From NCBI GenBank assembly GCA_024663395.1, contig JANFAH010000025.1, positions 496,001-560,000 of the forward strand: DNA of 64,000 nt. Reading direction: 5' to 3'. Each line of letters starts with the position of its first letter. Position 1 is the first letter of the stretch. Source of the DNA: Pisolithus tinctorius. Its lineage: Eukaryota > Basidiomycota > Agaricomycetes > Boletales > Pisolithaceae. Below the pieces are notes generated by a model. It did no database searches and was not told the DNA's origin. It worked only from the letters and a program-made list of their open reading frames with translations. A program made the translations under genes and the position numbers. Shown one piece after another: positions 1 through 64,000 of this stretch.

Positions 1-10
1 CCCTTTCAAG

Positions 11-496
11 GTGGAATTTGATTCAACCACAGATCTCATTGCTCACCATGCTCACAAACTCCAGAAATGCCTGGAGGACCTCACTTGCATCCATGACCTG
101 GCCCTAAAATCCCATTTTGCCTCAGCCAAGGATTTCATCAACCATTTTGCACACTCTATCAAAGACTTCAACTTTGAACCAGGGTCACTCATCCTTGTTC
201 AGAATTCCTGCATCGAACTAGAACTCAACTGGAAAACCAAACCACACTACCTAGGGCCTATGATTGTCATCAGACACACTAAAGGCAGCTCATATATACT
301 TGCAGAATTAGATGGTGCTGTCTCAAAATTCTGCTTCACTGCCTTTTGCCTATATCCCTATTTCCCACAGAATAATGCTTGTATTGAAGTCACACAACTG
401 ACTGGCACTTCCACACAAGACCTGGATCACCTTGAGGATGATTTGTTCCCAGACCCTATGCTCACTGGCATCCCTTTGGACAAGTCAGATGAGTAG
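11..496 (+). pseudogene. Ty3/gypsy integrase C-terminal remnant
   Basis: An open frame of about 160 codons resembles the tail of a basidiomycete Ty3/gypsy polyprotein downstream of the integrase core. The clearest blocks are KTKPHYLGPMIVI and GSSYILAELDGAV, which match the C-terminal DNA-binding region of this integrase group. No catalytic DDE core, reverse transcriptase or chromodomain is visible here; the rest would lie left of the window or is lost. The stretch has no CpG, like everything up to about 10030, which suggests an old copy. No LTR could be placed after the stop; positions 497-690 are AT-rich without a gene. The family call is an inference from motif resemblance. Confidence 0.55.
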
Positions 497-719
497 TCCA
501 TCCTTCTCTTTGCCTCCTTTCTTTTCTTTCTCCATTCTTTCTTTATTGATACCCATTTCATCTCATATATAAAATCTGCACTGCTCACAAGAAACAGTCT
601 GTCAAAATCTTTATATATAAAAATTCCACAATGCTTTTACCTTCAGAAGTCTTACATTTCCTTCCCTTACTGTAGTACTAATACTGACACATGAAAGACT
701 CTTACAAATTCAGAACATA

Positions 720-977
720 TGAGTACAAAAATCCCACAGACACTAGTATGCTCTTTACAGTCCTGGAGGTCATCCTTCAACCTTCACAACTCCTCCCATC
801 TGGCCCATGCAGTCTCAATCTGATGTGTTACCTGCCTTGCCAACATCTCCAGCAGCTGGTAGATCTGCTCCAGCTTGAATTCCTCATCCTCAGCTCATGC
901 CTTGAGCACTTGCAAACATTCGATGAAGCTTGCTGTTGACTGCTCATGTGGGTTTTTGACCTCTGGAATTTCAGTGC
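720..977 (-). pseudogene. 3' part of an unrecognised gene split by the 1.85 kb element
   Basis: On the minus strand the frame reads into a hydrophilic, probably helical segment (FKLEQIYQLLEML, then ETAWARWEEL) with in-frame stops. It continues the frame that ends at 2833 on the other side of the 1.85 kb insertion. Removing the insert and one copy of a degenerate 5-base target duplication joins the two frames. The gene therefore existed before the insertion. No function is recognised. The coiled-coil-like tail plus the cysteine cluster upstream resemble repetitive hypothetical proteins of Agaricomycetes, which is inference only. Confidence 0.4.
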
Positions 978-2827
978 TGTGAGTCAAAGTGTGGAAAGGC
1001 AGTATAAATCAACCAAAACCAACACAAAAGACAAATGTAGAGCAAGTGGTGGTGTACCTCCACAGAACCTGGAGGGCAGAAGAAATCTAAGGTGGGGAAA
1101 TTTCAATGGCAGGTGCTCTTGGCACAAGTCAATGACAAGTTACACAAGAGCAGATGAATGAGTGATGACTGAATGGGGGATGCTGAACAGAGTGAAGGTG
1201 TTCAGCTGAAAGGACTTGGGAGTAATGGACTTTGACAATACATGTTCCTGGCACAAGTCAATGACAAGTTACACAGGAGTGGATGGATGACTAAGCAAGA
1301 GTGCTGACTAAGGATGGATAAGACTGCAGATGATGGATGGTGGTAGATAGACCCTTCTGAATGAGCCTCAACTACCAAATATATGAACAATGACAGATAG
1401 ACTCCTTCATGGAGCCTCAACTGTTGATGACAAGATATGCACTGAGAGAGCTGAGCTGACTGACTGGATTGCTTCTTGGTAGCTAAGTACATGGGGGTTT
1501 ATATACTGTGGGGGGGAGCACAGCTTGTGACAAACAAGGCACAAACACCTGGTAAGTAATGAGTAAGGACTGTAAGCACTGAGTAATCCTGATGAGTAAG
1601 CAAGAAATGGAAAGTAAGCAAGCATAGAAGAATTGGTAAGTATTGGCAATAAACAAGTCAAGGACAGTCAAAATATCACAGTATGAGTCAAATAGAGTCA
1701 GAAACTGAGTAAGCGCACTGGATCACATTAGGTGGTGGCAATGCAAGTCAGATCTTGGTGGAGACATCACTGGACCAACAGATTGGATGACAGATGGACA
1801 GTGTTTCCAGATGGGGAAGTATTAATTCCAGAAAAGGATGGCATGAGTCAGGTGTCAATGGGGCTAGGGCATTGGGGGTCTGTGGGGCAATGGGAGCATA
1901 AGTGATCACATCTCCCACCCTTTCATCCTCTCAGCAAAGTTAACAAAAGCTTCATGAATGGGCCTCTGATGGAGAAGGAGGAAAAGGGGGGACATCTTCT
2001 GCTGGATCTTGCAGTAAGAAGGCAAGATGCATGTCATACTCATCATGGATGCAATCAGGAAGGCTGGAGAACAGTAGATTATACTGCAGCTGTTGCAATG
2101 CAGGGAGAATGATAGATGAGATTGGAATAAAGATGGTGCAGGGAGCAGGAAGGAAGGACCCATATGCTTCATCAGTGGGGAGACTGAAATGACCACATAA
2201 GACCTTTGTAACTGAGTGACAGACCTGAGGCAACCAAAGAATGTCCTTCTGGAAGTCATACTGACAAGGAGAACATGCTGACCAAGCTGCATGGGATGAG
2301 ATGGGGCTGACAACAATGGAATGAACCAGGGGGCTTCAGGACAGAAGCTGGTGGGAATGCCTGGCAGATATATGTAGCCACTGTCTCTGGCAAATGAGAC
2401 AAGCGAGATGATCAACAAAGAGGCAGCCATGATTGATGGACTTAGTGAAATGAGCATCTGATGGATGGAGTACTGTAGACATGCATAGGGTGCAAGGATC
2501 CTCTCCAAATTTGGAAGGCAGGATGGCATGGCTGAGCACTTTAAGCAAGTGTGAGAATGGAGTCGATATCTTTGGAAATGGTGGAGATATGACAAAAACT
2601 GGAATGCCATACACAGGCACTAAAAACCTTTAATGCACACTTAACTTGCTTCCACTTTTCTCTTTAGCACTGATGACTCATTCTTGTGTGAAGGATGACT
2701 GCTCACATCCAGCAGTCCTTCTACACATGAGGGCTTTAGTCTTCATATGCATGGCATGGCACACAACTCATCGACAAGTTAGGCAGAGTCAGCTGTAACC
2801 ATGTCCACAACACCTTTGGTGTGAGAC
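978..2827 (+). mobile_element. 1.85 kb unclassified element, copy 1
   Basis: This segment aligns along its length with 34035-35846. Both begin TGTGAGTCAAAG and end with the palindrome ACACCTTTGGTGT a few bases before the border. Here the flanks AGTGC and AGCAC look like a 5-base target duplication altered by two transitions. The copy is almost CpG-free and contains a local duplication of about 35 bp (near 1121 and 1250). It carries a degenerate minus-strand reading frame homologous to the intact one in copy 2. No transposase, reverse transcriptase or terminal repeat pair was found. The TG..AC(A) ends would also fit a solo LTR, but coding capacity inside argues for an element in its own right. 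Confidence 0.6.
1906..2760 (-). pseudogene. Broken copy of the 1.8 kb element's protein
   Basis: Several minus-strand frames together match the protein read at 34996-35801 in copy 2. Shared blocks include FARDSGYIYLPGIPTSFCPEA, here written as FARDSGYIYLPG and PTSFCPEA, then VSMTSRRTFFG, RSYVVISVSP and YNLLFSSLPD. The match changes frame at least twice (near 2400 and 2230) and has two stops near the N-terminus, so this copy cannot make the full protein. The conserved amino acids across two diverged copies indicate that the ancestor was translated. No known family was recognised. Confidence 0.5.
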
Positions 2828-2832
2828 AGCAC

Positions 2833-4302
2833 CTGAAGGAGTGTTGCTCTGGATTGGCTCTTTGATGCCTCCCAGTTCATTTAGCAAGCCAGTCACAATT
2901 GTGGAAAATGGCTTGAACTCAATTTGCAGTTCATTGAAAGGGAGTGTCAGGGAGGGTTCATTGACAGGGGCTGGTAGGGTCAAAGGTCCAGGTGTTGGAG
3001 TAGCCCTGTGGAAAAAGAGATGAGGTGTTGGCAAAGGATTGTGGGGGGAAGGGGTTGGTTCTGGTGAAGGCAAGTGTGTGGGGGTTGGATCAGGCTGCCA
3101 TTTTCAAGCTGGAATTTTCAGAGTGAGCTTCTTAGCAGGTCCAGTCACAGGTTCTGCTGGGGCCACCTTCAAGGTCATAATCAATTTGACTCATTTGTGG
3201 GACAGGCCTGCCTCCCCAACAGTGCTGGAGTTCTTTCACTGAAGGTGGTGTCAACTCATTCCCTTGTGGAATTTCACCTGTACAGTACTCACCTTTCTCC
3301 CTACTCCATGAGAGCATGAGCACTTGTGCTTCACCTTCCTGCACTGTTTGCAGGACAATTCTGGCTCCCCAACACACACAAGGTTTGCCTGGGCACATGT
3401 CTTGCAGGGCTTGTTGTCCCCAGCCATGCAAGGTCCCTTTGTGGAAGGACCTGGCTCACCTTTGCCTTTGCCATTTCCCTTGTCATCATCAACATCATCA
3501 GCCAGCTTGTCCTCCTTGCTGATGGCCTGTGGAATTTTCATTGAAGTCAGCATTCATGCTCAGGGTTGTCAAGGACATAGAATGCACCTTCTGCTTCCCT
3601 TTTCCCTTGCTCATGCTACAAGAGCCCTCCCCTGTCGAATGTGCAGCTCCTCTTGATGGGTGTCCTTTGGTATCTTCTGGCATGTGGTCTTGACCCTCAC
3701 CTCATGCTGCTTGGCCTTGGGTGTGCATGGATGGTGCCTTGGCCAACCTCTCAGCCTCCAACTGTGCTCTCTCCTCTACCCACTCCTGGTAGTCCTTGCA
3801 GAGGTCAGTGATGTTGAATCTTTGCTGCCCTTCTGGCCACCAAAGATCCACTATTGCTATAACTGCCAGGATCACCTCATTCTGCTGTATTGCAGATTCT
3901 TCAGTCATGTTGCAAAGGTTAGCATTGCACACCTTTGGGATGGAGATTTTGTTCTCATCAACATACTTCCACCACAACTAAATGCCAGCCTGGGGGTCTG
4001 TCAGCATGTTGCATTGCATGAGTCTCTGGTGCACTCACCCAAGTCTGGTCCCAGTCCTCCACCCACTTGTATATCACCTCTAAGCTCTCTTTGGGCCATG
4101 GTGCTGTGTCAATTAGCACCCTAACATGCCTTAGAGCTGCTGACAGCAAGGTGATGGCCTGGTCCCTCATGCTGCAAACTGGTCGTGCATTGTGGATCAA
4201 GTAGGCTTGCATGGCGAAGGTTGGGTATGGGCTTGGGTAGTGGATATGGGTGTAGCTGGGGAGTGGAAGTTTGACAAGTGGTGAGACACCTTCTGAGCAC
4301 AT
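2833..4302 (-). pseudogene. Unrecognised gene with Zn2Cys6-like cysteine cluster
   Basis: Fragments in changing frames read along the minus strand: a segment with YKWVEDWDQTW (about 4050), one with DLCKDYQEWVEERAQLEAERL (broken here into DLCKDYQEWV and EERAQLEAERL, about 3760), a low-complexity KGKGKQK stretch, and a cysteine cluster at about 3320-3430 (CKTCAQ, CVGEPELSCKQCRKVKHKC). The spacing resembles fungal Zn2Cys6 domains, though the context is not that of a normal transcription factor. A proline-rich segment follows, and the frame is then cut by the 1.85 kb element at 2832. Frameshifts and lack of CpG mark it as decayed. It may be one multi-exon gene with 5442-6130; that is inference. 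Confidence 0.4.
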
Positions 4303-5441
4303 TTAAATTCCACAGGGCCATCTTGTACAATGTGGAATTTCCCTCTGCATGAGGCAGAATTCTGACCACATGCCATCATTGTTACATAATGCCTGCTGAT
4401 ATTCTGCACTCGTCTCTGTCACCTCTCAGTTCAGTCTGACCAAGGACAGTCAGTATTCAAAGTCCCCAGGAGGTGTAGGGAGCCATATACTCCCTGAGGC
4501 TGGAACAGGAATCCATCACTAAATTCCACAGGCCTCTGCAACAAACCCATTTCAGAATTTTTCCTCCTCATGTCCTCATGCTTCCTCCCAACCCCTGTTG
4601 CCTTTGGAGTTTCTACTGACCTTCAGCATGTTGCCCAGTCATCAATATGCTGATCCAGAAGTTCTGCATTCACTCAGAGTCATCCAGAATTCAGTAGCCA
4701 TGCCACCACCCAGCCATGTCACCAGTCATCCATGCCACTTGCCTCTAAAAACTCTGGTTTCCCCCTGTCACCCTAAATTCCACAAGCTGGACTTTGTGCC
4801 AGTATGCTCTGCCCTCCTGTGCTTCCCCCTCCCACCAGCTCTACCTCCCACTTGTATGCATACCCTCATTCTGTTGGAAGATACCCCTTACCATTGTCCC
4901 ATTTTTACTCTTGTCTACTGCCCACTGGACTATTTCACATGCATCTGTAATTCACTGACATCTGACATCCTTTCCTTTATCTTCCAGTCTTTTAGTTTTT
5001 CCACCCCACCTTACTCTGACTCATACCTACTTTCTTTGTACTATATAATTCCACCATGATGTCAGAAATATACCACCCACCTTTAGAGTTGCTATCTGTG
5101 TGTGTTCCACAAGTTCGAGAGTTCTCAGAGTCTAAGTGTGTATATTGAGTCTACAGCATCTACAGCATCTCTAGTGGTCTTTGTGTCTCTTGCATCTCCC
5201 AATCCCACACACCTTATCCTGTATCCCCCTCACCTCAATTACACTCTTCTCATCACATAACAGCTTTTCAGAATTTTGTATACTCATCTTGCTGTTCCTC
5301 GCATGTCCACATCTGTCCAGAATTAAATCCCATGGCTCTCACTTGAATTCCCCCCACCCCCCTTCTAGTCTTATTCTCAACTTCTCCTTCCATGCAGCAC
5401 CCCTTGGGGCAATCCTACAGAATTCTCCCTTCAGCCTTCCT
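4303..5441. other. No gene recognised
   Basis: CpG-poor, C/T-rich on the plus strand, with several scattered AATTCCAC motifs and a short tandem CATCTACAG repeat near 5155-5170. The open frames here are low in complexity and show no recognisable domain. It could be intron or intergenic sequence of the minus-strand gene remnants on both sides. Confidence 0.3.
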
Positions 5442-6130
5442 CTAGTCACATGCTTCCCAGAAGTCATGTCCCACAGCAGGTGTTTGGTGCTGCACAGCCT
5501 TGTGTGGGTGGGGTTGTGCTTCAGCTGGGGGTGGGGGGAGACAAGGGGCTGCCTCCTGGTAAGGGCCTTTTTGGTGCATTGTTGGGGGGAGCACTTTGAC
5601 AAATGCTTGCAAGTCAGAAATGAGGTGAAGGGAGTGATGAAGCATATTCACTACTAATGGAATGTCGAAGGCTTTCAGGTCAGCTTCATGCAACAGCTGA
5701 AGCTGGTCTGAATAATTCATGTTAGTCAGGTCAGCATAATTGTGCAAGATCAGTAATACTCACCAGCTGTCAAATGCTTGAGATAAAATGATGAAGCAGG
5801 TACTGGCACAAAGTGGTCTTCCTCCTCTGCTGGAGCCTCCAAGTTGTAATCCTGTTCCATCTGTTCTTTCAAAAATGGAACAGTGAGAGCATGGAGCTCA
5901 TCAGTGTTGAGGTGCTTCACATTGAAATCAGGACCAACTGCTGGAACTCCAGCTGGCCAATCAACAATGGTATGCTTGTGGATGAAGAGCAGGTCTAGCA
6001 GCACCTTCCATGGAACATTCTTCTGCCCACACTTGATCTCAGCTTCATCTGTGGGGCTTCAGCTAGTAGATCAGATAGAGATAGTTGTAGTGACTTACAG
6101 AACTTCTGTGAGATCATCAGAGGTAAGATA
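5442..6130 (-). pseudogene. Fragment of a repetitive Agaricomycete hypothetical gene
   Basis: Two minus-strand exons are visible. The first (about 6020-5764) contains VDWPAGVPAVGPDF followed by LNTDELHALTVPFLKEQ. The second (about 5706-5442) contains KAFDIPLVVN and SDLQAFVKVLP. They are joined by a convincing intron with donor GTGAGT, a CTAAC-type branch site and acceptor TTCAG. I recognise this pair of blocks as typical of a repetitive family of unknown function in TE-rich Agaricomycete DNA; that is memory of a pattern and was not searched. No start codon or complete gene could be defined, and the flanks are decayed. Confidence 0.4.
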
Positions 6131-6289
6131 TGCTGATTTCAATTGCATCTGACTTCCTGGGATTGTAATGCAAGAGCACAGTCATATGACTTTTGCGATA
6201 ACAGGGCAAAGTTGGGTAGTGGGATGGAAGCAGCAGAGTCAAGGATTTTATATCTAGAGGATGCTACATCTAACCCCTGAGCAACTCCC

Positions 6290-7090
6290 TGAGCTTTTGG
6301 TGATGCAAGCTGGAACAGCATATGTCTTTGACATTGGTGTTCCATTCTCTTAACCCATCAGAGCATTCAAGAAACTAACCCTCTGAGTCTATTCATGCCA
6401 AATCCCTCAAGGGAACACATTAGGTCATTCCTCAAAATGGAGTTAACTATGGAATGATCTTTGGAGCAATGGCCTTTCAGTTCTGTTAATTCTAACAAGT
6501 GAGTCAAGTTTAAGACTTGATGAGGCTATTCATGCACAGTAACAGGTGGAGGTTATTATATCCCTATCCTTGCAAACTAGACATGCAGACAGGGAACATG
6601 TGATGCTGGTGCTAACAGATTCATCATGAAGGACCTCCTGCCTGAAGAGGCATCTGGTTTTCACAGGAATTGCATGGAAGCTGGGTGAGTGTAGGTCACT
6701 GAATCTGGTGCCCAAAGCAAACTCATTGATGGCCTAAAGCCTTGTCCCTCATGTGGCACTGTTGATATCCCTGGGCTGGCTTCCTGTCAGCCTTCCATTA
6801 AAGGGTTGGTGGACAGCAAACTTCTTGACACCATCATTTGTATCTGAAATTCACTTTGATGGTGTCATTATCAAGAGTCACATAGTCTCCATGTGTGGGC
6901 TGGTCCAGTTCCTTGAGAAGTCAAGGATGTTGGCAAAGATTGAACATTTACAGATTCTCCTAGCCTTTGCAATACACTGGAATCTCTCAGCTCTTACATA
7001 GACAATGGACTGATTGTCTTGACCAGCACATTTGAGAAATGGTGGAGGAAAAGTGGCTGATGACTGTGTGCAAGATGTGAGTCATTGAAT
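6290..7090 (+). pseudogene. Tryptophan synthase remnant 1 (alpha part)
   Basis: This CpG-free segment matches 43190-44050 closely and 62420-63150 more distantly. Through the latter and the better copy at 16430-18365 it can be identified as decayed fused tryptophan synthase, mainly the alpha half. Correspondences include the segment reading MQAG..ADV in copy 4 and the block IHFDGV, equivalent to VHFDAVVEAG in copy 2. Frames change repeatedly and no exon is intact. It is the left end of duplicated block I. Its lack of CpG contrasts with the CpG-rich copies at the right ends of both blocks. Confidence 0.45.
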
Positions 7091-7252
7091 TTAGGGTAAA
7101 TTGTGCATTTGAGGTGGTTGATGAGTGAGGTGGGTAATTACTCAGGTGTTTGATACCAATACAAAGGCCAATGCAACATTGAATTGTTCATACTGTACTT
7201 GGTGTGTAGAATACAAAGTCAGTGACAAGCATAAAGTGCATATGTATCAACA

Positions 7253-10200
7253 CTAGGAAATGTATTTGAAACAGTCCTGCCATTTGTTTCCATGGGCCAT
7301 ATGACTCAAGTCCAGCTCCACACAACATCCTCTAGGAATGATTAATTTGGTTTGGATTGAATAAAATGGGGCCTGCAAAGATGCAGGTATCCATAAAAGC
7401 AATCTCCCCTGTGGGCCTCTGATCCAGCCATCAGGGTGCAGCAGGACTGGTTGAGTTATGTCCTCCAATGTGTGGTCATCAAGAAGTTGTCCACTGTCAG
7501 ATAATGCATGTGATGAGACTGAAGAAAAGCAAATGGGGTGTGTCCCATGAATCTGAGTGGCTGTCAGAATAAAGTCAGATATTGTGACAGCATGAATACA
7601 GATAGCTGTAAATAATGTACTCACCATTAACATGTATCATGGTAGGATGACCATTTCCATCTCCTGAGATCCCAACAGCTTCACCTGCTGAGCCAGAGAT
7701 AATCATATGGCTATCAGAGGAGAGTGCAACTGAGTGGGCATCCTCAGTATGCCCCTTCAGAGGGCTGCCAATCTGATCTCCACTCTTTGTATCCCAGACC
7801 CTCACAGTCTTGTCATCTGAGCCTGAGACAATCCTGTTGCCATCAGGGGAGAATGCAACTGAGGTGACATTTGAAGTATGCCCCTTCAGAGGGCTGCCAA
7901 TCTGATCTCCACTCTTTGCATCCCAGACCCCCACAGTGTTGTCCCAAGAGCCTGAGACAATCCTGTTGCCATCAGAGGAGAATGCAACTGAGGTGACATA
8001 TGAAGTATGCCCCCCCAGAGGGCTGCCAATCTGATCTCCACTCCTTGCATCCCAGACCCTCACAGTGTTGTCCCAAGAGCCTGAGACAATCCTGTTGCCA
8101 TCAGGGGAGAATGCAACTGAGGTGACATATGAAGTATGGCCCTCCAGAGGGCTGCCAATCTGATCTCCACTCTTTGCATCCCAGACCCTCACAGTGTTGT
8201 CCCAAGAGCCTGAGACAATCCTGTTGCCATCAGGGGAGAATGCAACTGAAGTGACATATGAAGTATGCCCCTCCAGAGGGCTGCCAATCTGATCTCCACT
8301 CTTTGCATCCCAGACCCTCACAGTGTTGTCAAAAGAGCCTGAGACAATCCAGTTGCCATCAGGGGAGAATGCAACTGAGGTGACCCAATTACCATGCCCC
8401 TCCAGAGGGCTGCCAATCCGATCTCTACTCTTTGCATCCCAGACCCTCACAGTGTTGTCCCAAGAGCCTGAGACAATCCTGTTGCCATCAGGGGAGAATG
8501 CAACTGAGGTGACCCAACTACCATGCCCCTCCAGAGGGCTGCCAATCTGATCTCCACTCCTTGCATCCCAGACCCTCACAGTCTTGTCCTCTGAGCCTGA
8601 GACAATCCTGTTGCCATCAGGGGAGAATGCAACTGAGGTGCCATATGAAGTATGCCCCTCCAGAGGGCTGCCAATCTGATCTCCACTCTTTGCATCCCAG
8701 ACCCTCACAGTCTTGTCAAAAGAGCCTGAGACAATCCTGTTTCCATCAGGGGAGAATGCAACTGAGGTGACATAATCAGTATGCCCCTTCAGAGGGCTGC
8801 CAATCTGATCTCCACTCTTTGCATCCCAGACCCTCACAGTGTTGTCCCAAGAGCCTGAGACAATCCTGTTGCCATCAGGGGAGAATGCAACTGAGGTGAC
8901 AGGAGAAGTATGCCCCTTCAGAGGGCTGCCAATCTGATCTCCACTCTTTGCATCCCAGACCATCACAGTGTTGTCCTTTGAGCCTGAGACAATCCTGTTG
9001 CCATCAGCAGAGAATGCAACTGAGGTGACATGCCAAGTATGCCCCTTCAGAGGGCTGCCAATCTGATCTCCACTCTTTGCATCCCAGACCCTCACAGTGT
9101 TGTCCTCTGAGCCTGAGACAATCATATTGCCATCAGGAGAGAATGCAACTGAGGTGACATCACTTGTATGCCCCTTCAGAGGGCTGCCAATCTGATCTCC
9201 ACTCTTTGCATCCCAGACCCTCAAAGTGTTGTCCTCTGAGCCTGAGACAATCCTGTTGCCATCAGGGGAGAATGCAACTGAGGTGACAATTGAAGTATGC
9301 CCCTTCAGAGGGTTGCCAATCTGATCTCCACTCTTTGCATCCCAGACCCTCACAGTGTTGTCCCAAGAGCCTGAGACAATCCTGTTGCCATCAGGGGAGA
9401 ATGCAACTGAGGTGACAGGAGAAGTATGCCCCTTCAGAGGGCTGCCAATCTGATCTCCACTCTTTGCATCCCAGACTCTCACACTGTTGTCCTCTGAGCC
9501 TGAGACAATCCTGTTGCCATCAGGGGAGAATGCAACTGAGGTGACAGCATCAGTATGCCCCTGTAAGGCAAGCTGGACAGCTGGCCAGTCCTGGAGACCC
9601 CCCTGAGCAACTTTCACAAGATGGAAGAATTTGCACACAAGTTGTTTGGAAAACAAGGATGTAGAAGGTGCAAAGGGCAATGCAGACAGGTATAGGTGTG
9701 GTGCACTGCATGAAATTGCCATGGTAAAGTATTGCAAAAATTTGACCCCATCCATTGCTAATGCTGCTGGTACTTCACAACCTGAATGGCCCTGCACATG
9801 ACATCAGGTGACATCAAATGCCACTTGCCAACTGGAGTACTTACCTGTAACCATCTGGCTGTGATTGCAAGAGAGGATTCAGCACTTCCCAATGCTCCAA
9901 GAAGGCTGAGAGCCTCAATCCAGAACAGGATTTTTTCACTCTCTACAATGCCTTGTACAGATGTTGCAAGGCACGAGTCAAACCTGGCCATCTCCAAATG
10001 CTCTGCCCAGAATTTGCAAGAGTAGGATAAGTGTCGTGGAATACTTGACTTGATTCTCTCCGGCAAGTCAGGAATCTGGGAGTTGCTGAGGTACGAGTTT
10101 TCCAGCCTGCAGATGTTGAAACGCAGCTCCTTAGCTAGCACTTGCAACGAGGCATAGGCTAGATTACTTGAGTCAGAAGTGTCGATGAAGTAGACTCCAC

Positions 10201-12535
10201 TTCGCGAATGATCAGTTAGGAAGTCATAAAAGGATGCATGGAGAGGTCGAACAGGAGATGAGCCGTCAGCAATACCACCCAGCACTGGAGCCATGAACTG
10301 AAGGATTATGACTACATCATAGTGGTCTTCTTTACTGGGGAAGAGGCTGCGCATATGATTCAACGCCACCAGGGGCAAAGGTTCCAACATCGTCAGAAGC
10401 TGCTGCATGACAGAGCGGAACCGCAGAAATGGTGTCCCTGACTTCGGCACGACGCTGCCTAGGATGGTAGCATACATGCCATCCAAAAGTGTCTTCCCCT
10501 CGTCCGATGGCATGGCTATTAGGCTCTTGAATCGTTCTTCTACAGTTTCACCAAAGGCACGATTTGGGTCGACAAATTCGCAGGCCAGACGTGCCCACTC
10601 GAACAAGCCATTCGACTTGTGAACAATCTGCTGTATCTCCGTAGGCCCAATACTGTCTTTGAGACTAAGAAGTTCCTTGGAAACGAATAGAGTGATGTCA
10701 CGCTGCGCCAGCTCTGCGGGGACATCGTCCAGACACATCGGTCTGACGTTCATGGCATCCCTTAGAGCACGTTCAATGTCCGGTAAAGCTCGGGACGTTA
10801 GCAAGATGCGAAAATTCGGCGGCATGTTTGCGGCTTCCTTCGACGTCAGAAGCGACAGAATATGCTTCCTCGATAAGACCTCTCCGCTTTCGTCCAACGC
10901 ATCGATCACCACCACTACATTCCCAACAATAGAACCTGAAGCCTTAAACAACGGCTCCAAGATCAGTTTTTGCCACTGTTGCAACAAGTCGGACGTCGTC
11001 TTCAGGGAGAGGTCTTCAGCGAGAACACGACCTAATGCTCGTCGAAACGCGGGGTAACGGCCGGCCAGATCATGGGAAATGGTCGTCAGCATCTTCTCCT
11101 CCCGACGCTCAGCCTGCCTGTCACGGGCAAAACAAAAGCAAGACCCAAGCCCTCCCACATCCTTGAACCAGGATGCAATGGTATGGGCGATCGCAGATTT
11201 GCCCCTTCCAGCCTGCCCGTGAAGCCATAAAATCCGTCGTGCGTCGGGGTGAGTATCATTGACCCAGTTGATGATGTCCTGCAGAATCTCAGTCCTCGTG
11301 TTCTCTAGGCATTTCTTCATCGTATTCAAGCCCGCCCCGCCTGCGTAAGCCATGCCCTCCATGTTCAGGTCCTCGAGAACGCGATACACGTTGATCTGGA
11401 TGTCCCGGGTCTGGCAGTCGCGGTATTGCTGCACCAACTCATCTAGAGCCTTGGTGTAGTTGTTGATGGCAGTCTGCGTCTCGGACATTATGTTCTTTCC
11501 GAGTCTCTTCCCTGAGAAAGGATGAGGTCAAAATCTCAAAGAGACAGAAATAGACGTACAAAAGTTTGTTGTTTCTGAATAATCTCTGATGAACTGCGCA
11601 CAGGCATTGATTACCTGCGCGATTTTGGCCAAGGGGACTCTCATGGTATCAATGTTCTTGATGGTGTCGTCTTTCAAAAGGAAAGCGTACACAGAGCCGA
11701 CTTTTTTCAAGAGCTCCGAAATCGCACTATCGAGGTTCGCTTGCGTAATGATCAACTGGCGCATGGGTGGTGTGAGTAAAGAAAGTAGATAAAGAACTCG
11801 TAGTCATACTTGGGAAGCGGCCGTGAGAATGCTCAGCGCTATCTGGGCGTAGGGGTGGACCTGCGCGGGATTGTTCAGTTGCGAGATAGATGCCAGAACA
11901 ACCTACGCACGTTTGCAATAGTGGTGACTACACTGTTAAAGATCTTAAGAGGTTGGAGATAGTTGCTACTCAAGTTCCCAAGGTCAGCAACTGCGGTACT
12001 GGTCTGTGCGACAATGTCGACAGCGATTTCGCCAGCACGTGGGATCGGTTTTATGCTCTCGACAAGTTGTCGAGCAACATCGAGGTCATCACCCACCGAA
12101 ACTGGATCAGGATCAGGACCTGCTTTACTGGGCAGCTCTCGAGTCTGAAAGATGGACGCTTAGCATCGTTGCAGTGCCGGACGTCGTAGATCACATACAT
12201 CAACATCTTGGGCAACTTGTCGTGGTTCGGGGTCTTCCTGGGCCCCTTCAGATACAATGGGATCAGCAGAGGAACTTGACGGGCCTCTGTGAGACCGGAT
12301 GAAGCGACTTTTCATAGCGGCCAGTTTGCCCTTGAAACCATGGCCCGAATGCCCAGGATTCGATGCAATGCCTCCAACAGGAACCCCGGACTGCCCTTGA
12401 GACTTGTGTTTGACCGATCCATTAGTCTGGTGCGCTGGCAAGAAATAGATTGCTTACTGGAGGGACGTTAGGCGCTGATGATGGTGACTTTCCAATGTAC
12501 GGGAAACGACGTTTCTTTGGCTGGAGTCTGGCCAT
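7253..12535 (-). pseudogene. NACHT-WD40 NLR, copy A, N-terminal frameshifts
   Basis: A STAND-class NLR of the fungal non-self recognition type. Exons, from homology to copy B and splice sites, are 12535-12199, 12144-11810, 11755-11560, 11512-9845, 9791-7625 and 7560-7253. Exons 2-4 carry a helical N-terminal region. The NACHT domain has Walker A GQAGRGKS and Walker B VVVIDALDES. Exon 5 has 14 near-identical WD40 repeats plus a degenerate one, and exon 6 a conserved tail (DGWIRGPQGRLLLW). Exon 1 has one extra base near 12440 and exon 2 lacks one near 11898; each leads to a stop. An in-frame ATG at 11488 would still give an uninterrupted NACHT-WD40 protein without the N-terminal domain. The last codons also differ from B (TAG for CAG). 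Confidence 0.8.
7655..9560 (-). repeat. WD40 tandem coding repeats of NLR-A
   Basis: Direct repeats with a 129 bp period encode 43-residue WD40 units. I count 14 full units and one degenerate terminal unit. Almost all bases are identical from unit to unit; variation concentrates at the two residues after GHT and at the residue after VSGS. The array is essentially without CpG, with one clear exception near 8417. Confidence 0.9.
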
Positions 12536-14089
12536 TGAGGAATCGGTAGTTTGGATGTGATATGTTCTGTGAGTTGGATTGCGATGACTATGAATTAGAT
12601 TGCAATGTCGTTCGAGTATTGAGACGAGCAGTTGAGACGAGCAGTGGTAGTTGCGTGCTGTGTAGGATTCTGGTGCACACGTGTGAATGGGTAGCCGTCT
12701 CTCTGCCGGCTCTGGTAGCCACGCTCAACGCTCGTTCTCCTGTCTCTGTCCCCTTCCCGCCTTGCACGCCTCCCCTTTCCATCTCATCAAACTCCTTTCG
12801 CTTGGGCGTCGACCTTTTCCATCCCGCCTTGCATGCCCCTGTGGAGAGCGTCACAACGGATGGTCGTCATCGAACGGCAGCAACGGCTGGGGATAACAAA
12901 CAAGAAGTAATCGAGGCATCTGGTATCTGAGGTAGACGCCATAGGTAAGTCACCCTAAATGCACCGCTGCGCTACAACACCATTGTCGTACGAAGCATGC
13001 AGAGACTTGCCTTCCACCATCCTCACTCGGACTCCCCCACAGCCCTGTGTCTGCACACGATTGAATTTATGAGTTGTACTAACTCTCCACTGAATAGCAA
13101 GTAGCTCGGCCAAGACGCTGCGATCCGCGAAATGCCACGGTTCCCAGCTTAGGCATCGTCGACCGATAACACATCGTCCCAGGATTTCCGCTGTGCTACG
13201 CGCAAGTCTCCCATTTCTTCGTGATAGTATTCTGCACTTTTCTCAATGTCGTCTTGCGTTCGAGACAGTCACTAATTCCACTGCAAACTTAGTTCCGCAA
13301 TTCTCCGTAGATACTCTTTCTCTAACATCAGTTCTGGCGCATATCCCTAAGTACCGTTCACCTGGCCTGTGTCACCCGGAAACTATTGACCTCACGTTCG
13401 AGCATGATATAGAACGAGAATTCGCAGAACATACCGCTCGCTATGATGACCTCGTCAACTATTCTCCGAGGCATCACGCGAAGACAGTCCTTCGAGACAA
13501 GGTTGGCATTCGCACCGATTGCGCTTGGAATAAGTGCGGCTCATCCATGGTCATTGAGTTGATGCTTCTCACTAGCCTTTTTTATGAGGGCATGTAGGAT
13601 CGCCTCGAACGGAGTGCAGTGGTTTTCCTTCACCCTGATTGCGTGGCGGCTTTGGCACGTTGGAGGGAGGAGCCTTTGGAGGATGTTTCTGGGAAGCGCC
13701 GAACTTTTTAGGTCTATTATCAGCAGAGGCACCAATCCGCAAAGGATCAATTAACTCCTATGCCGCTTTCCAACGAAAGATGATGGATGCTACCGGACCA
13801 GTTCGGTCGGTAACTTCCTATCTCGTTGGCTAGTGAACTGCCATATCCTTGTAGACTTTCCCTCGCTCTTACACATGGGTTTATGAGTATCCAGAGCTTG
13901 AAAGATGCAATATTGTGGTTGTAACATTGTTGAGCTTCGAATTGTCAAACACCTTCTTGTTTTCCTAGTAGCGGAATGCTGTCTGACTCTAGGGGGGTGA
14001 CACGCGCATTCTCAGTGACGAAACTGCGTGAATTAACATTCCACCTTGTGCGTCGCTACACTAGAGTCGGGAATAGTATCCAACGGAAC
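12536..14089. other. Duplicated sequence, no gene recognised
   Basis: The segment is present again at 49367-49489 plus 59159-60560, so it belongs to the duplicated block. It is CpG-rich. The first few hundred bases upstream of 12535 would hold the promoter of NLR-A; no defined motif was identified. A plus-strand open frame at 13193-13597 and a minus-strand frame (about 13600-13870) are partly shared with the other copy but contain differences that break them and match no family I recognise. Confidence 0.4.
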
Positions 14090-15055
14090 GGGTCGTATCT
14101 CAGGTCCCTCCATCATTCTGCCTGGCTGCATCGTAGCAGCACTCGGGATAGGTATCCCACACAATCACCCCGCCCCCATGAATATGGGTATGATGTGCGC
14201 TCTCTTCGCCTGTCCCAGACGGCGGAGGGGGACCCTCGTATAGGATAGATCCGAAGGGAAAATGTTGGATGACGAGAAGTTTGCCTAGTACCTCCGCTGC
14301 GTACACTTTGATCATTCCTGAGCTGAGCTTTTCCCGTGTGTTTATCTGTACAAGGTATTTGAGAAAGGGAAATGCGGTACTTGAGTTTTGAGTAAATGGG
14401 ATTACGGAAGACCACTTACAGCTGAAACGTCGTCTAACATAGGAGAGCCCCATCAGAGAGACGCAGCTTTTATCTGAAACGATAATTGGAACTACGGCCG
14501 ACGGTGACACATATGAGGACAGACAGACGGAATTGATAAACTTGATACAAGCAAAGTACGTATAGTCATTTGCAAACTCGTGAACAACCTCGTTATCATG
14601 GATCGCTTTTCGCCGGAGCTACTTGTGTCCTGCACATGGCCGATCAACGTCGAACGGAACGCCCAAACGGCAACACATACGGACATACCTCTTAGCTAAG
14701 CATATCCAAACAGGAATGGCAGAAAGGGGTGGTCTTCATCGACCAGAGATTGTGCATTACCTGCATATAAGTAAGGTACGTTCTTTGAACAATGCATTCC
14801 CCTCCAGCGGCGACAGCGAAACATACTTCCAGAGCGCCAGAATGACCAACGCAACTCGGTCGTTTTCGCTAACAACATCGACTCGTTCTAAACACATGGG
14901 AAAGACATAAGACTCTACCTGAGCGACGAGTCGTTCGCACTCACAGCCAACATAAAAAGTTCAGCTCCATTCTGCATCCATAATCGATCTGTTTGCGGTT
15001 GTCCGAGGTGCCGGAGTCGTTGCCAAGCATATAGTCGGTTCTTGTCCTCTCTCAT
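14090..15055 (-). pseudogene. PTPA-like pseudogene, copy A
   Basis: Minus-strand exons match the phosphotyrosyl phosphatase activator (PTPA/Rrd) family, a peptidyl-prolyl isomerase-like activator of PP2A. In order one reads DNRKQIDYG and MELNFLCWL (about 14990), DRVALVIL (about 14860), EDHPFLPFLFGYA (about 14725), KAIHDNEVV (about 14610), SPMLDDVSA (about 14440), SSGMIKVYAAEVLGK (about 14310) and QHFPFGSIL, with a CC-containing tail. Introns are about 50 bp with GT..AG borders. Stops replace Gln (GYA-TAG), a residue after GHK (TAG) and an expected Arg (TGA, SL-stop-WGSP), so it is broken. The second copy at 60567-61530 has different defects. Confidence 0.6.
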
Positions 15056-15067
15056 CAGGTAGACATT

Positions 15068-15700
15068 CTAGTAGCATGGCATACCTTCACGCACCTTGAT
15101 AGACGCACCACTCATTTTTGCATCTACATCCTTTTTCATTCCTGTCGCTTTCTCCTTCTCGGCTCTCTTCCTATGCATTTCTCGAAGGATGTACGTTGTT
15201 TTCTTTTGTCCTTCCAACAAATCGTCTCTGTTACCCTGCTCGTCTCCATCAATCTTGCGCAACACCACCACACGAGCATGAAGTGTTTCCCTAAGCACTG
15301 GTTACCGCTCTCGGTGCGAGGTATCTGTCGATCGTTCACAATTTTCTTCCGCCACGTAGCTGCATTGCGTCGTCCCATTCATTGTCGTCCTCACTCTCAT
15401 CTCCAGAGTCGAAAAGTGACGAATGCATAGGCGTTTTCACTTGTCTGCTGTTCTAGAATTTTCGAGCTGAATGGCAACTGCGAGTTGAAGGTCCATGGTA
15501 GACGGATAGTCTGCTGGGTCGAGCTGCACAAAATGACGCACACGAGCCAAACCTAACATTACAACGTAGAAAAATCCCGCATACATCCATACCTTTCGTG
15601 CCGTGCCGTCTTGTTTTTGCTACCTACTAGAAACAAGGGTACTAGCACGAAAAATATGATCACGAGGTACGGCGGCACTTGTGGACCGCCTGCATTGTGG
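15068..15700 (-). pseudogene. Unrecognised small gene remnant, copy A
   Basis: The minus strand shows a possible membrane segment (YLVIIFFVLVPLFLVG, about 15640), an intron-like stretch with GTATGG donor and GTGCAG acceptor, an acidic block with GDESEDD (about 15405), and a lysine-rich end (RAEKEKATGMKKDVDAK, about 15110). The same blocks occur at 61600-62130. Frames change between blocks, so either introns or frameshifts separate them. It sits just upstream of the PTPA-like remnant on the same strand. I do not recognise the family. Confidence 0.3.
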
Positions 15701-15719
15701 TATTTGACGAAATAGTGTT

Positions 15720-16380
15720 ACGGAGGGCCACCGTGAGTTTCGATGGAGATGTGAGGGTCGTCGGCTGGTGTTCGTCGCCTCGATGGACCCGCCAACTGGG
15801 CTGGTTCTGAACGGGTGCTCTGCTGTCCAGGAACCACCGATACCGGCGCCGGGCTACTAGTCTTGATCAACAACAACAATGTCACAACACTTGTTCTGGG
15901 CAGAGCCTCGCAACGAACCATTATCCAACGAAATGTAGGCTGGACGTCTGGAGGGCTCTTGTTAGTGGAGAGATGGGAAGGAGCGGAGCAGTGGTAGTTG
16001 GGACAAGGGCTGTCACGCTTGACCCGGCAAGTATAGAAAGCGTGTCAGTGAGGTGCTGACGGATTCCAAGCAACTTGCCATACCCACAAAAGAGAATAAG
16101 CATTTTATAGTGCGAGTTCCAACCCTCCGAAATCAAAGTTATTTTGTGTCCCTCTTTAGCCATGGCGCGCTCGCTTACAACACTTGTTGAAGTGATAGGT
16201 TACGACCATCTACATACTGGCTACGTAACATAGGTATGAGAAGTGATTGGTCTTAGGGGTTCGTGTTCTTGTTTTGTGTGTGCTAAAGTCCTGAAGTTAA
16301 TGAATAGGAAGAACGTACAAGAAGCTGTTGAATCGCTGCCAGTGCATCTGTGCCCGGCACTGGGGTGGGTCTAGCACATG
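15720..16380. other. Part-duplicated, part-unique sequence before tryptophan synthase copy 2
   Basis: Positions 15720-15835 match 62140-62240 and about 42880-42965. From about 15840 to 16370 the sequence has no counterpart in the other copies, while the equivalent alpha-subunit part (62240-62800) is missing here. It is therefore a replacement or insertion of about 530 bp. A minus-strand frame (16163-15921) is open but matches nothing I know, and no terminal repeats were found. Confidence 0.35.
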
Positions 16381-16429
16381 CCATTAGATCATGAATCCAA
16401 AGAAAACTCATTGATGGTCCTATAGCCTG

Positions 16430-18365
16430 TCCTATGTCCCTTTCATAGCACTGTCAACGTCCCGCACCGACTTGGCTTCCGTCGCAGATTCCTTCATTTA
16501 TGTCGTTTCGCGTGAAAGTTCTCCCTTTATATCAGTTGGTTGTTATCGGAATGTGTATATCGCATCTCCCAGATGGGATCCACCGGCTCCTCTGTCCAAG
16601 GGTTCGTGAACAGCGAGTTTCCCGACATCATCGCTCGTATCTGCAAGCACGCTTTCATACCCCTTGCCGTGGGTTTCGGAGTTACTACGCAGGTTCACTT
16701 TGATGCCGTCGTCGAAGCTGGAGCTCATGGCGTCGTCGTTGGGAGTCGCATGGTCTCCCTCATCAAAGAAGCGCCGGCCGGTCAAGTTCCTCAGGTAGTC
16801 GAGAACTTCTGCAGAGGATTCAAGGGATCATCGCCCTCCAACTCCTCCACTGCCGGAGTTCAGAGTTCGCAACATCATTACCCGGTCGTTGCCGTGATAT
16901 CTCGACCGACTGGAATGACACTTCTCCTCCCGCGCTTCGGCCAGTATGTACTGGAAGCGCGTTATGACTGTCTCCTCGAGTTAGAGGAGGCCTCCAACGC
17001 TACGCGGAATGATCCAATGTTCTGGGATGAGCTCGAAAGCCACTATGGTCACATGAACCGCCCTTCGAAGCTATACTTTGCAGAAAGTCTGACCAAGTAT
17101 GCTAATAGTGCACAGATTTGGCTGAAACGAGAGGATCTGTAGGTGTCCGCTAATCACACAGTTCAATCGGTCTGATTTCATGCTTTTACGGCAACCATAT
17201 AGGGTCACATAAAATCAATAGCGCGGTTGGCCGGGTGCGCGTTGGCCCGTTCCTTTCAATGTTTTAGGCTGACCGTCAGCCAAGATCCTGTTGACTAGAG
17301 GTCTCGGCAAAACTCGCGTTATTGCAAACATGGGTGCCGGTCAACATGGTGTGGCGACTGCGACCGTGTGTGTCCGTTTCGGGATGGAGTGCGTCATCGA
17401 TATGGGTGCCGAGGATGTAAGGAGACAAGCTCTAAACGTCTTCCATATGAAGATGCTTGGCGCCAAGGTACCCAACTTGCCATGCAATCAATCAAGCTAC
17501 TAATTAAGTTCTACTCAGGTCGTGCCCGTCCAGTCGGGTTCGAAGACACTGAAGGACGCTGTTAACGAAGCGATAAGATTGGGTCACGAACCTTGCTACA
17601 ACCCACTCCCTCATCGGATCCTGTTTCGGCCCTCATCCATTCCCGACTATTGTCCGCGACTATCAAAAGGTGATCGGATGTGAAATCAAAGCAAAGATGA
17701 AGGAGGCGACAGGGAAACTTCCGGTTGTGGTTGTCGCCTGCGCTGGAGGCAGCAGCAATGCCATTGGGTCCTTTTGCAAGTTCATCCCGGATACATCTGT
17801 GCACCTCGTGGGTGTTGAGGCAGGAGGCGAGGCTGAGTATATGGATAAATTTGTCGTCCTTGTGTACTAACTCCCGGCAAGGTATTGACGGTGATCGTCG
17901 CAGTGCCACCCTGGCTGGAGGCAACCCGGGTGTCCTACATGGAGTTCGAACGTATGTCCTGCCAGACCCTGCTGGTCAAATCGTAGAAACACACTCTATC
18001 AGTGCTGGATTGGATTATCCTGGTGTTGGACTGGAACATTCCTGGTTGAAAGACAGCAAATGTGCTGAGTATGTCGTTGCGACAGACGAGGAAGCTTTAA
18101 GAGGATTCTGTCTGTGCATTCAGCTCAAGGTTATCATTCCAGGTTAGTGTTCTTTGATTATGGAGGGGGCATGTGTGGGAGGGCATTTGCTGAGCAAAGA
18201 CACTTGCCAAGGAAACCAACCTAGTTATTGCAAATGTTATGTTTACCAGTTTCTCCTACCTCTGTTGACACACTGGAATACAGTGCCTCTCTGGGAGAGG
18301 TGACAAAGACATAGAACAGATCTCCCAGTCCTTTCCCAGAAAATGGGCTGATTGCCTTGAGACTC
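16430..18365 (+). pseudogene. Tryptophan synthase (fused alpha-beta), copy 2
   Basis: Fungal tryptophan synthase joins indole-glycerol phosphate cleavage (alpha) and PLP-dependent tryptophan formation (beta) in one protein. Readable here: alpha end YVPFIA, DSFIYVVSR, intron, MGSTGSSVQG, PLAVGFGV and AHGVVVGSRMV; the linker; then beta PRFGQYV, NRPSKLYFAESLT, IWLKRED, SHKIN with the PLP lysine (about 17212), [55 protein letters not shown] and [14 protein letters not shown]. The intron at about 17838-17880 keeps TACTAAC. Two bases are lost near 17575, the alpha N-terminus is missing, and one acceptor is gone. After about 18150 the final exon (CLSGRGDKDIEQI) continues in CpG-poor sequence. It is a clear but non-functional copy. 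Confidence 0.85.
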
Positions 18366-18975
18366 CATGACTATGCTTGCTTGTGCATGCTGAACATCTT
18401 CACCCCCTCACCTATGACTCAGCTACTCTGGATAATGCAACTCCACTAGCACCTTAGGTTGCTAGCCAAGGCAGCCCTGCAGTATATTGGCTATTCCTTT
18501 GATGCAGTGGAGCCTAGTATGGACAGCTGATTAGCCACTTGTTTGTGCTGGCTACCACGCCTGTTAAGGGTGACAGCAATAATATGATCAGACCAGGATT
18601 GCTATGCTAAACTCCCCTTTTGAAGAGCCTGTTCATTGTTTCCCAAGACTCCATCATCCTCAGTGGCACCCATCCTGAGACTGCCCATATTGTGATGAGT
18701 TCAGTGGAAGAGTGCATGGGGTACAAGGGTGAGAGGATGATACCAAAGAAAAGATGAAGTAGATTGGAGAGGGAGACAGATATTTGGGAATGCTGTACTA
18801 CAGGTTTGCAGGACCACTTGCTGTGTTGTACAACTTGTGCAGTGTGGGAGTGATTCATTCTGTCTTTCAGTGTCAAGTTTGATGTGTACCTCAAGCCTGA
18901 CAGTTCCTTTGGATTTTGGGGTGCAAAAGGCCTGGTGAATCAACTACACACAAGGTGGGCAGCTGGTGTGTCAAC
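18366..18975. other. CpG-poor sequence, no gene recognised
   Basis: Lies between the end of tryptophan synthase copy 2 and the LINE target site. It has no CpG and only low-quality open frames. I see no repeat ends or domains in it. Confidence 0.35.
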
Positions 18976-18987
18976 AAAGCATGGACA
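18976..18987 (+). repeat. LINE target-site duplication, left copy
   Basis: AAAGCATGGACA here is matched by GCATGGACA at 42296-42304, directly after the poly-A run at 42283-42295. Because the target starts with A residues, the duplication is 9 to 12 bases. This fixes both ends of the LINE. Confidence 0.7.
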
Positions 18988-19192
18988 TGGGAATGCTCCT
19001 TGACTCTGCTCCAAGTGGCACCCCAACTGGGACCCCAAAAAATTTTCCAGATCTCTCAGACCAGCCCTCAAAAGCAGAGCCCATTGCAGGCAAAGCGACA
19101 TAAAGCAGCACCCTCTCAAGATTGAGTGAACAAGCTTAAGCATTCAATCTCACCTGTAACCTGCCCAAACCCACAACACAACCCACCAGTAC

Positions 19193-20853
19193 ATGACCTC
19201 GACAGGATGGATGTCCTCGAGGTCAAGTTCCCACACCATGCCAGGACCCCTGCCAGCCCCATGCATGTTAAACCTCGGCAAGGCCACCAGAAGTGGCAGT
19301 CTCTCCCTTGAGGAAACTGTCAATGACCCAGATGCTAAAATAAAAGACTCAGAATCAGCCAGAATATTCCTAGACCAGCTCTACATGATACAGGGAGAAC
19401 TGACTACTCCAGAACACATCTCCCATGCCCTGTTCTACATCTCACAGGCAAAGGGAGTAAGCAACACCCTACAATCAGCCATCCATGCAACAGCATACCT
19501 AGTCAGAGACCTAGCAACATTGGAGATCGCTGAATCCATCACTAAAGCCATATCAGAAAGATTAGAGACCTCCATCATCACAGCCATCTCCCCTCAAGTT
19601 GCCAAAATCCTCTCAGCCTCTGAAAACTTAGCAAAAATCAACGAGGATGCTGAAATGCTAAGTAGCCACATCACTGAAAAAGTAGAATCCCTCACCAGTG
19701 CAGTCAACAGCACAGATCCCAACCAGCTAGAGAGCAAGGTCCAGGACCTGATAGCCGATGTGGGCACAATAAAGGAATCACTGGAAGACATGAAAACCTT
19801 CATAGTGACTGAAAACTGTGTCATCCCCCCAACACTGTACAGAGACATGCTAGCATCAACCCCCCCCAACCCAAACCAGATCCCCCTAGGCAAGTGACTC
19901 TCACCAGAATATGCCAAGGCCCATGCTGCCATCAAAGAAAGACAAATACTCATTGACCCTGGCAGCAACCACCACCTCTTAAACAGCACCACCTCAAGGG
20001 AAACCATTATTGACCACATCAAACAGGCATTGGAATCAGTGGACAGAATAGATGGCCTGGATATGCAACTAAAATCGATCACACAACTCCACAACAACAG
20101 CATTCTGATTGAGCTCAACAGCCAGGAAGCAGCAGTGTGGATAAAGGCAGCACCCAATAAAGAAACCTTCCTCGCAAGACTAGGAGGCAAAGCCACGATC
20201 AAAGACTGACAATACACCATCGTGATCCCCTTCCTCCCAATTGCAACTGACACCGAAAGGCCAGAAACCCTCCATGACATGGAAAGTGCAAACAACATCC
20301 TGCAAGGCTTGATCACTCAAATCAAATGGATAAAAGATCTGGCTAAACACACCCCCACCCAGCGAGTTGCACATGCACTTGCCTCTCTGACATCCCCCAA
20401 AGTCACTAACCAACTGCTTAGAGACAGACTATACTGGGGCTTCAACAGACTCTGCCCCCACAAAGACAAGAAGGAGCTGATCAGATGCTTAAAATGCCAA
20501 CATATTGGGCATTTAGCCAGAGATTGCAAACAAACAGAAGACACATGCAGCATTTGCACACAAACTCATTGTATGCAGGACTGCAACTCCACCAAACACT
20601 ACTGCATTAACTGCCAAAGTGACTCTCACCCTAGCACCGACAGAAACTGCCCAGACCTAGCCAGAAGATGCAATGCAATGGATGACTGCACCCTGGAGAA
20701 CCACATGCCATACTTCCTGACTGCTGAAGAGTGGACACATGTCGAATTGCCACCAAGACTGGCTAATCCAATCATACCAACAAGACCCCCAATGATGCAA
20801 CTGAATGCTCCAAGCCAATTCAGGCAGATGACCCTAGGAGAGGCAGCAAACAT
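19193..20853 (+). pseudogene. LINE ORF1, nucleic-acid-binding protein
   Basis: One frame runs from about 19193 to 20853 with two in-frame TGA stops (19895 and 20207). Near the C-terminus are zinc knuckle motifs: RCLKCQHIGHLARDCK (about 20490) and further Cys/His clusters (CSICTQTHCMQDC, YCINCQSDSHPS), typical of ORF1 of fungal LINEs, which binds the element RNA. At its end the frame reads GEAAN and would stop at TGA (37652) straight after the gypsy-1 insertion point; with the insertion it runs a few codons into the LTR. The exact start is uncertain because upstream methionines lie in other frames. Confidence 0.75.
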
Positions 20854-21304
20854 TGTTACGTTTCACCCCTAACTTTTCCTTTTCTGCTGTACGTTTACCT
20901 TGTTTGTGACCCGTTGGACTTAGTTTCCTTTTAGAGCCGTCTTCTCTCTGATCCGACGGCTCTCTATTTCCACCACTAGCGTTACTGGCTCGTTACATGC
21001 TTAGGACATGTGTCGTCATTGTTCAACCAATGGCATAGTTACCTCGTTACATGTGGACGCCTCATGGTCCGTTTCTGTATAGTATTTAGACTGCCGGCTC
21101 AAGTCCTGGAAACCCAGACTTGAGCTGCTCAATCATACGCAGCGTTCTCAGAACTTCGCCCTCAGTGTCCCTTACAAGGACCACTCTTACTGGCGTTGCC
21201 CTAAATCCTCTGTCATTTACAGAGGTTACTGCAGCCGTTGCTCAGTAGAAACCATAGTCTGCATTTGAGCTCTCCCTATGTCTTGACTTTGGTCGAGCAT
21301 AACA
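20854..21304 (+). repeat. Gypsy-1 5' LTR
   Basis: 451 bp, TG..CA ends, same length as the right LTR. Contains the element's promoter by position; TATTTAGA near 21080 is a weak TATA-like candidate. No tRNA primer-binding site was recognised just after 21304. Confidence 0.93.
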
Positions 21305-21603
21305 AAAGCTCAAGTCTACAGCCTTTGGCCGAATCGGTCACTGCTTAGTGAACCACCACGAACCCCCGAAACAACCGACATTGGGCACCGTTGCGACCCA
21401 CTCATGAAGAATCGTCATCTGACGAAGAACAGGAGAGCACTGTCACAGACACCTCCTCCAACGAACCCAAACAGCCAGATAGAGGTTTCACCTCTGGAAT
21501 TCTCTCGAACCTTTTCTCTCAGTCACTTGCATCGCTTGGTACCCCCATCCAGCCAAGTCCCCCACCACTCTTCCCTATACCTCCGCCCCCACCACAGATT
21601 ACG

Positions 21604-22503
21604 ATGTCTGGCTCATCGTCGAAGGCACCGGTTGGCAATGCCACCAAAGCCACTGAACTGAAGATCGGTGCTCCGTCTGATTTTGATGGAAACCAGAAGA
21701 ACGCCATGAGCTGGCTGTACTCCGTACAGACCTACCTCTTGGTAAATGAAGAACTATATGACACTGACACCAAAAAGGTGGTCTACGCCCTGTCATATAT
21801 GAAGAAAGATGTCACCTGTTCCTGGGCCGCCACTTTCCAGAAAACATCTCTGGAAAAGAACCCCCCGAGCTTCGGCACTTTTGCCGATTTTATAAAAGAT
21901 TTCAAAGCTTCGTTCACCTCCACCGACACCGCAGGAACCGCTATCACCAAATTGCGAACCCTGAAACAGAAAGATTCGGTAGAACAATATATCACCGATT
22001 TCCGAACTGCTGCCGCTGACTCTACCATCACGGAAGACGTCGCTTTGATCGAGTTCTTCTCACAAGGACTCAAACCTTTCATTGTGAACCAAATCCACAT
22101 GATGGAAACCACTCCCACCAAGATTACTGAGTGGTACACCCAAGCGCAAAAGTTCGACGCTAAATGGAGAAAGGTCAACGAAACCTTTGGAAAGAAAGAA
22201 AAGAAAACGTTCCACCCCAGGAACAATTTTGCCGAAGAAAAAGATCCTAATGCCATGGACGTGGATGGAGTGAGACTCTCCAAAGAAGAACGAGACCGTC
22301 ACATCAAAGAAGGAAGATGTTTCGGTTGTGGAAACAAGGGACATCTCTCCCGAGAATGTCCAGACAAGGGGAAAACTCCCCAAAAGAAAGTAAAGAAGAT
22401 CCGCAAAATTGTGGAAGTAGAAGAAAGCAACGATGAAGAAAAAGTCGCTGGTCCTTCCATCGCCTTAGTGAACATTGCTAGGGCTCTTGGAAAGGATTTT
22501 TAA
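21604..22503 (+). CDS. gag: Gypsy-1 gag
   Basis: Structural protein of the retrotransposon particle. From the first ATG (21604) it has 299 residues: a capsid-like helical domain (FDGNQKNAMSWLYSVQTYL, then FADFIKDFKASF and VEQYITDFRTAA), a basic linker, and one CCHC knuckle CFGCGNKGHLSREC (about residues 238-251). The frame is open further upstream, to 21391, without an ATG, so translation may start at a non-AUG codon or at 21604. The TAA stop lies in the sequence GGATTTTTAAA, where pol continues in the -1 frame. Confidence 0.85.
   Translation: MSGSSSKAPVGNATKATELKIGAPSDFDGNQKNAMSWLYSVQTYLLVNEELYDTDTKKVVYALSYMKKDVTCSWAATFQKTSLEKNPPSFGTFADFIKDFKASFTSTDTAGTAITKLRTLKQKDSVEQYITDFRTAAADSTITEDVALIEFFSQGLKPFIVNQIHMMETTPTKITEWYTQAQKFDAKWRKVNETFGKKEKKTFHPRNNFAEEKDPNAMDVDGVRLSKEERDRHIKEGRCFGCGNKGHLSRECPDKGKTPQKKVKKIRKIVEVEESNDEEKVAGPSIALVNIARALGKDF
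22494..22503 (+). other. Probable -1 frameshift site between gag and pol (gypsy-1)
   Basis: GGATTTTTAA: gag reads GAT TTT TAA, and pol continues in the -1 frame as TTT TTA AAT. The TTT decoded in the P site can re-pair one base back on TTT while the stop occupies the A site. Gypsy-2 has the same arrangement (GGATTTTTGA). Function is inferred from the shared layout. Confidence 0.5.
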
Positions 22504-23165
22504 ATGGGAACTCTGCGTTGACGCCAGATGTTCCCCGAACTAAGGACAGTCTAGTTTCTGTTGCACCTGTACTTGTAACGTCCACGCCAGAACGTACTAT
22601 GCAAATTCCTGTTTCCCTTTATGCATCAGAAACTACCTCGAAAGTCGTCAACACCACTGCTCTGGTCGATTCCGGAGCAGAAATCTCTTGCATTGATTGG
22701 GGTTTTGTGCGAAAGCACCAAATCCCCACTCAGCGACTCGCCGAACCCATCCTCGCCAAGAACGCCGACGGAACCCAGAACTCAAAAGGAAGAATATTGT
22801 TTTCCGCCACCCTCTACTTCAAAGTTAAAGGACTTGTTCATCAGTCCTTTTTCCATGTCATTAACTGTGGAACGGAAAACGTCATTCTGGGTCTCCCCTG
22901 GCTCCAAGAAAACAACCCTGTTGTAGACTGGAGGATGGGCACATTGTCTATCGACGAGAAAACCGTTAGATCGAAAGAACTGAGACGCAACGTCTCTTCC
23001 ATTGCCGTCGAAGAACCAACCGTGAATCTTGTGTCCCCTGCCGAAAAGAAAGGGATAAACAAGTTCATGGATTACGAAGAACCAGAAGACGAAACCATCC
23101 GAGCACATTTCGTGATGTCGGTTGGAAAACTTGTCGAAGAAGCAAAGAAGGTTAATCCCAACAAT
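22497..23165 (+). pseudogene. pol: Gypsy-1 pol, N-terminal part (protease)
   Basis: The pol frame starts in -1 register to gag. It contains the aspartic protease motif LVDSGAEISCID (about 22665) and the second protease block NVILGLPWL (about 22880). It is open until the gypsy-2 insertion after NPNN at 23165 and continues at 31301 with SLLRK once the 8.1 kb insert and one ACAAT are left out. The protease would cut gag and pol products in the particle. Confidence 0.85.
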
Positions 23166-23846
23166 TGTTATGCCGACGACTCGTGTCGCGCCACGAATTG
23201 AGTGCGATGTTGCACAAGCACGTGACTGCGCGAGAGTGGCGCGTAATTTAACTTTACTAGCGGTGGAACACTAGTCTTGGCCAACCGAAGTCGTACTGGC
23301 GAGTCCTTGTTGGTACACCGCACAGAGCTAAGGGTGGTTGCAAAGTAGATTTCGAATGAGGGACCAGTACGATACATGCGGGCTTATATACGTATGTATA
23401 GTACTGCGGGCCAAACATTCGAATACTCGTATGGTCGTTCACCCGAGTCCGAACAAGGCAAGACGGAGTCATTGCGATGCGGGCGCAAGGGTAGATGGCT
23501 ATGCGAGAGGGATTAACGGTAAGGGTAGACGAGAGACTAACCGCGTATATATGAAACAGGTGGAGCGTTCACCCGGGGTGAACGTGTCACGTGACCGCGT
23601 GGATCAGGGCCACCAGCGGATCACGGAAGGAAAGGGAAGGCGGACGTAATGTCCGAATATAGTACAACGCGGGGTTGACAGGAGTCAACCATAAAAGGAA
23701 ACAAAAAAGGGGAAACGTACAGATCGCGAGCCCAACTGCGTAGACAGGGGCTTGCGAGGGGCGGGAACGCCTCAAGAGGCGGGAGCGAGTGCGAACGGCG
23801 TACGTAAGTGTCTGCAAAAAGGGAGAAATGTGAGCGCAGCGTAACA
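23166..23846 (-). repeat. Gypsy-2 3' LTR
   Basis: 681 bp; starts TGTTATGCC and ends GCGTAACA on the plus strand. It is downstream of the minus-strand genes. About 98.8 per cent identical to 30615-31295 by eye. Confidence 0.93.
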
Positions 23847-23922
23847 TCACCCCCCTCCCAAAGGCCTGAGGTCCTCCGAAGGTGGATAAAGGCCCTGTTG
23901 GACCCACGAGCGTATTTCCGCG

Positions 23923-25323
23923 TTAGTTGCTACTGCGAGTTGGGCAGTTAGACGACCAATGTCCAAGGCATGAACATCGGTAGCAGGCAAACTTGTGGAG
24001 GGGATGCTGCCAATCGACGGGAACGAGCCCACCAAGTTCTCTCTTGCCAAGGGAGGAGATAGGTACAGGGACGAAGGGAGCCGCTGGTAGAGCTCTTGAT
24101 GTCTGAGGAGCGTAGAAGAGGGCTCTTCCAGCGGCGTCACCTCGGGCCTGAGCGAAGAAGTCGAGCCAGTCGCGGGGGGATCCGTTGAAGGGGACGGATG
24201 CAAGCGCATCTGCGACGGCTTGAAAGTGTTCTCTTCCTTGGCCCGGTATAATCTTCTCCCAGCAATCGCGACACCTCAGCTCGACATCTCTGACAACCTC
24301 TCCACTTCCTCCGGATCCAGATTGTAGCGGCCCTTGGTGACCGGCTTCTTCTCCCTTGACCTTCCGTGTCTTCTTTCCGTCAGGGTCCGTAGGTAGGCCC
24401 TGTCCTCGAGTCGCTGTTTGATCCTCCGGAGGCAGGAGCCCACGGACCACGACGTCGACTGGGGTTCGGTCGAGAAAGGCTCGAAAGGAAGAGATGAGGG
24501 AGGGTCCATAATCTTCGTGGACGATCTTTACGACGGCTTCTTGGGTCCTGAGAGCTTCTTGAAGGATCGCGGAGTTGGCTTTGTCGATTCCTTCGTACGT
24601 ATGGACTTCGAAGCTCCCTTCTGCCGTTGTTACTTGATCATGGACACGTTTGCCGATCATTTCTGAGCTTCTGAAGATTTTAGACAACACCCGTAAATGT
24701 TCGTGGCGTTCTCCTGCTCTCCAGCCGTGTGATTCCCAGCGCTCGAAGTCGTTAAGCAGCCGCACGTAACCGAGGAAGATGCTTGCCTTGGGAGCCACCC
24801 ATTTGTCGGAAGAGGGGGCTGCGGGAGTGACTGCTGGGGTCGAGAGACTGGCCGGTGCGACGGAAGCTGCTGGAGCGGATGGGCCAGCACGAGGGAGCGG
24901 GGAGGGAGATCGGTAACCGGTTTGGGAGAGAGGGGGTGTGTTACAGGATCTGAAAGAGGCGTCATAACGAGGCTCGGGTGGTCCCGAGTGAGCTTTGGAC
25001 TTTCCCTTGCGGGCGTCCTTGCGAGCTCTCTGCGAAGAGGGGACCGAGCGGATGACCGGGTATGGATATGGGCGCGAGGAGGAGGCGACGGAGTTGTAAA
25101 GGGGTTGGTAGGCACCGACATGTGAGGAGTTGGTGGATACCACGGGGGATGAGGTGCGTAACGCTCCGGGGGAGCGTACCGGTGGTTCTGAGAGGCGAGG
25201 TGGGGTGCTGGCATAGCGATTGAAGTATGGGCGAGATGGGTCGTAGGGTTCGTCGATGTCGGCATGGAAGTCATTGTCAAAATAGTCAGAGCCGGGGTTT
25301 TCAGTGTTAGGGGTGTAGGACAT
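23923..25323 (-). CDS. Gypsy-2 third ORF, zinc-knuckle protein
   Basis: The ATG at 25323 lies five bases after the pol stop, giving 466 residues; the frame extends upstream over the end of pol without another ATG. The first third is Pro/Ser-rich and disordered-looking. A helical middle contains YVRLLNDFERWESHGW and EVHTYEGIDKANS. A CCHC knuckle CYRCSCLGHWSSNC sits nine residues or fewer from the C-terminus. Gypsy-1 has a third ORF in the same place with the same kind of C-terminal knuckle. No function is known to me; a gag-like nucleic-acid-binding accessory protein is a guess. Confidence 0.7.
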   Translation of the reverse strand: MSYTPNTENPGSDYFDNDFHADIDEPYDPSRPYFNRYASTPPRLSEPPVRSPGALRTSSPVVSTNSSHVGAYQPLYNSVASSSRPYPYPVIRSVPSSQRARKDARKGKSKAHSGPPEPRYDASFRSCNTPPLSQTGYRSPSPLPRAGPSAPAASVAPASLSTPAVTPAAPSSDKWVAPKASIFLGYVRLLNDFERWESHGWRAGERHEHLRVLSKIFRSSEMIGKRVHDQVTTAEGSFEVHTYEGIDKANSAILQEALRTQEAVVKIVHEDYGPSLISSFRAFLDRTPVDVVVRGLLPPEDQTATRGQGLPTDPDGKKTRKVKGEEAGHQGPLQSGSGGSGEVVRDVELRCRDCWEKIIPGQGREHFQAVADALASVPFNGSPRDWLDFFAQARGDAAGRALFYAPQTSRALPAAPFVPVPISSLGKRELGGLVPVDWQHPLHKFACYRCSCLGHWSSNCPTRSSN

Positions 25324-25328
25324 AGCGG

Positions 25329-28300
25329 TTAGAGGTTGTGAACGCGCTTGTACTCCCCGAGAACCTCTGGGGCATTTATAAGGTTTTCCTCGCTTTCCCA
25401 ACTATTCTGGGAATGCGGGTAACCGAGCCACTTGACCAAGTAGAGGTATTTTTGCTGTGGGGTTGCACCGGGCTCTTTAGACGATGACTTGATCTTGCGC
25501 GCACGTTTGTGTTTAAGTATAGCTTCGACTTCCCATTCGCTCTCGTCTCCTACCAGTTCTGGTGGGGGCGGAGGTTGTGCCGGGCCATATTCGCGCGTTT
25601 CGACGAAAGGAGTAAGTTTTGACGCATGAAAGACGGGGTGTATCTGCCAGTTAGGGGGTAACTGCAGCTTGTAGGCAACCGGGCTGATCCGTTCGGAAAT
25701 TACAAACGGGCCATGGCGTCGGGGCGCAAGCTTCTTTGACGGAACATCCCTTTTTAGGTCAGAAGCGTCAAGCCACACCTTATCTCCTACGGAGAACTCT
25801 GTATAGGTTCCTTTCGATCGGGTTTTCATCAACTCCTGCGCTCTTTTATGAGCGATTATCGCGGCGTCTCGATTCGCGGCCAGCTGCTCGAGTCGGTCAC
25901 TCGCGAGCGACCCCTGCGGGGGTTTTCCGGTAGGATAAGGAGCGGGGTCGAATCCGTACATGAGCGAATAGGGCGATTGGTTGTGAGACGAGTGTACACG
26001 CGAGTTGTGTGCCGTTTGAGCGTCCGGGAGTTTGGTGTGCCAGTTGTGGGGATCCGTATCCGCGTACATGCGGAGGTAGGTCCCAACCTCTTGGTTGACA
26101 TGTTCGGCTTCGCCATTGGTCTGAGGGTGGTACGCAGTGGAAGCCTTCAATTTGATTCCGAGGGCTCGGTAGAGATCCCGAGTGAAGGCGGAGACAAACT
26201 GAGGACCGCGATCTGATATAACTGCTTCCGGGACACCCCAATGAGGGTAGACGTAGGCATGGTAGAGGTCCGCAATGCCAACGCTGTCTACTGTTTTGGT
26301 CGTAGGTAGGAAGAACGCGCCCTTAGTGAGCCCTTGATCTACGATGGTCAGGATAGAGTCGTATTTGCCACCGGACAGGGGCAAGTCGGTGACCAGGTCC
26401 ATCGAGATTTGTTTGAAGGGGAAAGGGTTCTTTGCTACGTCATGTGGGGTAATAGGGGGCGTCGTGGGATGGGTGTTGACCTTATTGGCTTGGCACGATG
26501 GGCAACCTTTGCAGTAGTTCCGGATGGACTGGTACATGCCGGGCCACCAGACATATTTATTCATTTTCCTCGTCATAGCCTTGACTCCGGGGTGTCCGAA
26601 CACGGGGATATCGTGGTACTGCCGAAGGACGTCTTGGCGGACCGGTTCCGGCACGAAGATCCTTCTGCCTTTCCTTCTGACACCGTCAGACCCTTGTGTT
26701 GTTTCCGGAGCGGACAGGGACACGGAAGCTTTCTTCACCTCCTGGTACAGGTCAGCATTCAGCTGGAAGACGCGTCCTTTACCTTTCTGAACCTTTGGTT
26801 TCTCCTCAGGTGGGCGTTCAGTAGGTTCCGGTTCTTTGAAAGAGACCTTCCGAAGGGGCGGTGGAGCTTTTGAGGGTTCCGGGGCCGTTCGGTCGATCTT
26901 GAAAAGGGAAACAACAGAGGGTCTCACCCCCCCTTCGAGCCAGACGGCCTTCGGAAGTAGGGTAGAGACGGTCTCCGGTTCGGCATTGAAATCCGAGCGG
27001 CGCGAGAGAGTGTCGGCGGCAGAGTTTTTGGTTCCCGCGATGTGGACGAACTGTAGCGGGTACTCCTGTAGGGTAGCTTGCCAGCGAGCTTGTCTAGCGG
27101 TAAGCTTTTGCGGTTGTGCGTAATACGTGATATTTTGGTGGTCTGTGTAGACCATAGTTGGTTCGGGAGGGGACAGGAGGTAAGGGCGCCATTGCTTGAG
27201 GGCGCGCATTACCGCGAGCATTTCCAGGTCATAGACCTGGTAGTTCTGTTCTGCTCCGGTCAGCGACTGAGACATATACGCACAGGGGTGGAGCATTCCC
27301 GAGTCGTCGGCTTGTGACAGGACAGCACCGGTGCCTAGTTTAGAGGCATCGGTGTGGAGTACGAAAGGCTTCCGGAGGTCCGGAAGACGAAGGACGGGTT
27401 TGGACGAGAGGGCCTTCTTGAGTGCCTCAAAGGCAGAGCTTTGTTCTGGGCCCCAAGTCCATTTTGCGTTTTTCTTAGAGAGGTCGTGTAGCGGCCGGGC
27501 GGTCTGCGAGAAGCTGGAAATGAACTGTCGGTAGAAGTTGCAGAAGCCTAAGAAGGACCGAAGTTCCTTGAGAGTCGTCAGCGCGGGCCACGTTTTGATG
27601 GCTTCGATTTTAATTTCCGACGGTTCGTACTGACCCTGGCGGATCACGAACCCCAAGAACTCTATTTCTTCGGCTTCGAATGTACACTTCTTCAACTTCA
27701 GGCGGAGGTGTTCCTTGGAGGCGATTTGCAGGAAGCGACGGACTGCTTCACGGAGACCTTCTCTGGTTTTTGAATGTATGGTGACATCATCCATGAAGAT
27801 GACGGCCTTCCTCTCGTTCTTGAGCTCTTCGAACGTGTGGTCCATGTACCTCTGGAAGGTAGGCGGTGAGTTGCACTGCCCGAAGAACATCACCGTTGGT
27901 TCGAAGAGTCCTCTGGGGGTTATGAAGGCCCCCTTCCATTCGTCTCCTTCTTTTACCCGAATATTTGTGAAGCCCCACCGAACATCGAACTTGGCGAAGT
28001 AACGAGAGCCAGCGAGTTCGTCAAGGAGGGTCTTGACATCGGGGAGAGGATACAAATCGACGATGGTGTGAGAGTTGAGGTATCGGTAGTCCTGGATGAG
28101 TCTTCTTTTGCTGTCTTTCTTTCCTACGAAAAAGACGGGGGCTGCCTGCGAAGATTTCGAGGGGCGAATCTTTCCACATTTGAGATTTTCGTCAATGAAC
28201 TCGTCGAGTGCCTTGAGTTCGTCGAGGGAAAGGGGATAGATAGCTCCTTTCTTCGGTTGGAAGCTGGGCTTCAGACGTATTTCGTGGTCGAGGAAACCAC

Positions 28301-28955
28301 GGTGTGGCGGAAGAGGGATTTCTTCTTCGGAGAAGACTACTGAGAAGTCCCGATATTCCGGAGGTAAATCAACCTCTGCTTGTACGTGAGAAGCTTCGAG
28401 TTTCGTAGAGATAGACGTGCAAGCGATTTTTACGGTCCTGGCGAAGTCGGTCCCGCGGACGCAATTTTTCTTGTCGAGACCGTGGTCGAGCTCCCCCCAT
28501 CCGATCAGCTTTCTGGAGGTCCAGCTGATGATAGGGTTGTGCTCCTTGAGCCACGGCATCCCGAGGAGGAGGGACTCCCAATTTCCGAGCTTGAGGACGT
28601 ATGCGCGGATGCGCATGGTCTTTCCCCAGATCTTGGCTCTGAAGGAAGCGATATGGGTAACCCAGTCTCCGGTCTTGCCTTTGTAGCTGCGAGACTCCCA
28701 TGGGCGAGCTATTTTACGCGTCGGGATTTCGTATTTCTCGACTATAGCCGGATCGATGATATTTGTTTCGGCGCCCGAGTTGAGGATGGTTCGGACGGTA
28801 GCGTTTTGGCGATCGACGAGGTAAGCGAAACCAGCAATAGAAGTGATTGACATATCTTGTTCGTAGTTATACACTTTCTCGGTCTCTATCTTAGCCTCTA
28901 TCTTTCGCGATACAATAGGCTCTCTTCCTGACGCTACACCAGGAAAGCCCTTCAA
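25329..28955 (-). CDS. pol: Gypsy-2 pol polyprotein
   Basis: About 1208 residues in -1 frame to gag, reached through GGATTTTTGA at the gag stop (28952). Domains: protease with ILNSGAETNIID (N at residue 59 where Asp is expected), reverse transcriptase with FMDD (residue about 387), RNase H (HTDASKLGTGAVLSQ, YDLEMLAVMRALKQW), integrase with HHCC zinc finger (GHPGVKAM..CPSCQANK) and D,D,E core (MDLVTDL, SDRGPQF, TNGEAEHVNQE), and a chromodomain (EWEVEAILKHKRA..YLVKWLGYP..NSWE). There is no stop or frameshift. The GAC-to-AAC change at 28779-28781 lies at a CpG and should inactivate the protease. Confidence 0.93.
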   Translation of the reverse strand: MKGFPGVASGREPIVSRKIEAKIETEKVYNYEQDMSITSIAGFAYLVDRQNATVRTILNSGAETNIIDPAIVEKYEIPTRKIARPWESRSYKGKTGDWVTHIASFRAKIWGKTMRIRAYVLKLGNWESLLLGMPWLKEHNPIISWTSRKLIGWGELDHGLDKKNCVRGTDFARTVKIACTSISTKLEASHVQAEVDLPPEYRDFSVVFSEEEIPLPPHRGFLDHEIRLKPSFQPKKGAIYPLSLDELKALDEFIDENLKCGKIRPSKSSQAAPVFFVGKKDSKRRLIQDYRYLNSHTIVDLYPLPDVKTLLDELAGSRYFAKFDVRWGFTNIRVKEGDEWKGAFITPRGLFEPTVMFFGQCNSPPTFQRYMDHTFEELKNERKAVIFMDDVTIHSKTREGLREAVRRFLQIASKEHLRLKLKKCTFEAEEIEFLGFVIRQGQYEPSEIKIEAIKTWPALTTLKELRSFLGFCNFYRQFISSFSQTARPLHDLSKKNAKWTWGPEQSSAFEALKKALSSKPVLRLPDLRKPFVLHTDASKLGTGAVLSQADDSGMLHPCAYMSQSLTGAEQNYQVYDLEMLAVMRALKQWRPYLLSPPEPTMVYTDHQNITYYAQPQKLTARQARWQATLQEYPLQFVHIAGTKNSAADTLSRRSDFNAEPETVSTLLPKAVWLEGGVRPSVVSLFKIDRTAPEPSKAPPPLRKVSFKEPEPTERPPEEKPKVQKGKGRVFQLNADLYQEVKKASVSLSAPETTQGSDGVRRKGRRIFVPEPVRQDVLRQYHDIPVFGHPGVKAMTRKMNKYVWWPGMYQSIRNYCKGCPSCQANKVNTHPTTPPITPHDVAKNPFPFKQISMDLVTDLPLSGGKYDSILTIVDQGLTKGAFFLPTTKTVDSVGIADLYHAYVYPHWGVPEAVISDRGPQFVSAFTRDLYRALGIKLKASTAYHPQTNGEAEHVNQEVGTYLRMYADTDPHNWHTKLPDAQTAHNSRVHSSHNQSPYSLMYGFDPAPYPTGKPPQGSLASDRLEQLAANRDAAIIAHKRAQELMKTRSKGTYTEFSVGDKVWLDASDLKRDVPSKKLAPRRHGPFVISERISPVAYKLQLPPNWQIHPVFHASKLTPFVETREYGPAQPPPPPELVGDESEWEVEAILKHKRARKIKSSSKEPGATPQQKYLYLVKWLGYPHSQNSWESEENLINAPEVLGEYKRVHNL

Positions 28956-28961
28956 AAATCC
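28952..28961 (-). other. Probable -1 frameshift site between gag and pol (gypsy-2)
   Basis: Minus strand GGATTTTTGA: gag reads GAT TTT TGA and pol reads TTT TTG AAG. It has the same layout as in gypsy-1. The shared five-T run at the gag stop in two different elements supports programmed frameshifting. Confidence 0.5.
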
Positions 28962-30082
28962 GGTTGACCTTTCGGTCCACCATCATCCGTGGGTTCGTCA
29001 TTCTCCCCACTATAGTTGTCGACGGGTTCGGAGTCTTCTTCTTCTTCTGACGCTTTGTTGAACTCCTCGAGCATTGCCAGGATGCGAGTGCGGAATTTCT
29101 GGGCCGAGGAAGACTTACTGTTTGTTGCGGACGAGGGGCATTTAGACTTCATGTGCCCTGTCTTACCGCATCCATAACAGGTGGGAGCTTCGCTCTGTGA
29201 TCGGACCTTCGATTTCCGATCAACATCCATGGCGTAAGGGTCTCGATACGGAGACTTCGGAGATGAAGACGACTTTGATCCGTGCGAAGTTTGTTCTTGT
29301 TTCCATAAATAGGAACGGTCTTGGAAAGTTGCCTTTCCGGAAAAGACCTTGAGTGTGGCCATAGCAGCGCACGCGGATGTAGCTTGGCGGATCCAGTCTT
29401 CCACTGTGTCGGGTTTGGGGCCTGACATAAGGATCCACTTGTTGACTTCCTCATTGAGGCCCTTGCCGAAGAACACGGCGGCGGTGGTGTCCTTGGTAGA
29501 GATCTGAGCCTTGTTGAGGCAGTTGCGGAAGTCGGCGACATACTCGTCGAGGGAGCAGTCGCCTTGACGAATAGCCGATAGGTAGATTAGCGCGGTTGCC
29601 TTGGCATCTCCTACTTGGAAGGTTTCCTTTAGTTTAGCGACAAATTCGTCCCAGCCATCGAAGATCCTGAGGTCGCTGAGCGCAGTGGTATTCTCGTTGA
29701 CATACGCTTCTGCGAAGGCGCGAGCCGATCCACTGCCCATGTAGGAAAGGGCGAAGGCGATTTTGGATTGGTCCTCATAGTAGATATGTTCGTTGGTGGC
29801 GAGGTAAAGTTTGACGCTGCTTAACCAGGCTGAGAAGTCCTGGTGCGCTCCATTGTACGAGAAGGGTTTGTTCAAGCCAATTTCTTTCAGTCCACTCCCC
29901 TTAGAGTTGTGATCCCTTCCTTTCTCCGCGGATCCTCGGGGAGGGCCTTTAGGCTTTTCCACGTCTCGGCTGAAGAGCGATTGGTAGAACTTCGCGGTCA
30001 TTTCAGGGGTTACCCTACTCTGTCCGGCGAAGGGGTCCTGCAGTGTAAGTCCAGCGGTTTGGTGGGTGAGTTCTTCTGCCAT
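28952..30082 (-). CDS. gag: Gypsy-2 gag
   Basis: Retrotransposon capsid protein. The first in-frame ATG is at 30082, giving 376 residues; the open frame runs on to 30430 and beyond without ATG, adding about 116 residues of Pro-rich sequence if translation begins at a non-AUG codon. Capsid-like blocks: FSAWLSSVKLYLATNEH, WDEFVAKLKETF, LDEYVADFRNC. A CCHC knuckle CYGCGKTGHMKSKC lies near 29150-29190, followed by an acidic tail ending at TGA in the frameshift motif. The layout matches gypsy-1 gag. Confidence 0.85.
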   Translation of the reverse strand: MAEELTHQTAGLTLQDPFAGQSRVTPEMTAKFYQSLFSRDVEKPKGPPRGSAEKGRDHNSKGSGLKEIGLNKPFSYNGAHQDFSAWLSSVKLYLATNEHIYYEDQSKIAFALSYMGSGSARAFAEAYVNENTTALSDLRIFDGWDEFVAKLKETFQVGDAKATALIYLSAIRQGDCSLDEYVADFRNCLNKAQISTKDTTAAVFFGKGLNEEVNKWILMSGPKPDTVEDWIRQATSACAAMATLKVFSGKATFQDRSYLWKQEQTSHGSKSSSSPKSPYRDPYAMDVDRKSKVRSQSEAPTCYGCGKTGHMKSKCPSSATNSKSSSAQKFRTRILAMLEEFNKASEEEEDSEPVDNYSGENDEPTDDGGPKGQPDF

Positions 30083-30614
30083 TGGGTCGGCGGAGGCGGG
30101 TATGTAGATATCGGTAGAAGTTTCGGATGGCAAGGGGTCCGCTGGTCCGGCTGTCCCTTGAGTTTCGATAATATCTGAGCCGAGAGGCTCCGGGTTTCGG
30201 TAAGAGGTAAAGTTAACTGGTGAGGTTGATTCTGCCGCTTGCCCAAGTTGGGGCCTTACCGGCGGGTCTTCAAGACCTATACGAGGTTTAGGTGTGTCGA
30301 TTGAAGGATGACGAATAAGTGGTCTCGCTTGGAGAACCTCTTTTCCTTTATGAGTGGGTACGGGAGGTTTGAACGAGGAGGCTGCTGATGGAGGCCTCCG
30401 ACTTCCTTCTTCTTGGCGGTGCGAAGACACGTTGACGAAGAGGAAGTTAGTGCCAAAGGTTAGGGGCTAGCTCACTAGTATTAGACTAGTGGTTCCTGTT
30501 TAGAGTGGCGGGAGGTGGACGTTTTGCAGGCTATTTTGCCTAGCAAGGATTCTAGTCCACAGGTATCCGAGGGGTAATCCGGGCTTTGATATGTCCGGGT
30601 GATTCGAAATCTTC

Positions 30615-31295
30615 TGTTATGCCGACGACTCGTGTCGCGCCACGAATTGAGTGCGATGTTGCACAAGCACGTGACTGCGCGAGAGTGGCGCGTAATTTAA
30701 CTTTACTAGCGGCGGAACACTAGTCTTGGCCAACCGAAGTCGTACTGGCGAGTCCTTGTTGGTACAGCGCACAGAGCTAAGGGTGGTTGCAAAGTAGATT
30801 TCGAATGAGGGACCAGTACGATACATGCAGGCTTATATACGTATGTATAGTACTGCGGGCCAAACATTCGAATACTCGTATGGTCGTTCACCCGAGTCCG
30901 AACAAGGCAAGACGGAGTCATTGCAATGCAGGCGCAAGGGTAGACGGCTATGCGAGAGGGATTAACGGTAAGGGTAGACGAGAGACTAACCGCGTATATA
31001 TGAAACGGGTGGAGCGTTCACCCGGGGTGAACGTGTCACATGACCGCGTGGATCAGGGCCACCAGCGGATCACGGAAGGAAAGGGAAGGCGGACGTAATG
31101 TCCGAATATAGTACAACGCGGGGTTGACAGGAGTCAACCATAAAAGGAAACAAAAAAGGGGAAACGTACAGATCGCGAGCCCAACTGCGTAGACAGGGGC
31201 TTGCGAGGGGCGGGAACGCCTCAAGAGGCGGGAGCGAGTGCGAACGGCGTACGTAAGTGTCTGCAAAAAGGGAGAAATGTGAGCGCAGCGTAACA
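30615..31295 (-). repeat. Gypsy-2 5' LTR
   Basis: 681 bp and upstream of the minus-strand gag. TG..CA ends. The leader between this LTR and gag (30614-30431) holds no recognised tRNA primer site. Confidence 0.93.
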
Positions 31296-31300
31296 ACAAT

Positions 31301-34034
31301 AGCCTTCTTCGAAAAATCACCACAGCTACTGAGCTAGCCCAAGAAGAACACAAGAAGAAACCGAAGGCTGTCCTTCCTGAAGAATACAAGGACTTCGCCT
31401 CAGTTTTTGAAAAGCCGTCTGATGGAATTTTGCCTCCGTCACAACCATACGACCATGCCATAAACCTTGTAGAGGACTTCGTCCCCAAGGTGGCCAAAGC
31501 ATATCCTCTCTCTCCCTCTGAACGAGAGTCCGCAGAGAGGTTTATCAAAGAAAATCTTCGAGAAGGAAAGATCCACCCCTCGAAGTCTCCCCAAGCCGCC
31601 CCCTTCTTCTTCGTAGGACAAAAGGATGGCTCCCTACGACCCTGCCAAGACTACAGGTACCTGAACAAAAACACGGTGAAGGATGCATACCCCCTTCCCC
31701 TCATTTCGGACCTTGTAGACAAGCTAAAAGGAGCCTCTGTCTTCACCAAGATGGATGTCAGGTCGGGCTACAACAATGTCCGCATCAAGGAAGGAGATCA
31801 ATGGAAAGCAGCGTTTATCATGCATAAAGGACTTTTCGAACCCACCATTATGTTCTTCGGTCTCTGCAACTCCCCTGCCACCTTCCAGCGATTCATGAAC
31901 GACTCTTTCAGAGACATGATCGCCGAAGGATGGTTAGTTGTCTACATGGATGACCTCCTTATCTTTTCAAACGACCCCGAAGAACATAAACGAAGAACCC
32001 GTCGCGTCCTTGAACAAATGAGAGAGCTCTCCCTTCCCTTGAAGTTAGAAAAGTGTCATTTTGATCTGACCGAAGTTGAATACCTCGGAATGATCATCAA
32101 AGAGAATACTGTCGCCATGGACCCTGTTAAAGTCCAAGGCATTGCCGATTGGCCTGTCCCAAAGAAGGTCAAAGATGTGCGATCCTTTCTAGGATTCGCA
32201 AACTTTTACAGAAGATTTGTCCCCTACTACTCGGACATTGCACGACCGCTCATCGACCTCACTAAGAAGACAGTCGATTGGAGTTGGTCTAAGAAATGTC
32301 AAGACGCCTTTGATCTTCTCAAAAGAATCTTCATGGCACAACCGACCCTTCGAATGCCCGACACCTCTCGACCATTCGCAATTACCACCGACGCGTCCAA
32401 ATACGCAACTGGAGGAGTCCTCCTTCAAGAAGATTCGAATGGACAGTGGCAACCCTGTGCCTTCCTGTCTCAGTCGTTTAACCCTGCAGAAAGAAACTAC
32501 GACATTTATGACAGAGAACTGCTAGGAGTTATTCGAGCACTGAAATCCTGGAGACATTACCTCCATGGATCCCCATTCCCAGTTAAGGTCTTCACGGACC
32601 ATAAAAACCTAACATATTTCAAATCGCCTCAGAACCTGAACCGTCGCCAGGCTCGCTGGCTTCTCGATCTCGCAGACTTCGATCTGCAGTTGGAACATGT
32701 CCCAGGCAAAGATCTGGCTGCACCTGACGCACTCTCCCGCCGACCCGATCATATTCCCGAAGATGATGAAGATAACAAAGGAGTTACTCTCCTTCCACAA
32801 ACCCTGTTCGTCAACCTCATCGATACCAACCTTACCCAAAAGGTTGTGTCGTCCTCCGTGACAGACCCCATGGTCCAGATGGCACTTCGTGCCATTGAAA
32901 ACGTCGACATGCCACTCCCATTTAAATCCCATCTCTCTGACTGGAGGTTTGACAACAGAGTGTTACTTTACAAAGACCGGGTGTATATCCCCAATGACCC
33001 TACCCTCCGCCGGACCATCGTGTCCAACCACCATGACCACCCCTCTGCTGGACACCCTGGTGTCCTGAAAACTCGACAACTCGTCTCATCCGAGTTCTGG
33101 TGGCCTGGACTTGCATCCTTTGTCCGAAAATACGTAGAAGGCTGCGCTGTTTGCCAGCAAAACAAGGTTAATACACACCCAACTACACCACCCCTTATGC
33201 CTATCCCCTCCACCTCGACCCGCCCCTTCCAACAGATCTCTTGCGATCTGGTTACCGACTTACCCGTTTCAAACGGCTATGATTCCCTTTTGGTCGTGGT
33301 AGACCATGGGCTTACAAAGGGGGTAATTTTATCACCCACCAAGAAAACTGCCTCCGCTGCTGACATCGCAGCACTATTTTTCAAGAAAGTCTACTCCCGT
33401 TTCGGGCTGTATGACAAAATTATATCTGATCAAGGCCCTCAGTTTGCCTCCACCTTCGCCAAGGAACTAGCCTCCCTTTTGGGATACTCCCTTGCCTTGT
33501 CAACGGCATACCACCCACAGACTGATGGAGAAACGGAACGGGTAAACCAAGAGGTCGAGACCTATCTCCGCATTTTTTGCCAGAACGACCCTGCCTCGTG
33601 GGTGAACAATCTCCCTATGGCAGAATTTGCGCATAATCACCGCCCACACTCCGTCACCCACCAATCTCCATTCTACCTCATGTACGGATATGAGCTGAAA
33701 CCCCTTCCGTCCCTGATTGCCGAAACCCACCTTCCCGCCGCCAAGTCTAGACTCGATGAACTCAGAAAAGCTAGGGAAGAAGCCCTAGCGGCCCATGACC
33801 TAGCAAGAAAAACAATGAAAGACCGCTCGTCACGACCCTTCACCCCATTCCAGAAAGGTGATAAGGTTTGGCTAGAAGCATGCAATTTGAAATGCTCCTA
33901 TGAAAATAGGAAGCTCGCACCCAAACGAGAAGGACCCTTCACGGTCTCTGGCATCCTATCTCTGGTTATGTATCGCCTTGCGATCCCGGCGCGATGGAAA
34001 ATCCACAATGTCTTCCATGCTTCTCTCTTATTGC
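31301..34034 (+). pseudogene. pol: Gypsy-1 pol, RT-RNase H-integrase part
   Basis: Continuous frame between the two insertions. Reverse transcriptase blocks: GSLRPCQDYRYLNKNTV, FTKMDVRSGYNNVRI and YMDD at about 31942. RNase H: TTDASKYATGGVLLQ, YDRELLGVIRALKSW, FTDHKNL. Integrase: HHCC zinc finger (HHDHPSAGHPGVLKT..CAVCQQNK, about 33020-33170), then catalytic D (CDLVTDLP, about 33245), D (SDQGPQFAS, about 33425) and E (DGETERVNQEVE, about 33525). The frame is cut at VFHASLLL by the 1.8 kb element and resumes at 35852. Apart from the two insertions I see no lesion. Confidence 0.92.
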
Positions 34035-35846
34035 TGTGAGTCAAAGTGAGGTTTAGTGGTGGAAACCAACCAAAACCAACACAAAAGACAATGAAAGCGA
34101 GTGGTGGTGTGCCTATGCAGTACCTAGATGGTGGAACCTGTTCCTTGGGAGGGTTTTATGCAAGCTACGACACTCAAAGACAAGTGCTGAGGGTTGGGGG
34201 TGCTCCTGACAAAGAAGGAGCAGGAATGCGAGAGGAAGCAATGGGGTAGACTGCTGTCAGCCTACAGAAGGATGGATGACAACTTAATTCGATGCTCTGA
34301 GCTGCACTGAGCTCAGGGAGGACTTGGAGCGAAGTAGATTGATGATAGACGATAATAAGCGAAGTAGATGATAGTTAGACCCTTAATAAAGTCTCAACTA
34401 TCGAAGCTGCTGAATGATTTTCTGAATGATAACAAAAATGCGAGCAAGAGGGGCTCTCTGATGTCTTCTTTTTTTTTTGCTACCTAAGTACAGTGATTTA
34501 TATACAGTACAGGGGCGTTGCCTATGGAAAACAAGGTGCAAACACTTGGTAAGTGATTGGTAACTGATGAGTAAGGAATGTAAGCAGTGGGTAATCGTCT
34601 TAGAAAGCATTGGTGAGCATTGGTAAGGATAAGTAAGCCAAAAAGCGAAGAATCAGTAAGCAAGGGCAAAAGATTGGTAAGTATTGGCAACAGGTGAGTT
34701 GAAGACAGTCAGAATGTCAAAGTATGAGTCAAGTAATGTCAGAAACTGGGAAAGTGCACTGGAATCGCATTAGGGGGAGGCTGTGCATGTCACATCTCGA
34801 AGAGATCGTTTCTGGGCCAAAGTGGGATGACAGAGAGGCAGCGCTGATCTGATGCCGACATAGTACATCCAAAAGTGGACAGGGTGAGTCAGATGTCAAC
34901 AGGGGTCAAGCTTTGGGGGTCTGTGGGGTGACAGGAGCATAAGGGATCGCAACTTTCCCCCCCTTACTGTCCTCTCAGTGAAGCAAATAAAAACTTCATG
35001 AATGAGGCTCTGTTGGAAGAGAGGATGAAGGGGGAGCATCTTCTGCTGTATCTTGCAATAAGGAGGCAAGATGTGCATCATACTTGTCATGGATGCGATC
35101 AGGGAGAGTGGAGAACAGTAGATTATACTGTAGCTGTCGCAATTTTGGAAGAATGATGGACGAGACTGGTATGAATACGTTGCAGGGAGCAGGGAGGAAG
35201 GATCCATATGCTTCTTGGACTGGAGAGACTGAAACGACCACATAAGACCTTTCCAAGCGAATGACAGACCTGAGGCGACCAAAGAATGTCCTCCTAGAGG
35301 TCATACTGACAAAAAGAATGCACTGTCCAAGCTGGATGGGCTGAGAGGGGGCAGACGAGGATGGGATGTACCAGGATGCTTCAGGACAGAAGCTAGTAGG
35401 AACTCCTGGTAGATATACATAGCCATGGTCCCTAGCAAAGGGGACAAGCGAAATGATTGATGTGGAGGCGGCCATATCAGAAGAATTAGTGAAATGAGTG
35501 TCTTTTGGAGGGAGTGCTGTAGAAACGTGTGGAGTGCGCAAATCCTTTCCAATTTTGGAAGGTAGGATCGTGTGGCTGAGCACTACAAGCGAGTGTGGGA
35601 ATGGTTTCGGTGTCTGCAGAATTGGCGGAGATACGGCGAAAACCAGAATGCCGTACATGGGCGCTTAAGAACTTTATTGGCGCTTAACTCGCTTCCTCCT
35701 TTTTCTTTGGCATTGATGACTCGTTCTTGTGCGAGGGATGACTGCTGACATTTCTGGCCGTCCTTCTTCGCATGAGGGCTATGGTCTTCATCTCCATTCA
35801 TCAGCTACATCCATGTCCACCTCACCAAACACCTTTGGTGTGTGAC
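34035..35846 (+). mobile_element. 1.8 kb unclassified element, copy 2
   Basis: 1812 bp flanked by ATTGC (34030-34034 and 35847-35851). If the shared A belongs to the element, the ends are TG..CA with a 4-base duplication. Leaving out the insert and one duplication restores the gypsy-1 pol frame exactly (LLL-PYRE). Near the right end is the palindrome ACACCTTTGGTGT, also in copy 1. Inside, on the minus strand, is an open frame conserved in copy 1; TTTATATA near 34497 is TATA-like. No transposase, integrase or reverse transcriptase is present, so mobilisation in trans is likely. It is CpG-richer and better preserved than copy 1. Confidence 0.75.
34996..35658 (-). CDS. Protein of the 1.8 kb element, family unknown
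   Basis: Open frame of 220 codons beginning MYGILVFAVSPP. Conserved with copy 1: SIISLVPFARDHGYVYLPG, PTSFCPEASWYIP, QLGQCILFVSMTSRRTFFG, RSYVVVSVSP, YGSFLPAPC, YNLLFSTLPDRIHDKY. Copy 1 suggests the protein begins further upstream (35801; DEDHSPHAKK, INAKEKGGSELS) in what is now a different frame here, so one base may have been lost near 35660. The composition is Ser/Pro-rich with beta-type stretches, and no signal peptide or catalytic motif is evident. I do not recognise a family. Conservation at the protein level is the evidence that it is coding. Confidence 0.5.
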   Translation of the reverse strand: MYGILVFAVSPPILQTPKPFPHSLVVLSHTILPSKIGKDLRTPHVSTALPPKDTHFTNSSDMAASTSIISLVPFARDHGYVYLPGVPTSFCPEASWYIPSSSAPSQPIQLGQCILFVSMTSRRTFFGRLRSVIRLERSYVVVSVSPVQEAYGSFLPAPCNVFIPVSSIILPKLRQLQYNLLFSTLPDRIHDKYDAHLASLLQDTAEDAPPSSSLPTEPHS

Positions 35847-35851
35847 ATTGC

Positions 35852-36117
35852 CCTATCGCGAAAGTGACATTCACGGACCGAACTTCCCAGCTCCACTGCC
35901 TGACCTTGTCAACGAGGAAGAAGAATACGAAGTTGAGGCGATAGTCGGCCATAAAAGGTCCGGCCGCGGACACGCCTTCTTAATCAAATGGAAGGGCTAC
36001 CCTTCCTCCGAAAACTCGTGGCAAAAAGAGTCACATCTTGAACATGCGGATGATACGCTCTCCGCCTATAAGAAACGATTCCCCAAAGACTTCCCCCTCC
36101 AGAAACAACCCACTTGA
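35852..36117 (+). pseudogene. pol: Gypsy-1 pol, C-terminal chromodomain
   Basis: Resumes the pol frame after the 1.8 kb element: PYRESDIHGPNF, then a chromodomain with EEYEVEAIVGHKR, HAFLIKWKGYP and NSWQKESHL. In chromoviruses this domain directs integration by binding modified histones. The stop is at 36117. Confidence 0.9.
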
Positions 36118-36153
36118 CGCTCCACCTGTACTATCAGAAACATCTCTCTCGAA

Positions 36154-37158
36154 ATGCCTCCCCATCGTTACACTTACCCTCGAGAACCCTCCCGTCGCCA
36201 CACCCCGTTTGCTCGTCGGCAACGACAGCCCGCTAGTGATCAGATGATCGCTTCCTACCGACTCTTCGTTGCTGATCCTGCTGTCATCGGCACTGTCTAT
36301 CATGAGGTGGATGAAGATTCCCCTCTTGATCTTGTGTATCACGCCACTATCCAAGCCCTTCGGCTTGAAGAACTCTCTCGTTATGTCAATCGCCAGAACC
36401 CCCTCCTTTCCCCCGCTCATACTATCCTGGGTGAAATCGCCCTCCAACAGGTTCCCTTACTTCTTAAACTTTTTGATGTCCTTGGAGGTGCCGACCTCAT
36501 TTATAACGTTCGTCAGTATCCAGCATTGATCGCACCCCCCCCGCCTGGGTCTAGAAGACCCTCAACTGCAACTTCTCCTCCGGTTTCCTCTGTGTCGACC
36601 TCCCCTCCTGCACCGTCGTCGTCATCATCCTCCCGCTCATCCCGCTCTCTCCGAAGAGCCGACAGACCTCATGCCTGCTGCTTGTCAGGCCCCAATCCTC
36701 AACCCTGTGAGTCTCACGACTCCCCATCTGAAGTAGACCCCAAGACCGCCTTTGGCGTCTCCCGTGCTGAACTCGACTACACGTTAAACATCATCGAAAC
36801 CCTTGCACAGCTGCCGCCGTCTCCTGTGTTGAATGCCTTGACCAAATTCGACATGCCTCTTACTCCATCCGATCCACACTATCGTCAAGCGTGTTATGTC
36901 TGCCACCGTCTCGGCCACATCCATGTCAACTGTGGACTGTATGAATGTCCCCTTTGCCACGCCACTCGTCCCAGGCATACTCAGGCCCAATGCCCTTCCA
37001 TCCGCCCTCATCGTCCTTTACAGGACAGAATAGCTACCCCCGCTCTGGTAGATGATTGTACCCTCGTCGGGAGCGAGGATAACGACTTGTACGACAATGG
37101 TTTTGATTTTGACGACTCCGCCATCAGTAACATGACCGGAGAACCTTATGGAGAGTAG
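36154..37158 (+). CDS. Gypsy-1 third ORF, zinc-knuckle protein
   Basis: 334 codons from an ATG 36 bases after pol. A helical first part (IGTVYHEVDEDSPLDLVYH, LRLEELSRYVNRQNPLL) is followed by a Ser/Pro-rich linker (about residues 130-170). Near the C-terminus are two Cys/His motifs: CYVCHRLGHIHVNC (CX2CX4HX4C) and CPLCHATRPRHTQAQC. An acidic tail follows. It sits before the 3' LTR like the third ORF of gypsy-2. It has no recognised homologue; a nucleic-acid-binding accessory role is an inference from the knuckles. Confidence 0.7.
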   Translation: MPPHRYTYPREPSRRHTPFARRQRQPASDQMIASYRLFVADPAVIGTVYHEVDEDSPLDLVYHATIQALRLEELSRYVNRQNPLLSPAHTILGEIALQQVPLLLKLFDVLGGADLIYNVRQYPALIAPPPPGSRRPSTATSPPVSSVSTSPPAPSSSSSSRSSRSLRRADRPHACCLSGPNPQPCESHDSPSEVDPKTAFGVSRAELDYTLNIIETLAQLPPSPVLNALTKFDMPLTPSDPHYRQACYVCHRLGHIHVNCGLYECPLCHATRPRHTQAQCPSIRPHRPLQDRIATPALVDDCTLVGSEDNDLYDNGFDFDDSAISNMTGEPYGE

Positions 37159-37195
37159 TTGAAGTCGGGGACTTCAACGCTTAGAAAGGGGGTAA

Positions 37196-37646
37196 TGTTA
37201 CATTTCACCCCTAACTTTTCCTTTTCTGCTGTACGTTTACCTTGTTTGTGACCCGTTGGACTTAGTTTCCTTTTAGAGCCGTCTTCTCTCTGATCCAACG
37301 GCTCTCTATTTCCACCACTAGCATTACTGGCTCGTTACATGCTTAGGACATGTGTCGTCATTGTTCAACCAATGGCGTAGTTACCTCGTTACATGCGGAC
37401 GCCTCATGGTCCATTTCTGTATAGTATTTAGACTGCCGGCTCAAGTCCTGGAAACCCAGACTTGAGCTGCTCAATCATATGCAGCGTTCTCAGAACTTTG
37501 CCCTCAGTGTCCCTTACAAGGACCACTCTTACCGGCATTGCCCTAAATCCTCTGTCATTTACAGAGGTTACTGCAGCCGTTGCTCAGTAGAAACCATAGT
37601 CTGCGTTTGAGCTCTCCCTACGTCTTGACTTCGGTCGAGCGTAACA
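37196..37646 (+). repeat. Gypsy-1 3' LTR
   Basis: 451 bp, preceded by a purine run (AGAAAGGGGG, about 37183-37192). Followed by target duplication AACAT at 37647-37651 and then the TGA that ends LINE ORF1. Confidence 0.93.
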
Positions 37647-37878
37647 AACATCTGAACCATCCCACCAAAGTGAGGCCAAAATAGCAGGATAAGAGGAGGT
37701 AGAGGAGGCCCCTTAACATGCTACTTTCAAACATGCAATGACCACACCCACAGTGACCCAGCACCAACCCTGCCCACCCCTGTGACAACACTACAGCCAG
37801 TAAACCCAGACCCCACCCCATCCTTGATCAATGCCTGAACGCTGAACATGCACCAATATGCTAACCAAAATATGCATA

Positions 37879-40800
37879 TGGTAGCAAAACTTAAATACCT
37901 CTCACACTGCACTACACTCACTAATAAACAGTCAAATAGCAGATGAATGGGACATAATCACCATTCAAGAACCACCAACCGATCAAATTGGCAACATATG
38001 GGCCAACACCCATTGGAAGGTCATATACCCCTCAACAAAGCTAACACAAAACACCAAACCACAAGCAGTAACTCTAATTAATTCTAGAATAAGCACTAAT
38101 TCCTGGGAACAGATCACCTTCCCATCCATGGATGTTGTAGTAATGCAACTAAGAACTGCAAAGGGCACCTATGCAATATTCAACATCTACAACGACTGCA
38201 CACACGACCAGACCCTGGAGGCCCTAAGCACCTTCCTTGCTGCGAACACAGAAAAGGTCAGGCCAATGGTGAACAATCACATGCTGTGGTTGGGTGACTT
38301 TAACAGACACCACCCCCTATGGGATGAGGACTGCAACCACCACCTGTTCACAACAAGAGCTCTCAGCTCTGCCCAGAAACTACTAGAACTAATTGCAGAC
38401 TACAGGCTAGTACAAGCGCTGCCCAAAGGCATACCTACCCTCCAGTTGTCCTCCACAGGCAACTGGATGTGCCCAGACAATGTGTTCTGTATGGAGTCAA
38501 CAATGGAGAACATGGTCAGCTGTGACACAAGACCAGAGGACAGAGGCCCCAATACAGACCATGTCCTGATCCTGATGTACCTCGAAGCAGACCTCACCCC
38601 ATCCACAGTGACCCTGACCTACAACTACCAGGATGTGGACTGGAAAGAATTCAACAAGATGCTCAAAACCAAACTTGCTAAGGTCAGCCCCCCAAGAGTA
38701 ATAGCCAATGAACAAGAATTCCAGAGAAAAACAAGAGGAATTGAAGCAGCACTATGAAGCACACTAGAGAAGGTAGTACCAAAGTCGCAACCACACCTGC
38801 ACATGAAATGACGGTGGACAAAGGAGTTGGCAGCCCTACACAAAGAACTCAAAATGCTAAGTAAAACCTCATATGCCTTCCATGCTGTTTGTGATCACAA
38901 AAGTCACAGACTGCATAAGGACAAGGCAAAAGTCTACGACAGGGCTATCCAAGAAGCAAAGAAGAGCCACTGGAGAAACTGGTTGGAAGAAGCAGGAGAC
39001 AGTGACCTCTGGATAGCAAATGGGTACATCTCCAAGCCCTATGGAGATGGAAGCAAAGCCAGAATACCGACTCTCAAGAAAACCAACAAGGACAGTAACG
39101 AGACCCTAGCCAGCTCCAACAAAGACAAAAGCAAAATGTTCACACAGATGTTATTTCCACCACCCCTGGTCCAATCGTCAGTACCACAAAACTATGATTA
39201 CCCAGAACCAGCAACAACATGGGACCCCATCACAAAGGATCAGCTCACCCACACTGTCAAAAACCTCAACCCCTACAAAGCACCAGGACCAGACAGTGTA
39301 GCCAATATCGTGTTTCAGAAATCTCCACTACTACTCAATTACTTACTACACTCTTTCAATGCAGTGTTCACCCTGCAGATGTACTACAACCCCTGGAGGG
39401 AATCCACCACAGTCATACTCAGAAAACCAGGCAAGCCTGACTACTCGATGCCAAAAGCCTACTGACCAATAGCACTACTCAACACCATGGTGAAGCTATT
39501 ATCAGCAATAGTAGCAGAATGAACGTCGTACATACTGGAAAAGCACCAACTACTTCTGGCTACTCACTTTGGTGGCAGACCAGGACAATCGACAGAGGAC
39601 TCACTACTACTACTTGAGACAACCATACAGCACACATGGAGACAAAGAAAAGTAGTATCCATGCTATTCCTGGACATAGAAGGCACATTCCCCAACGCGG
39701 TCATGGACCGACTCTTACACAATATGAGAAAAAGACAACTTCCCCTGGACATAGTCCATTATATGGAGTGCTTACTAACAAACAGGAAGACGAAACTACG
39801 CTTTGACGACTATGAGTCAAACTGGTTCCACATCAAAAATGGCATAGGACAAGGAGACCCCCTATCGATGATCCTATATGTCATCTACAGTGTGGACTTA
39901 GTGGAAACAGCAAAAGGTAAAAAAGAACTAACCCTAGCCTTTGTGGATGATATGGCATTCATTGCCATTGGCAAGAACTTCGAAGACACCCACTCGACAC
40001 TATCTGACATGATGGAACAGGAGGAAGGGGGCTTCGACTGGTCTGAGAAACACAACTCACATTTCGAGACAAGTAATTTGCACTAATGGACTTCATGCTT
40101 AACAGAAACAAGCCCAAACCCCCGCTAACAATAAGAGGTGCAACAATAACACCCATGGCAACCCACAGGTTCCTAGGCATAATTCTCAACCAAGAATTGA
40201 GATGGAAAACACAGGCAGCCCATGCAATAGTGAAGGGCATGAAACAAGCCCTACTGCTCAGAAGAATATCTGCGACATCATGGGGAATACCGATGAAGCT
40301 CATGCAGCAACTCTACCAAATGGTAGTCATACTGAAGATGATGTACACTGCACCAGTATGGATCCAGCCAGCATACACTGGAGATCACAACACCAGAACA
40401 AGAGGGTCGAAGGGTATAACTAACTGTCTCCTCTCAGTTCAAAGAGTGGTGGCCATAGTGATCATGGGTGCCATGAGGACCACCCCCACTGACACTTTGC
40501 TAGCACATGCACACATCCCCCCCATGTCACTCCTTATACAGCATACGCTATACAAAGCATCACTCAGACTCTCAACACTACCAAGTGAACACCCTCTCCA
40601 CATACATGTCAGCAAAACAGCTGGGACTAACATCAAGCACCACTGAACAGCACTCCACCATCTGACACATGACCTAAACATCAATCCCAGGCAAATCAAA
40701 ACTATCTGCCTGTATCCAACCCCACCAATGGAACACCTGTTGCATGCAACTGTCATAGCACCCAACAAAAAAGAAGCAATCGAAGACCTAGCAAGAATAA

Positions 40801-41759
40801 GAGACTGCATGCTAATCTTCACTGATGGATCAAGCACAGAGGAGGGTGTAGGGGCAGCAGTGGTCTTGTACGTAGACCACCAACATGTAACCATGCTGCA
40901 ATACCACTTGGGAAGTGCCTCACAACACACAGTGTTCGAGGCGGAGGTGGCAGCAATGCTGCTCACAGTGCATCTCCTCGCAACCAAGGAGGAAGTCATG
41001 TTCCCAGCCACCATACTAGCTGACAACCAAGCAGCGATCAAATCGAGTGAGCGACCACTAGTGAAAACAGGACACTATCTACTAATGCACCTCAGATTGG
41101 CAATCCAAGAAATCACCACCAAAGAATGCTTAGCAAGGAAAAGCATCACACTGCGGTGGATAGCAGGCCACATGAAAGTAGAAGGCAATGAACTTGCAGA
41201 CAAAGAGGCAAAAATAGCAGCAAAAGGACCTAATTTCACCAGCCATCTGCAAGCGCTTCCACCAGTGCTAAGGAAAAACCTACCCCATAGTGTAGCTGCC
41301 CTCAAGCAGCTGCACACTGCGAGACTGAAGACCCTATGGACCCAAATTTGGAAGAAGTCCCCCCAGTATGACAAAACAGCCAGCATTGATCCATTCCTAC
41401 CCAAAAACTCGTTCATGAAACTAGCCACCTCCCTGCCCAAGAAACAAACAAGCCTCTACATGCACCTCTGCACAGGCCATGCACCACTCAACAAACACTT
41501 ACACCGACTCAACTGAAGCGACACCCCCACCTGCCTCCAATGCAGGAGGACTAGTTTGGAAAGCGTGCATCATTTCCTGTTCCAATGTCCCAGATATGAC
41601 AGGGAGCGGTACATCATGCAAAGAGCCCTAGGAAGAGATGCTACCTCCCTGTCATTCCTACTGTCCAACCCAAAAGCCTGTCCACACCTTCTCAAATATG
41701 TAGATACCACCAAATGTTTTCAACATGAAACATTCAACAATAAACACAAAAACAGCTAA
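37879..41759 (+). pseudogene. LINE ORF2: endonuclease, reverse transcriptase, RNase H
   Basis: Endonuclease blocks: IADEWDIITIQEPP (about 37940), LWLGDFNRHHPLWD (about 38290) and NTDHVLILMYLE. Reverse transcriptase: YKAPGPDSVANIVF, GGRPGQSTEDSLLL, GIGQGDPLSMILY, LAFVDDMAF (about 39940). RNase H: LIFTDGSSTEEGVGAA (about 40820), FEAEVAAMLL, ADNQAAI, GNELADKEAKI. A Cys/His tail follows (CLQCRR..HHFLFQC). There is a stop in W-stop-QNLN (37882), TGA at 38755, 38809, 39463, 39520, 40644 and 41514, and a one-base loss near 40075. It cannot encode an active protein. Confidence 0.9.
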
Positions 41760-42295
41760 AACCACACATACACCATCAAATGCCCTCACACCACATCCAT
41801 TCCCTGAACCCCCACCCTTCCCACTCTCCCCTCCACACACATAAAACACACATTACAAACCCACCAGTCACACCCTCCCACCTCACCTCACTAGCTCCCC
41901 AAACCCATGCTCCAACCATTCACATGTCACCTGACAACCCACTCTCTCACCACACTGTGCAGCATAAAGTCATGACAGCCCCATCCAACTGGACATGTAA
42001 GAACACACTCATAACCCAAAACTGATGCCCACATGGCCGTTGACTGAGTGTAGTTAGAGTTACTCGACTAGCCGAAGTACTAAACCACCCTTACTGAAAA
42101 GGTGGAGTGTCTAAAATGGCTGGCGGGAACAGAGGACTAATGGGGAACCAAAGGTTCTGCCATTAGGGCATTCACTCACTGGTAAGGAGTGGTAGGCCAC
42201 AGGGGGCCTCTGCTAGATCATTAACTAAGGTAGAATAGTGCAACATAGGGTAGACACACCCTCAAAGCACTTTAATTCAGAGAAAAAAAAAAAAA
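41760..42295 (+). other. LINE 3' untranslated region and poly-A tail
   Basis: Non-coding after the ORF2 stop. Ends with 13 A at 42283-42295 followed by the right target duplication GCATGGACA. No gene is seen. Confidence 0.75.
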
Positions 42296-42809
42296 GCATG
42301 GACACTCAGCTGAAGCACTTCCCATTCTTCTGCTTGTAATTCACAACAACATTCTAGATTATGATGGCAAGTTGATGTTGTGCAGTCAGGTTGTTGTGTA
42401 GGTGTCTTGGAAGTTGTGAAAACTGGCAAAGAAACAACTTGTTTCCATGTTTCATCATGGGAGGCACTACATCTTGATCTGCCCCTGTGCAGTATATGCC
42501 AATTGTCACATTAATGGTCAGATATGTCATTGAACATGTCATGAAAGAACTTCTGGCTGATATGGAGGTACCATGGACAGCAGAGGATGAAGAGATCTCA
42601 AACTTGGACCTGGAGCCTGGAGCAGGCACAACCATGAATCCTGTTGTTGCAAAGACCAATTTATGGAAGCTACATCTAGCCCCTGAGCAACAGCCTTGAA
42701 CTCTTTGAATCTCATGTTTGCTTGCTGATCTTATGTTTGCTTGCTCTTACAATCTCTAATAGCACTCATGCTAATATCAATATCCTTTAGACTATCTTCT
42801 CCATATCCA
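42296..42809. other. No gene recognised
   Basis: CpG-poor sequence between the LINE and tryptophan synthase remnant 3. A short stretch near 42664-42690 matches about 6252-6280 in block I (GCTACATCTA, CCCCTGAGCAAC), so the left part of the duplicated block may start here. An open frame of 70 codons at 42487 has no recognised match. Confidence 0.3.
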
Positions 42810-44050
42810 TGTGGGTTATGATTCCTGTGCCATCTTTGTGCTCACTTGGTGGGAGTTTGTCAGAAGTGTGCTGTGGGTTTTGATGGAGACCCCAAGGACA
42901 TTTGCTGGTGTTTGTTGCATCAGTGGGCTTGCCAATTGGGCTGATTCTGAATGGGTGTTCTATGGTCCCCAAATGGAACTTCTGAACCCATCTCAAAAGT
43001 TTGCAGCATTCAATGATCATGCTGAGATTTTTGGATTTGGAACCATGCCTGTCTGCACATTTGGATCTACCCACCAAAGTCTGCAATATCTAAAGTGCTC
43101 AACATTGTCTATTTGGGAAGCCTCACCATGGTCACAGTTGTCACCACAGGTCACTTGAGGAAGGATGACACTGTCCCTGTCCCTTTGGTTAGCAAGCTGG
43201 AACAGCAGATGTCTTTGACATTGGTGTTCCATTCTCTAATCCCATCAGAGCATTCAAGAAACTAACCCTCTGAGTCCATTCATGCCAAAACTCTGAAGGG
43301 AACACATTAGGTCATTCCTCAAAATGGAGTTAACTATGCAATGATCTTTGGAGCAATGGCCTTTCAGTTCTGGTACTTCTAACAAGTGATTCAAGTTTAA
43401 GACTTGATGAGGCTATTCATGCACAGCAACAGGTGCAGGTTATTATATCCCTATCCTTGCAAACTGCCAAGACATGCAAACAGGGGGACATGTGATGCTG
43501 GTGCTAACAGATTGATTGTGGAGGACCTCCTGCCTGAAGAGGCATCTGGTTTCACAGGAATTGCATGGAAGCTAGGTGAGTGTAAGTCACTGAATCTGGG
43601 GCCCAAAGCAAACTCATTGATGGCCTAAAGCCTTGTCCCTCATGTGGCACTGTTGTTATCCCTGGGCTGGCTTCCTGTCTCATAAAATTTTGCTGTTATG
43701 CAAGCTTGACATTACTAGAGTATGCATGTCACCTCTCTCAGATGGGGACCACTCAGCCTTCCATAAAAGGTTGGTGGACAGCAAACTTCTTGACACCATC
43801 ATTTATATGTGAAGTTCACTTTGATGTTGTCACTATCAAGAGTCACAGTCTCCATGGGTGGGCTGGTCCAGTTTCTTAGGTAGTCAAGGATGTTGGCAAA
43901 GATTGAACATTTACACATTCTCCTAGCCTTGTCAACACACTGGAACCTCTCAGCTCTTACATAGACAATGGGCTGATCACTGTGACCAGCACATTTGAGA
44001 AATGGTGGAGAAAATCTGGCTGATGACTGTGTGCAACCTGTGAGTCATTG
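42810..44050 (+). pseudogene. Tryptophan synthase remnant 3
   Basis: CpG-free and collinear with 6290-7090 (from 43190 onward) and with 62140-63150. The early part (42880-42970) aligns with 15730-15830 and 62160-62240. An AAGCTGG..CAGATGTCTTTGACATTGG segment near 43195 corresponds to the alpha-subunit region of copy 4. Splice-like borders (CTCTCTCAG then ATGGGGACC, near 43740) match the alpha intron of copy 2. Frames are broken throughout. It is the left member of block II. Confidence 0.5.
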
Positions 44051-44209
44051 AATTTAGGGTAAAACATGCATTTGGGGTGGTTGATGAGTGAGGTGGGTAA
44101 TTATTCAGGTGATTGATACCAATACAAGTGCCAATGCAACATTCTATTGTTCATACTGTACTTGGGGTGTAGAATACAAAGTCAGTGACAAGGACAAAGT
44201 GCATATGTA

Positions 44210-47200
44210 TCAACACTGGGAAATGTATTTGAAACATTCCTGCCATTTGCTTCCATGGACCATTTCACTCAAGTCCAGCTCCACACATCCTCTAGGAATG
44301 AGTAATTTGGTTTGGATTGAATAAAATGGGGTCTGCAAAGATGCAGGTATCCATAAAAGCAATCTCCCCTGTGGGCCTCTGATCCAGCCATCAGGGTGCA
44401 GCAGGACTGGTTGAGATATGTCCTCCAATGTGTGGTCATCAAGAAGTTGTGCACTGTCAGGTAATGCATGTGATGAGACTGAAGAAAAGCAAATGGGATG
44501 TGTCCCATGAATCTGAGTGGCTGTCAGAATAAAGTCAGATACTGTAACAGCATGAATACAGATAGCTGTAAATAATGTACTCACCATTATCATGTAACAT
44601 GGTAGGATGACCATTTCCATCTCCTGAGATTCCAACAGCTTCACCCACTGAGCCAGAGATAATCATGTTGGCATCAGAGGAGAATGCAACTGAGTGGGCA
44701 TCCTGAGTATGTGCCTTCAGAGGGCTGCCAATCTGATCTCCACTCTTTGTATCCCAGACCCTCACAGTCATGTCCTCTGAGCCTGAGACAATCCTGTTGC
44801 CATCAGGGAAGAATGCAACTGAGGTAACATAAGAAGTATGCCCCTCAAGAGGGCTGCCAATCTGATCTCCACTCTTTGCATCCCAGACCCTCACAGTCTT
44901 GTCCTCTGAGCCTGAGACAATCCTGTTGCCATCAAGGGAAAATGCAACTGAGGTGACTTCCCAAGTATGCCCCTTCAGAGGGCTGCCAATCTGATCTCCA
45001 CTCTTTGCATCCCAGACCCTCACAGTCTTGTCCCTTGAGCCTGAGACAATCCTGTTGCCATCAGGGGAAAATGCAACTGAGGTGACAAAAGAAGTATGCC
45101 CCTCCAGAGGGCTGCCAATCTGATCTCCACTCTTTGCATCCCAGACCCTCACAGTGTTGTCCAAAGAGCCTGAGACAATCCTGTTGCCATCAGGGGAAAA
45201 TGCAACTGAGGTGACTTTTGAAGTATGCCCCTCCAGAGGGCTGCCAATCTGATCTCCACTCTTGGCATCCCAGACCCTCACAGTGTTGTCCCAAGAGCCT
45301 GAGACAATCCTGTTTCCATCAGGGGAAAATGCAACTGAGGTGACTTTTGAAGTATGCCCCTCAAGAGGGCTGCCAATCTGATCTCCACTCTTTGCATCCC
45401 AGACCCTCACAGTCTTGTCCTCTGAGCCTGAGACAATCCTGTTGCCATCAGGGGAGAATGCAACTGAGGTGACATAAGCAGTATGCCCCTCCAGAGGGCT
45501 GCCAATCTGATCTCCACTCCTTGCATCCCCAACCCTCACAGTCTTGTCCCAAGAGCCTGAGACAATCCTGTTGCCATCAGGGGAGAATGCAACTGAGGTG
45601 ACAGGCAAAGTATGCCCCTTCAGAGGGCTGCCAATCTGATCCCCACTCTTTGCATCCCAGACCCTCATAGTCTTGTCATCTGAGCCTGAGACAATCCTGT
45701 TGCCATCAGGGGAGAATGCAACTGAGGTGACAAGAAAAGTATGCCCTGTCAGAGGGCTGCCAATCTGATCTCCACTCCTTGCATCCCAGACCCTCACAGT
45801 GATGTCCCAAGAGCCTGAGACAATGCTGTTGCCATCAGGGGAGAATGCAACTGAGGTGACATTTGAAATATGCCCCTTCAGAGGGCTGCCAATCTGATCT
45901 CCACTCATTGCATCCCAGACCCTCACAGTGTTGTCACCTGAGCCTGAGACAATCCTGTTGCCATCAGGGGAGAATGCAACTGAGGTGACATAATCAGTAT
46001 GCCCCTTCAGAGGGCTGCCAATCTGATCTCCACTCATTGCATCCCAGACCCTCACAGTGTTGTCACCTGAGCCTGAGACAATCCTGTTGCCATCAGGGGA
46101 GAATGCAACTGAGGTGACATAATCAGTATGCCCCTTCAGAGGGCTGCCAATCTGATCTCCACTCATTGCATCCCAGACCCTCACAGTGTTGTCCAAAGAG
46201 CCTGAGACAATCCTGTTGCCATCAGGGGAGAATGCAACTGAGGTGACATCCCTTGTATGCCCCTTCAGAGGGCTGCCAATCTGATCTCCACTCTTTGCAT
46301 CCCAGACCCTCACAGTGTTGTCCCCTGAGCCTGAGACAATGCTGTTGCCATCAGGGGAGAATGCAACTGAGGTGACAGCATCAGTATGCCCCTGCAAGGC
46401 AAGCTGGACAGCCGGCCAGTCCTGGAGACCCCCCTGAGCAACTTTCACAAGATGGGAGAATTTGCACATAAGTTGTTTGGAAAACAAGGATGTAGAAGGT
46501 GCAAAGGGCAATGCAGACAGGTATAGGTGTGGTGCACTGCATGAAATTGCTGTGGTAAAGTATTGCAAAAATTTGACCCCATCCATTGCTAATGCTGCTG
46601 GTACTTCACAACCTGCATGGTCCTGCACATGACATCAGGTGACATCAAATGCCACTTGCCAACTGGAGTACTTACCTGTAACCATCTGGCTGTGATTGCA
46701 AGAGAGGATTCAGCACTTCCCAATGCTCCAAGAAGGCTGAGAGCCTCAATCCAGAACAGGATTTTTTCACTCTCTACAATGCCTTGCACAGATGTTGCAA
46801 GGCACGAGTCGAACTTGGCCATCTTCAAATGCTCTGCCCAGAATTTGCATGAGTAGGATAAGTGCTGTGAAATATTTGACTTGATTCTCTCCGGCAAGTC
46901 AGGAATCTGGGAGTTGCTGAGGTACGAGTTTTCCAGCCTGCAGATGTTGAAACGCAGCTCCTTGGAGAGCACTTGCAACGAGGCATAGGCTAGATTACTT
47001 GAGTCAGAAGTGTCGATGAAGTAGACTCCACTTCGCGAATGATCAGTTAGGAAGTCATAAAAGGATGCATGGAGAGGTCGAACAGGAGATGTGTGGTCAG
47101 CAATACCACCCAGCACTGGGGCCATGAACTGAAGGATTATGACTACATCATAGTGGTCTTCTTTACTGGGGAAGAGGCTGCGCATATGATTCAGTGCCGC

Positions 47201-49366
47201 CAGGGGCAAAGGTTCCAACATCGTCAGAAGCTGCTGCATGACAGAGCGGAACCGCAGAAATGGTGTCCCTGACTTCGGCACGACGCTGCCTAGGATGGTA
47301 GCATACATGCCATCCAAAAGTGTCTTCCCCTCGTCCGATGGGATGGCTATCAGACTCTTGAATCGTTCTTCCACAGTTTCACCAAAGGCGCGATTCGGGT
47401 CGACAAACTCGCAGGCCAGACGTGCCCACTCGAACAAGCCATTCGACCTGTGAACAATCTGCTGTATCTCCGTGGGCCCAATACTGTCTTTGAGACTAAG
47501 AAGTTCCTTCGAAACGAATAGAGTGATGTCACGCTGCGCCAGCTCTGCCGGGACATCGTCCAGACACATCGCTCTGACGTTCATGGCATCTTTTAGAGCA
47601 CGTTCGATGTCCGATAATGCTCGGGACGTTAGCAAGATGCGAAAATTCGGCGGCATGTTGGCGGCTTCCTTCGACGTCAGAAGCGACAGAATATGCTTCC
47701 TCGATGAGATCTCCCCGCTTTCGTCCAACGCATCGATCACCACTACTACATTCCCAACAATAGAACCTGCAGCCTTGGACAACGGTTCCAAGATCAGTTT
47801 TTGCCACTGCTTCAACAAGTCGGGTGTCGTCTTCAAAGAGGGGTGTTCAGCGAGGACACGACCTAATGCTCGTCGAAAAGCGGGGTAAAGGCTGGCCAGA
47901 TCATGGGAAATAGTCGTCAGCATCTTCTCTTCCCGACGCTCAGCCTGCCTGTCACGGGAAAAACAAAAGCAAGACCCAAGCCCTCCCACATCCTCGAGCC
48001 AAGATGCAATGGTATGGGCGATCGCAGATTTGCCCCTTCCAGCCTGCCCGTGAAGCCATAAAATCCGTCGGGCGTCGGGGTGGGTATCATTGACCCAGTT
48101 GATGATGTCCTGCAGAATCTCCTTCCTCGTGTTCTCTAGGCATTTTTTCATCGTATTCAAGCCCGCCGTGCCTGCGTAAGCCATGCCCTCCATGTTCAGG
48201 TCCTCGAGAACGCGATACACGTTGATCTGGATGTCCCGGGTCTGGCGGTCGCGGTATTGCTGCATCAACTCGTCTAGAGTCTTGGCGTAGACGTTGACGG
48301 CAGTCTGCGTCTCGGACATTATGTTCTTTCCGAGTCTCTTCCCTGAGAAAGTATGAGGTCAAAATCTCAATGAGACAACAACAGACGTACAAAAGTTTGT
48401 TGTTTCTGAATAATCTCTGATGAACTGCGCACAGGCATTGATTACCTGCGCGATTTTCGCCAAGGGTACTCTCATAGTATCAATGTTCTTAATGGTGTCA
48501 TCTTCCAAAAGGAATGTGTACACAGAACCGACTTTTTTCAAGAGCTCCGATATTGCATTATCTAGGTTCGCTTGCGCAATGATCAACTGGCGCAAGGGTG
48601 GTGAGTAAAGAAAGTAGATAACGGACTCTGAGGCGTACTTGGGATGCGGCCGTGAGAATGCTCAACGCTATCTGGGCGTAGGGGTGGACCTGCGCGGGAT
48701 TGTTCAGTCGCGGGATAGATGCCAGAGCAAACCTACGCACGTTTGAAATCGTGGTGACTACACTGTTAAAGATCTTAAGAGGTTGTAGATAGTTGCTACT
48801 CAAGTTCTCAAGGTCAGCAACTGCGGTATTGGTTTGTGCGACAATGCCGACAACAATTTCGCCAGCACGTGGGATCGGTTTTATGTTCTCGAAAACTTGT
48901 TGAGCAATACCAAGATCATCACCCGCCACAGCTGGGTCAGGATCAGGACCTGCTTTACTGGGCAACCCTTGAGTCTGTGAAAGATACGTGCTTAGCATTG
49001 TTGCAGTGCCGGATGCCGTAGAAAACATACATCAACATCTTGGGCCACTTTTCGCGGTTCTGCGTCTTCCTGGGCCCCTTCAGATGCAATGGGATCGGCA
49101 GTGGAACTCGACGGGCCTCGGTGAGACCGAATGAAGCGACTTTTCATAGCGGCCAGTTTGCCCTTGAAACCATGGCCCGAATGCCCAGGATTCGCCGCGG
49201 TGCCTCCAACAGCAGCCTCGGACTGCCCTTGAGACTTGCGTTTGGCCGATCCATTAGTCTGGTGTGCTGGCAAAAACAAATTGCTTACTGGAGGGACGTT
49301 AGGCGCTGATGAGGATGACTTTCCAATATACGGGAAACCACGTTTCTTTGGCTGGAGTCTGGCCAT
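44210..49366 (-). CDS. NACHT-WD40 NLR, copy B
   Basis: A STAND NTPase of the fungal NLR class, whose members sense non-self or self cues through WD40 repeats and trigger incompatibility or cell death. Exons: 49366-49031, 48974-48639, 48586-48391, 48342-46676, 46622-44585, 44520-44210; introns 48-64 bp, GT..AG. Exons 2-3 form a helical N-terminal domain (HPYAQIALSILTAA, VRRFALASIPRL), perhaps Goodbye-like. NACHT in exon 4: GQAGRGKSAIAHT and VVVVIDALDES. Exon 5 has 13 near-identical WD40 repeats and a degenerate one. Exon 6 is a conserved C-terminal tail (DGWIRGPQGRLLLWIP, CVELDLSEMVHG). I see no lesion. A second in-frame acceptor (exon start 44541) exists. Gypsy-3 lies 124 bp upstream of the ATG. 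Confidence 0.85.
44655..46391 (-). repeat. WD40 tandem coding repeats of NLR-B
   Basis: Period 129 bp, 13 full units and one degenerate unit, practically without CpG. The third and fourth units (about 46010-46260) are identical at the protein level. Variable residues sit at the same positions as in copy A. Confidence 0.9.
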
Positions 49367-49489
49367 TGAGGAATCAGTAGTTTGGATGTGATATGTTCTG
49401 TGAGTTGGATTGCGATGACTATGAGTTAGATTGCAATGTCGTTCGAGTAATGAGACGAGCAGTGGTGGCTGCGTGCTGTGTAGGTGTCT

Positions 49490-49780
49490 TGTAAGGTTCG
49501 GACCGACGCGGTCGGCCACACGTCACTTGTTCAATATTCCTTTGACGTTTCTTCTACGTGTCTCATTTACGTTTGATCTAGTTCTTACCCACACCCGTTC
49601 GTACTGATATTGCGTGCCTATTACCTCTACTATAAAAAGGGCCATGTATCTTAACGTACGGGGACGCTTTTCTTACCTACCTCAAATACAGACCCTGGTG
49701 TCTTGGAATTTCGAAGTAACCACCGGAAAGCTCCTCGTGTAGTGTCGTCGCAAGTGCCACACTTCGCTGTCGCCACTACA
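49490..49780 (+). repeat. Gypsy-3 5' LTR
   Basis: TG..CA ends; TATAAAAAGG near 49630 is a good TATA box, so transcription would start shortly downstream. It is followed by a T-run and an untranslated leader to 49909. Confidence 0.95.
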
Positions 49781-49909
49781 TATTTTTTTCCAGCCTATAC
49801 GGTCTAAAATCTAGTCCCTAGACGACATCCCCACCGATACCTTCTCAACCATCCGCAGAACTGATCCCCTGCGGAGACAAGAGTAAGTATCCTATACTCA
49901 ATAAAAGAA

Positions 49910-52900
49910 ATGGTTAATACCCGCGCATCCGTTCGCCGAGCAACAGCTCGAGCCTCATCCTTACCCCCCAGCCCGACGACTCAGCCTGGCGCTGATACCG
50001 TCAGTAATTCTCCGCTTCCAAAGCTGACTCCGTTAGGAAGTCAGTACTCCACCCCAGTCGGCATGCCCGTCGAAGGTAGCGTCCGGAGCTACAGTGACGT
50101 GGCTAAAAATGGCTCTAGGAGCCCCAGTCCGGTGCATCGTAGTGCGGCCGTAGACGCTCCCGGTTCGAGCCCTAGCTCGCCGGTGTATCCCGGAGATGAT
50201 ATCGTCCCGGAGGCCTCAAAGGCTAGATCTGTTAGAGTTCAGGTACCGACTCACAGAGACAATGATATCTTACCCAGTAACGTCCAATGCGAATCCATGT
50301 CTATGTTCCCAGCAAGCGAGACTGAGGCAGAACGAAGTGAATGGACAAAAGTGGTGCGCAGACGATCGCGCGATCGTCGCGCCCAAAGTGAAGTAAGACC
50401 AGACGTCAGAGACGCCATCCGACAGGCGGAACGACGAATGACCCTGGATGAACGAGCGCAAATCCGGAGGAGGTCTTTGTCAGTGGCAAGAAGCTGCGCT
50501 GACGAGTCTACGTCTGAGAGCGATCAATCGCCTAAAAAGAAAGATCAGAAAGGGAAAGGCCCCGACCCTAAGAACTGGGGAGGCTTAGAATTTGACGATG
50601 CAGAGGTAGACCCAGACGCACAACGTGCAGTCCTCGCATCATGGAATACGGTGAATGCACTCACCAAGGACGGTGAACTTGGACACCAACCCGACGAGAC
50701 TGGGGGAAGCCATTCTAAAAATGCGGACCCATATGACAACAATGGAGGCCTGACCGCTGATAGCGAGACTACAGAACAAATGCCCAATAAAGGCAAGCCT
50801 AAGCGCAATAGGAGAACAACAAAGAAAACGACTAAACCCGCGAAGACACTCCCGAATCCTGTAAAGGATATGGTGGACAAGGCCGTGCGCCCAGATCACA
50901 AAAGGCGAGAGCGTCAAAGGACGCCTAAGGCCATGGAACCTGTAAAGCAGATCAACCCAAAAAGCTTCATAGGACTCGCGTTCAAACGAATAGAGAAGAA
51001 CGAGAAACGCTCAAAGAAAAATAAAAAAAGGACACGACGAAAGTTGGACTGTTCTAGTGACGAGGACTCCAGCTCGTCCGATTCCGAGGACTCGTCCAGC
51101 GAAAACTCGAGTGACGATGGTTCGTCCTCTCCTAGCTCGAGCAGCGATACGTCGAACTCGTCAAGCTCGAGCGGTGATGACTCGTCATCGACGGATAGCG
51201 ATTCCTCATCCGATACGAGCGAGTCATCTGCGAGCTCGCAAAGACGACGAGGAAGATCCCGATGCCGCAAAGGGCGAGGCAAAGGACGCCGTAAATCAAA
51301 AAGGCGTTCCAAACCTCGAAAAGGGACAACGCTAAAGCCTATACCACCGAACAAGTACGATGGTTCAGATGACGTCCACGCTTTCCAGCGATTCGTTACT
51401 GAAGGCGCGGCCTATGTCACGGATGGCCGAGTCGAACCTAAGAAGTGTGCTTTCATCCTGTCGCACTACTTGACTGGGAAGGCGCATGAGTTCTATGTGA
51501 GAGAAGTATCGGGAGATCCTTACAAGTGGAGACTTTCAGATTTCTTCACGCAACTCTTCAACTATTGCTTCCCTATCGACTTCCGAATGCGGCAAAGGGA
51601 AAAGCTGCAATCGTGCTATCAAAATTCTAAAACGGTCAAAAATTATATGTACGAGCTCAACGAGCTGTGGAATATGATTGGAGAAACGGACGAACGTACT
51701 AAAGTCCATAAATTCTGGGCGGGTCTTCGGAAAGAGCTTCAACGGGATCTGTGGAAGGAAAAGCTGAACCCGGAAGTTTCGTCATTAAAGAAAATCGCCG
51801 CGTCAGCCGAGATAATTGAAATCGCCCAAACGGTTGCTGGCGATTATTCCCGCAAGCCTAGAAGACGGAGAAGTAAGCGAAGAATGCTAGAAAGCGCCAA
51901 CGCCTCACCAGAGAGTCCTGAACGACGGAAATCTGGGTACAAACGAAGGCGGGATCGCAAGCGAAGGACCAAGGGCGAGAACGCCCATAAGGATAACCAC
52001 ACCGCCGAATCCTCTAATCAAGGAGGAAGAAGGGGAAGACGTCCAGAAAGACACAGGCGCGATACTCCCAAACTGAGTAAGGAGGAACAGGAGCGACACA
52101 AGTCCGAAGGGCTCTGCTTCATCTGTCACAAAGGTGGACACTTCTCCAGGAATTGCCCGAGTAGACATACCGTGTCTTCGTCGAACAAGCCCCCTGGGGT
52201 CACCAGTTTCGGCGTGGACGTAGACTTTGGCGACGTGGAGAATCAGCGCCAACTATCTAAATCGTCCGAAAATGACCCTGAGTTGTCATTGAACTTCATA
52301 CAAACCCGGGGACCTGCAATCCAGGACGAGGATGATGACCTCCCTGACCTGGAGAGTATATGGAGTGAGGACGAATACGACGGTAGTAGTGAAGAAGTCA
52401 CCACCGATGAAGAAGATCCCAACGTAGGGATGCCGGTGTACGTCTATCGAAGCAAACAACTCCGCAGGCCCCAACGGGGGTACTATGGGATCGGGCACCC
52501 TCTGGAGGATCGGGCTATGGATCTGTTGTCTGGGATTTGTTACCCGGGGGACGACCCAGAATCATTACGCACCTACATGGACTCACGATTCCTCGTGTAT
52601 AACCTGGGGAACGGGAGACATATGATTGCCGAGAGCGAGCGAAATGTACTCGGACCTGAGGATGAGATTACCGTCGAAACGGATTTACTGAATAACCCGT
52701 TTTTCCGACTCGACAGTTGGTATTGGTTCCGTAAGGGAGAGCGCGCTGGGATCCCGAGGTCAGAACTGCGACGATTAGAAAGGGCGCGGACCTGGAGATC
52801 AAAACCCATGGGGCATCCTATTGAAGACCGAGTCGCCGCCGATCTTGAGGAATATAGCCTACAGATCCTGGGAGGGGGAAACCAAGACAGGTTCACGTGT

Positions 52901-55900
52901 GTTAGGAAAGATAACTCAACCATACACGTACTTGACCGCCACATGGAGGTGTGCCTAGCCCTCCCGCGGGAGAAGGTAACCACGCCGGAGTTTAACGTCA
53001 TGCGCTGGTACGCAAGGGAGTTGGTTCGCATGCTTATGGTGCACGTACGGAGTGATCCCTTGGAGGACGAAGACTCGGGAATTCGACTCCTGTTCGAAAA
53101 AGAGGAGATGAGTGCGAGCGACGAGAGATCAAACTCTGGAGAGAACATACTATGCGGAATGGCCCAACTGAAGGGCGCCAAAGCCCGCACCGAGGACAAA
53201 ACTGTCCTACAACGAAACTCCTCGATCGTGAAAGACTTCACGCGCCGGATACCCAAGCCGCTGGTAGTCGTCGTGCACATAAATGGCCATCCAGCACGGG
53301 CGCTGATCGATACTGGGTCGCTGGCTGATTTCATGTCAGTAACCCTTGCGGAACAACTAAGGGTCGAGCGGATCCCGCTCGAGAAGCCACTCACAATACA
53401 ACTCGCTGTTCAAGGCTCGAGATCTAAAGTGAACTTCGGCACGAAGGTCCGGCTCCAGTACCAGGGGATTGACTGCGAACGATATTTTGATGTCATGAAC
53501 CTACAAAACTACGATCTTATTCTGGGAACACCGTTCCTCTATCAGCACAAAATAATGGTGGGGTTGCACTCACCTAGAGTCGTCGTTGGAAGCGTGTTGC
53601 CCACGGAGATGAAAGGAGCGCAGGTTTCCACTTTGGAATCACGCGCGACAGAAGTCTACAATGACAATCTCGAAAAGGCGAGAAAGTACTTACAAGAGCT
53701 CGCCAAGCCGCTGTGCTCTCAAGCTGGCGCTACTGCACTACCCCCGTTCCGAGCAATAAACCACGAGATACCTCTGATAGACGAAAAGAAAGTCTATCAT
53801 TGGAGACCGTCAAAATGTCCTGACGCCATGCGTCACTTATGGACAGAAAAGAAGAATGCTTACCTTAAAACCGGCCGTTGGGAGTTGACGGCTGCGCGTA
53901 ACACGTGCCCGATGATGCTGATCCCGAAGGCAGGAAACCCACCTCGGCTACGAGTGGTAGTTGATCTGCGAGAACGAAATAAGAACACCCGTAAGCTGTC
54001 CTCACCTATGCCGGACATGGACGGAATCTTGAGACGCGTGGCTAAAAAGCCTTATCGATCGATAATTGATGGTGCCGATGCCTACGAGCAGATACGGGTG
54101 GTGCCAGAACACGTCGAGCGAACAGCGGTAACAACGCCTGACGGAAACATGGTCAGTCTCGTCGTCCAGCAAGGAGATTGTAACGCGCCAGCCACTTACC
54201 AAGCCCTGATGAACCACATCTTCGGGGAGTATATCGGTTCCTTCATGGACGTGTACCTTGACGACATTATCATCTACTCGGACACGTTAGAAGAGCACGT
54301 CCGACATGTTAAGACTGTGTTAGAAATACTCACCCGAGAAAAGCTATACCTGAGCGAAAAGAAACTCAAGTTTCTGAGCGACGAGGTAAAGATCCTGGGC
54401 CGTGTGGTCACCGACGATGGGATAAAGATGGATCCCGATAAGGTTGACCGCATTCTCAACTGGAAGGTTCCGACGAACCGTACGCTGTGTAAAGGATTCA
54501 TCGGGTCAGTTGGTTATCTCGCAGATGATATCTATAAAGTCCGCGTACCTCTAGGAGTGCTCGCCGAAGCAAGCGCAGAAACTCGCCCCTTCCGATGGAC
54601 GTTCACGGAGCAACGGGCCTTCGAAACCGTAAAGCGGTATGTTGCTGCTTGTGCACAACACTGTCGCGTACCCCTCGATTACGGACCAGACCGCGATCCT
54701 ATCTGGGTGATGACCGATGCTTGTGGGAACGGCATCGGCGGCGTTGTAGCGCAAGGAGAGGATTGGAAGTCGGCCAAAGTCGCTGCGTTCTACTCCGCAA
54801 AGATGTCTTCAGCTCAGCGCAACTACCCGGTCCACGAACAGGAACTCCTCGCGGGAGTGGAAACGATGTTGAGGCACCGGGACATTCTCCAAGGCGTACA
54901 TTTCACTTGGGTGACCGACCACAAAAGCCTGACATATCTGTTGGATCAGAAAGACTTGTCTGGGCGACAAGCACGATGGTTGGAAAAGCTAGCTGAGTTC
55001 GACTTTGAGATCAAATACGTACCAGGAGAGGAGAATGTTCTCCCAGACGCTCTCTCCCGAATGTACGAGTTTGATGCCCCAGGAACGATCCGTGCGCACA
55101 GTGAGTACCTGCATCATGACTTAGATGTTGAGGAGTCAGCATCTCCGGAGGAAAGACAACAAATAATAAGCGCACCTTTGTACGTAGGCGTTGAGGCGCT
55201 TGCGATGTTGACCAGAGCTCGCACCCGAGCGGAGACACCTGCTGGGCCTCCCATAGTGGAGAAACCGTTGGGTCGCAAACGGACGCTAACACTGAAGCCT
55301 CCTCGGAAGCCTCCCGCACAAGAGGTCGAGGAGTATCGATCAACGCCAGTGATGGACCCGATCCCACCCGTGGATGAAGGTGTTGAAGTAGAGACGCCTA
55401 CAAAGGATCAGCCGGAACGTTCAGGAAAAGGAACCTTACGGCGACACCGTGCTCCCACACCCCCAGCTGAGACCGGCCGCCCGGAGACAGGGATCGAATT
55501 CGCGCGACGAGTGAAGGATCGTTTCGTCCTTCTTGGCCCAGGCGAACGAAAGAAGGGGGGAAAGGGTAGTGGACCTCCACCCCCTATCACTAATGAACAT
55601 GCTGCAAACGCGTTGTCAGACACGCAGACCCCATCGCCGAATGCGCGGGACCCGGACGATACAAACATGACTGGTATTACAAAGACAAGCCTCGTGCCTC
55701 TCGTCATGTACCCGGGAAACGAAGGCGTGCTTAAGGCAGCGAAAAATAGATATGGCGAAGACCCATTCTTTAAACAAATACTGAGTGACCCGAAGGCATT
55801 CAAGAACTTTGAAATCACGCCGGAGGGTTTCATTCGATTGAAATTGCCAGACCGCACTGTATTCTGTGTCCCGGACATTGCAGTAAACGACAAACGACTA

Positions 55901-58816
55901 AGGGAAACGGTTATTGATCAGGCCCATTCCATACTCGCGCATCTAGGTGCTAGAAAAACGGTATCCTACATACGAGAGTTTTTATGGTGGGACTCAATGG
56001 TAAAGGACATCACCGCGTACTGCACGTCATGTCAGACATGCCAACGAAGCAAACCGCCGACTCATAAACCCTTCGGACTGCTGAACCCGCTCTCAGTACC
56101 GTCCAGGCCTTGGGAAGCGATTGGAATAGACTTCGTGGGACCACTCCCCGAATCCAAAGACCGCGACGGTGAATACGACTCGATAACGGTGATCATCGAC
56201 TTGCTAACATCCATGGTACACATCGTGCCAAGTCGAACGACTTACACTGCCCGCGAAGTGGCAGAACTAATGTTCGCCGAAGTATATAAACATCACGGCT
56301 TACCTCGAGCGATCGTAAGCGATCGCGATGTCTTATTCACAAGTACATTCTGGAAACGTCTAAACGAACTAATCGGGATTAAGCAGAAGATGTCGAGTGC
56401 GTACCATCCGGAAACAGATGGCGCTACTGAACGCGCCAATCGAACCATCGCCCAGATGCTGAGATGTTGCATCGGGCCGAATCAGAAGGATTGGGTGTCA
56501 CGTCTACCTGCCATCGAGTTCGCGATCAATAATGCGACGTCAGAGTCAACAGGCTACGCACCATTCTTCCTGAATACCGGACAGATGCCTCGACGGATGA
56601 TATGGGACGCTCCAACAAGAGATGAGTACCCGAGCGTACGAGCGTTTGCCAATAAAATGAAACTCACCTTGCTGGACGCTCACGATGCAATCCTGAAGGC
56701 ACGAATGAAACAGACGGTTGGCGCTAATAAAAAGCGCCGAGTGTGTCCCTTTGTTACAGGGGACCTCGTATATGTCTCCACGAAGAATATTAGCTTGTCA
56801 AAAGGGACATCGCGAAAACTCGTACCGAAGTTTATTGGGCCATACCGCATTTCGGACGACTTCGGAAATAACTCCTATCGCGTCAAACTACCTGATAACC
56901 TGAAACAAAGAGGCATTCATGACGTGTTTCATTCGTCATTGCTGAGAGTGCACATACCAAATGACGATCGAAAATTCCCTGGACGGAAGGACGATCAGAT
57001 CCCTGAGCTCGGAGGAACGAGCCGAGAATGGGCTGTCGACCAGATAATAAATCATCGTGGCAGCCGCTCGGAGGCAACGTTCGAGGTGCAATGGACGGCC
57101 GGAGATCGAACGTGGTTACCATTTGATGAGGTCGCTCATCTGAAGGCGTTAGCCGATTATTTCGAGGCCTTGGGGATAGACGGGATAAATGAGTTGCGAG
57201 AAAAGGGTGACGGGGGATCGTCCGAGGATGACCCCCAGGTGTTCCTTGGACACTTGGTACCTCGCCCCAGTGGAACCTATAAAAACCACCCGCGCAACGA
57301 TAGAAATCCGTCTACTCACCAGATCCCCAGGTCAGTCAGACAAACCCCCAGTCGAAATCGCTGTACCCATCCCCGACAACGCACACCTCCACCTCGTACT
57401 GTTTACCCTCGTCGCACGCCCCAGCCTCATCATTCCCGCTCGCCTCCTCGCCATCATAGTCATCAGCCTCGTCGTCGTTACTCTCCGTCCACGCAAGGAA
57501 GAGCCGGAGCCCACACACGGCCTAGATCACCTGCTGTCAGCTCGCGTAGGAATCGAGGGCGGTTTGGTAAACGTACCAGCCATAAGCCTCCTCGCACGTC
57601 ACAACCCAAGTTCGCTAATCGTAAACCCCCTGCGCACTCGGCCAAAGCCATTGCTCACACATATTGTCCGACGTGCTCCTGTGGTAGCCGTAAACCAACC
57701 TCTTACCCAATAGGAAAGCCGAAGGGTTGCTCACCCCAGTCACCGCTCGGAACTCGACCCGCTCGTCCGCGAGACTTAGATCCTGACGTCTCAGAGACCC
57801 TCCGACGCACGCTAGCAGACGTCATTAGCGACTTGCTCGGCCTGGACATAGACAAACCGCCTACTGATCACCACTCACCTGACATGACAACCCCCGCCTG
57901 TTTCTTATCTGTAGAGCGAATCGGCCCGGACTTCTTCGCCGTGTGGGCCCCTGCCGGTCTTGGGGAGGCAGAGCAGCGCATGCTGGTCCACCGAGAGCAA
58001 ATGAAAGCTTACTTTACCTATGATAGGGCGTTGCGGGGAAACAATGGCGACCCCCTTGATGTACCCGCGGGGTACCGTCAGTTCCAAGAAGCGTACAACC
58101 AGTCCACTACCTCGAAGTCGCGCTTTGCTTACCATGAACCCGGCCCCAACGCCCGCACTATAATCACGGGCCCAGCGCCTACTAGGGAGGAGGTTCTTGG
58201 AGCAAACGCGGACCTGCGAAGTAAAGAGGAGATCGAGGGAGGACAAGTACTAAACGGCGCAGAGGCAGTTACACTGCATAGTTTGCTATGGGAGGCCGCC
58301 GACAAGGTTGGGCGTCAACGCGAACGCACCATGCGTGGCTTCCTAGAGCGACGAGAGAAAAGAGGCGAGGGTCGTTTTGAAAGAGGACCCTTTGGTGGAC
58401 GTTCTGGCGCATCCCCCTTTGGTGATCGACACTCGGATAAAGCAAAAACGGGGAAGTCTTCCGAGTCTCTCTCTCGGTCAGCCCGGCGCCGTGAACGATC
58501 TAAAGCCCGTAATCGCCAGGCTACACCCGCTGTGAGCGTATCATCTGCTGCCATGAGCACCAACCCTTTCTTCCAAAACTTCGCCGACTTACCTGTCGCG
58601 AGCCCTAGACATCTCGCCGTGGACCCGCTCGATGTTGACTCCTGCGATGTCGAAGGTTTCGGTGACGCTTTCGACGAGGGCTACACTAACTTCGTGGGTG
58701 CTGAGGGCGACGAAGAGATGACTCAGCCGGGTAAAGCCGTCACAGGTGCTGAGAAAGATGCCGCAGTGGCTGGCTCGGGGACTGCTGACAAAGCTGTCAC
58801 TGGAAACGCCGCCTGA
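49910..58816 (+). CDS. gag-pol: Gypsy-3 gag-pol polyprotein with long C-terminal extension
   Basis: A single ORF of 2968 codons from ATG 49910. Order: Ser/Asp-rich and basic N-terminal region (to about residue 480), retrotransposon gag domain (about 480-650), CCHC knuckle CFICHKGGHFSRNC (about 734), protease IDTGSLADF (about 1133), reverse transcriptase YLDD (about 1448), RNase H (MTDACGNGIGG, TDHKSLTYLL), integrase (CTSCQTCQRSK; D in IDFVGPL, D in SDRDVLF, E in GATERANRT; about 2000-2340), chromodomain-like segment (REWAVDQIINHRG..FEVQWTAGDRTW, about 2370), then about 540 further residues. This extension has an Arg/Pro/His-rich part and a more ordered part (LRRTLADVISDLLGL, FFAVWAPAGLG). All key residues are present. 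Gag and pol lie in one frame, unlike gypsy-1 and -2. Confidence 0.95.
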   Translation: MVNTRASVRRATARASSLPPSPTTQPGADTVSNSPLPKLTPLGSQYSTPVGMPVEGSVRSYSDVAKNGSRSPSPVHRSAAVDAPGSSPSSPVYPGDDIVPEASKARSVRVQVPTHRDNDILPSNVQCESMSMFPASETEAERSEWTKVVRRRSRDRRAQSEVRPDVRDAIRQAERRMTLDERAQIRRRSLSVARSCADESTSESDQSPKKKDQKGKGPDPKNWGGLEFDDAEVDPDAQRAVLASWNTVNALTKDGELGHQPDETGGSHSKNADPYDNNGGLTADSETTEQMPNKGKPKRNRRTTKKTTKPAKTLPNPVKDMVDKAVRPDHKRRERQRTPKAMEPVKQINPKSFIGLAFKRIEKNEKRSKKNKKRTRRKLDCSSDEDSSSSDSEDSSSENSSDDGSSSPSSSSDTSNSSSSSGDDSSSTDSDSSSDTSESSASSQRRRGRSRCRKGRGKGRRKSKRRSKPRKGTTLKPIPPNKYDGSDDVHAFQRFVTEGAAYVTDGRVEPKKCAFILSHYLTGKAHEFYVREVSGDPYKWRLSDFFTQLFNYCFPIDFRMRQREKLQSCYQNSKTVKNYMYELNELWNMIGETDERTKVHKFWAGLRKELQRDLWKEKLNPEVSSLKKIAASAEIIEIAQTVAGDYSRKPRRRRSKRRMLESANASPESPERRKSGYKRRRDRKRRTKGENAHKDNHTAESSNQGGRRGRRPERHRRDTPKLSKEEQERHKSEGLCFICHKGGHFSRNCPSRHTVSSSNKPPGVTSFGVDVDFGDVENQRQLSKSSENDPELSLNFIQTRGPAIQDEDDDLPDLESIWSEDEYDGSSEEVTTDEEDPNVGMPVYVYRSKQLRRPQRGYYGIGHPLEDRAMDLLSGICYPGDDPESLRTYMDSRFLVYNLGNGRHMIAESERNVLGPEDEITVETDLLNNPFFRLDSWYWFRKGERAGIPRSELRRLERARTWRSKPMGHPIEDRVAADLEEYSLQILGGGNQDRFTCVRKDNSTIHVLDRHMEVCLALPREKVTTPEFNVMRWYARELVRMLMVHVRSDPLEDEDSGIRLLFEKEEMSASDERSNSGENILCGMAQLKGAKARTEDKTVLQRNSSIVKDFTRRIPKPLVVVVHINGHPARALIDTGSLADFMSVTLAEQLRVERIPLEKPLTIQLAVQGSRSKVNFGTKVRLQYQGIDCERYFDVMNLQNYDLILGTPFLYQHKIMVGLHSPRVVVGSVLPTEMKGAQVSTLESRATEVYNDNLEKARKYLQELAKPLCSQAGATALPPFRAINHEIPLIDEKKVYHWRPSKCPDAMRHLWTEKKNAYLKTGRWELTAARNTCPMMLIPKAGNPPRLRVVVDLRERNKNTRKLSSPMPDMDGILRRVAKKPYRSIIDGADAYEQIRVVPEHVERTAVTTPDGNMVSLVVQQGDCNAPATYQALMNHIFGEYIGSFMDVYLDDIIIYSDTLEEHVRHVKTVLEILTREKLYLSEKKLKFLSDEVKILGRVVTDDGIKMDPDKVDRILNWKVPTNRTLCKGFIGSVGYLADDIYKVRVPLGVLAEASAETRPFRWTFTEQRAFETVKRYVAACAQHCRVPLDYGPDRDPIWVMTDACGNGIGGVVAQGEDWKSAKVAAFYSAKMSSAQRNYPVHEQELLAGVETMLRHRDILQGVHFTWVTDHKSLTYLLDQKDLSGRQARWLEKLAEFDFEIKYVPGEENVLPDALSRMYEFDAPGTIRAHSEYLHHDLDVEESASPEERQQIISAPLYVGVEALAMLTRARTRAETPAGPPIVEKPLGRKRTLTLKPPRKPPAQEVEEYRSTPVMDPIPPVDEGVEVETPTKDQPERSGKGTLRRHRAPTPPAETGRPETGIEFARRVKDRFVLLGPGERKKGGKGSGPPPPITNEHAANALSDTQTPSPNARDPDDTNMTGITKTSLVPLVMYPGNEGVLKAAKNRYGEDPFFKQILSDPKAFKNFEITPEGFIRLKLPDRTVFCVPDIAVNDKRLRETVIDQAHSILAHLGARKTVSYIREFLWWDSMVKDITAYCTSCQTCQRSKPPTHKPFGLLNPLSVPSRPWEAIGIDFVGPLPESKDRDGEYDSITVIIDLLTSMVHIVPSRTTYTAREVAELMFAEVYKHHGLPRAIVSDRDVLFTSTFWKRLNELIGIKQKMSSAYHPETDGATERANRTIAQMLRCCIGPNQKDWVSRLPAIEFAINNATSESTGYAPFFLNTGQMPRRMIWDAPTRDEYPSVRAFANKMKLTLLDAHDAILKARMKQTVGANKKRRVCPFVTGDLVYVSTKNISLSKGTSRKLVPKFIGPYRISDDFGNNSYRVKLPDNLKQRGIHDVFHSSLLRVHIPNDDRKFPGRKDDQIPELGGTSREWAVDQIINHRGSRSEATFEVQWTAGDRTWLPFDEVAHLKALADYFEALGIDGINELREKGDGGSSEDDPQVFLGHLVPRPSGTYKNHPRNDRNPSTHQIPRSVRQTPSRNRCTHPRQRTPPPRTVYPRRTPQPHHSRSPPRHHSHQPRRRYSPSTQGRAGAHTRPRSPAVSSRRNRGRFGKRTSHKPPRTSQPKFANRKPPAHSAKAIAHTYCPTCSCGSRKPTSYPIGKPKGCSPQSPLGTRPARPRDLDPDVSETLRRTLADVISDLLGLDIDKPPTDHHSPDMTTPACFLSVERIGPDFFAVWAPAGLGEAEQRMLVHREQMKAYFTYDRALRGNNGDPLDVPAGYRQFQEAYNQSTTSKSRFAYHEPGPNARTIITGPAPTREEVLGANADLRSKEEIEGGQVLNGAEAVTLHSLLWEAADKVGRQRERTMRGFLERREKRGEGRFERGPFGGRSGASPFGDRHSDKAKTGKSSESLSRSARRRERSKARNRQATPAVSVSSAAMSTNPFFQNFADLPVASPRHLAVDPLDVDSCDVEGFGDAFDEGYTNFVGAEGDEEMTQPGKAVTGAEKDAAVAGSGTADKAVTGNAA

Positions 58817-58835
58817 GTACTGCTGCTCACGGTGA

Positions 58836-58862
58836 GGGTACTTTGTACCCTGGAGGGGGGAA
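58836..58862 (+). other. Gypsy-3 hairpin and polypurine tract
   Basis: GGGTAC-TTT-GTACCC forms a perfect 6 bp stem (58836-58850) directly followed by TGGAGGGGGGAA (58851-58862), the plus-strand primer tract, which abuts the 3' LTR. Confidence 0.6.
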
Positions 58863-59153
58863 TGTAAGGTTCGGACCGACGCGGTCGGCCGCACGTCACT
58901 TGTTCAATATTCCTTTGACGTTTCTTCTACGTGTCTCATTTACGTTTGATCTAGTTCTTACCCACACCCGTTCGTACTGATATTGCGTGCCTATTACCTC
59001 TACTATAAAAAGGGCCATGTATCTTAACGTACGGGGACGCTTTTCTTACCTACCTCAAATACAGACCCTGGTGTCTTGGAATTTCGAAGTAACCACCGGA
59101 AAGCTCCTCGTGTAGTGTCGTCGCAAGTGCCACACTTCGCTGTCGCCACTACA
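58863..59153 (+). repeat. Gypsy-3 3' LTR
   Basis: 291 bp; differs from the left LTR at one site seen (CGCACG here, CACACG there), again a CpG transition. Confidence 0.95.
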
Positions 59154-59158
59154 TGTCT

Positions 59159-60560
59159 GGTGCACACGTGTGGATGGGTGGCCGTATCTCTGCCGGCTCT
59201 GATAGCCACGCTCAGCGCTCGTTCTGCTGTCTCTGTCCCCTTCCCGACTTGGAGTCCTCCCTTTTCCATCCCACCAAACGTCTCTCGCTCGAGCTCCGAC
59301 TTTTTCCATCCCGCCTTGCATGCCCCTGTGGAGAGCGTCACAACGGATGGTCGTCATCGAACGGCAGTAACGGCAGGGGATAACAAACAAGAAGTAACCG
59401 AGGCATCTGGTATCCGAGGTAGACACCATAGGTAAGTCAGTCTGAATGAACCGCCGCGCTACAACACCGTTGTCATACGAAGCGTGCGGAGACGTGTCTT
59501 CCACCATCCTCACTCGGACTCCCCCGCAGCCCTGTATCTGCACACGATTGAATTTATGAGTTGTACTAACTCTCCACTGAATAGCAAGTAGCTCGGCCAA
59601 GACGCTGCGATCCGCGAAATGCCACGGTTCCCAGCTTAGGCATCGTCGACCGATAACACATCGTCCCAGGATTTCCGCTGTGCTATGCGTAAGTCTCCTA
59701 TTTCCTCATGATAGTATTCTGTAGTTTTCTTAGTGTCGACTTGCGTTCGAGACATCAGCAACCAGTCACTAATTCCACTGCAAACTTAGTTCCCCAATTC
59801 TCCGTAGATACTCTTTCTCTAACATCAGTTCTGGTGCATATCCCGATGTAGCGTTCACCTGGGCTGTGTCACCCGGAAACTATTGACCTCACATTCGAGC
59901 ATGATATAGAACGAGAATTCGCAGAACATACCGCTCGCTGTGATGACCTCGTCGACTATTTTCCCAGTCATCACGCCAAGACGGTCCTTCGAGACAAGGT
60001 TGGCATCCGCACCGATTGCGCTTGGAGCGAGTAAGTGCGGCTCATCCGTGGTCATCGAGTTATTGCTTCTCGCTAGCCTTTTTTATGAGAGCATGTAGGA
60101 TCGCCTCGAACGGAGTGCAGTGGTTTTCCTTCGCCGTGATCGCGTAGCGGCTTGGCGCATTGGAGGGAGGAGCCTTCGGAGGATGTTTCTGGGAAGCGCC
60201 GCACTTTTTAGGTCTATTATCAGCAGAGGCACCAACCTGCAAAGGATTCGATCGGGAATTAATTCCTATGCCGCTTTCCAACGAAAGATGATGGACTCTA
60301 CCGGACCAGTTCAGTCGGTAACTTCCTATCTCGTTGGCTAGCGAACTGCCACATCCTCGTAGACTTTCCCTCGCTCTTACACATGGGTTTACGAGTATCC
60401 GAAGCTTGAAAGATGCAATATTGCGGTTGTAACATTGTTGAGCTCCCAATTGTCAAACACCTACTTGTTTTCCTAGTAGCGGAATGCTGTCTCACTCAAG
60501 GCGTGACACGCGCATTCTCAGTGACGAATCTGCATGAATTAACATCCCACCTTGTGCCTC
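59159..60560. other. Duplicated sequence, no gene recognised
   Basis: Continuation of block II after the gypsy-3 insertion; collinear with about 12670-14085. Small indels distinguish the copies. Open frames near 59855-60055 and 60060-60449 (minus) are not the same in both copies and match no known family. Confidence 0.4.
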
Positions 60561-60566
60561 GCTACA

Positions 60567-61530
60567 CTAGAGTCGACAATAGTACCCAACAGAACCAGTC
60601 GTATCCCAGGTCCCTCGATCATCTTGCCTGGCTCTCTCCCCTGCCTGTAGCAAAAGCACTCGGGATAGGCATCCCGCACAAGCACCCTGCCCTTCATGAA
60701 TATGTCCATCATGTGCGCTCTTTTCGCCTGTCCGAGATGGCAGAGGGGGACCCTCGTATAGGATAGATCCGAAGAGGGAATGTTGGATGACAGGAAGTTT
60801 GCCTAGTACCTCCGCTGCGTACGTTTTGGTCATTCCTGCGCTGATCTTTTCCCATGTGTTTATCTGTACAAGGTATTTAAGAAAAGTAAATGCGGTACTT
60901 GAGTTTTGAGTGTATGGGATTACGGAAGACCACTTACAGCTGAAACGTCGTCTAACATAGGAGAACGCCATCAGAGAGACGCAGCTTTTATCTGAAACGA
61001 TAGTTAGAACTACGGCCGACAGTGACACATATGAGGACAAACAGACGGAGTCGATAAACTTGAAGCAAAGTGCGTATAATCCTTTGCAAACTCGTCCACA
61101 ACCTCGTTATCGTGGACCGTTTTTGGCCGGAACCACTTGTGTCCTGCACATGGTCGATCAATGTCGGACGGAACGCCCAAACGGCAACACATACGGACAT
61201 ACCACTTTGCGAAGCATATCCAAACAGGAATGGCAGAAAGGGGTAGTCTTCGTCGACCGGAGATTGTGCATCACCTGGATATATGTAAGGTGCCATCTTA
61301 AGCGATGCATTCCCCTCCAGCCACGGCAGCGAAACTCACTGCCAGAGAGCCCGAATGACCAACGTAACCCTATCGTTCTCGCTAACACCATCGACTCGTC
61401 CTAAAACACATGGGAAAAACATAAGGATCTACCTGAACGAGGAGTCGTTTGCACTCACAGCCGACATGAAAAGTTTAGCTCCATTCCACTTTCATAATCG
61501 ATCTGTTTGCGGTTGCTCGAGGTGCCGGAG
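60567..61530 (-). pseudogene. PTPA-like pseudogene, copy B
   Basis: Collinear with 14090-15055. Readable blocks: NRKQIDYESGMELNF (about 61480), DEDYPFLPFLFGYA (about 61235), GHKWFRPK and HDNEVVDEFAKDY (about 61110), SAGMTKTYAAEVLGKLPVIQH (shown here as SAGMTKTYAAEV and GKLPVIQH, about 60810). Bases are lost around the FAC.IKFI region near 61080, so the frame is broken. Copy A keeps that region but has stops elsewhere, so the two copies decayed separately or from a sound parent. Confidence 0.6.
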
Positions 61531-61599
61531 TCGTTGGCGAGGACATAGCCGGTTCTTGTCCTCTCTCATCAGGTAGACATTCTAGTAGCATGGCATACC

Positions 61600-62130
61600 T
61601 TCACGCACCTTGATAGACGCACCACTCGTTTTTGCATCTACATCCTTCTTCATTCCTGTCACTTTCTCCTTCTCGGCTCTCTTCCTATGCTTTTCTCGAA
61701 GGATGGCACGTTGTTTTCTTGTCCTTCCAACAAATCGTCTCTGTTACCCTGCTCGTCTCCATCAATCTTGCGCAACACCACCATACGAGCATAAGGTTTT
61801 TCCCTAAGCACTGGTAACCGCTCTCGTTGCGAGGTATCTGTGGATCGTTCTCCATTTTCCTTCGCCATGTAGTTGCATCGCGTCGTCCGATTCATCGTCG
61901 TCCTCACTCTCATCTCCAGAGTCGAAAAGTGATGAATGCACAGGCGTTTTCACTGGGTCGCTGTTCTGGAATTTCGAGCTGAACGGCAACTGCAAATTCA
62001 GCATACATCCATACCTTTCGTGCCGTGCCGTCTTGTATTTGCTACCTAGAGAAAGAAGAGTACTAACACGAAAAATGTGATCACGAGGTATCGCCGCACT
62101 TGTGGACCGCCTGCATTGAGGTATTTGACG
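61600..62130 (-). pseudogene. Unrecognised small gene remnant, copy B
   Basis: Collinear with 15068-15700. It retains the hydrophobic segment (YLVITFFVLVLFFL, then a stop), the acidic block (GDESEDDDESDD, about 61905) and the lysine-rich end (AEKEKVTGMKKDVDAK, about 61640). It lacks the stretch equivalent to about 15490-15570. Frames are broken; family unknown. Confidence 0.3.
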
Positions 62131-62139
62131 AAATAGTGT

Positions 62140-63910
62140 TACGGAGGGCCGCCTTGAGTTCCGATGGAGACGCGAAGGCCGTCGGCTGGTGTTCGTCGCA
62201 TCGATGCACTCGCCAGTTCTGAATGGGCGCTCTGCTGTCCCGGAACGGAACTTGCGAACCCGGATCCGATGATCATGCCGAGATTCGGAACGACACCCGT
62301 CTGCGCACTGGGATCAACCCAGGCCTGGGATATGTGAAGTGCTCGACGTCGTCCTATTGGGAAGCCACGCTTTGATCACTGTTTTCACTCGAGGGAGGAT
62401 GGCACAGTCCCTGTCCTTCTCACGATGCAAGCTGGACGAGCAGATGTCTTCGCCGTTGGTGTTCCGTCCTCTAATCCCATCACGGCGTTCAAGAAACTAT
62501 CCCTGCGAGTCCGTTCATTCCAAATCTCCAAAGGGAACACATTAGTACGCTCCTCACAGTGGAGTCGAGTATGTAAGGATTCTCCGAGCAATCGCCTTAC
62601 GGTCCTGATACCTCTAATCAGTGTCAAGTATGGGGCTATTCGTGCTCATTAACCTGTGAAGGTTATTACATCTCTATCCTAAATTGCATACAGCCAAGAC
62701 ACGCAGACAGGGAACCTGCGATACTGGCGCTAACAGATTCGTTGCGGAAGACCTGATCTGGGTTTCGCAGGAAACGCATGGAAGCTGGGTGAGTGTAGGT
62801 CATGACATCCACAAACACCTCGATGGCCTATAGCCTCATCCATCGCGTGGTACAGTTGACATCCCTACGCTGGCTTCCTGTCAGATATAAGGTTTGCCTT
62901 TATGCAAGCTCGACGTTACTGGAGTATCCACGTCGCCTTTCTCAGACCGGAACCGCTGAGCCTTCCATTGAAGGGTTTATGGCCAGCGAACTTCTCGATA
63001 CCATCGTTCGTATCCACGATTCACTTTGACGCCGTCGTCGTCGAGAGGAGCATAATCTCCCTGTGCGAGCCGGTCCAGCTCCTCACCTGCACTTCCAAGT
63101 TATGCATTGCAGAGAGCCTGGCCAACTTTGCCAATGGTACGCAGATCTGGCTGAAAAGAGGGGATCTGTAGGTGCCTGCCAATCACGCAGTACAACTGAC
63201 CCGATTTCATGCTTTTGCGCCAATCGTACACGGTCGCATCAAATCAATTACGCAGTTAGTCAGGTGTGCGCATTCCGTTCTTTTGAACCTTTAGAACGAA
63301 CGTTGGCCAGGCATCTTAAAACATATCGCATTATCGCAGACACGGGTGCTGGGGTAGCAAATGCGACGATGTGTGCCCGTTTGGGATGGAATGCGGAATC
63401 TATGTGCGTGCCGAGGATGCACGGAGACAAGTTCTGGACATTTCCCGTATGAAGATGTTTGTTGTCAAGGTACCCAATTTGTCAACATGTAAGTCAATCA
63501 AGGTACTCAATACGATGCGCTTAGGTCGTACCCGTGGAGACTGACTCAAAGACACTGAAGGAAAGGAATTGTTAACGAAGGGATGAGAGATTGGGATGCG
63601 AACCTTGCTACGACGCACTTCCTCATCGAATCCATTGTCAATTCCCATATATTGTCCGCGACTGGCAAGAGGTGAAATCAAAGCACAGATGAGGCAGGCG
63701 ACGGGAGAGTTACATGTGGCTATCGCATACGTTGGTGCCGGCATGTGTCCTCGTACGAGGTTATCCCGGATACATCTGTGTACCTCGTCGGGCGTTGAGA
63801 CAAGAGGCGAGGGTGCACTCGAATGAATTTATCGTCCTGGTGTGCTATGATGGATCTCTTCTGGTCCCCTCCTCGTGCCTTGAGATGGCGAGGCACATCG
63901 ACACGAACTA
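62140..63910 (+). pseudogene. Tryptophan synthase (fused alpha-beta), copy 4
   Basis: CpG-rich but decayed. Alpha part: EDGTVPVLLTMQAGRADVF (about 62396) and VGVPSSNP correspond to the alpha active-site loop region. Beta N-terminus: CIAESLANFANGTQIWLKRGD (split here: CIAESLANFANG, TQIWLKRGD, about 63105). Further beta: RIIADTGAGVANATMCARLG (about 63330) equals the [13 protein letters not shown] region of copy 2 with key residues lost, and the block around 63700-63790 equals [16 protein letters not shown]. Frameshifts are frequent. It runs close to the window end; the last 90 bases show nothing definite. Confidence 0.65.
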
Positions 63911-64000
63911 TACAAGCAGGCAGGTACGTCTACATTTTCCCCAACCAACTTCTTCTCTCTCGTGTTCAACATCGCGCTGCTCATATTTATCGCAGCTGAC

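Follow-up and report, generated by a model that had tools for sequence, protein, structure and literature searches.

CpG depletion centred on the WD40-repeat arrays of a large NLR family in Pisolithus tinctorius

CpG mosaic of the window and its two NLR genes

We asked why CpG dinucleotides vanish at matching places inside two NLR genes of the window, the whole 64,000-nucleotide stretch of Pisolithus tinctorius DNA analysed here. A preliminary description had reported an abrupt CpG mosaic with borders at 10030, 18150, 20853, 37650 and 46870, and three-state segmentation confirmed the mosaic and placed these borders to within ~65 bases or better. The window opened with a depleted tract (7-10032; 16 CpG, CpG observed/expected ratio (O/E) 0.03), followed by 10035-18087 (O/E 0.94), by two adjoining depleted pieces (18109-19091, O/E 0.02, and 19096-20854, O/E 0.16) and by 20859-33992 (O/E 0.96). 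A further, partly depleted piece (33995-35518, O/E 0.37) and 35526-37640 (O/E 0.87) preceded 37645-42124 (O/E 0.23) and 42130-46803, which held 1 CpG in 4675 bp (O/E 0.00), and CpG was again frequent over 46805-63997 (O/E 1.07). Where CpG dropped, TpG and CpA went up, the excess that the description had proposed as a check. Its suggestion that the last two depleted segments are one tract split by gypsy-1 was supported by the LTR positions (Table 1) and by the AACAT read on either side of the element; the LINE-like halves (19096-20854 and 37645-42124) were strongly, not completely, depleted. The border at ~18.1 kb sat within a stretch that, by eye, resembles a degenerate tryptophan synthase, and a window self-comparison found similarity between 17060-17869 and 63089-63847.

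In NLR2, domain matches placed a NACHT/STAND domain and WD40 repeats on two neighbouring ORFs, which are presumably spliced into one protein. The WD40 region of NLR1 (7620-9624) contained 1 CpG. Each of the two arrays held a single CpG, compared with 169.5 (sd 8.7) and 159.1 (sd 8.8) expected when the same WD40 proteins were recoded with NACHT-exon codon usage (2000 simulations each); GC content was 0.52 in array 1 vs 0.51 in the NACHT exon. Mean pairwise amino acid identity of the WD40 units was 0.881 in NLR1 and 0.864 in NLR2 (13 units each). Highly conserved WD40 repeats of fungal NLRs are defined, in the portion of PMC4986451 consulted, by more than 85% identity over at least 100 amino acids, and both window copies lie above these values. 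Across the loci read, mean unit identity was at least 0.85 at 18 of the 39 loci with at least three motif units and lower at 21.

Table 1. Features of the window (positions in the window; strand "." where none applies)
Feature	Position	Strand	Details
CpG-depleted tract spanning old repeats and NLR1 WD40 array	7..10032	.	segmentation
Depleted fragment adjoining array 1, corresponding to that at 42874..43871	6286..6788	+	window self-comparison
NLR1 WD40-repeat ORF, 742 aa stop to stop	7575..9803	-	tandem array 7690-9562, period 129, 14.5 copies
NLR1 NACHT-exon ORF, 589 aa, CpG-rich past border	9758..11527	-	94% identical to NLR2 exon
NLR1 ramp, CpG recovery inside NACHT exon (end approximate)	10033..10500	.	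segmentation, CpG profile
Tryptophan synthase alpha-like ORF, CpG-rich	16516..17142	+	PF00290
Depleted tract preceding gypsy-1: end of tryptophan-synthase-like copy and part of LINE-like element	18109..20854	.	segmentation, sequence letters
gypsy-1 LTR element, interrupts LINE-like tract	20854..37648	.	LTRs 20854-21306 / 37196-37648, 96.9% identical
gypsy-2, CpG-rich, nested in gypsy-1	23166..31298	-	LTRs 98.7%
LINE-like part, partly depleted	37645..42124	+	endonuclease ORF 37885-38757 (PF14529); RNase H ORF 40647-41516 (PF00075)
CpG-free tract over NLR2 WD40 array and 3' flank	42130..46803	.	segmentation
Degenerate fragment in 3' spread zone of array 2	42874..43871	+	homologous to 62155-63078; 0 CpG; 12-20 stops per frame, six frames
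NLR2 WD40-repeat ORF, 699 aa	44535..46634	-	tandem array 44648-46393, period 129, 13.5 copies
NLR2 NACHT-exon ORF, 589 aa	46589..48358	-	PF24883 NPHP3_N, PF05729 NACHT
NLR2 ramp, CpG recovery (end approximate)	46804..47500	.	segmentation, CpG profile
gypsy-3, CpG-rich, within second NLR unit	49490..59154	+	LTRs 99.7%
Homologue distant from any array	62155..63078	+	69 CpG; just ahead of tryptophan-synthase-like stretch (63094-63171 matches)

A family-wide border that follows the WD40 array

The NACHT family gave 77 match rows at 74 places in the 92.5-Mb genome. We read 42 of these places (30 plus 12); the window's own two genes (L001 and L004) were represented by window sequence, and L031-L042 rank low in the NACHT match list and are not a random sample. 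In all 42, the NACHT exon was rich in CpG, and the dinucleotide became almost absent in the direction of the 129-bp WD40 repeats; paralogues with no more than 59-65% protein identity had the border too. The depletion was centred on the array: 41 arrays (that of L026 is absent, cut by an insert) contained 30 CpG in 55,855 bp, and 19 of them contained none, 17 of the 41 running off the end of the sequence read. Genome-wide, 1103 of 1137 places coding for SVAFSPDG lacked CpG.

Alignment of 39 loci on the array showed CpG O/E changing from 0.63-1.24 at more than 900 bp from it, through 0.56-0.84 (900-500 bp) and 0.22-0.32 (500-300 bp), to ~0.01 from 300 bp out into the array. A gradual CpG profile would, according to the preliminary description, refute its abrupt borders; at the NLR border of these loci the profile was partly gradual, a ramp of ~600 bp rather than a step. 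Upstream, the depleted tract reached 254-583 bp from the array (median 435), followed by the partial ramp; L023 and L025, whose array start was placed late, were excluded from the profile and the median, and their own values lie within the same range. Nine of 41 loci had the downstream end of the tract within the sequence read. It lay 591-1079 bp beyond the array at L034, L039, L040, L041 and L042 and 1786-3303 bp beyond it at L032, L033, L035 and NLR2. The description's proposal of a boundary fixed at these positions comes close, in that the position is constant relative to the WD40 array at every locus read; the constancy seems, however, to be that of the array and of how far the effect spreads from it rather than of any boundary element.

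CpG transitions in open frames and in DNA beside the arrays

The arrays carried a CpG-specific C-to-T signature. Among array codons, the third position before G was C in 0.2% and T in 53%, compared with 38% and 21% before other bases. Alanine was encoded by GCG in 0.1% and by GCA in 68% of cases, and arginine by AGG or AGA in all except 9 of 1054. What replaced CpG matched its transitions, with T ahead of G and A in place of the G of GCG and TCG, rather than an open choice among synonymous codons; the NACHT codon sample comprised only loci whose chosen frame was stop-free. Most frames were open, with 38 of 40 arrays stop-free in the part read (arrays with at least three motif units; L042 and L026 excluded). 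According to the excerpts of PMC1805685 used here, RIP prefers CpA in most ascomycetes and targets linked duplications that exceed 400 bp and 80% identity. The repeated DNA of P. tinctorius did show C:G to T:A changes, but without a preference for CpA: CpA and TpG were in excess and CpG was lost. Duplication of that size and identity did not predict the effect either, in that the C32 TPR array described below, >2.4 kb long with units mostly 86-98% identical, was undepleted.

Non-array DNA adjacent to the arrays had also lost CpG. The degenerate fragment next to array 2 retained 0 of 68 aligned CpG of its distant homologue, 54 of which had become TG, CA or TA, and a control pair of similar identity, both far from arrays, kept 23 of at least 45. 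A tryptophan-synthase identity of 42874-43871 and 62155-63078 was withdrawn, as tblastn matched only 63094-63171. In 13 close paralogues, the fraction of decayed CpG sites fell from 0.47-0.73 at 300-750 bp to 0.08-0.39 at 750-1800 bp, but climbed again to 0.46-0.63 at 1800-2100 bp; the contrast was weak in 17 diverged paralogues (0.67-0.83 vs 0.39-0.58). This unevenness counts against the explanation favoured below. Among the four closest locus pairs, the ramp had changed at 5 of 81 CpG sites and the NACHT exon at 3 of 275; over all seven close pairs the counts were 29 of 157 and 45 of 513. These small numbers give no more than a hint that CpG is lost faster in the ramp.

Origin of the depletion and relation to known systems

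We consider it probable that CpG methylation and deamination act on a very high-copy receptor repeat whose protein is kept by selection. The WD40 repeats of the large NLR family would constitute such a repeat, tandem and dispersed, and would be handled like transposons. CpGs within and around every array would be methylated, with 5-methylcytosine as the likely intermediate, and lost through deamination to TpG and CpA, the mutation pattern seen. The effect would extend a few hundred bases past the array on both sides, so that the same border falls in the NACHT exon of each copy read, and selection presumably maintains most reading frames, so that the arrays would stand near a CpG-free equilibrium.

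As to what marks an array, our first hypothesis, that tandem identity alone is the trigger, was ruled out by the C32 TPR tandem array: its 270-bp units (last copy 78% identical) had CpG O/E of 0.64-0.65 vs 0.88-0.91 in the flanks. Present identity was not predictive either, since the short array of L042 (2.7 units) was as CpG-free as the others and the diverged arrays of L018 and L019 (mean adjacent identity 0.59-0.60) were equally so. Copy number is the trigger that we infer. Among the 336 units read, a WD40 unit had, at ≥85% identity, a median of 84 counterparts spread over 15 other loci; for NACHT exons the corresponding figure was 7 loci, and they were not depleted. With exons dispersed at half as many loci unaffected, support for a dispersion threshold is weak.

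Selection against CpG in the WD40 coding part, whether to escape silencing or through demands on the transcript or on codon use, would explain why depletion is almost complete while the majority of frames are open, and a CpG-free array would present no methylation target. However, the depletion runs past the frame into the degenerate fragment without CpG and with stops in all six frames, fades upstream inside the same exon, and replaced CpG by its transitions rather than by arbitrary synonymous codons; on these grounds codon or transcript selection was rejected as the main cause, and such selection is improbable. We give similarly little credence to a spread of methylation from old transposons that lie 3' of each NLR gene. 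Depleted old repeat DNA does lie 3' of both window arrays, and at L031, L036, L037 and L038 the tract remained depleted up to the end of the sequence read, but at L034, L039, L040, L041 and L042 it was limited to the array and its surroundings, bordered by CpG-rich DNA in both directions, and these five loci disfavour a spread solely from neighbouring transposons.

The other alternative of the preliminary description, a chimera that joined an old, CpG-poor half to a young, CpG-rich one in a single event and was then duplicated, found no support and is very improbable. Both window copies do carry the border inside a duplication whose BLAST pieces are 86.7-93.3% identical, but the two halves are similarly diverged between the copies, with differences at 219 of 3363 sites (6.5%) in the depleted block and 428 of 5669 (7.5%) in the CpG-rich block, or 332 (5.9%) without CpG transitions. 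Moreover, the border recurs in the distant paralogues, where passive inheritance would have allowed new CpGs, and it is a ramp, not a joint. Hardly any more credible is a general 3' gene-body methylation that depletes gene ends: NLR genes are indeed depleted on their 3' side, but 12 TPR-domain loci (~3.1 kb each, several overlapping, one gene kind only) kept 4-19 CpG in every full 200-bp bin (180 bins), repeats included.

The proposed methylation of repeats, of a MIP-like kind, has parallels in other fungi. One study of a mushroom-type fungus reportedly concerned introduced repeats and CpG sites. Repeat methylation in such a fungus is reported in the sections of PMC5073141 consulted, in which nothing concerned endogenous immune genes or mutation. 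The available extracts of PMC4352252 describe CpG-only signatures in the transposons of three basidiomycetes, two of which show them weakly, and de novo methylation followed by deamination was proposed and linked to a Masc2-like enzyme. The signature found here is likewise CpG-only; the targets there are transposons, whereas here they are host NLR recognition repeats with mostly open frames, together with their flanks. The P. tinctorius genome has three places that partly match PF00145, the cytosine-methyltransferase domain; for RIP, the enzyme would be of the RID class and the timing premeiotic.

The NWD family of Podospora anserina (het-d, het-e) likewise combines NACHT and WD40 domains, high internal repeat identity and few hypervariable positions. 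The excerpted text of PMC1805685 describes concerted evolution with RIP as a proposed added supply of mutation; there, two pseudogenes show RIP in their NACHT domain and flanks, and the CA/TA and TG/TA ratios of their WD repeats are as in the rest of the genome. Here the reverse was observed, with the WD40 repeats depleted and the NACHT exon not. A shaping of NLR recognition repeats by repeat-directed mutation was proposed for Podospora from a sample too small to tell (same excerpts). Here every copy read bears a strong footprint of this kind, and the family supplies its own controls: the gene's NACHT exon, a sequence that occurs both beside an array and at a distance from any, and a TPR array that is spared. 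Two questions become testable, namely how an array is singled out for CpG loss and how the frame of an immune gene survives it. Among the CC-licensed PMC papers listed in a literature search, none described basidiomycete NLR repeats free of CpG, which does not prove absence. More speculatively, and on balance unlikely, repeat-directed CpG mutation might be a standing part of recognition-domain evolution that quickly converts new CpGs in more than 1000 WD40 units and directs or limits residues and codons (arginine as AGG/AGA), with a CpG-free end state that would let the repeats stay homogeneous and unsilenced. Among WD40 units chosen by a motif, which itself imposes conservation at positions 1 and 3-10, the highly variable positions were 2, 18, 42 and 43.

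CpG mosaic of the window and of the NLR family

Profiles of CpG, TpG and CpA across the window, together with a segmentation, confirmed the mosaic of nearly CpG-free and CpG-rich stretches reported in the preliminary description, with borders agreeing to ~65 bases. Depletion falls into two grades, near zero and partial (see table), and one partly depleted piece, 33995-35518, is additional to that description. This piece (CpG observed/expected, O/E, 0.37) sits in gypsy-1, an LTR element that is otherwise CpG-rich; its kin are depleted at 1591-2752 and CpG-rich at the NLR locus L026. Chance is excluded as the cause of CpG scarcity in both window WD40 arrays, since NACHT-exon codon usage predicts ~170 and 159 CpG in the two WD40 proteins, against 1 observed in each.

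Coordinates of CpG segments and repeat-bearing features
Feature	Position	Remarks
Near-zero CpG segments	7-10032; 18109-19091; 42130-46803	from segmentation
Partly depleted segments	19096-20854; 37645-42124; 33995-35518	from segmentation
NLR units	6286-15834; 43174-62246	same orientation as each other; BLAST pieces 86.7-93.3% identical
TPR tandem array	L043:1305-3126 + L045:1-2190 (contig C32, about 350098-352603)	1576-aa open frame; not CpG-depleted

The second NLR unit is broken by gypsy-3. A LINE-like element occupies the interval between the units; gypsy-1 splits it and in turn contains gypsy-2. Tryptophan-synthase-like copies adjoin each unit (16516-18109 and 63089-63847); their translations look degenerate. 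The window transposons are graded in CpG depletion like the rest: CpG is plentiful in all three gypsy elements, whose LTRs are 96.9-99.7% alike, and the LINE-like element is partly depleted. One unknown repeat has related copies at three grades, with O/E of 0.05 at 1591-2752, 0.52 at 34628-35797 and 0.86 in the L026 tail, the last value measured over DNA that contains some LTR-like sequence as well.

The window lies at C25:496001-560000 in a genome of 92.5 Mb and 221 contigs. A scan of that genome with the NACHT exon returned 77 match rows, corresponding to 74 places and three small extra pieces. Among the best 120 of 911 protein matches of this exon, the top-scoring relatives came from Pisolithus tinctorius and P. 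microcarpus, which puts the fungus in or near that genus (Boletales). In genome searches for other domains, several matched places are paired on different contigs with equal or near-equal scores, which suggests that the assembly contains both haplotypes. Separately, L037 and L038 (C5:2810179 and C5:2823695) lie ~13.5 kb apart in opposite orientation with zero differences over the 1600 bp compared. Sequence was read at 42 of the 74 places, on many contigs and including the window's two, and at all 42 a CpG-rich NACHT exon gives way to almost no CpG as the WD40 repeats are approached; the most distant loci have 59-60% protein identity. The CpG border is a property of the gene family.

Across 39 loci aligned on the array start, O/E ranges over 0.63-1.24 at upstream distances above 900 bp, declines along a ramp, and is ~0.01 over the last 300 bp before the array and on entering it. 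The depleted tract begins 254-583 bp upstream (median 435); its downstream end, visible at nine loci, lies 591-1079 bp past the array in five and 1786-3303 bp in four. In those first five, the tract is an island whose centre is the array rather than the gene or neighbouring transposons. At L026, inserted repeat DNA leaves only some one and a half repeats of the array, and CpG is back at the insert.

Mutation signature and reading frames

The array changes are CpG-specific transitions on both strands: third codon positions preceding G are C in 0.2% and T in 53%, whereas before other bases C exceeds T (38% and 21%), GCG is replaced mainly by GCA, and GC content is like that of the NACHT exon (0.52 in array 1, 0.51 in the exon). 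The CpG-loss process also hits DNA adjoining the array, since 42874-43871, next to array 2, kept 0 of 68 CpGs aligned with its homologue far from any array (62155-63078), whereas a pair of similar identity, both away from arrays, kept 23 of at least 45. At these 68 sites, 54 are now TG, CA or TA, and C to T change affects 33, compared with 25 of 186 other sites; the segment carries 12-20 stops in every one of six frames. Among 13 close paralogues, CpG sites had decayed in 47-73% of cells at 300-750 bp from the array and 8-39% at 750-1800 bp, rising again to 46-63% at 1800-2100 bp; 17 diverged paralogues gave a weaker near/far contrast.

No in-frame stop occurs in 38 of the 40 arrays tested, within the part read (in 17 of 41 arrays the sequence read ends inside the array), and stops are present in some NACHT exons of the family. 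L017 and L033 are the sole exceptions, and the frame also shifts inside both arrays. Of 1137 genomic places encoding the motif SVAFSPDG, 1103 (97.0%) lack CpG; fourteen have CpG at the Pro codon, one of them within the L030 array. Unit positions 2, 18, 42 and 43 are highly variable and several others moderately so, while the conservation of positions 1 and 3-10 follows from how units were chosen. In Podospora, variable WD40 positions lie on the interaction surface (PMC1805685).

Age and trigger of the depletion

That old and young halves were joined and then duplicated, one of the two readings proposed, is not supported by the divergence between the window's NLR copies, 6.5% of sites in the depleted block against 7.5% in the CpG-rich block (5.9% excluding CpG transitions); the two blocks look equally old. 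CpG transitions are nearly absent between the two depleted blocks, suggesting that depletion preceded duplication of the units.

Of related systems, CpG-type mutation of transposons is already known in basidiomycetes (PMC4352252), and PMC5073141 cites the methylation of repeats in Coprinus. For Podospora WD40 repeats, RIP was proposed, and WD repeats look normal in RIP-hit pseudogenes (PMC1805685); such repeats are called prone to RIP in PMC4986451. In the openly licensed literature searched, CpG-free NLR repeats were not reported for any basidiomycete, which is no proof of absence.

High-identity tandem repetition as a sufficient trigger is ruled out by the C32 TPR array, whose 270-bp units are mostly 86-98% identical and which keeps an O/E of 0.64-0.65 (flanks, 0.88-0.91). 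We tentatively favour copy number: WD40 units are both tandem and dispersed; among the 336 read, a unit has a median of 84 counterparts at ≥85% identity, spread over 15 other loci, compared with 7 loci for the NACHT exon. The TPR repeat has at least 10 matches at ≥85%, a measure not equal to the WD40 figure owing to the longer query. Alternatively, the TPR array may escape through young age. The C32 TPR gene is a second high-identity repeat gene, one that escapes depletion.
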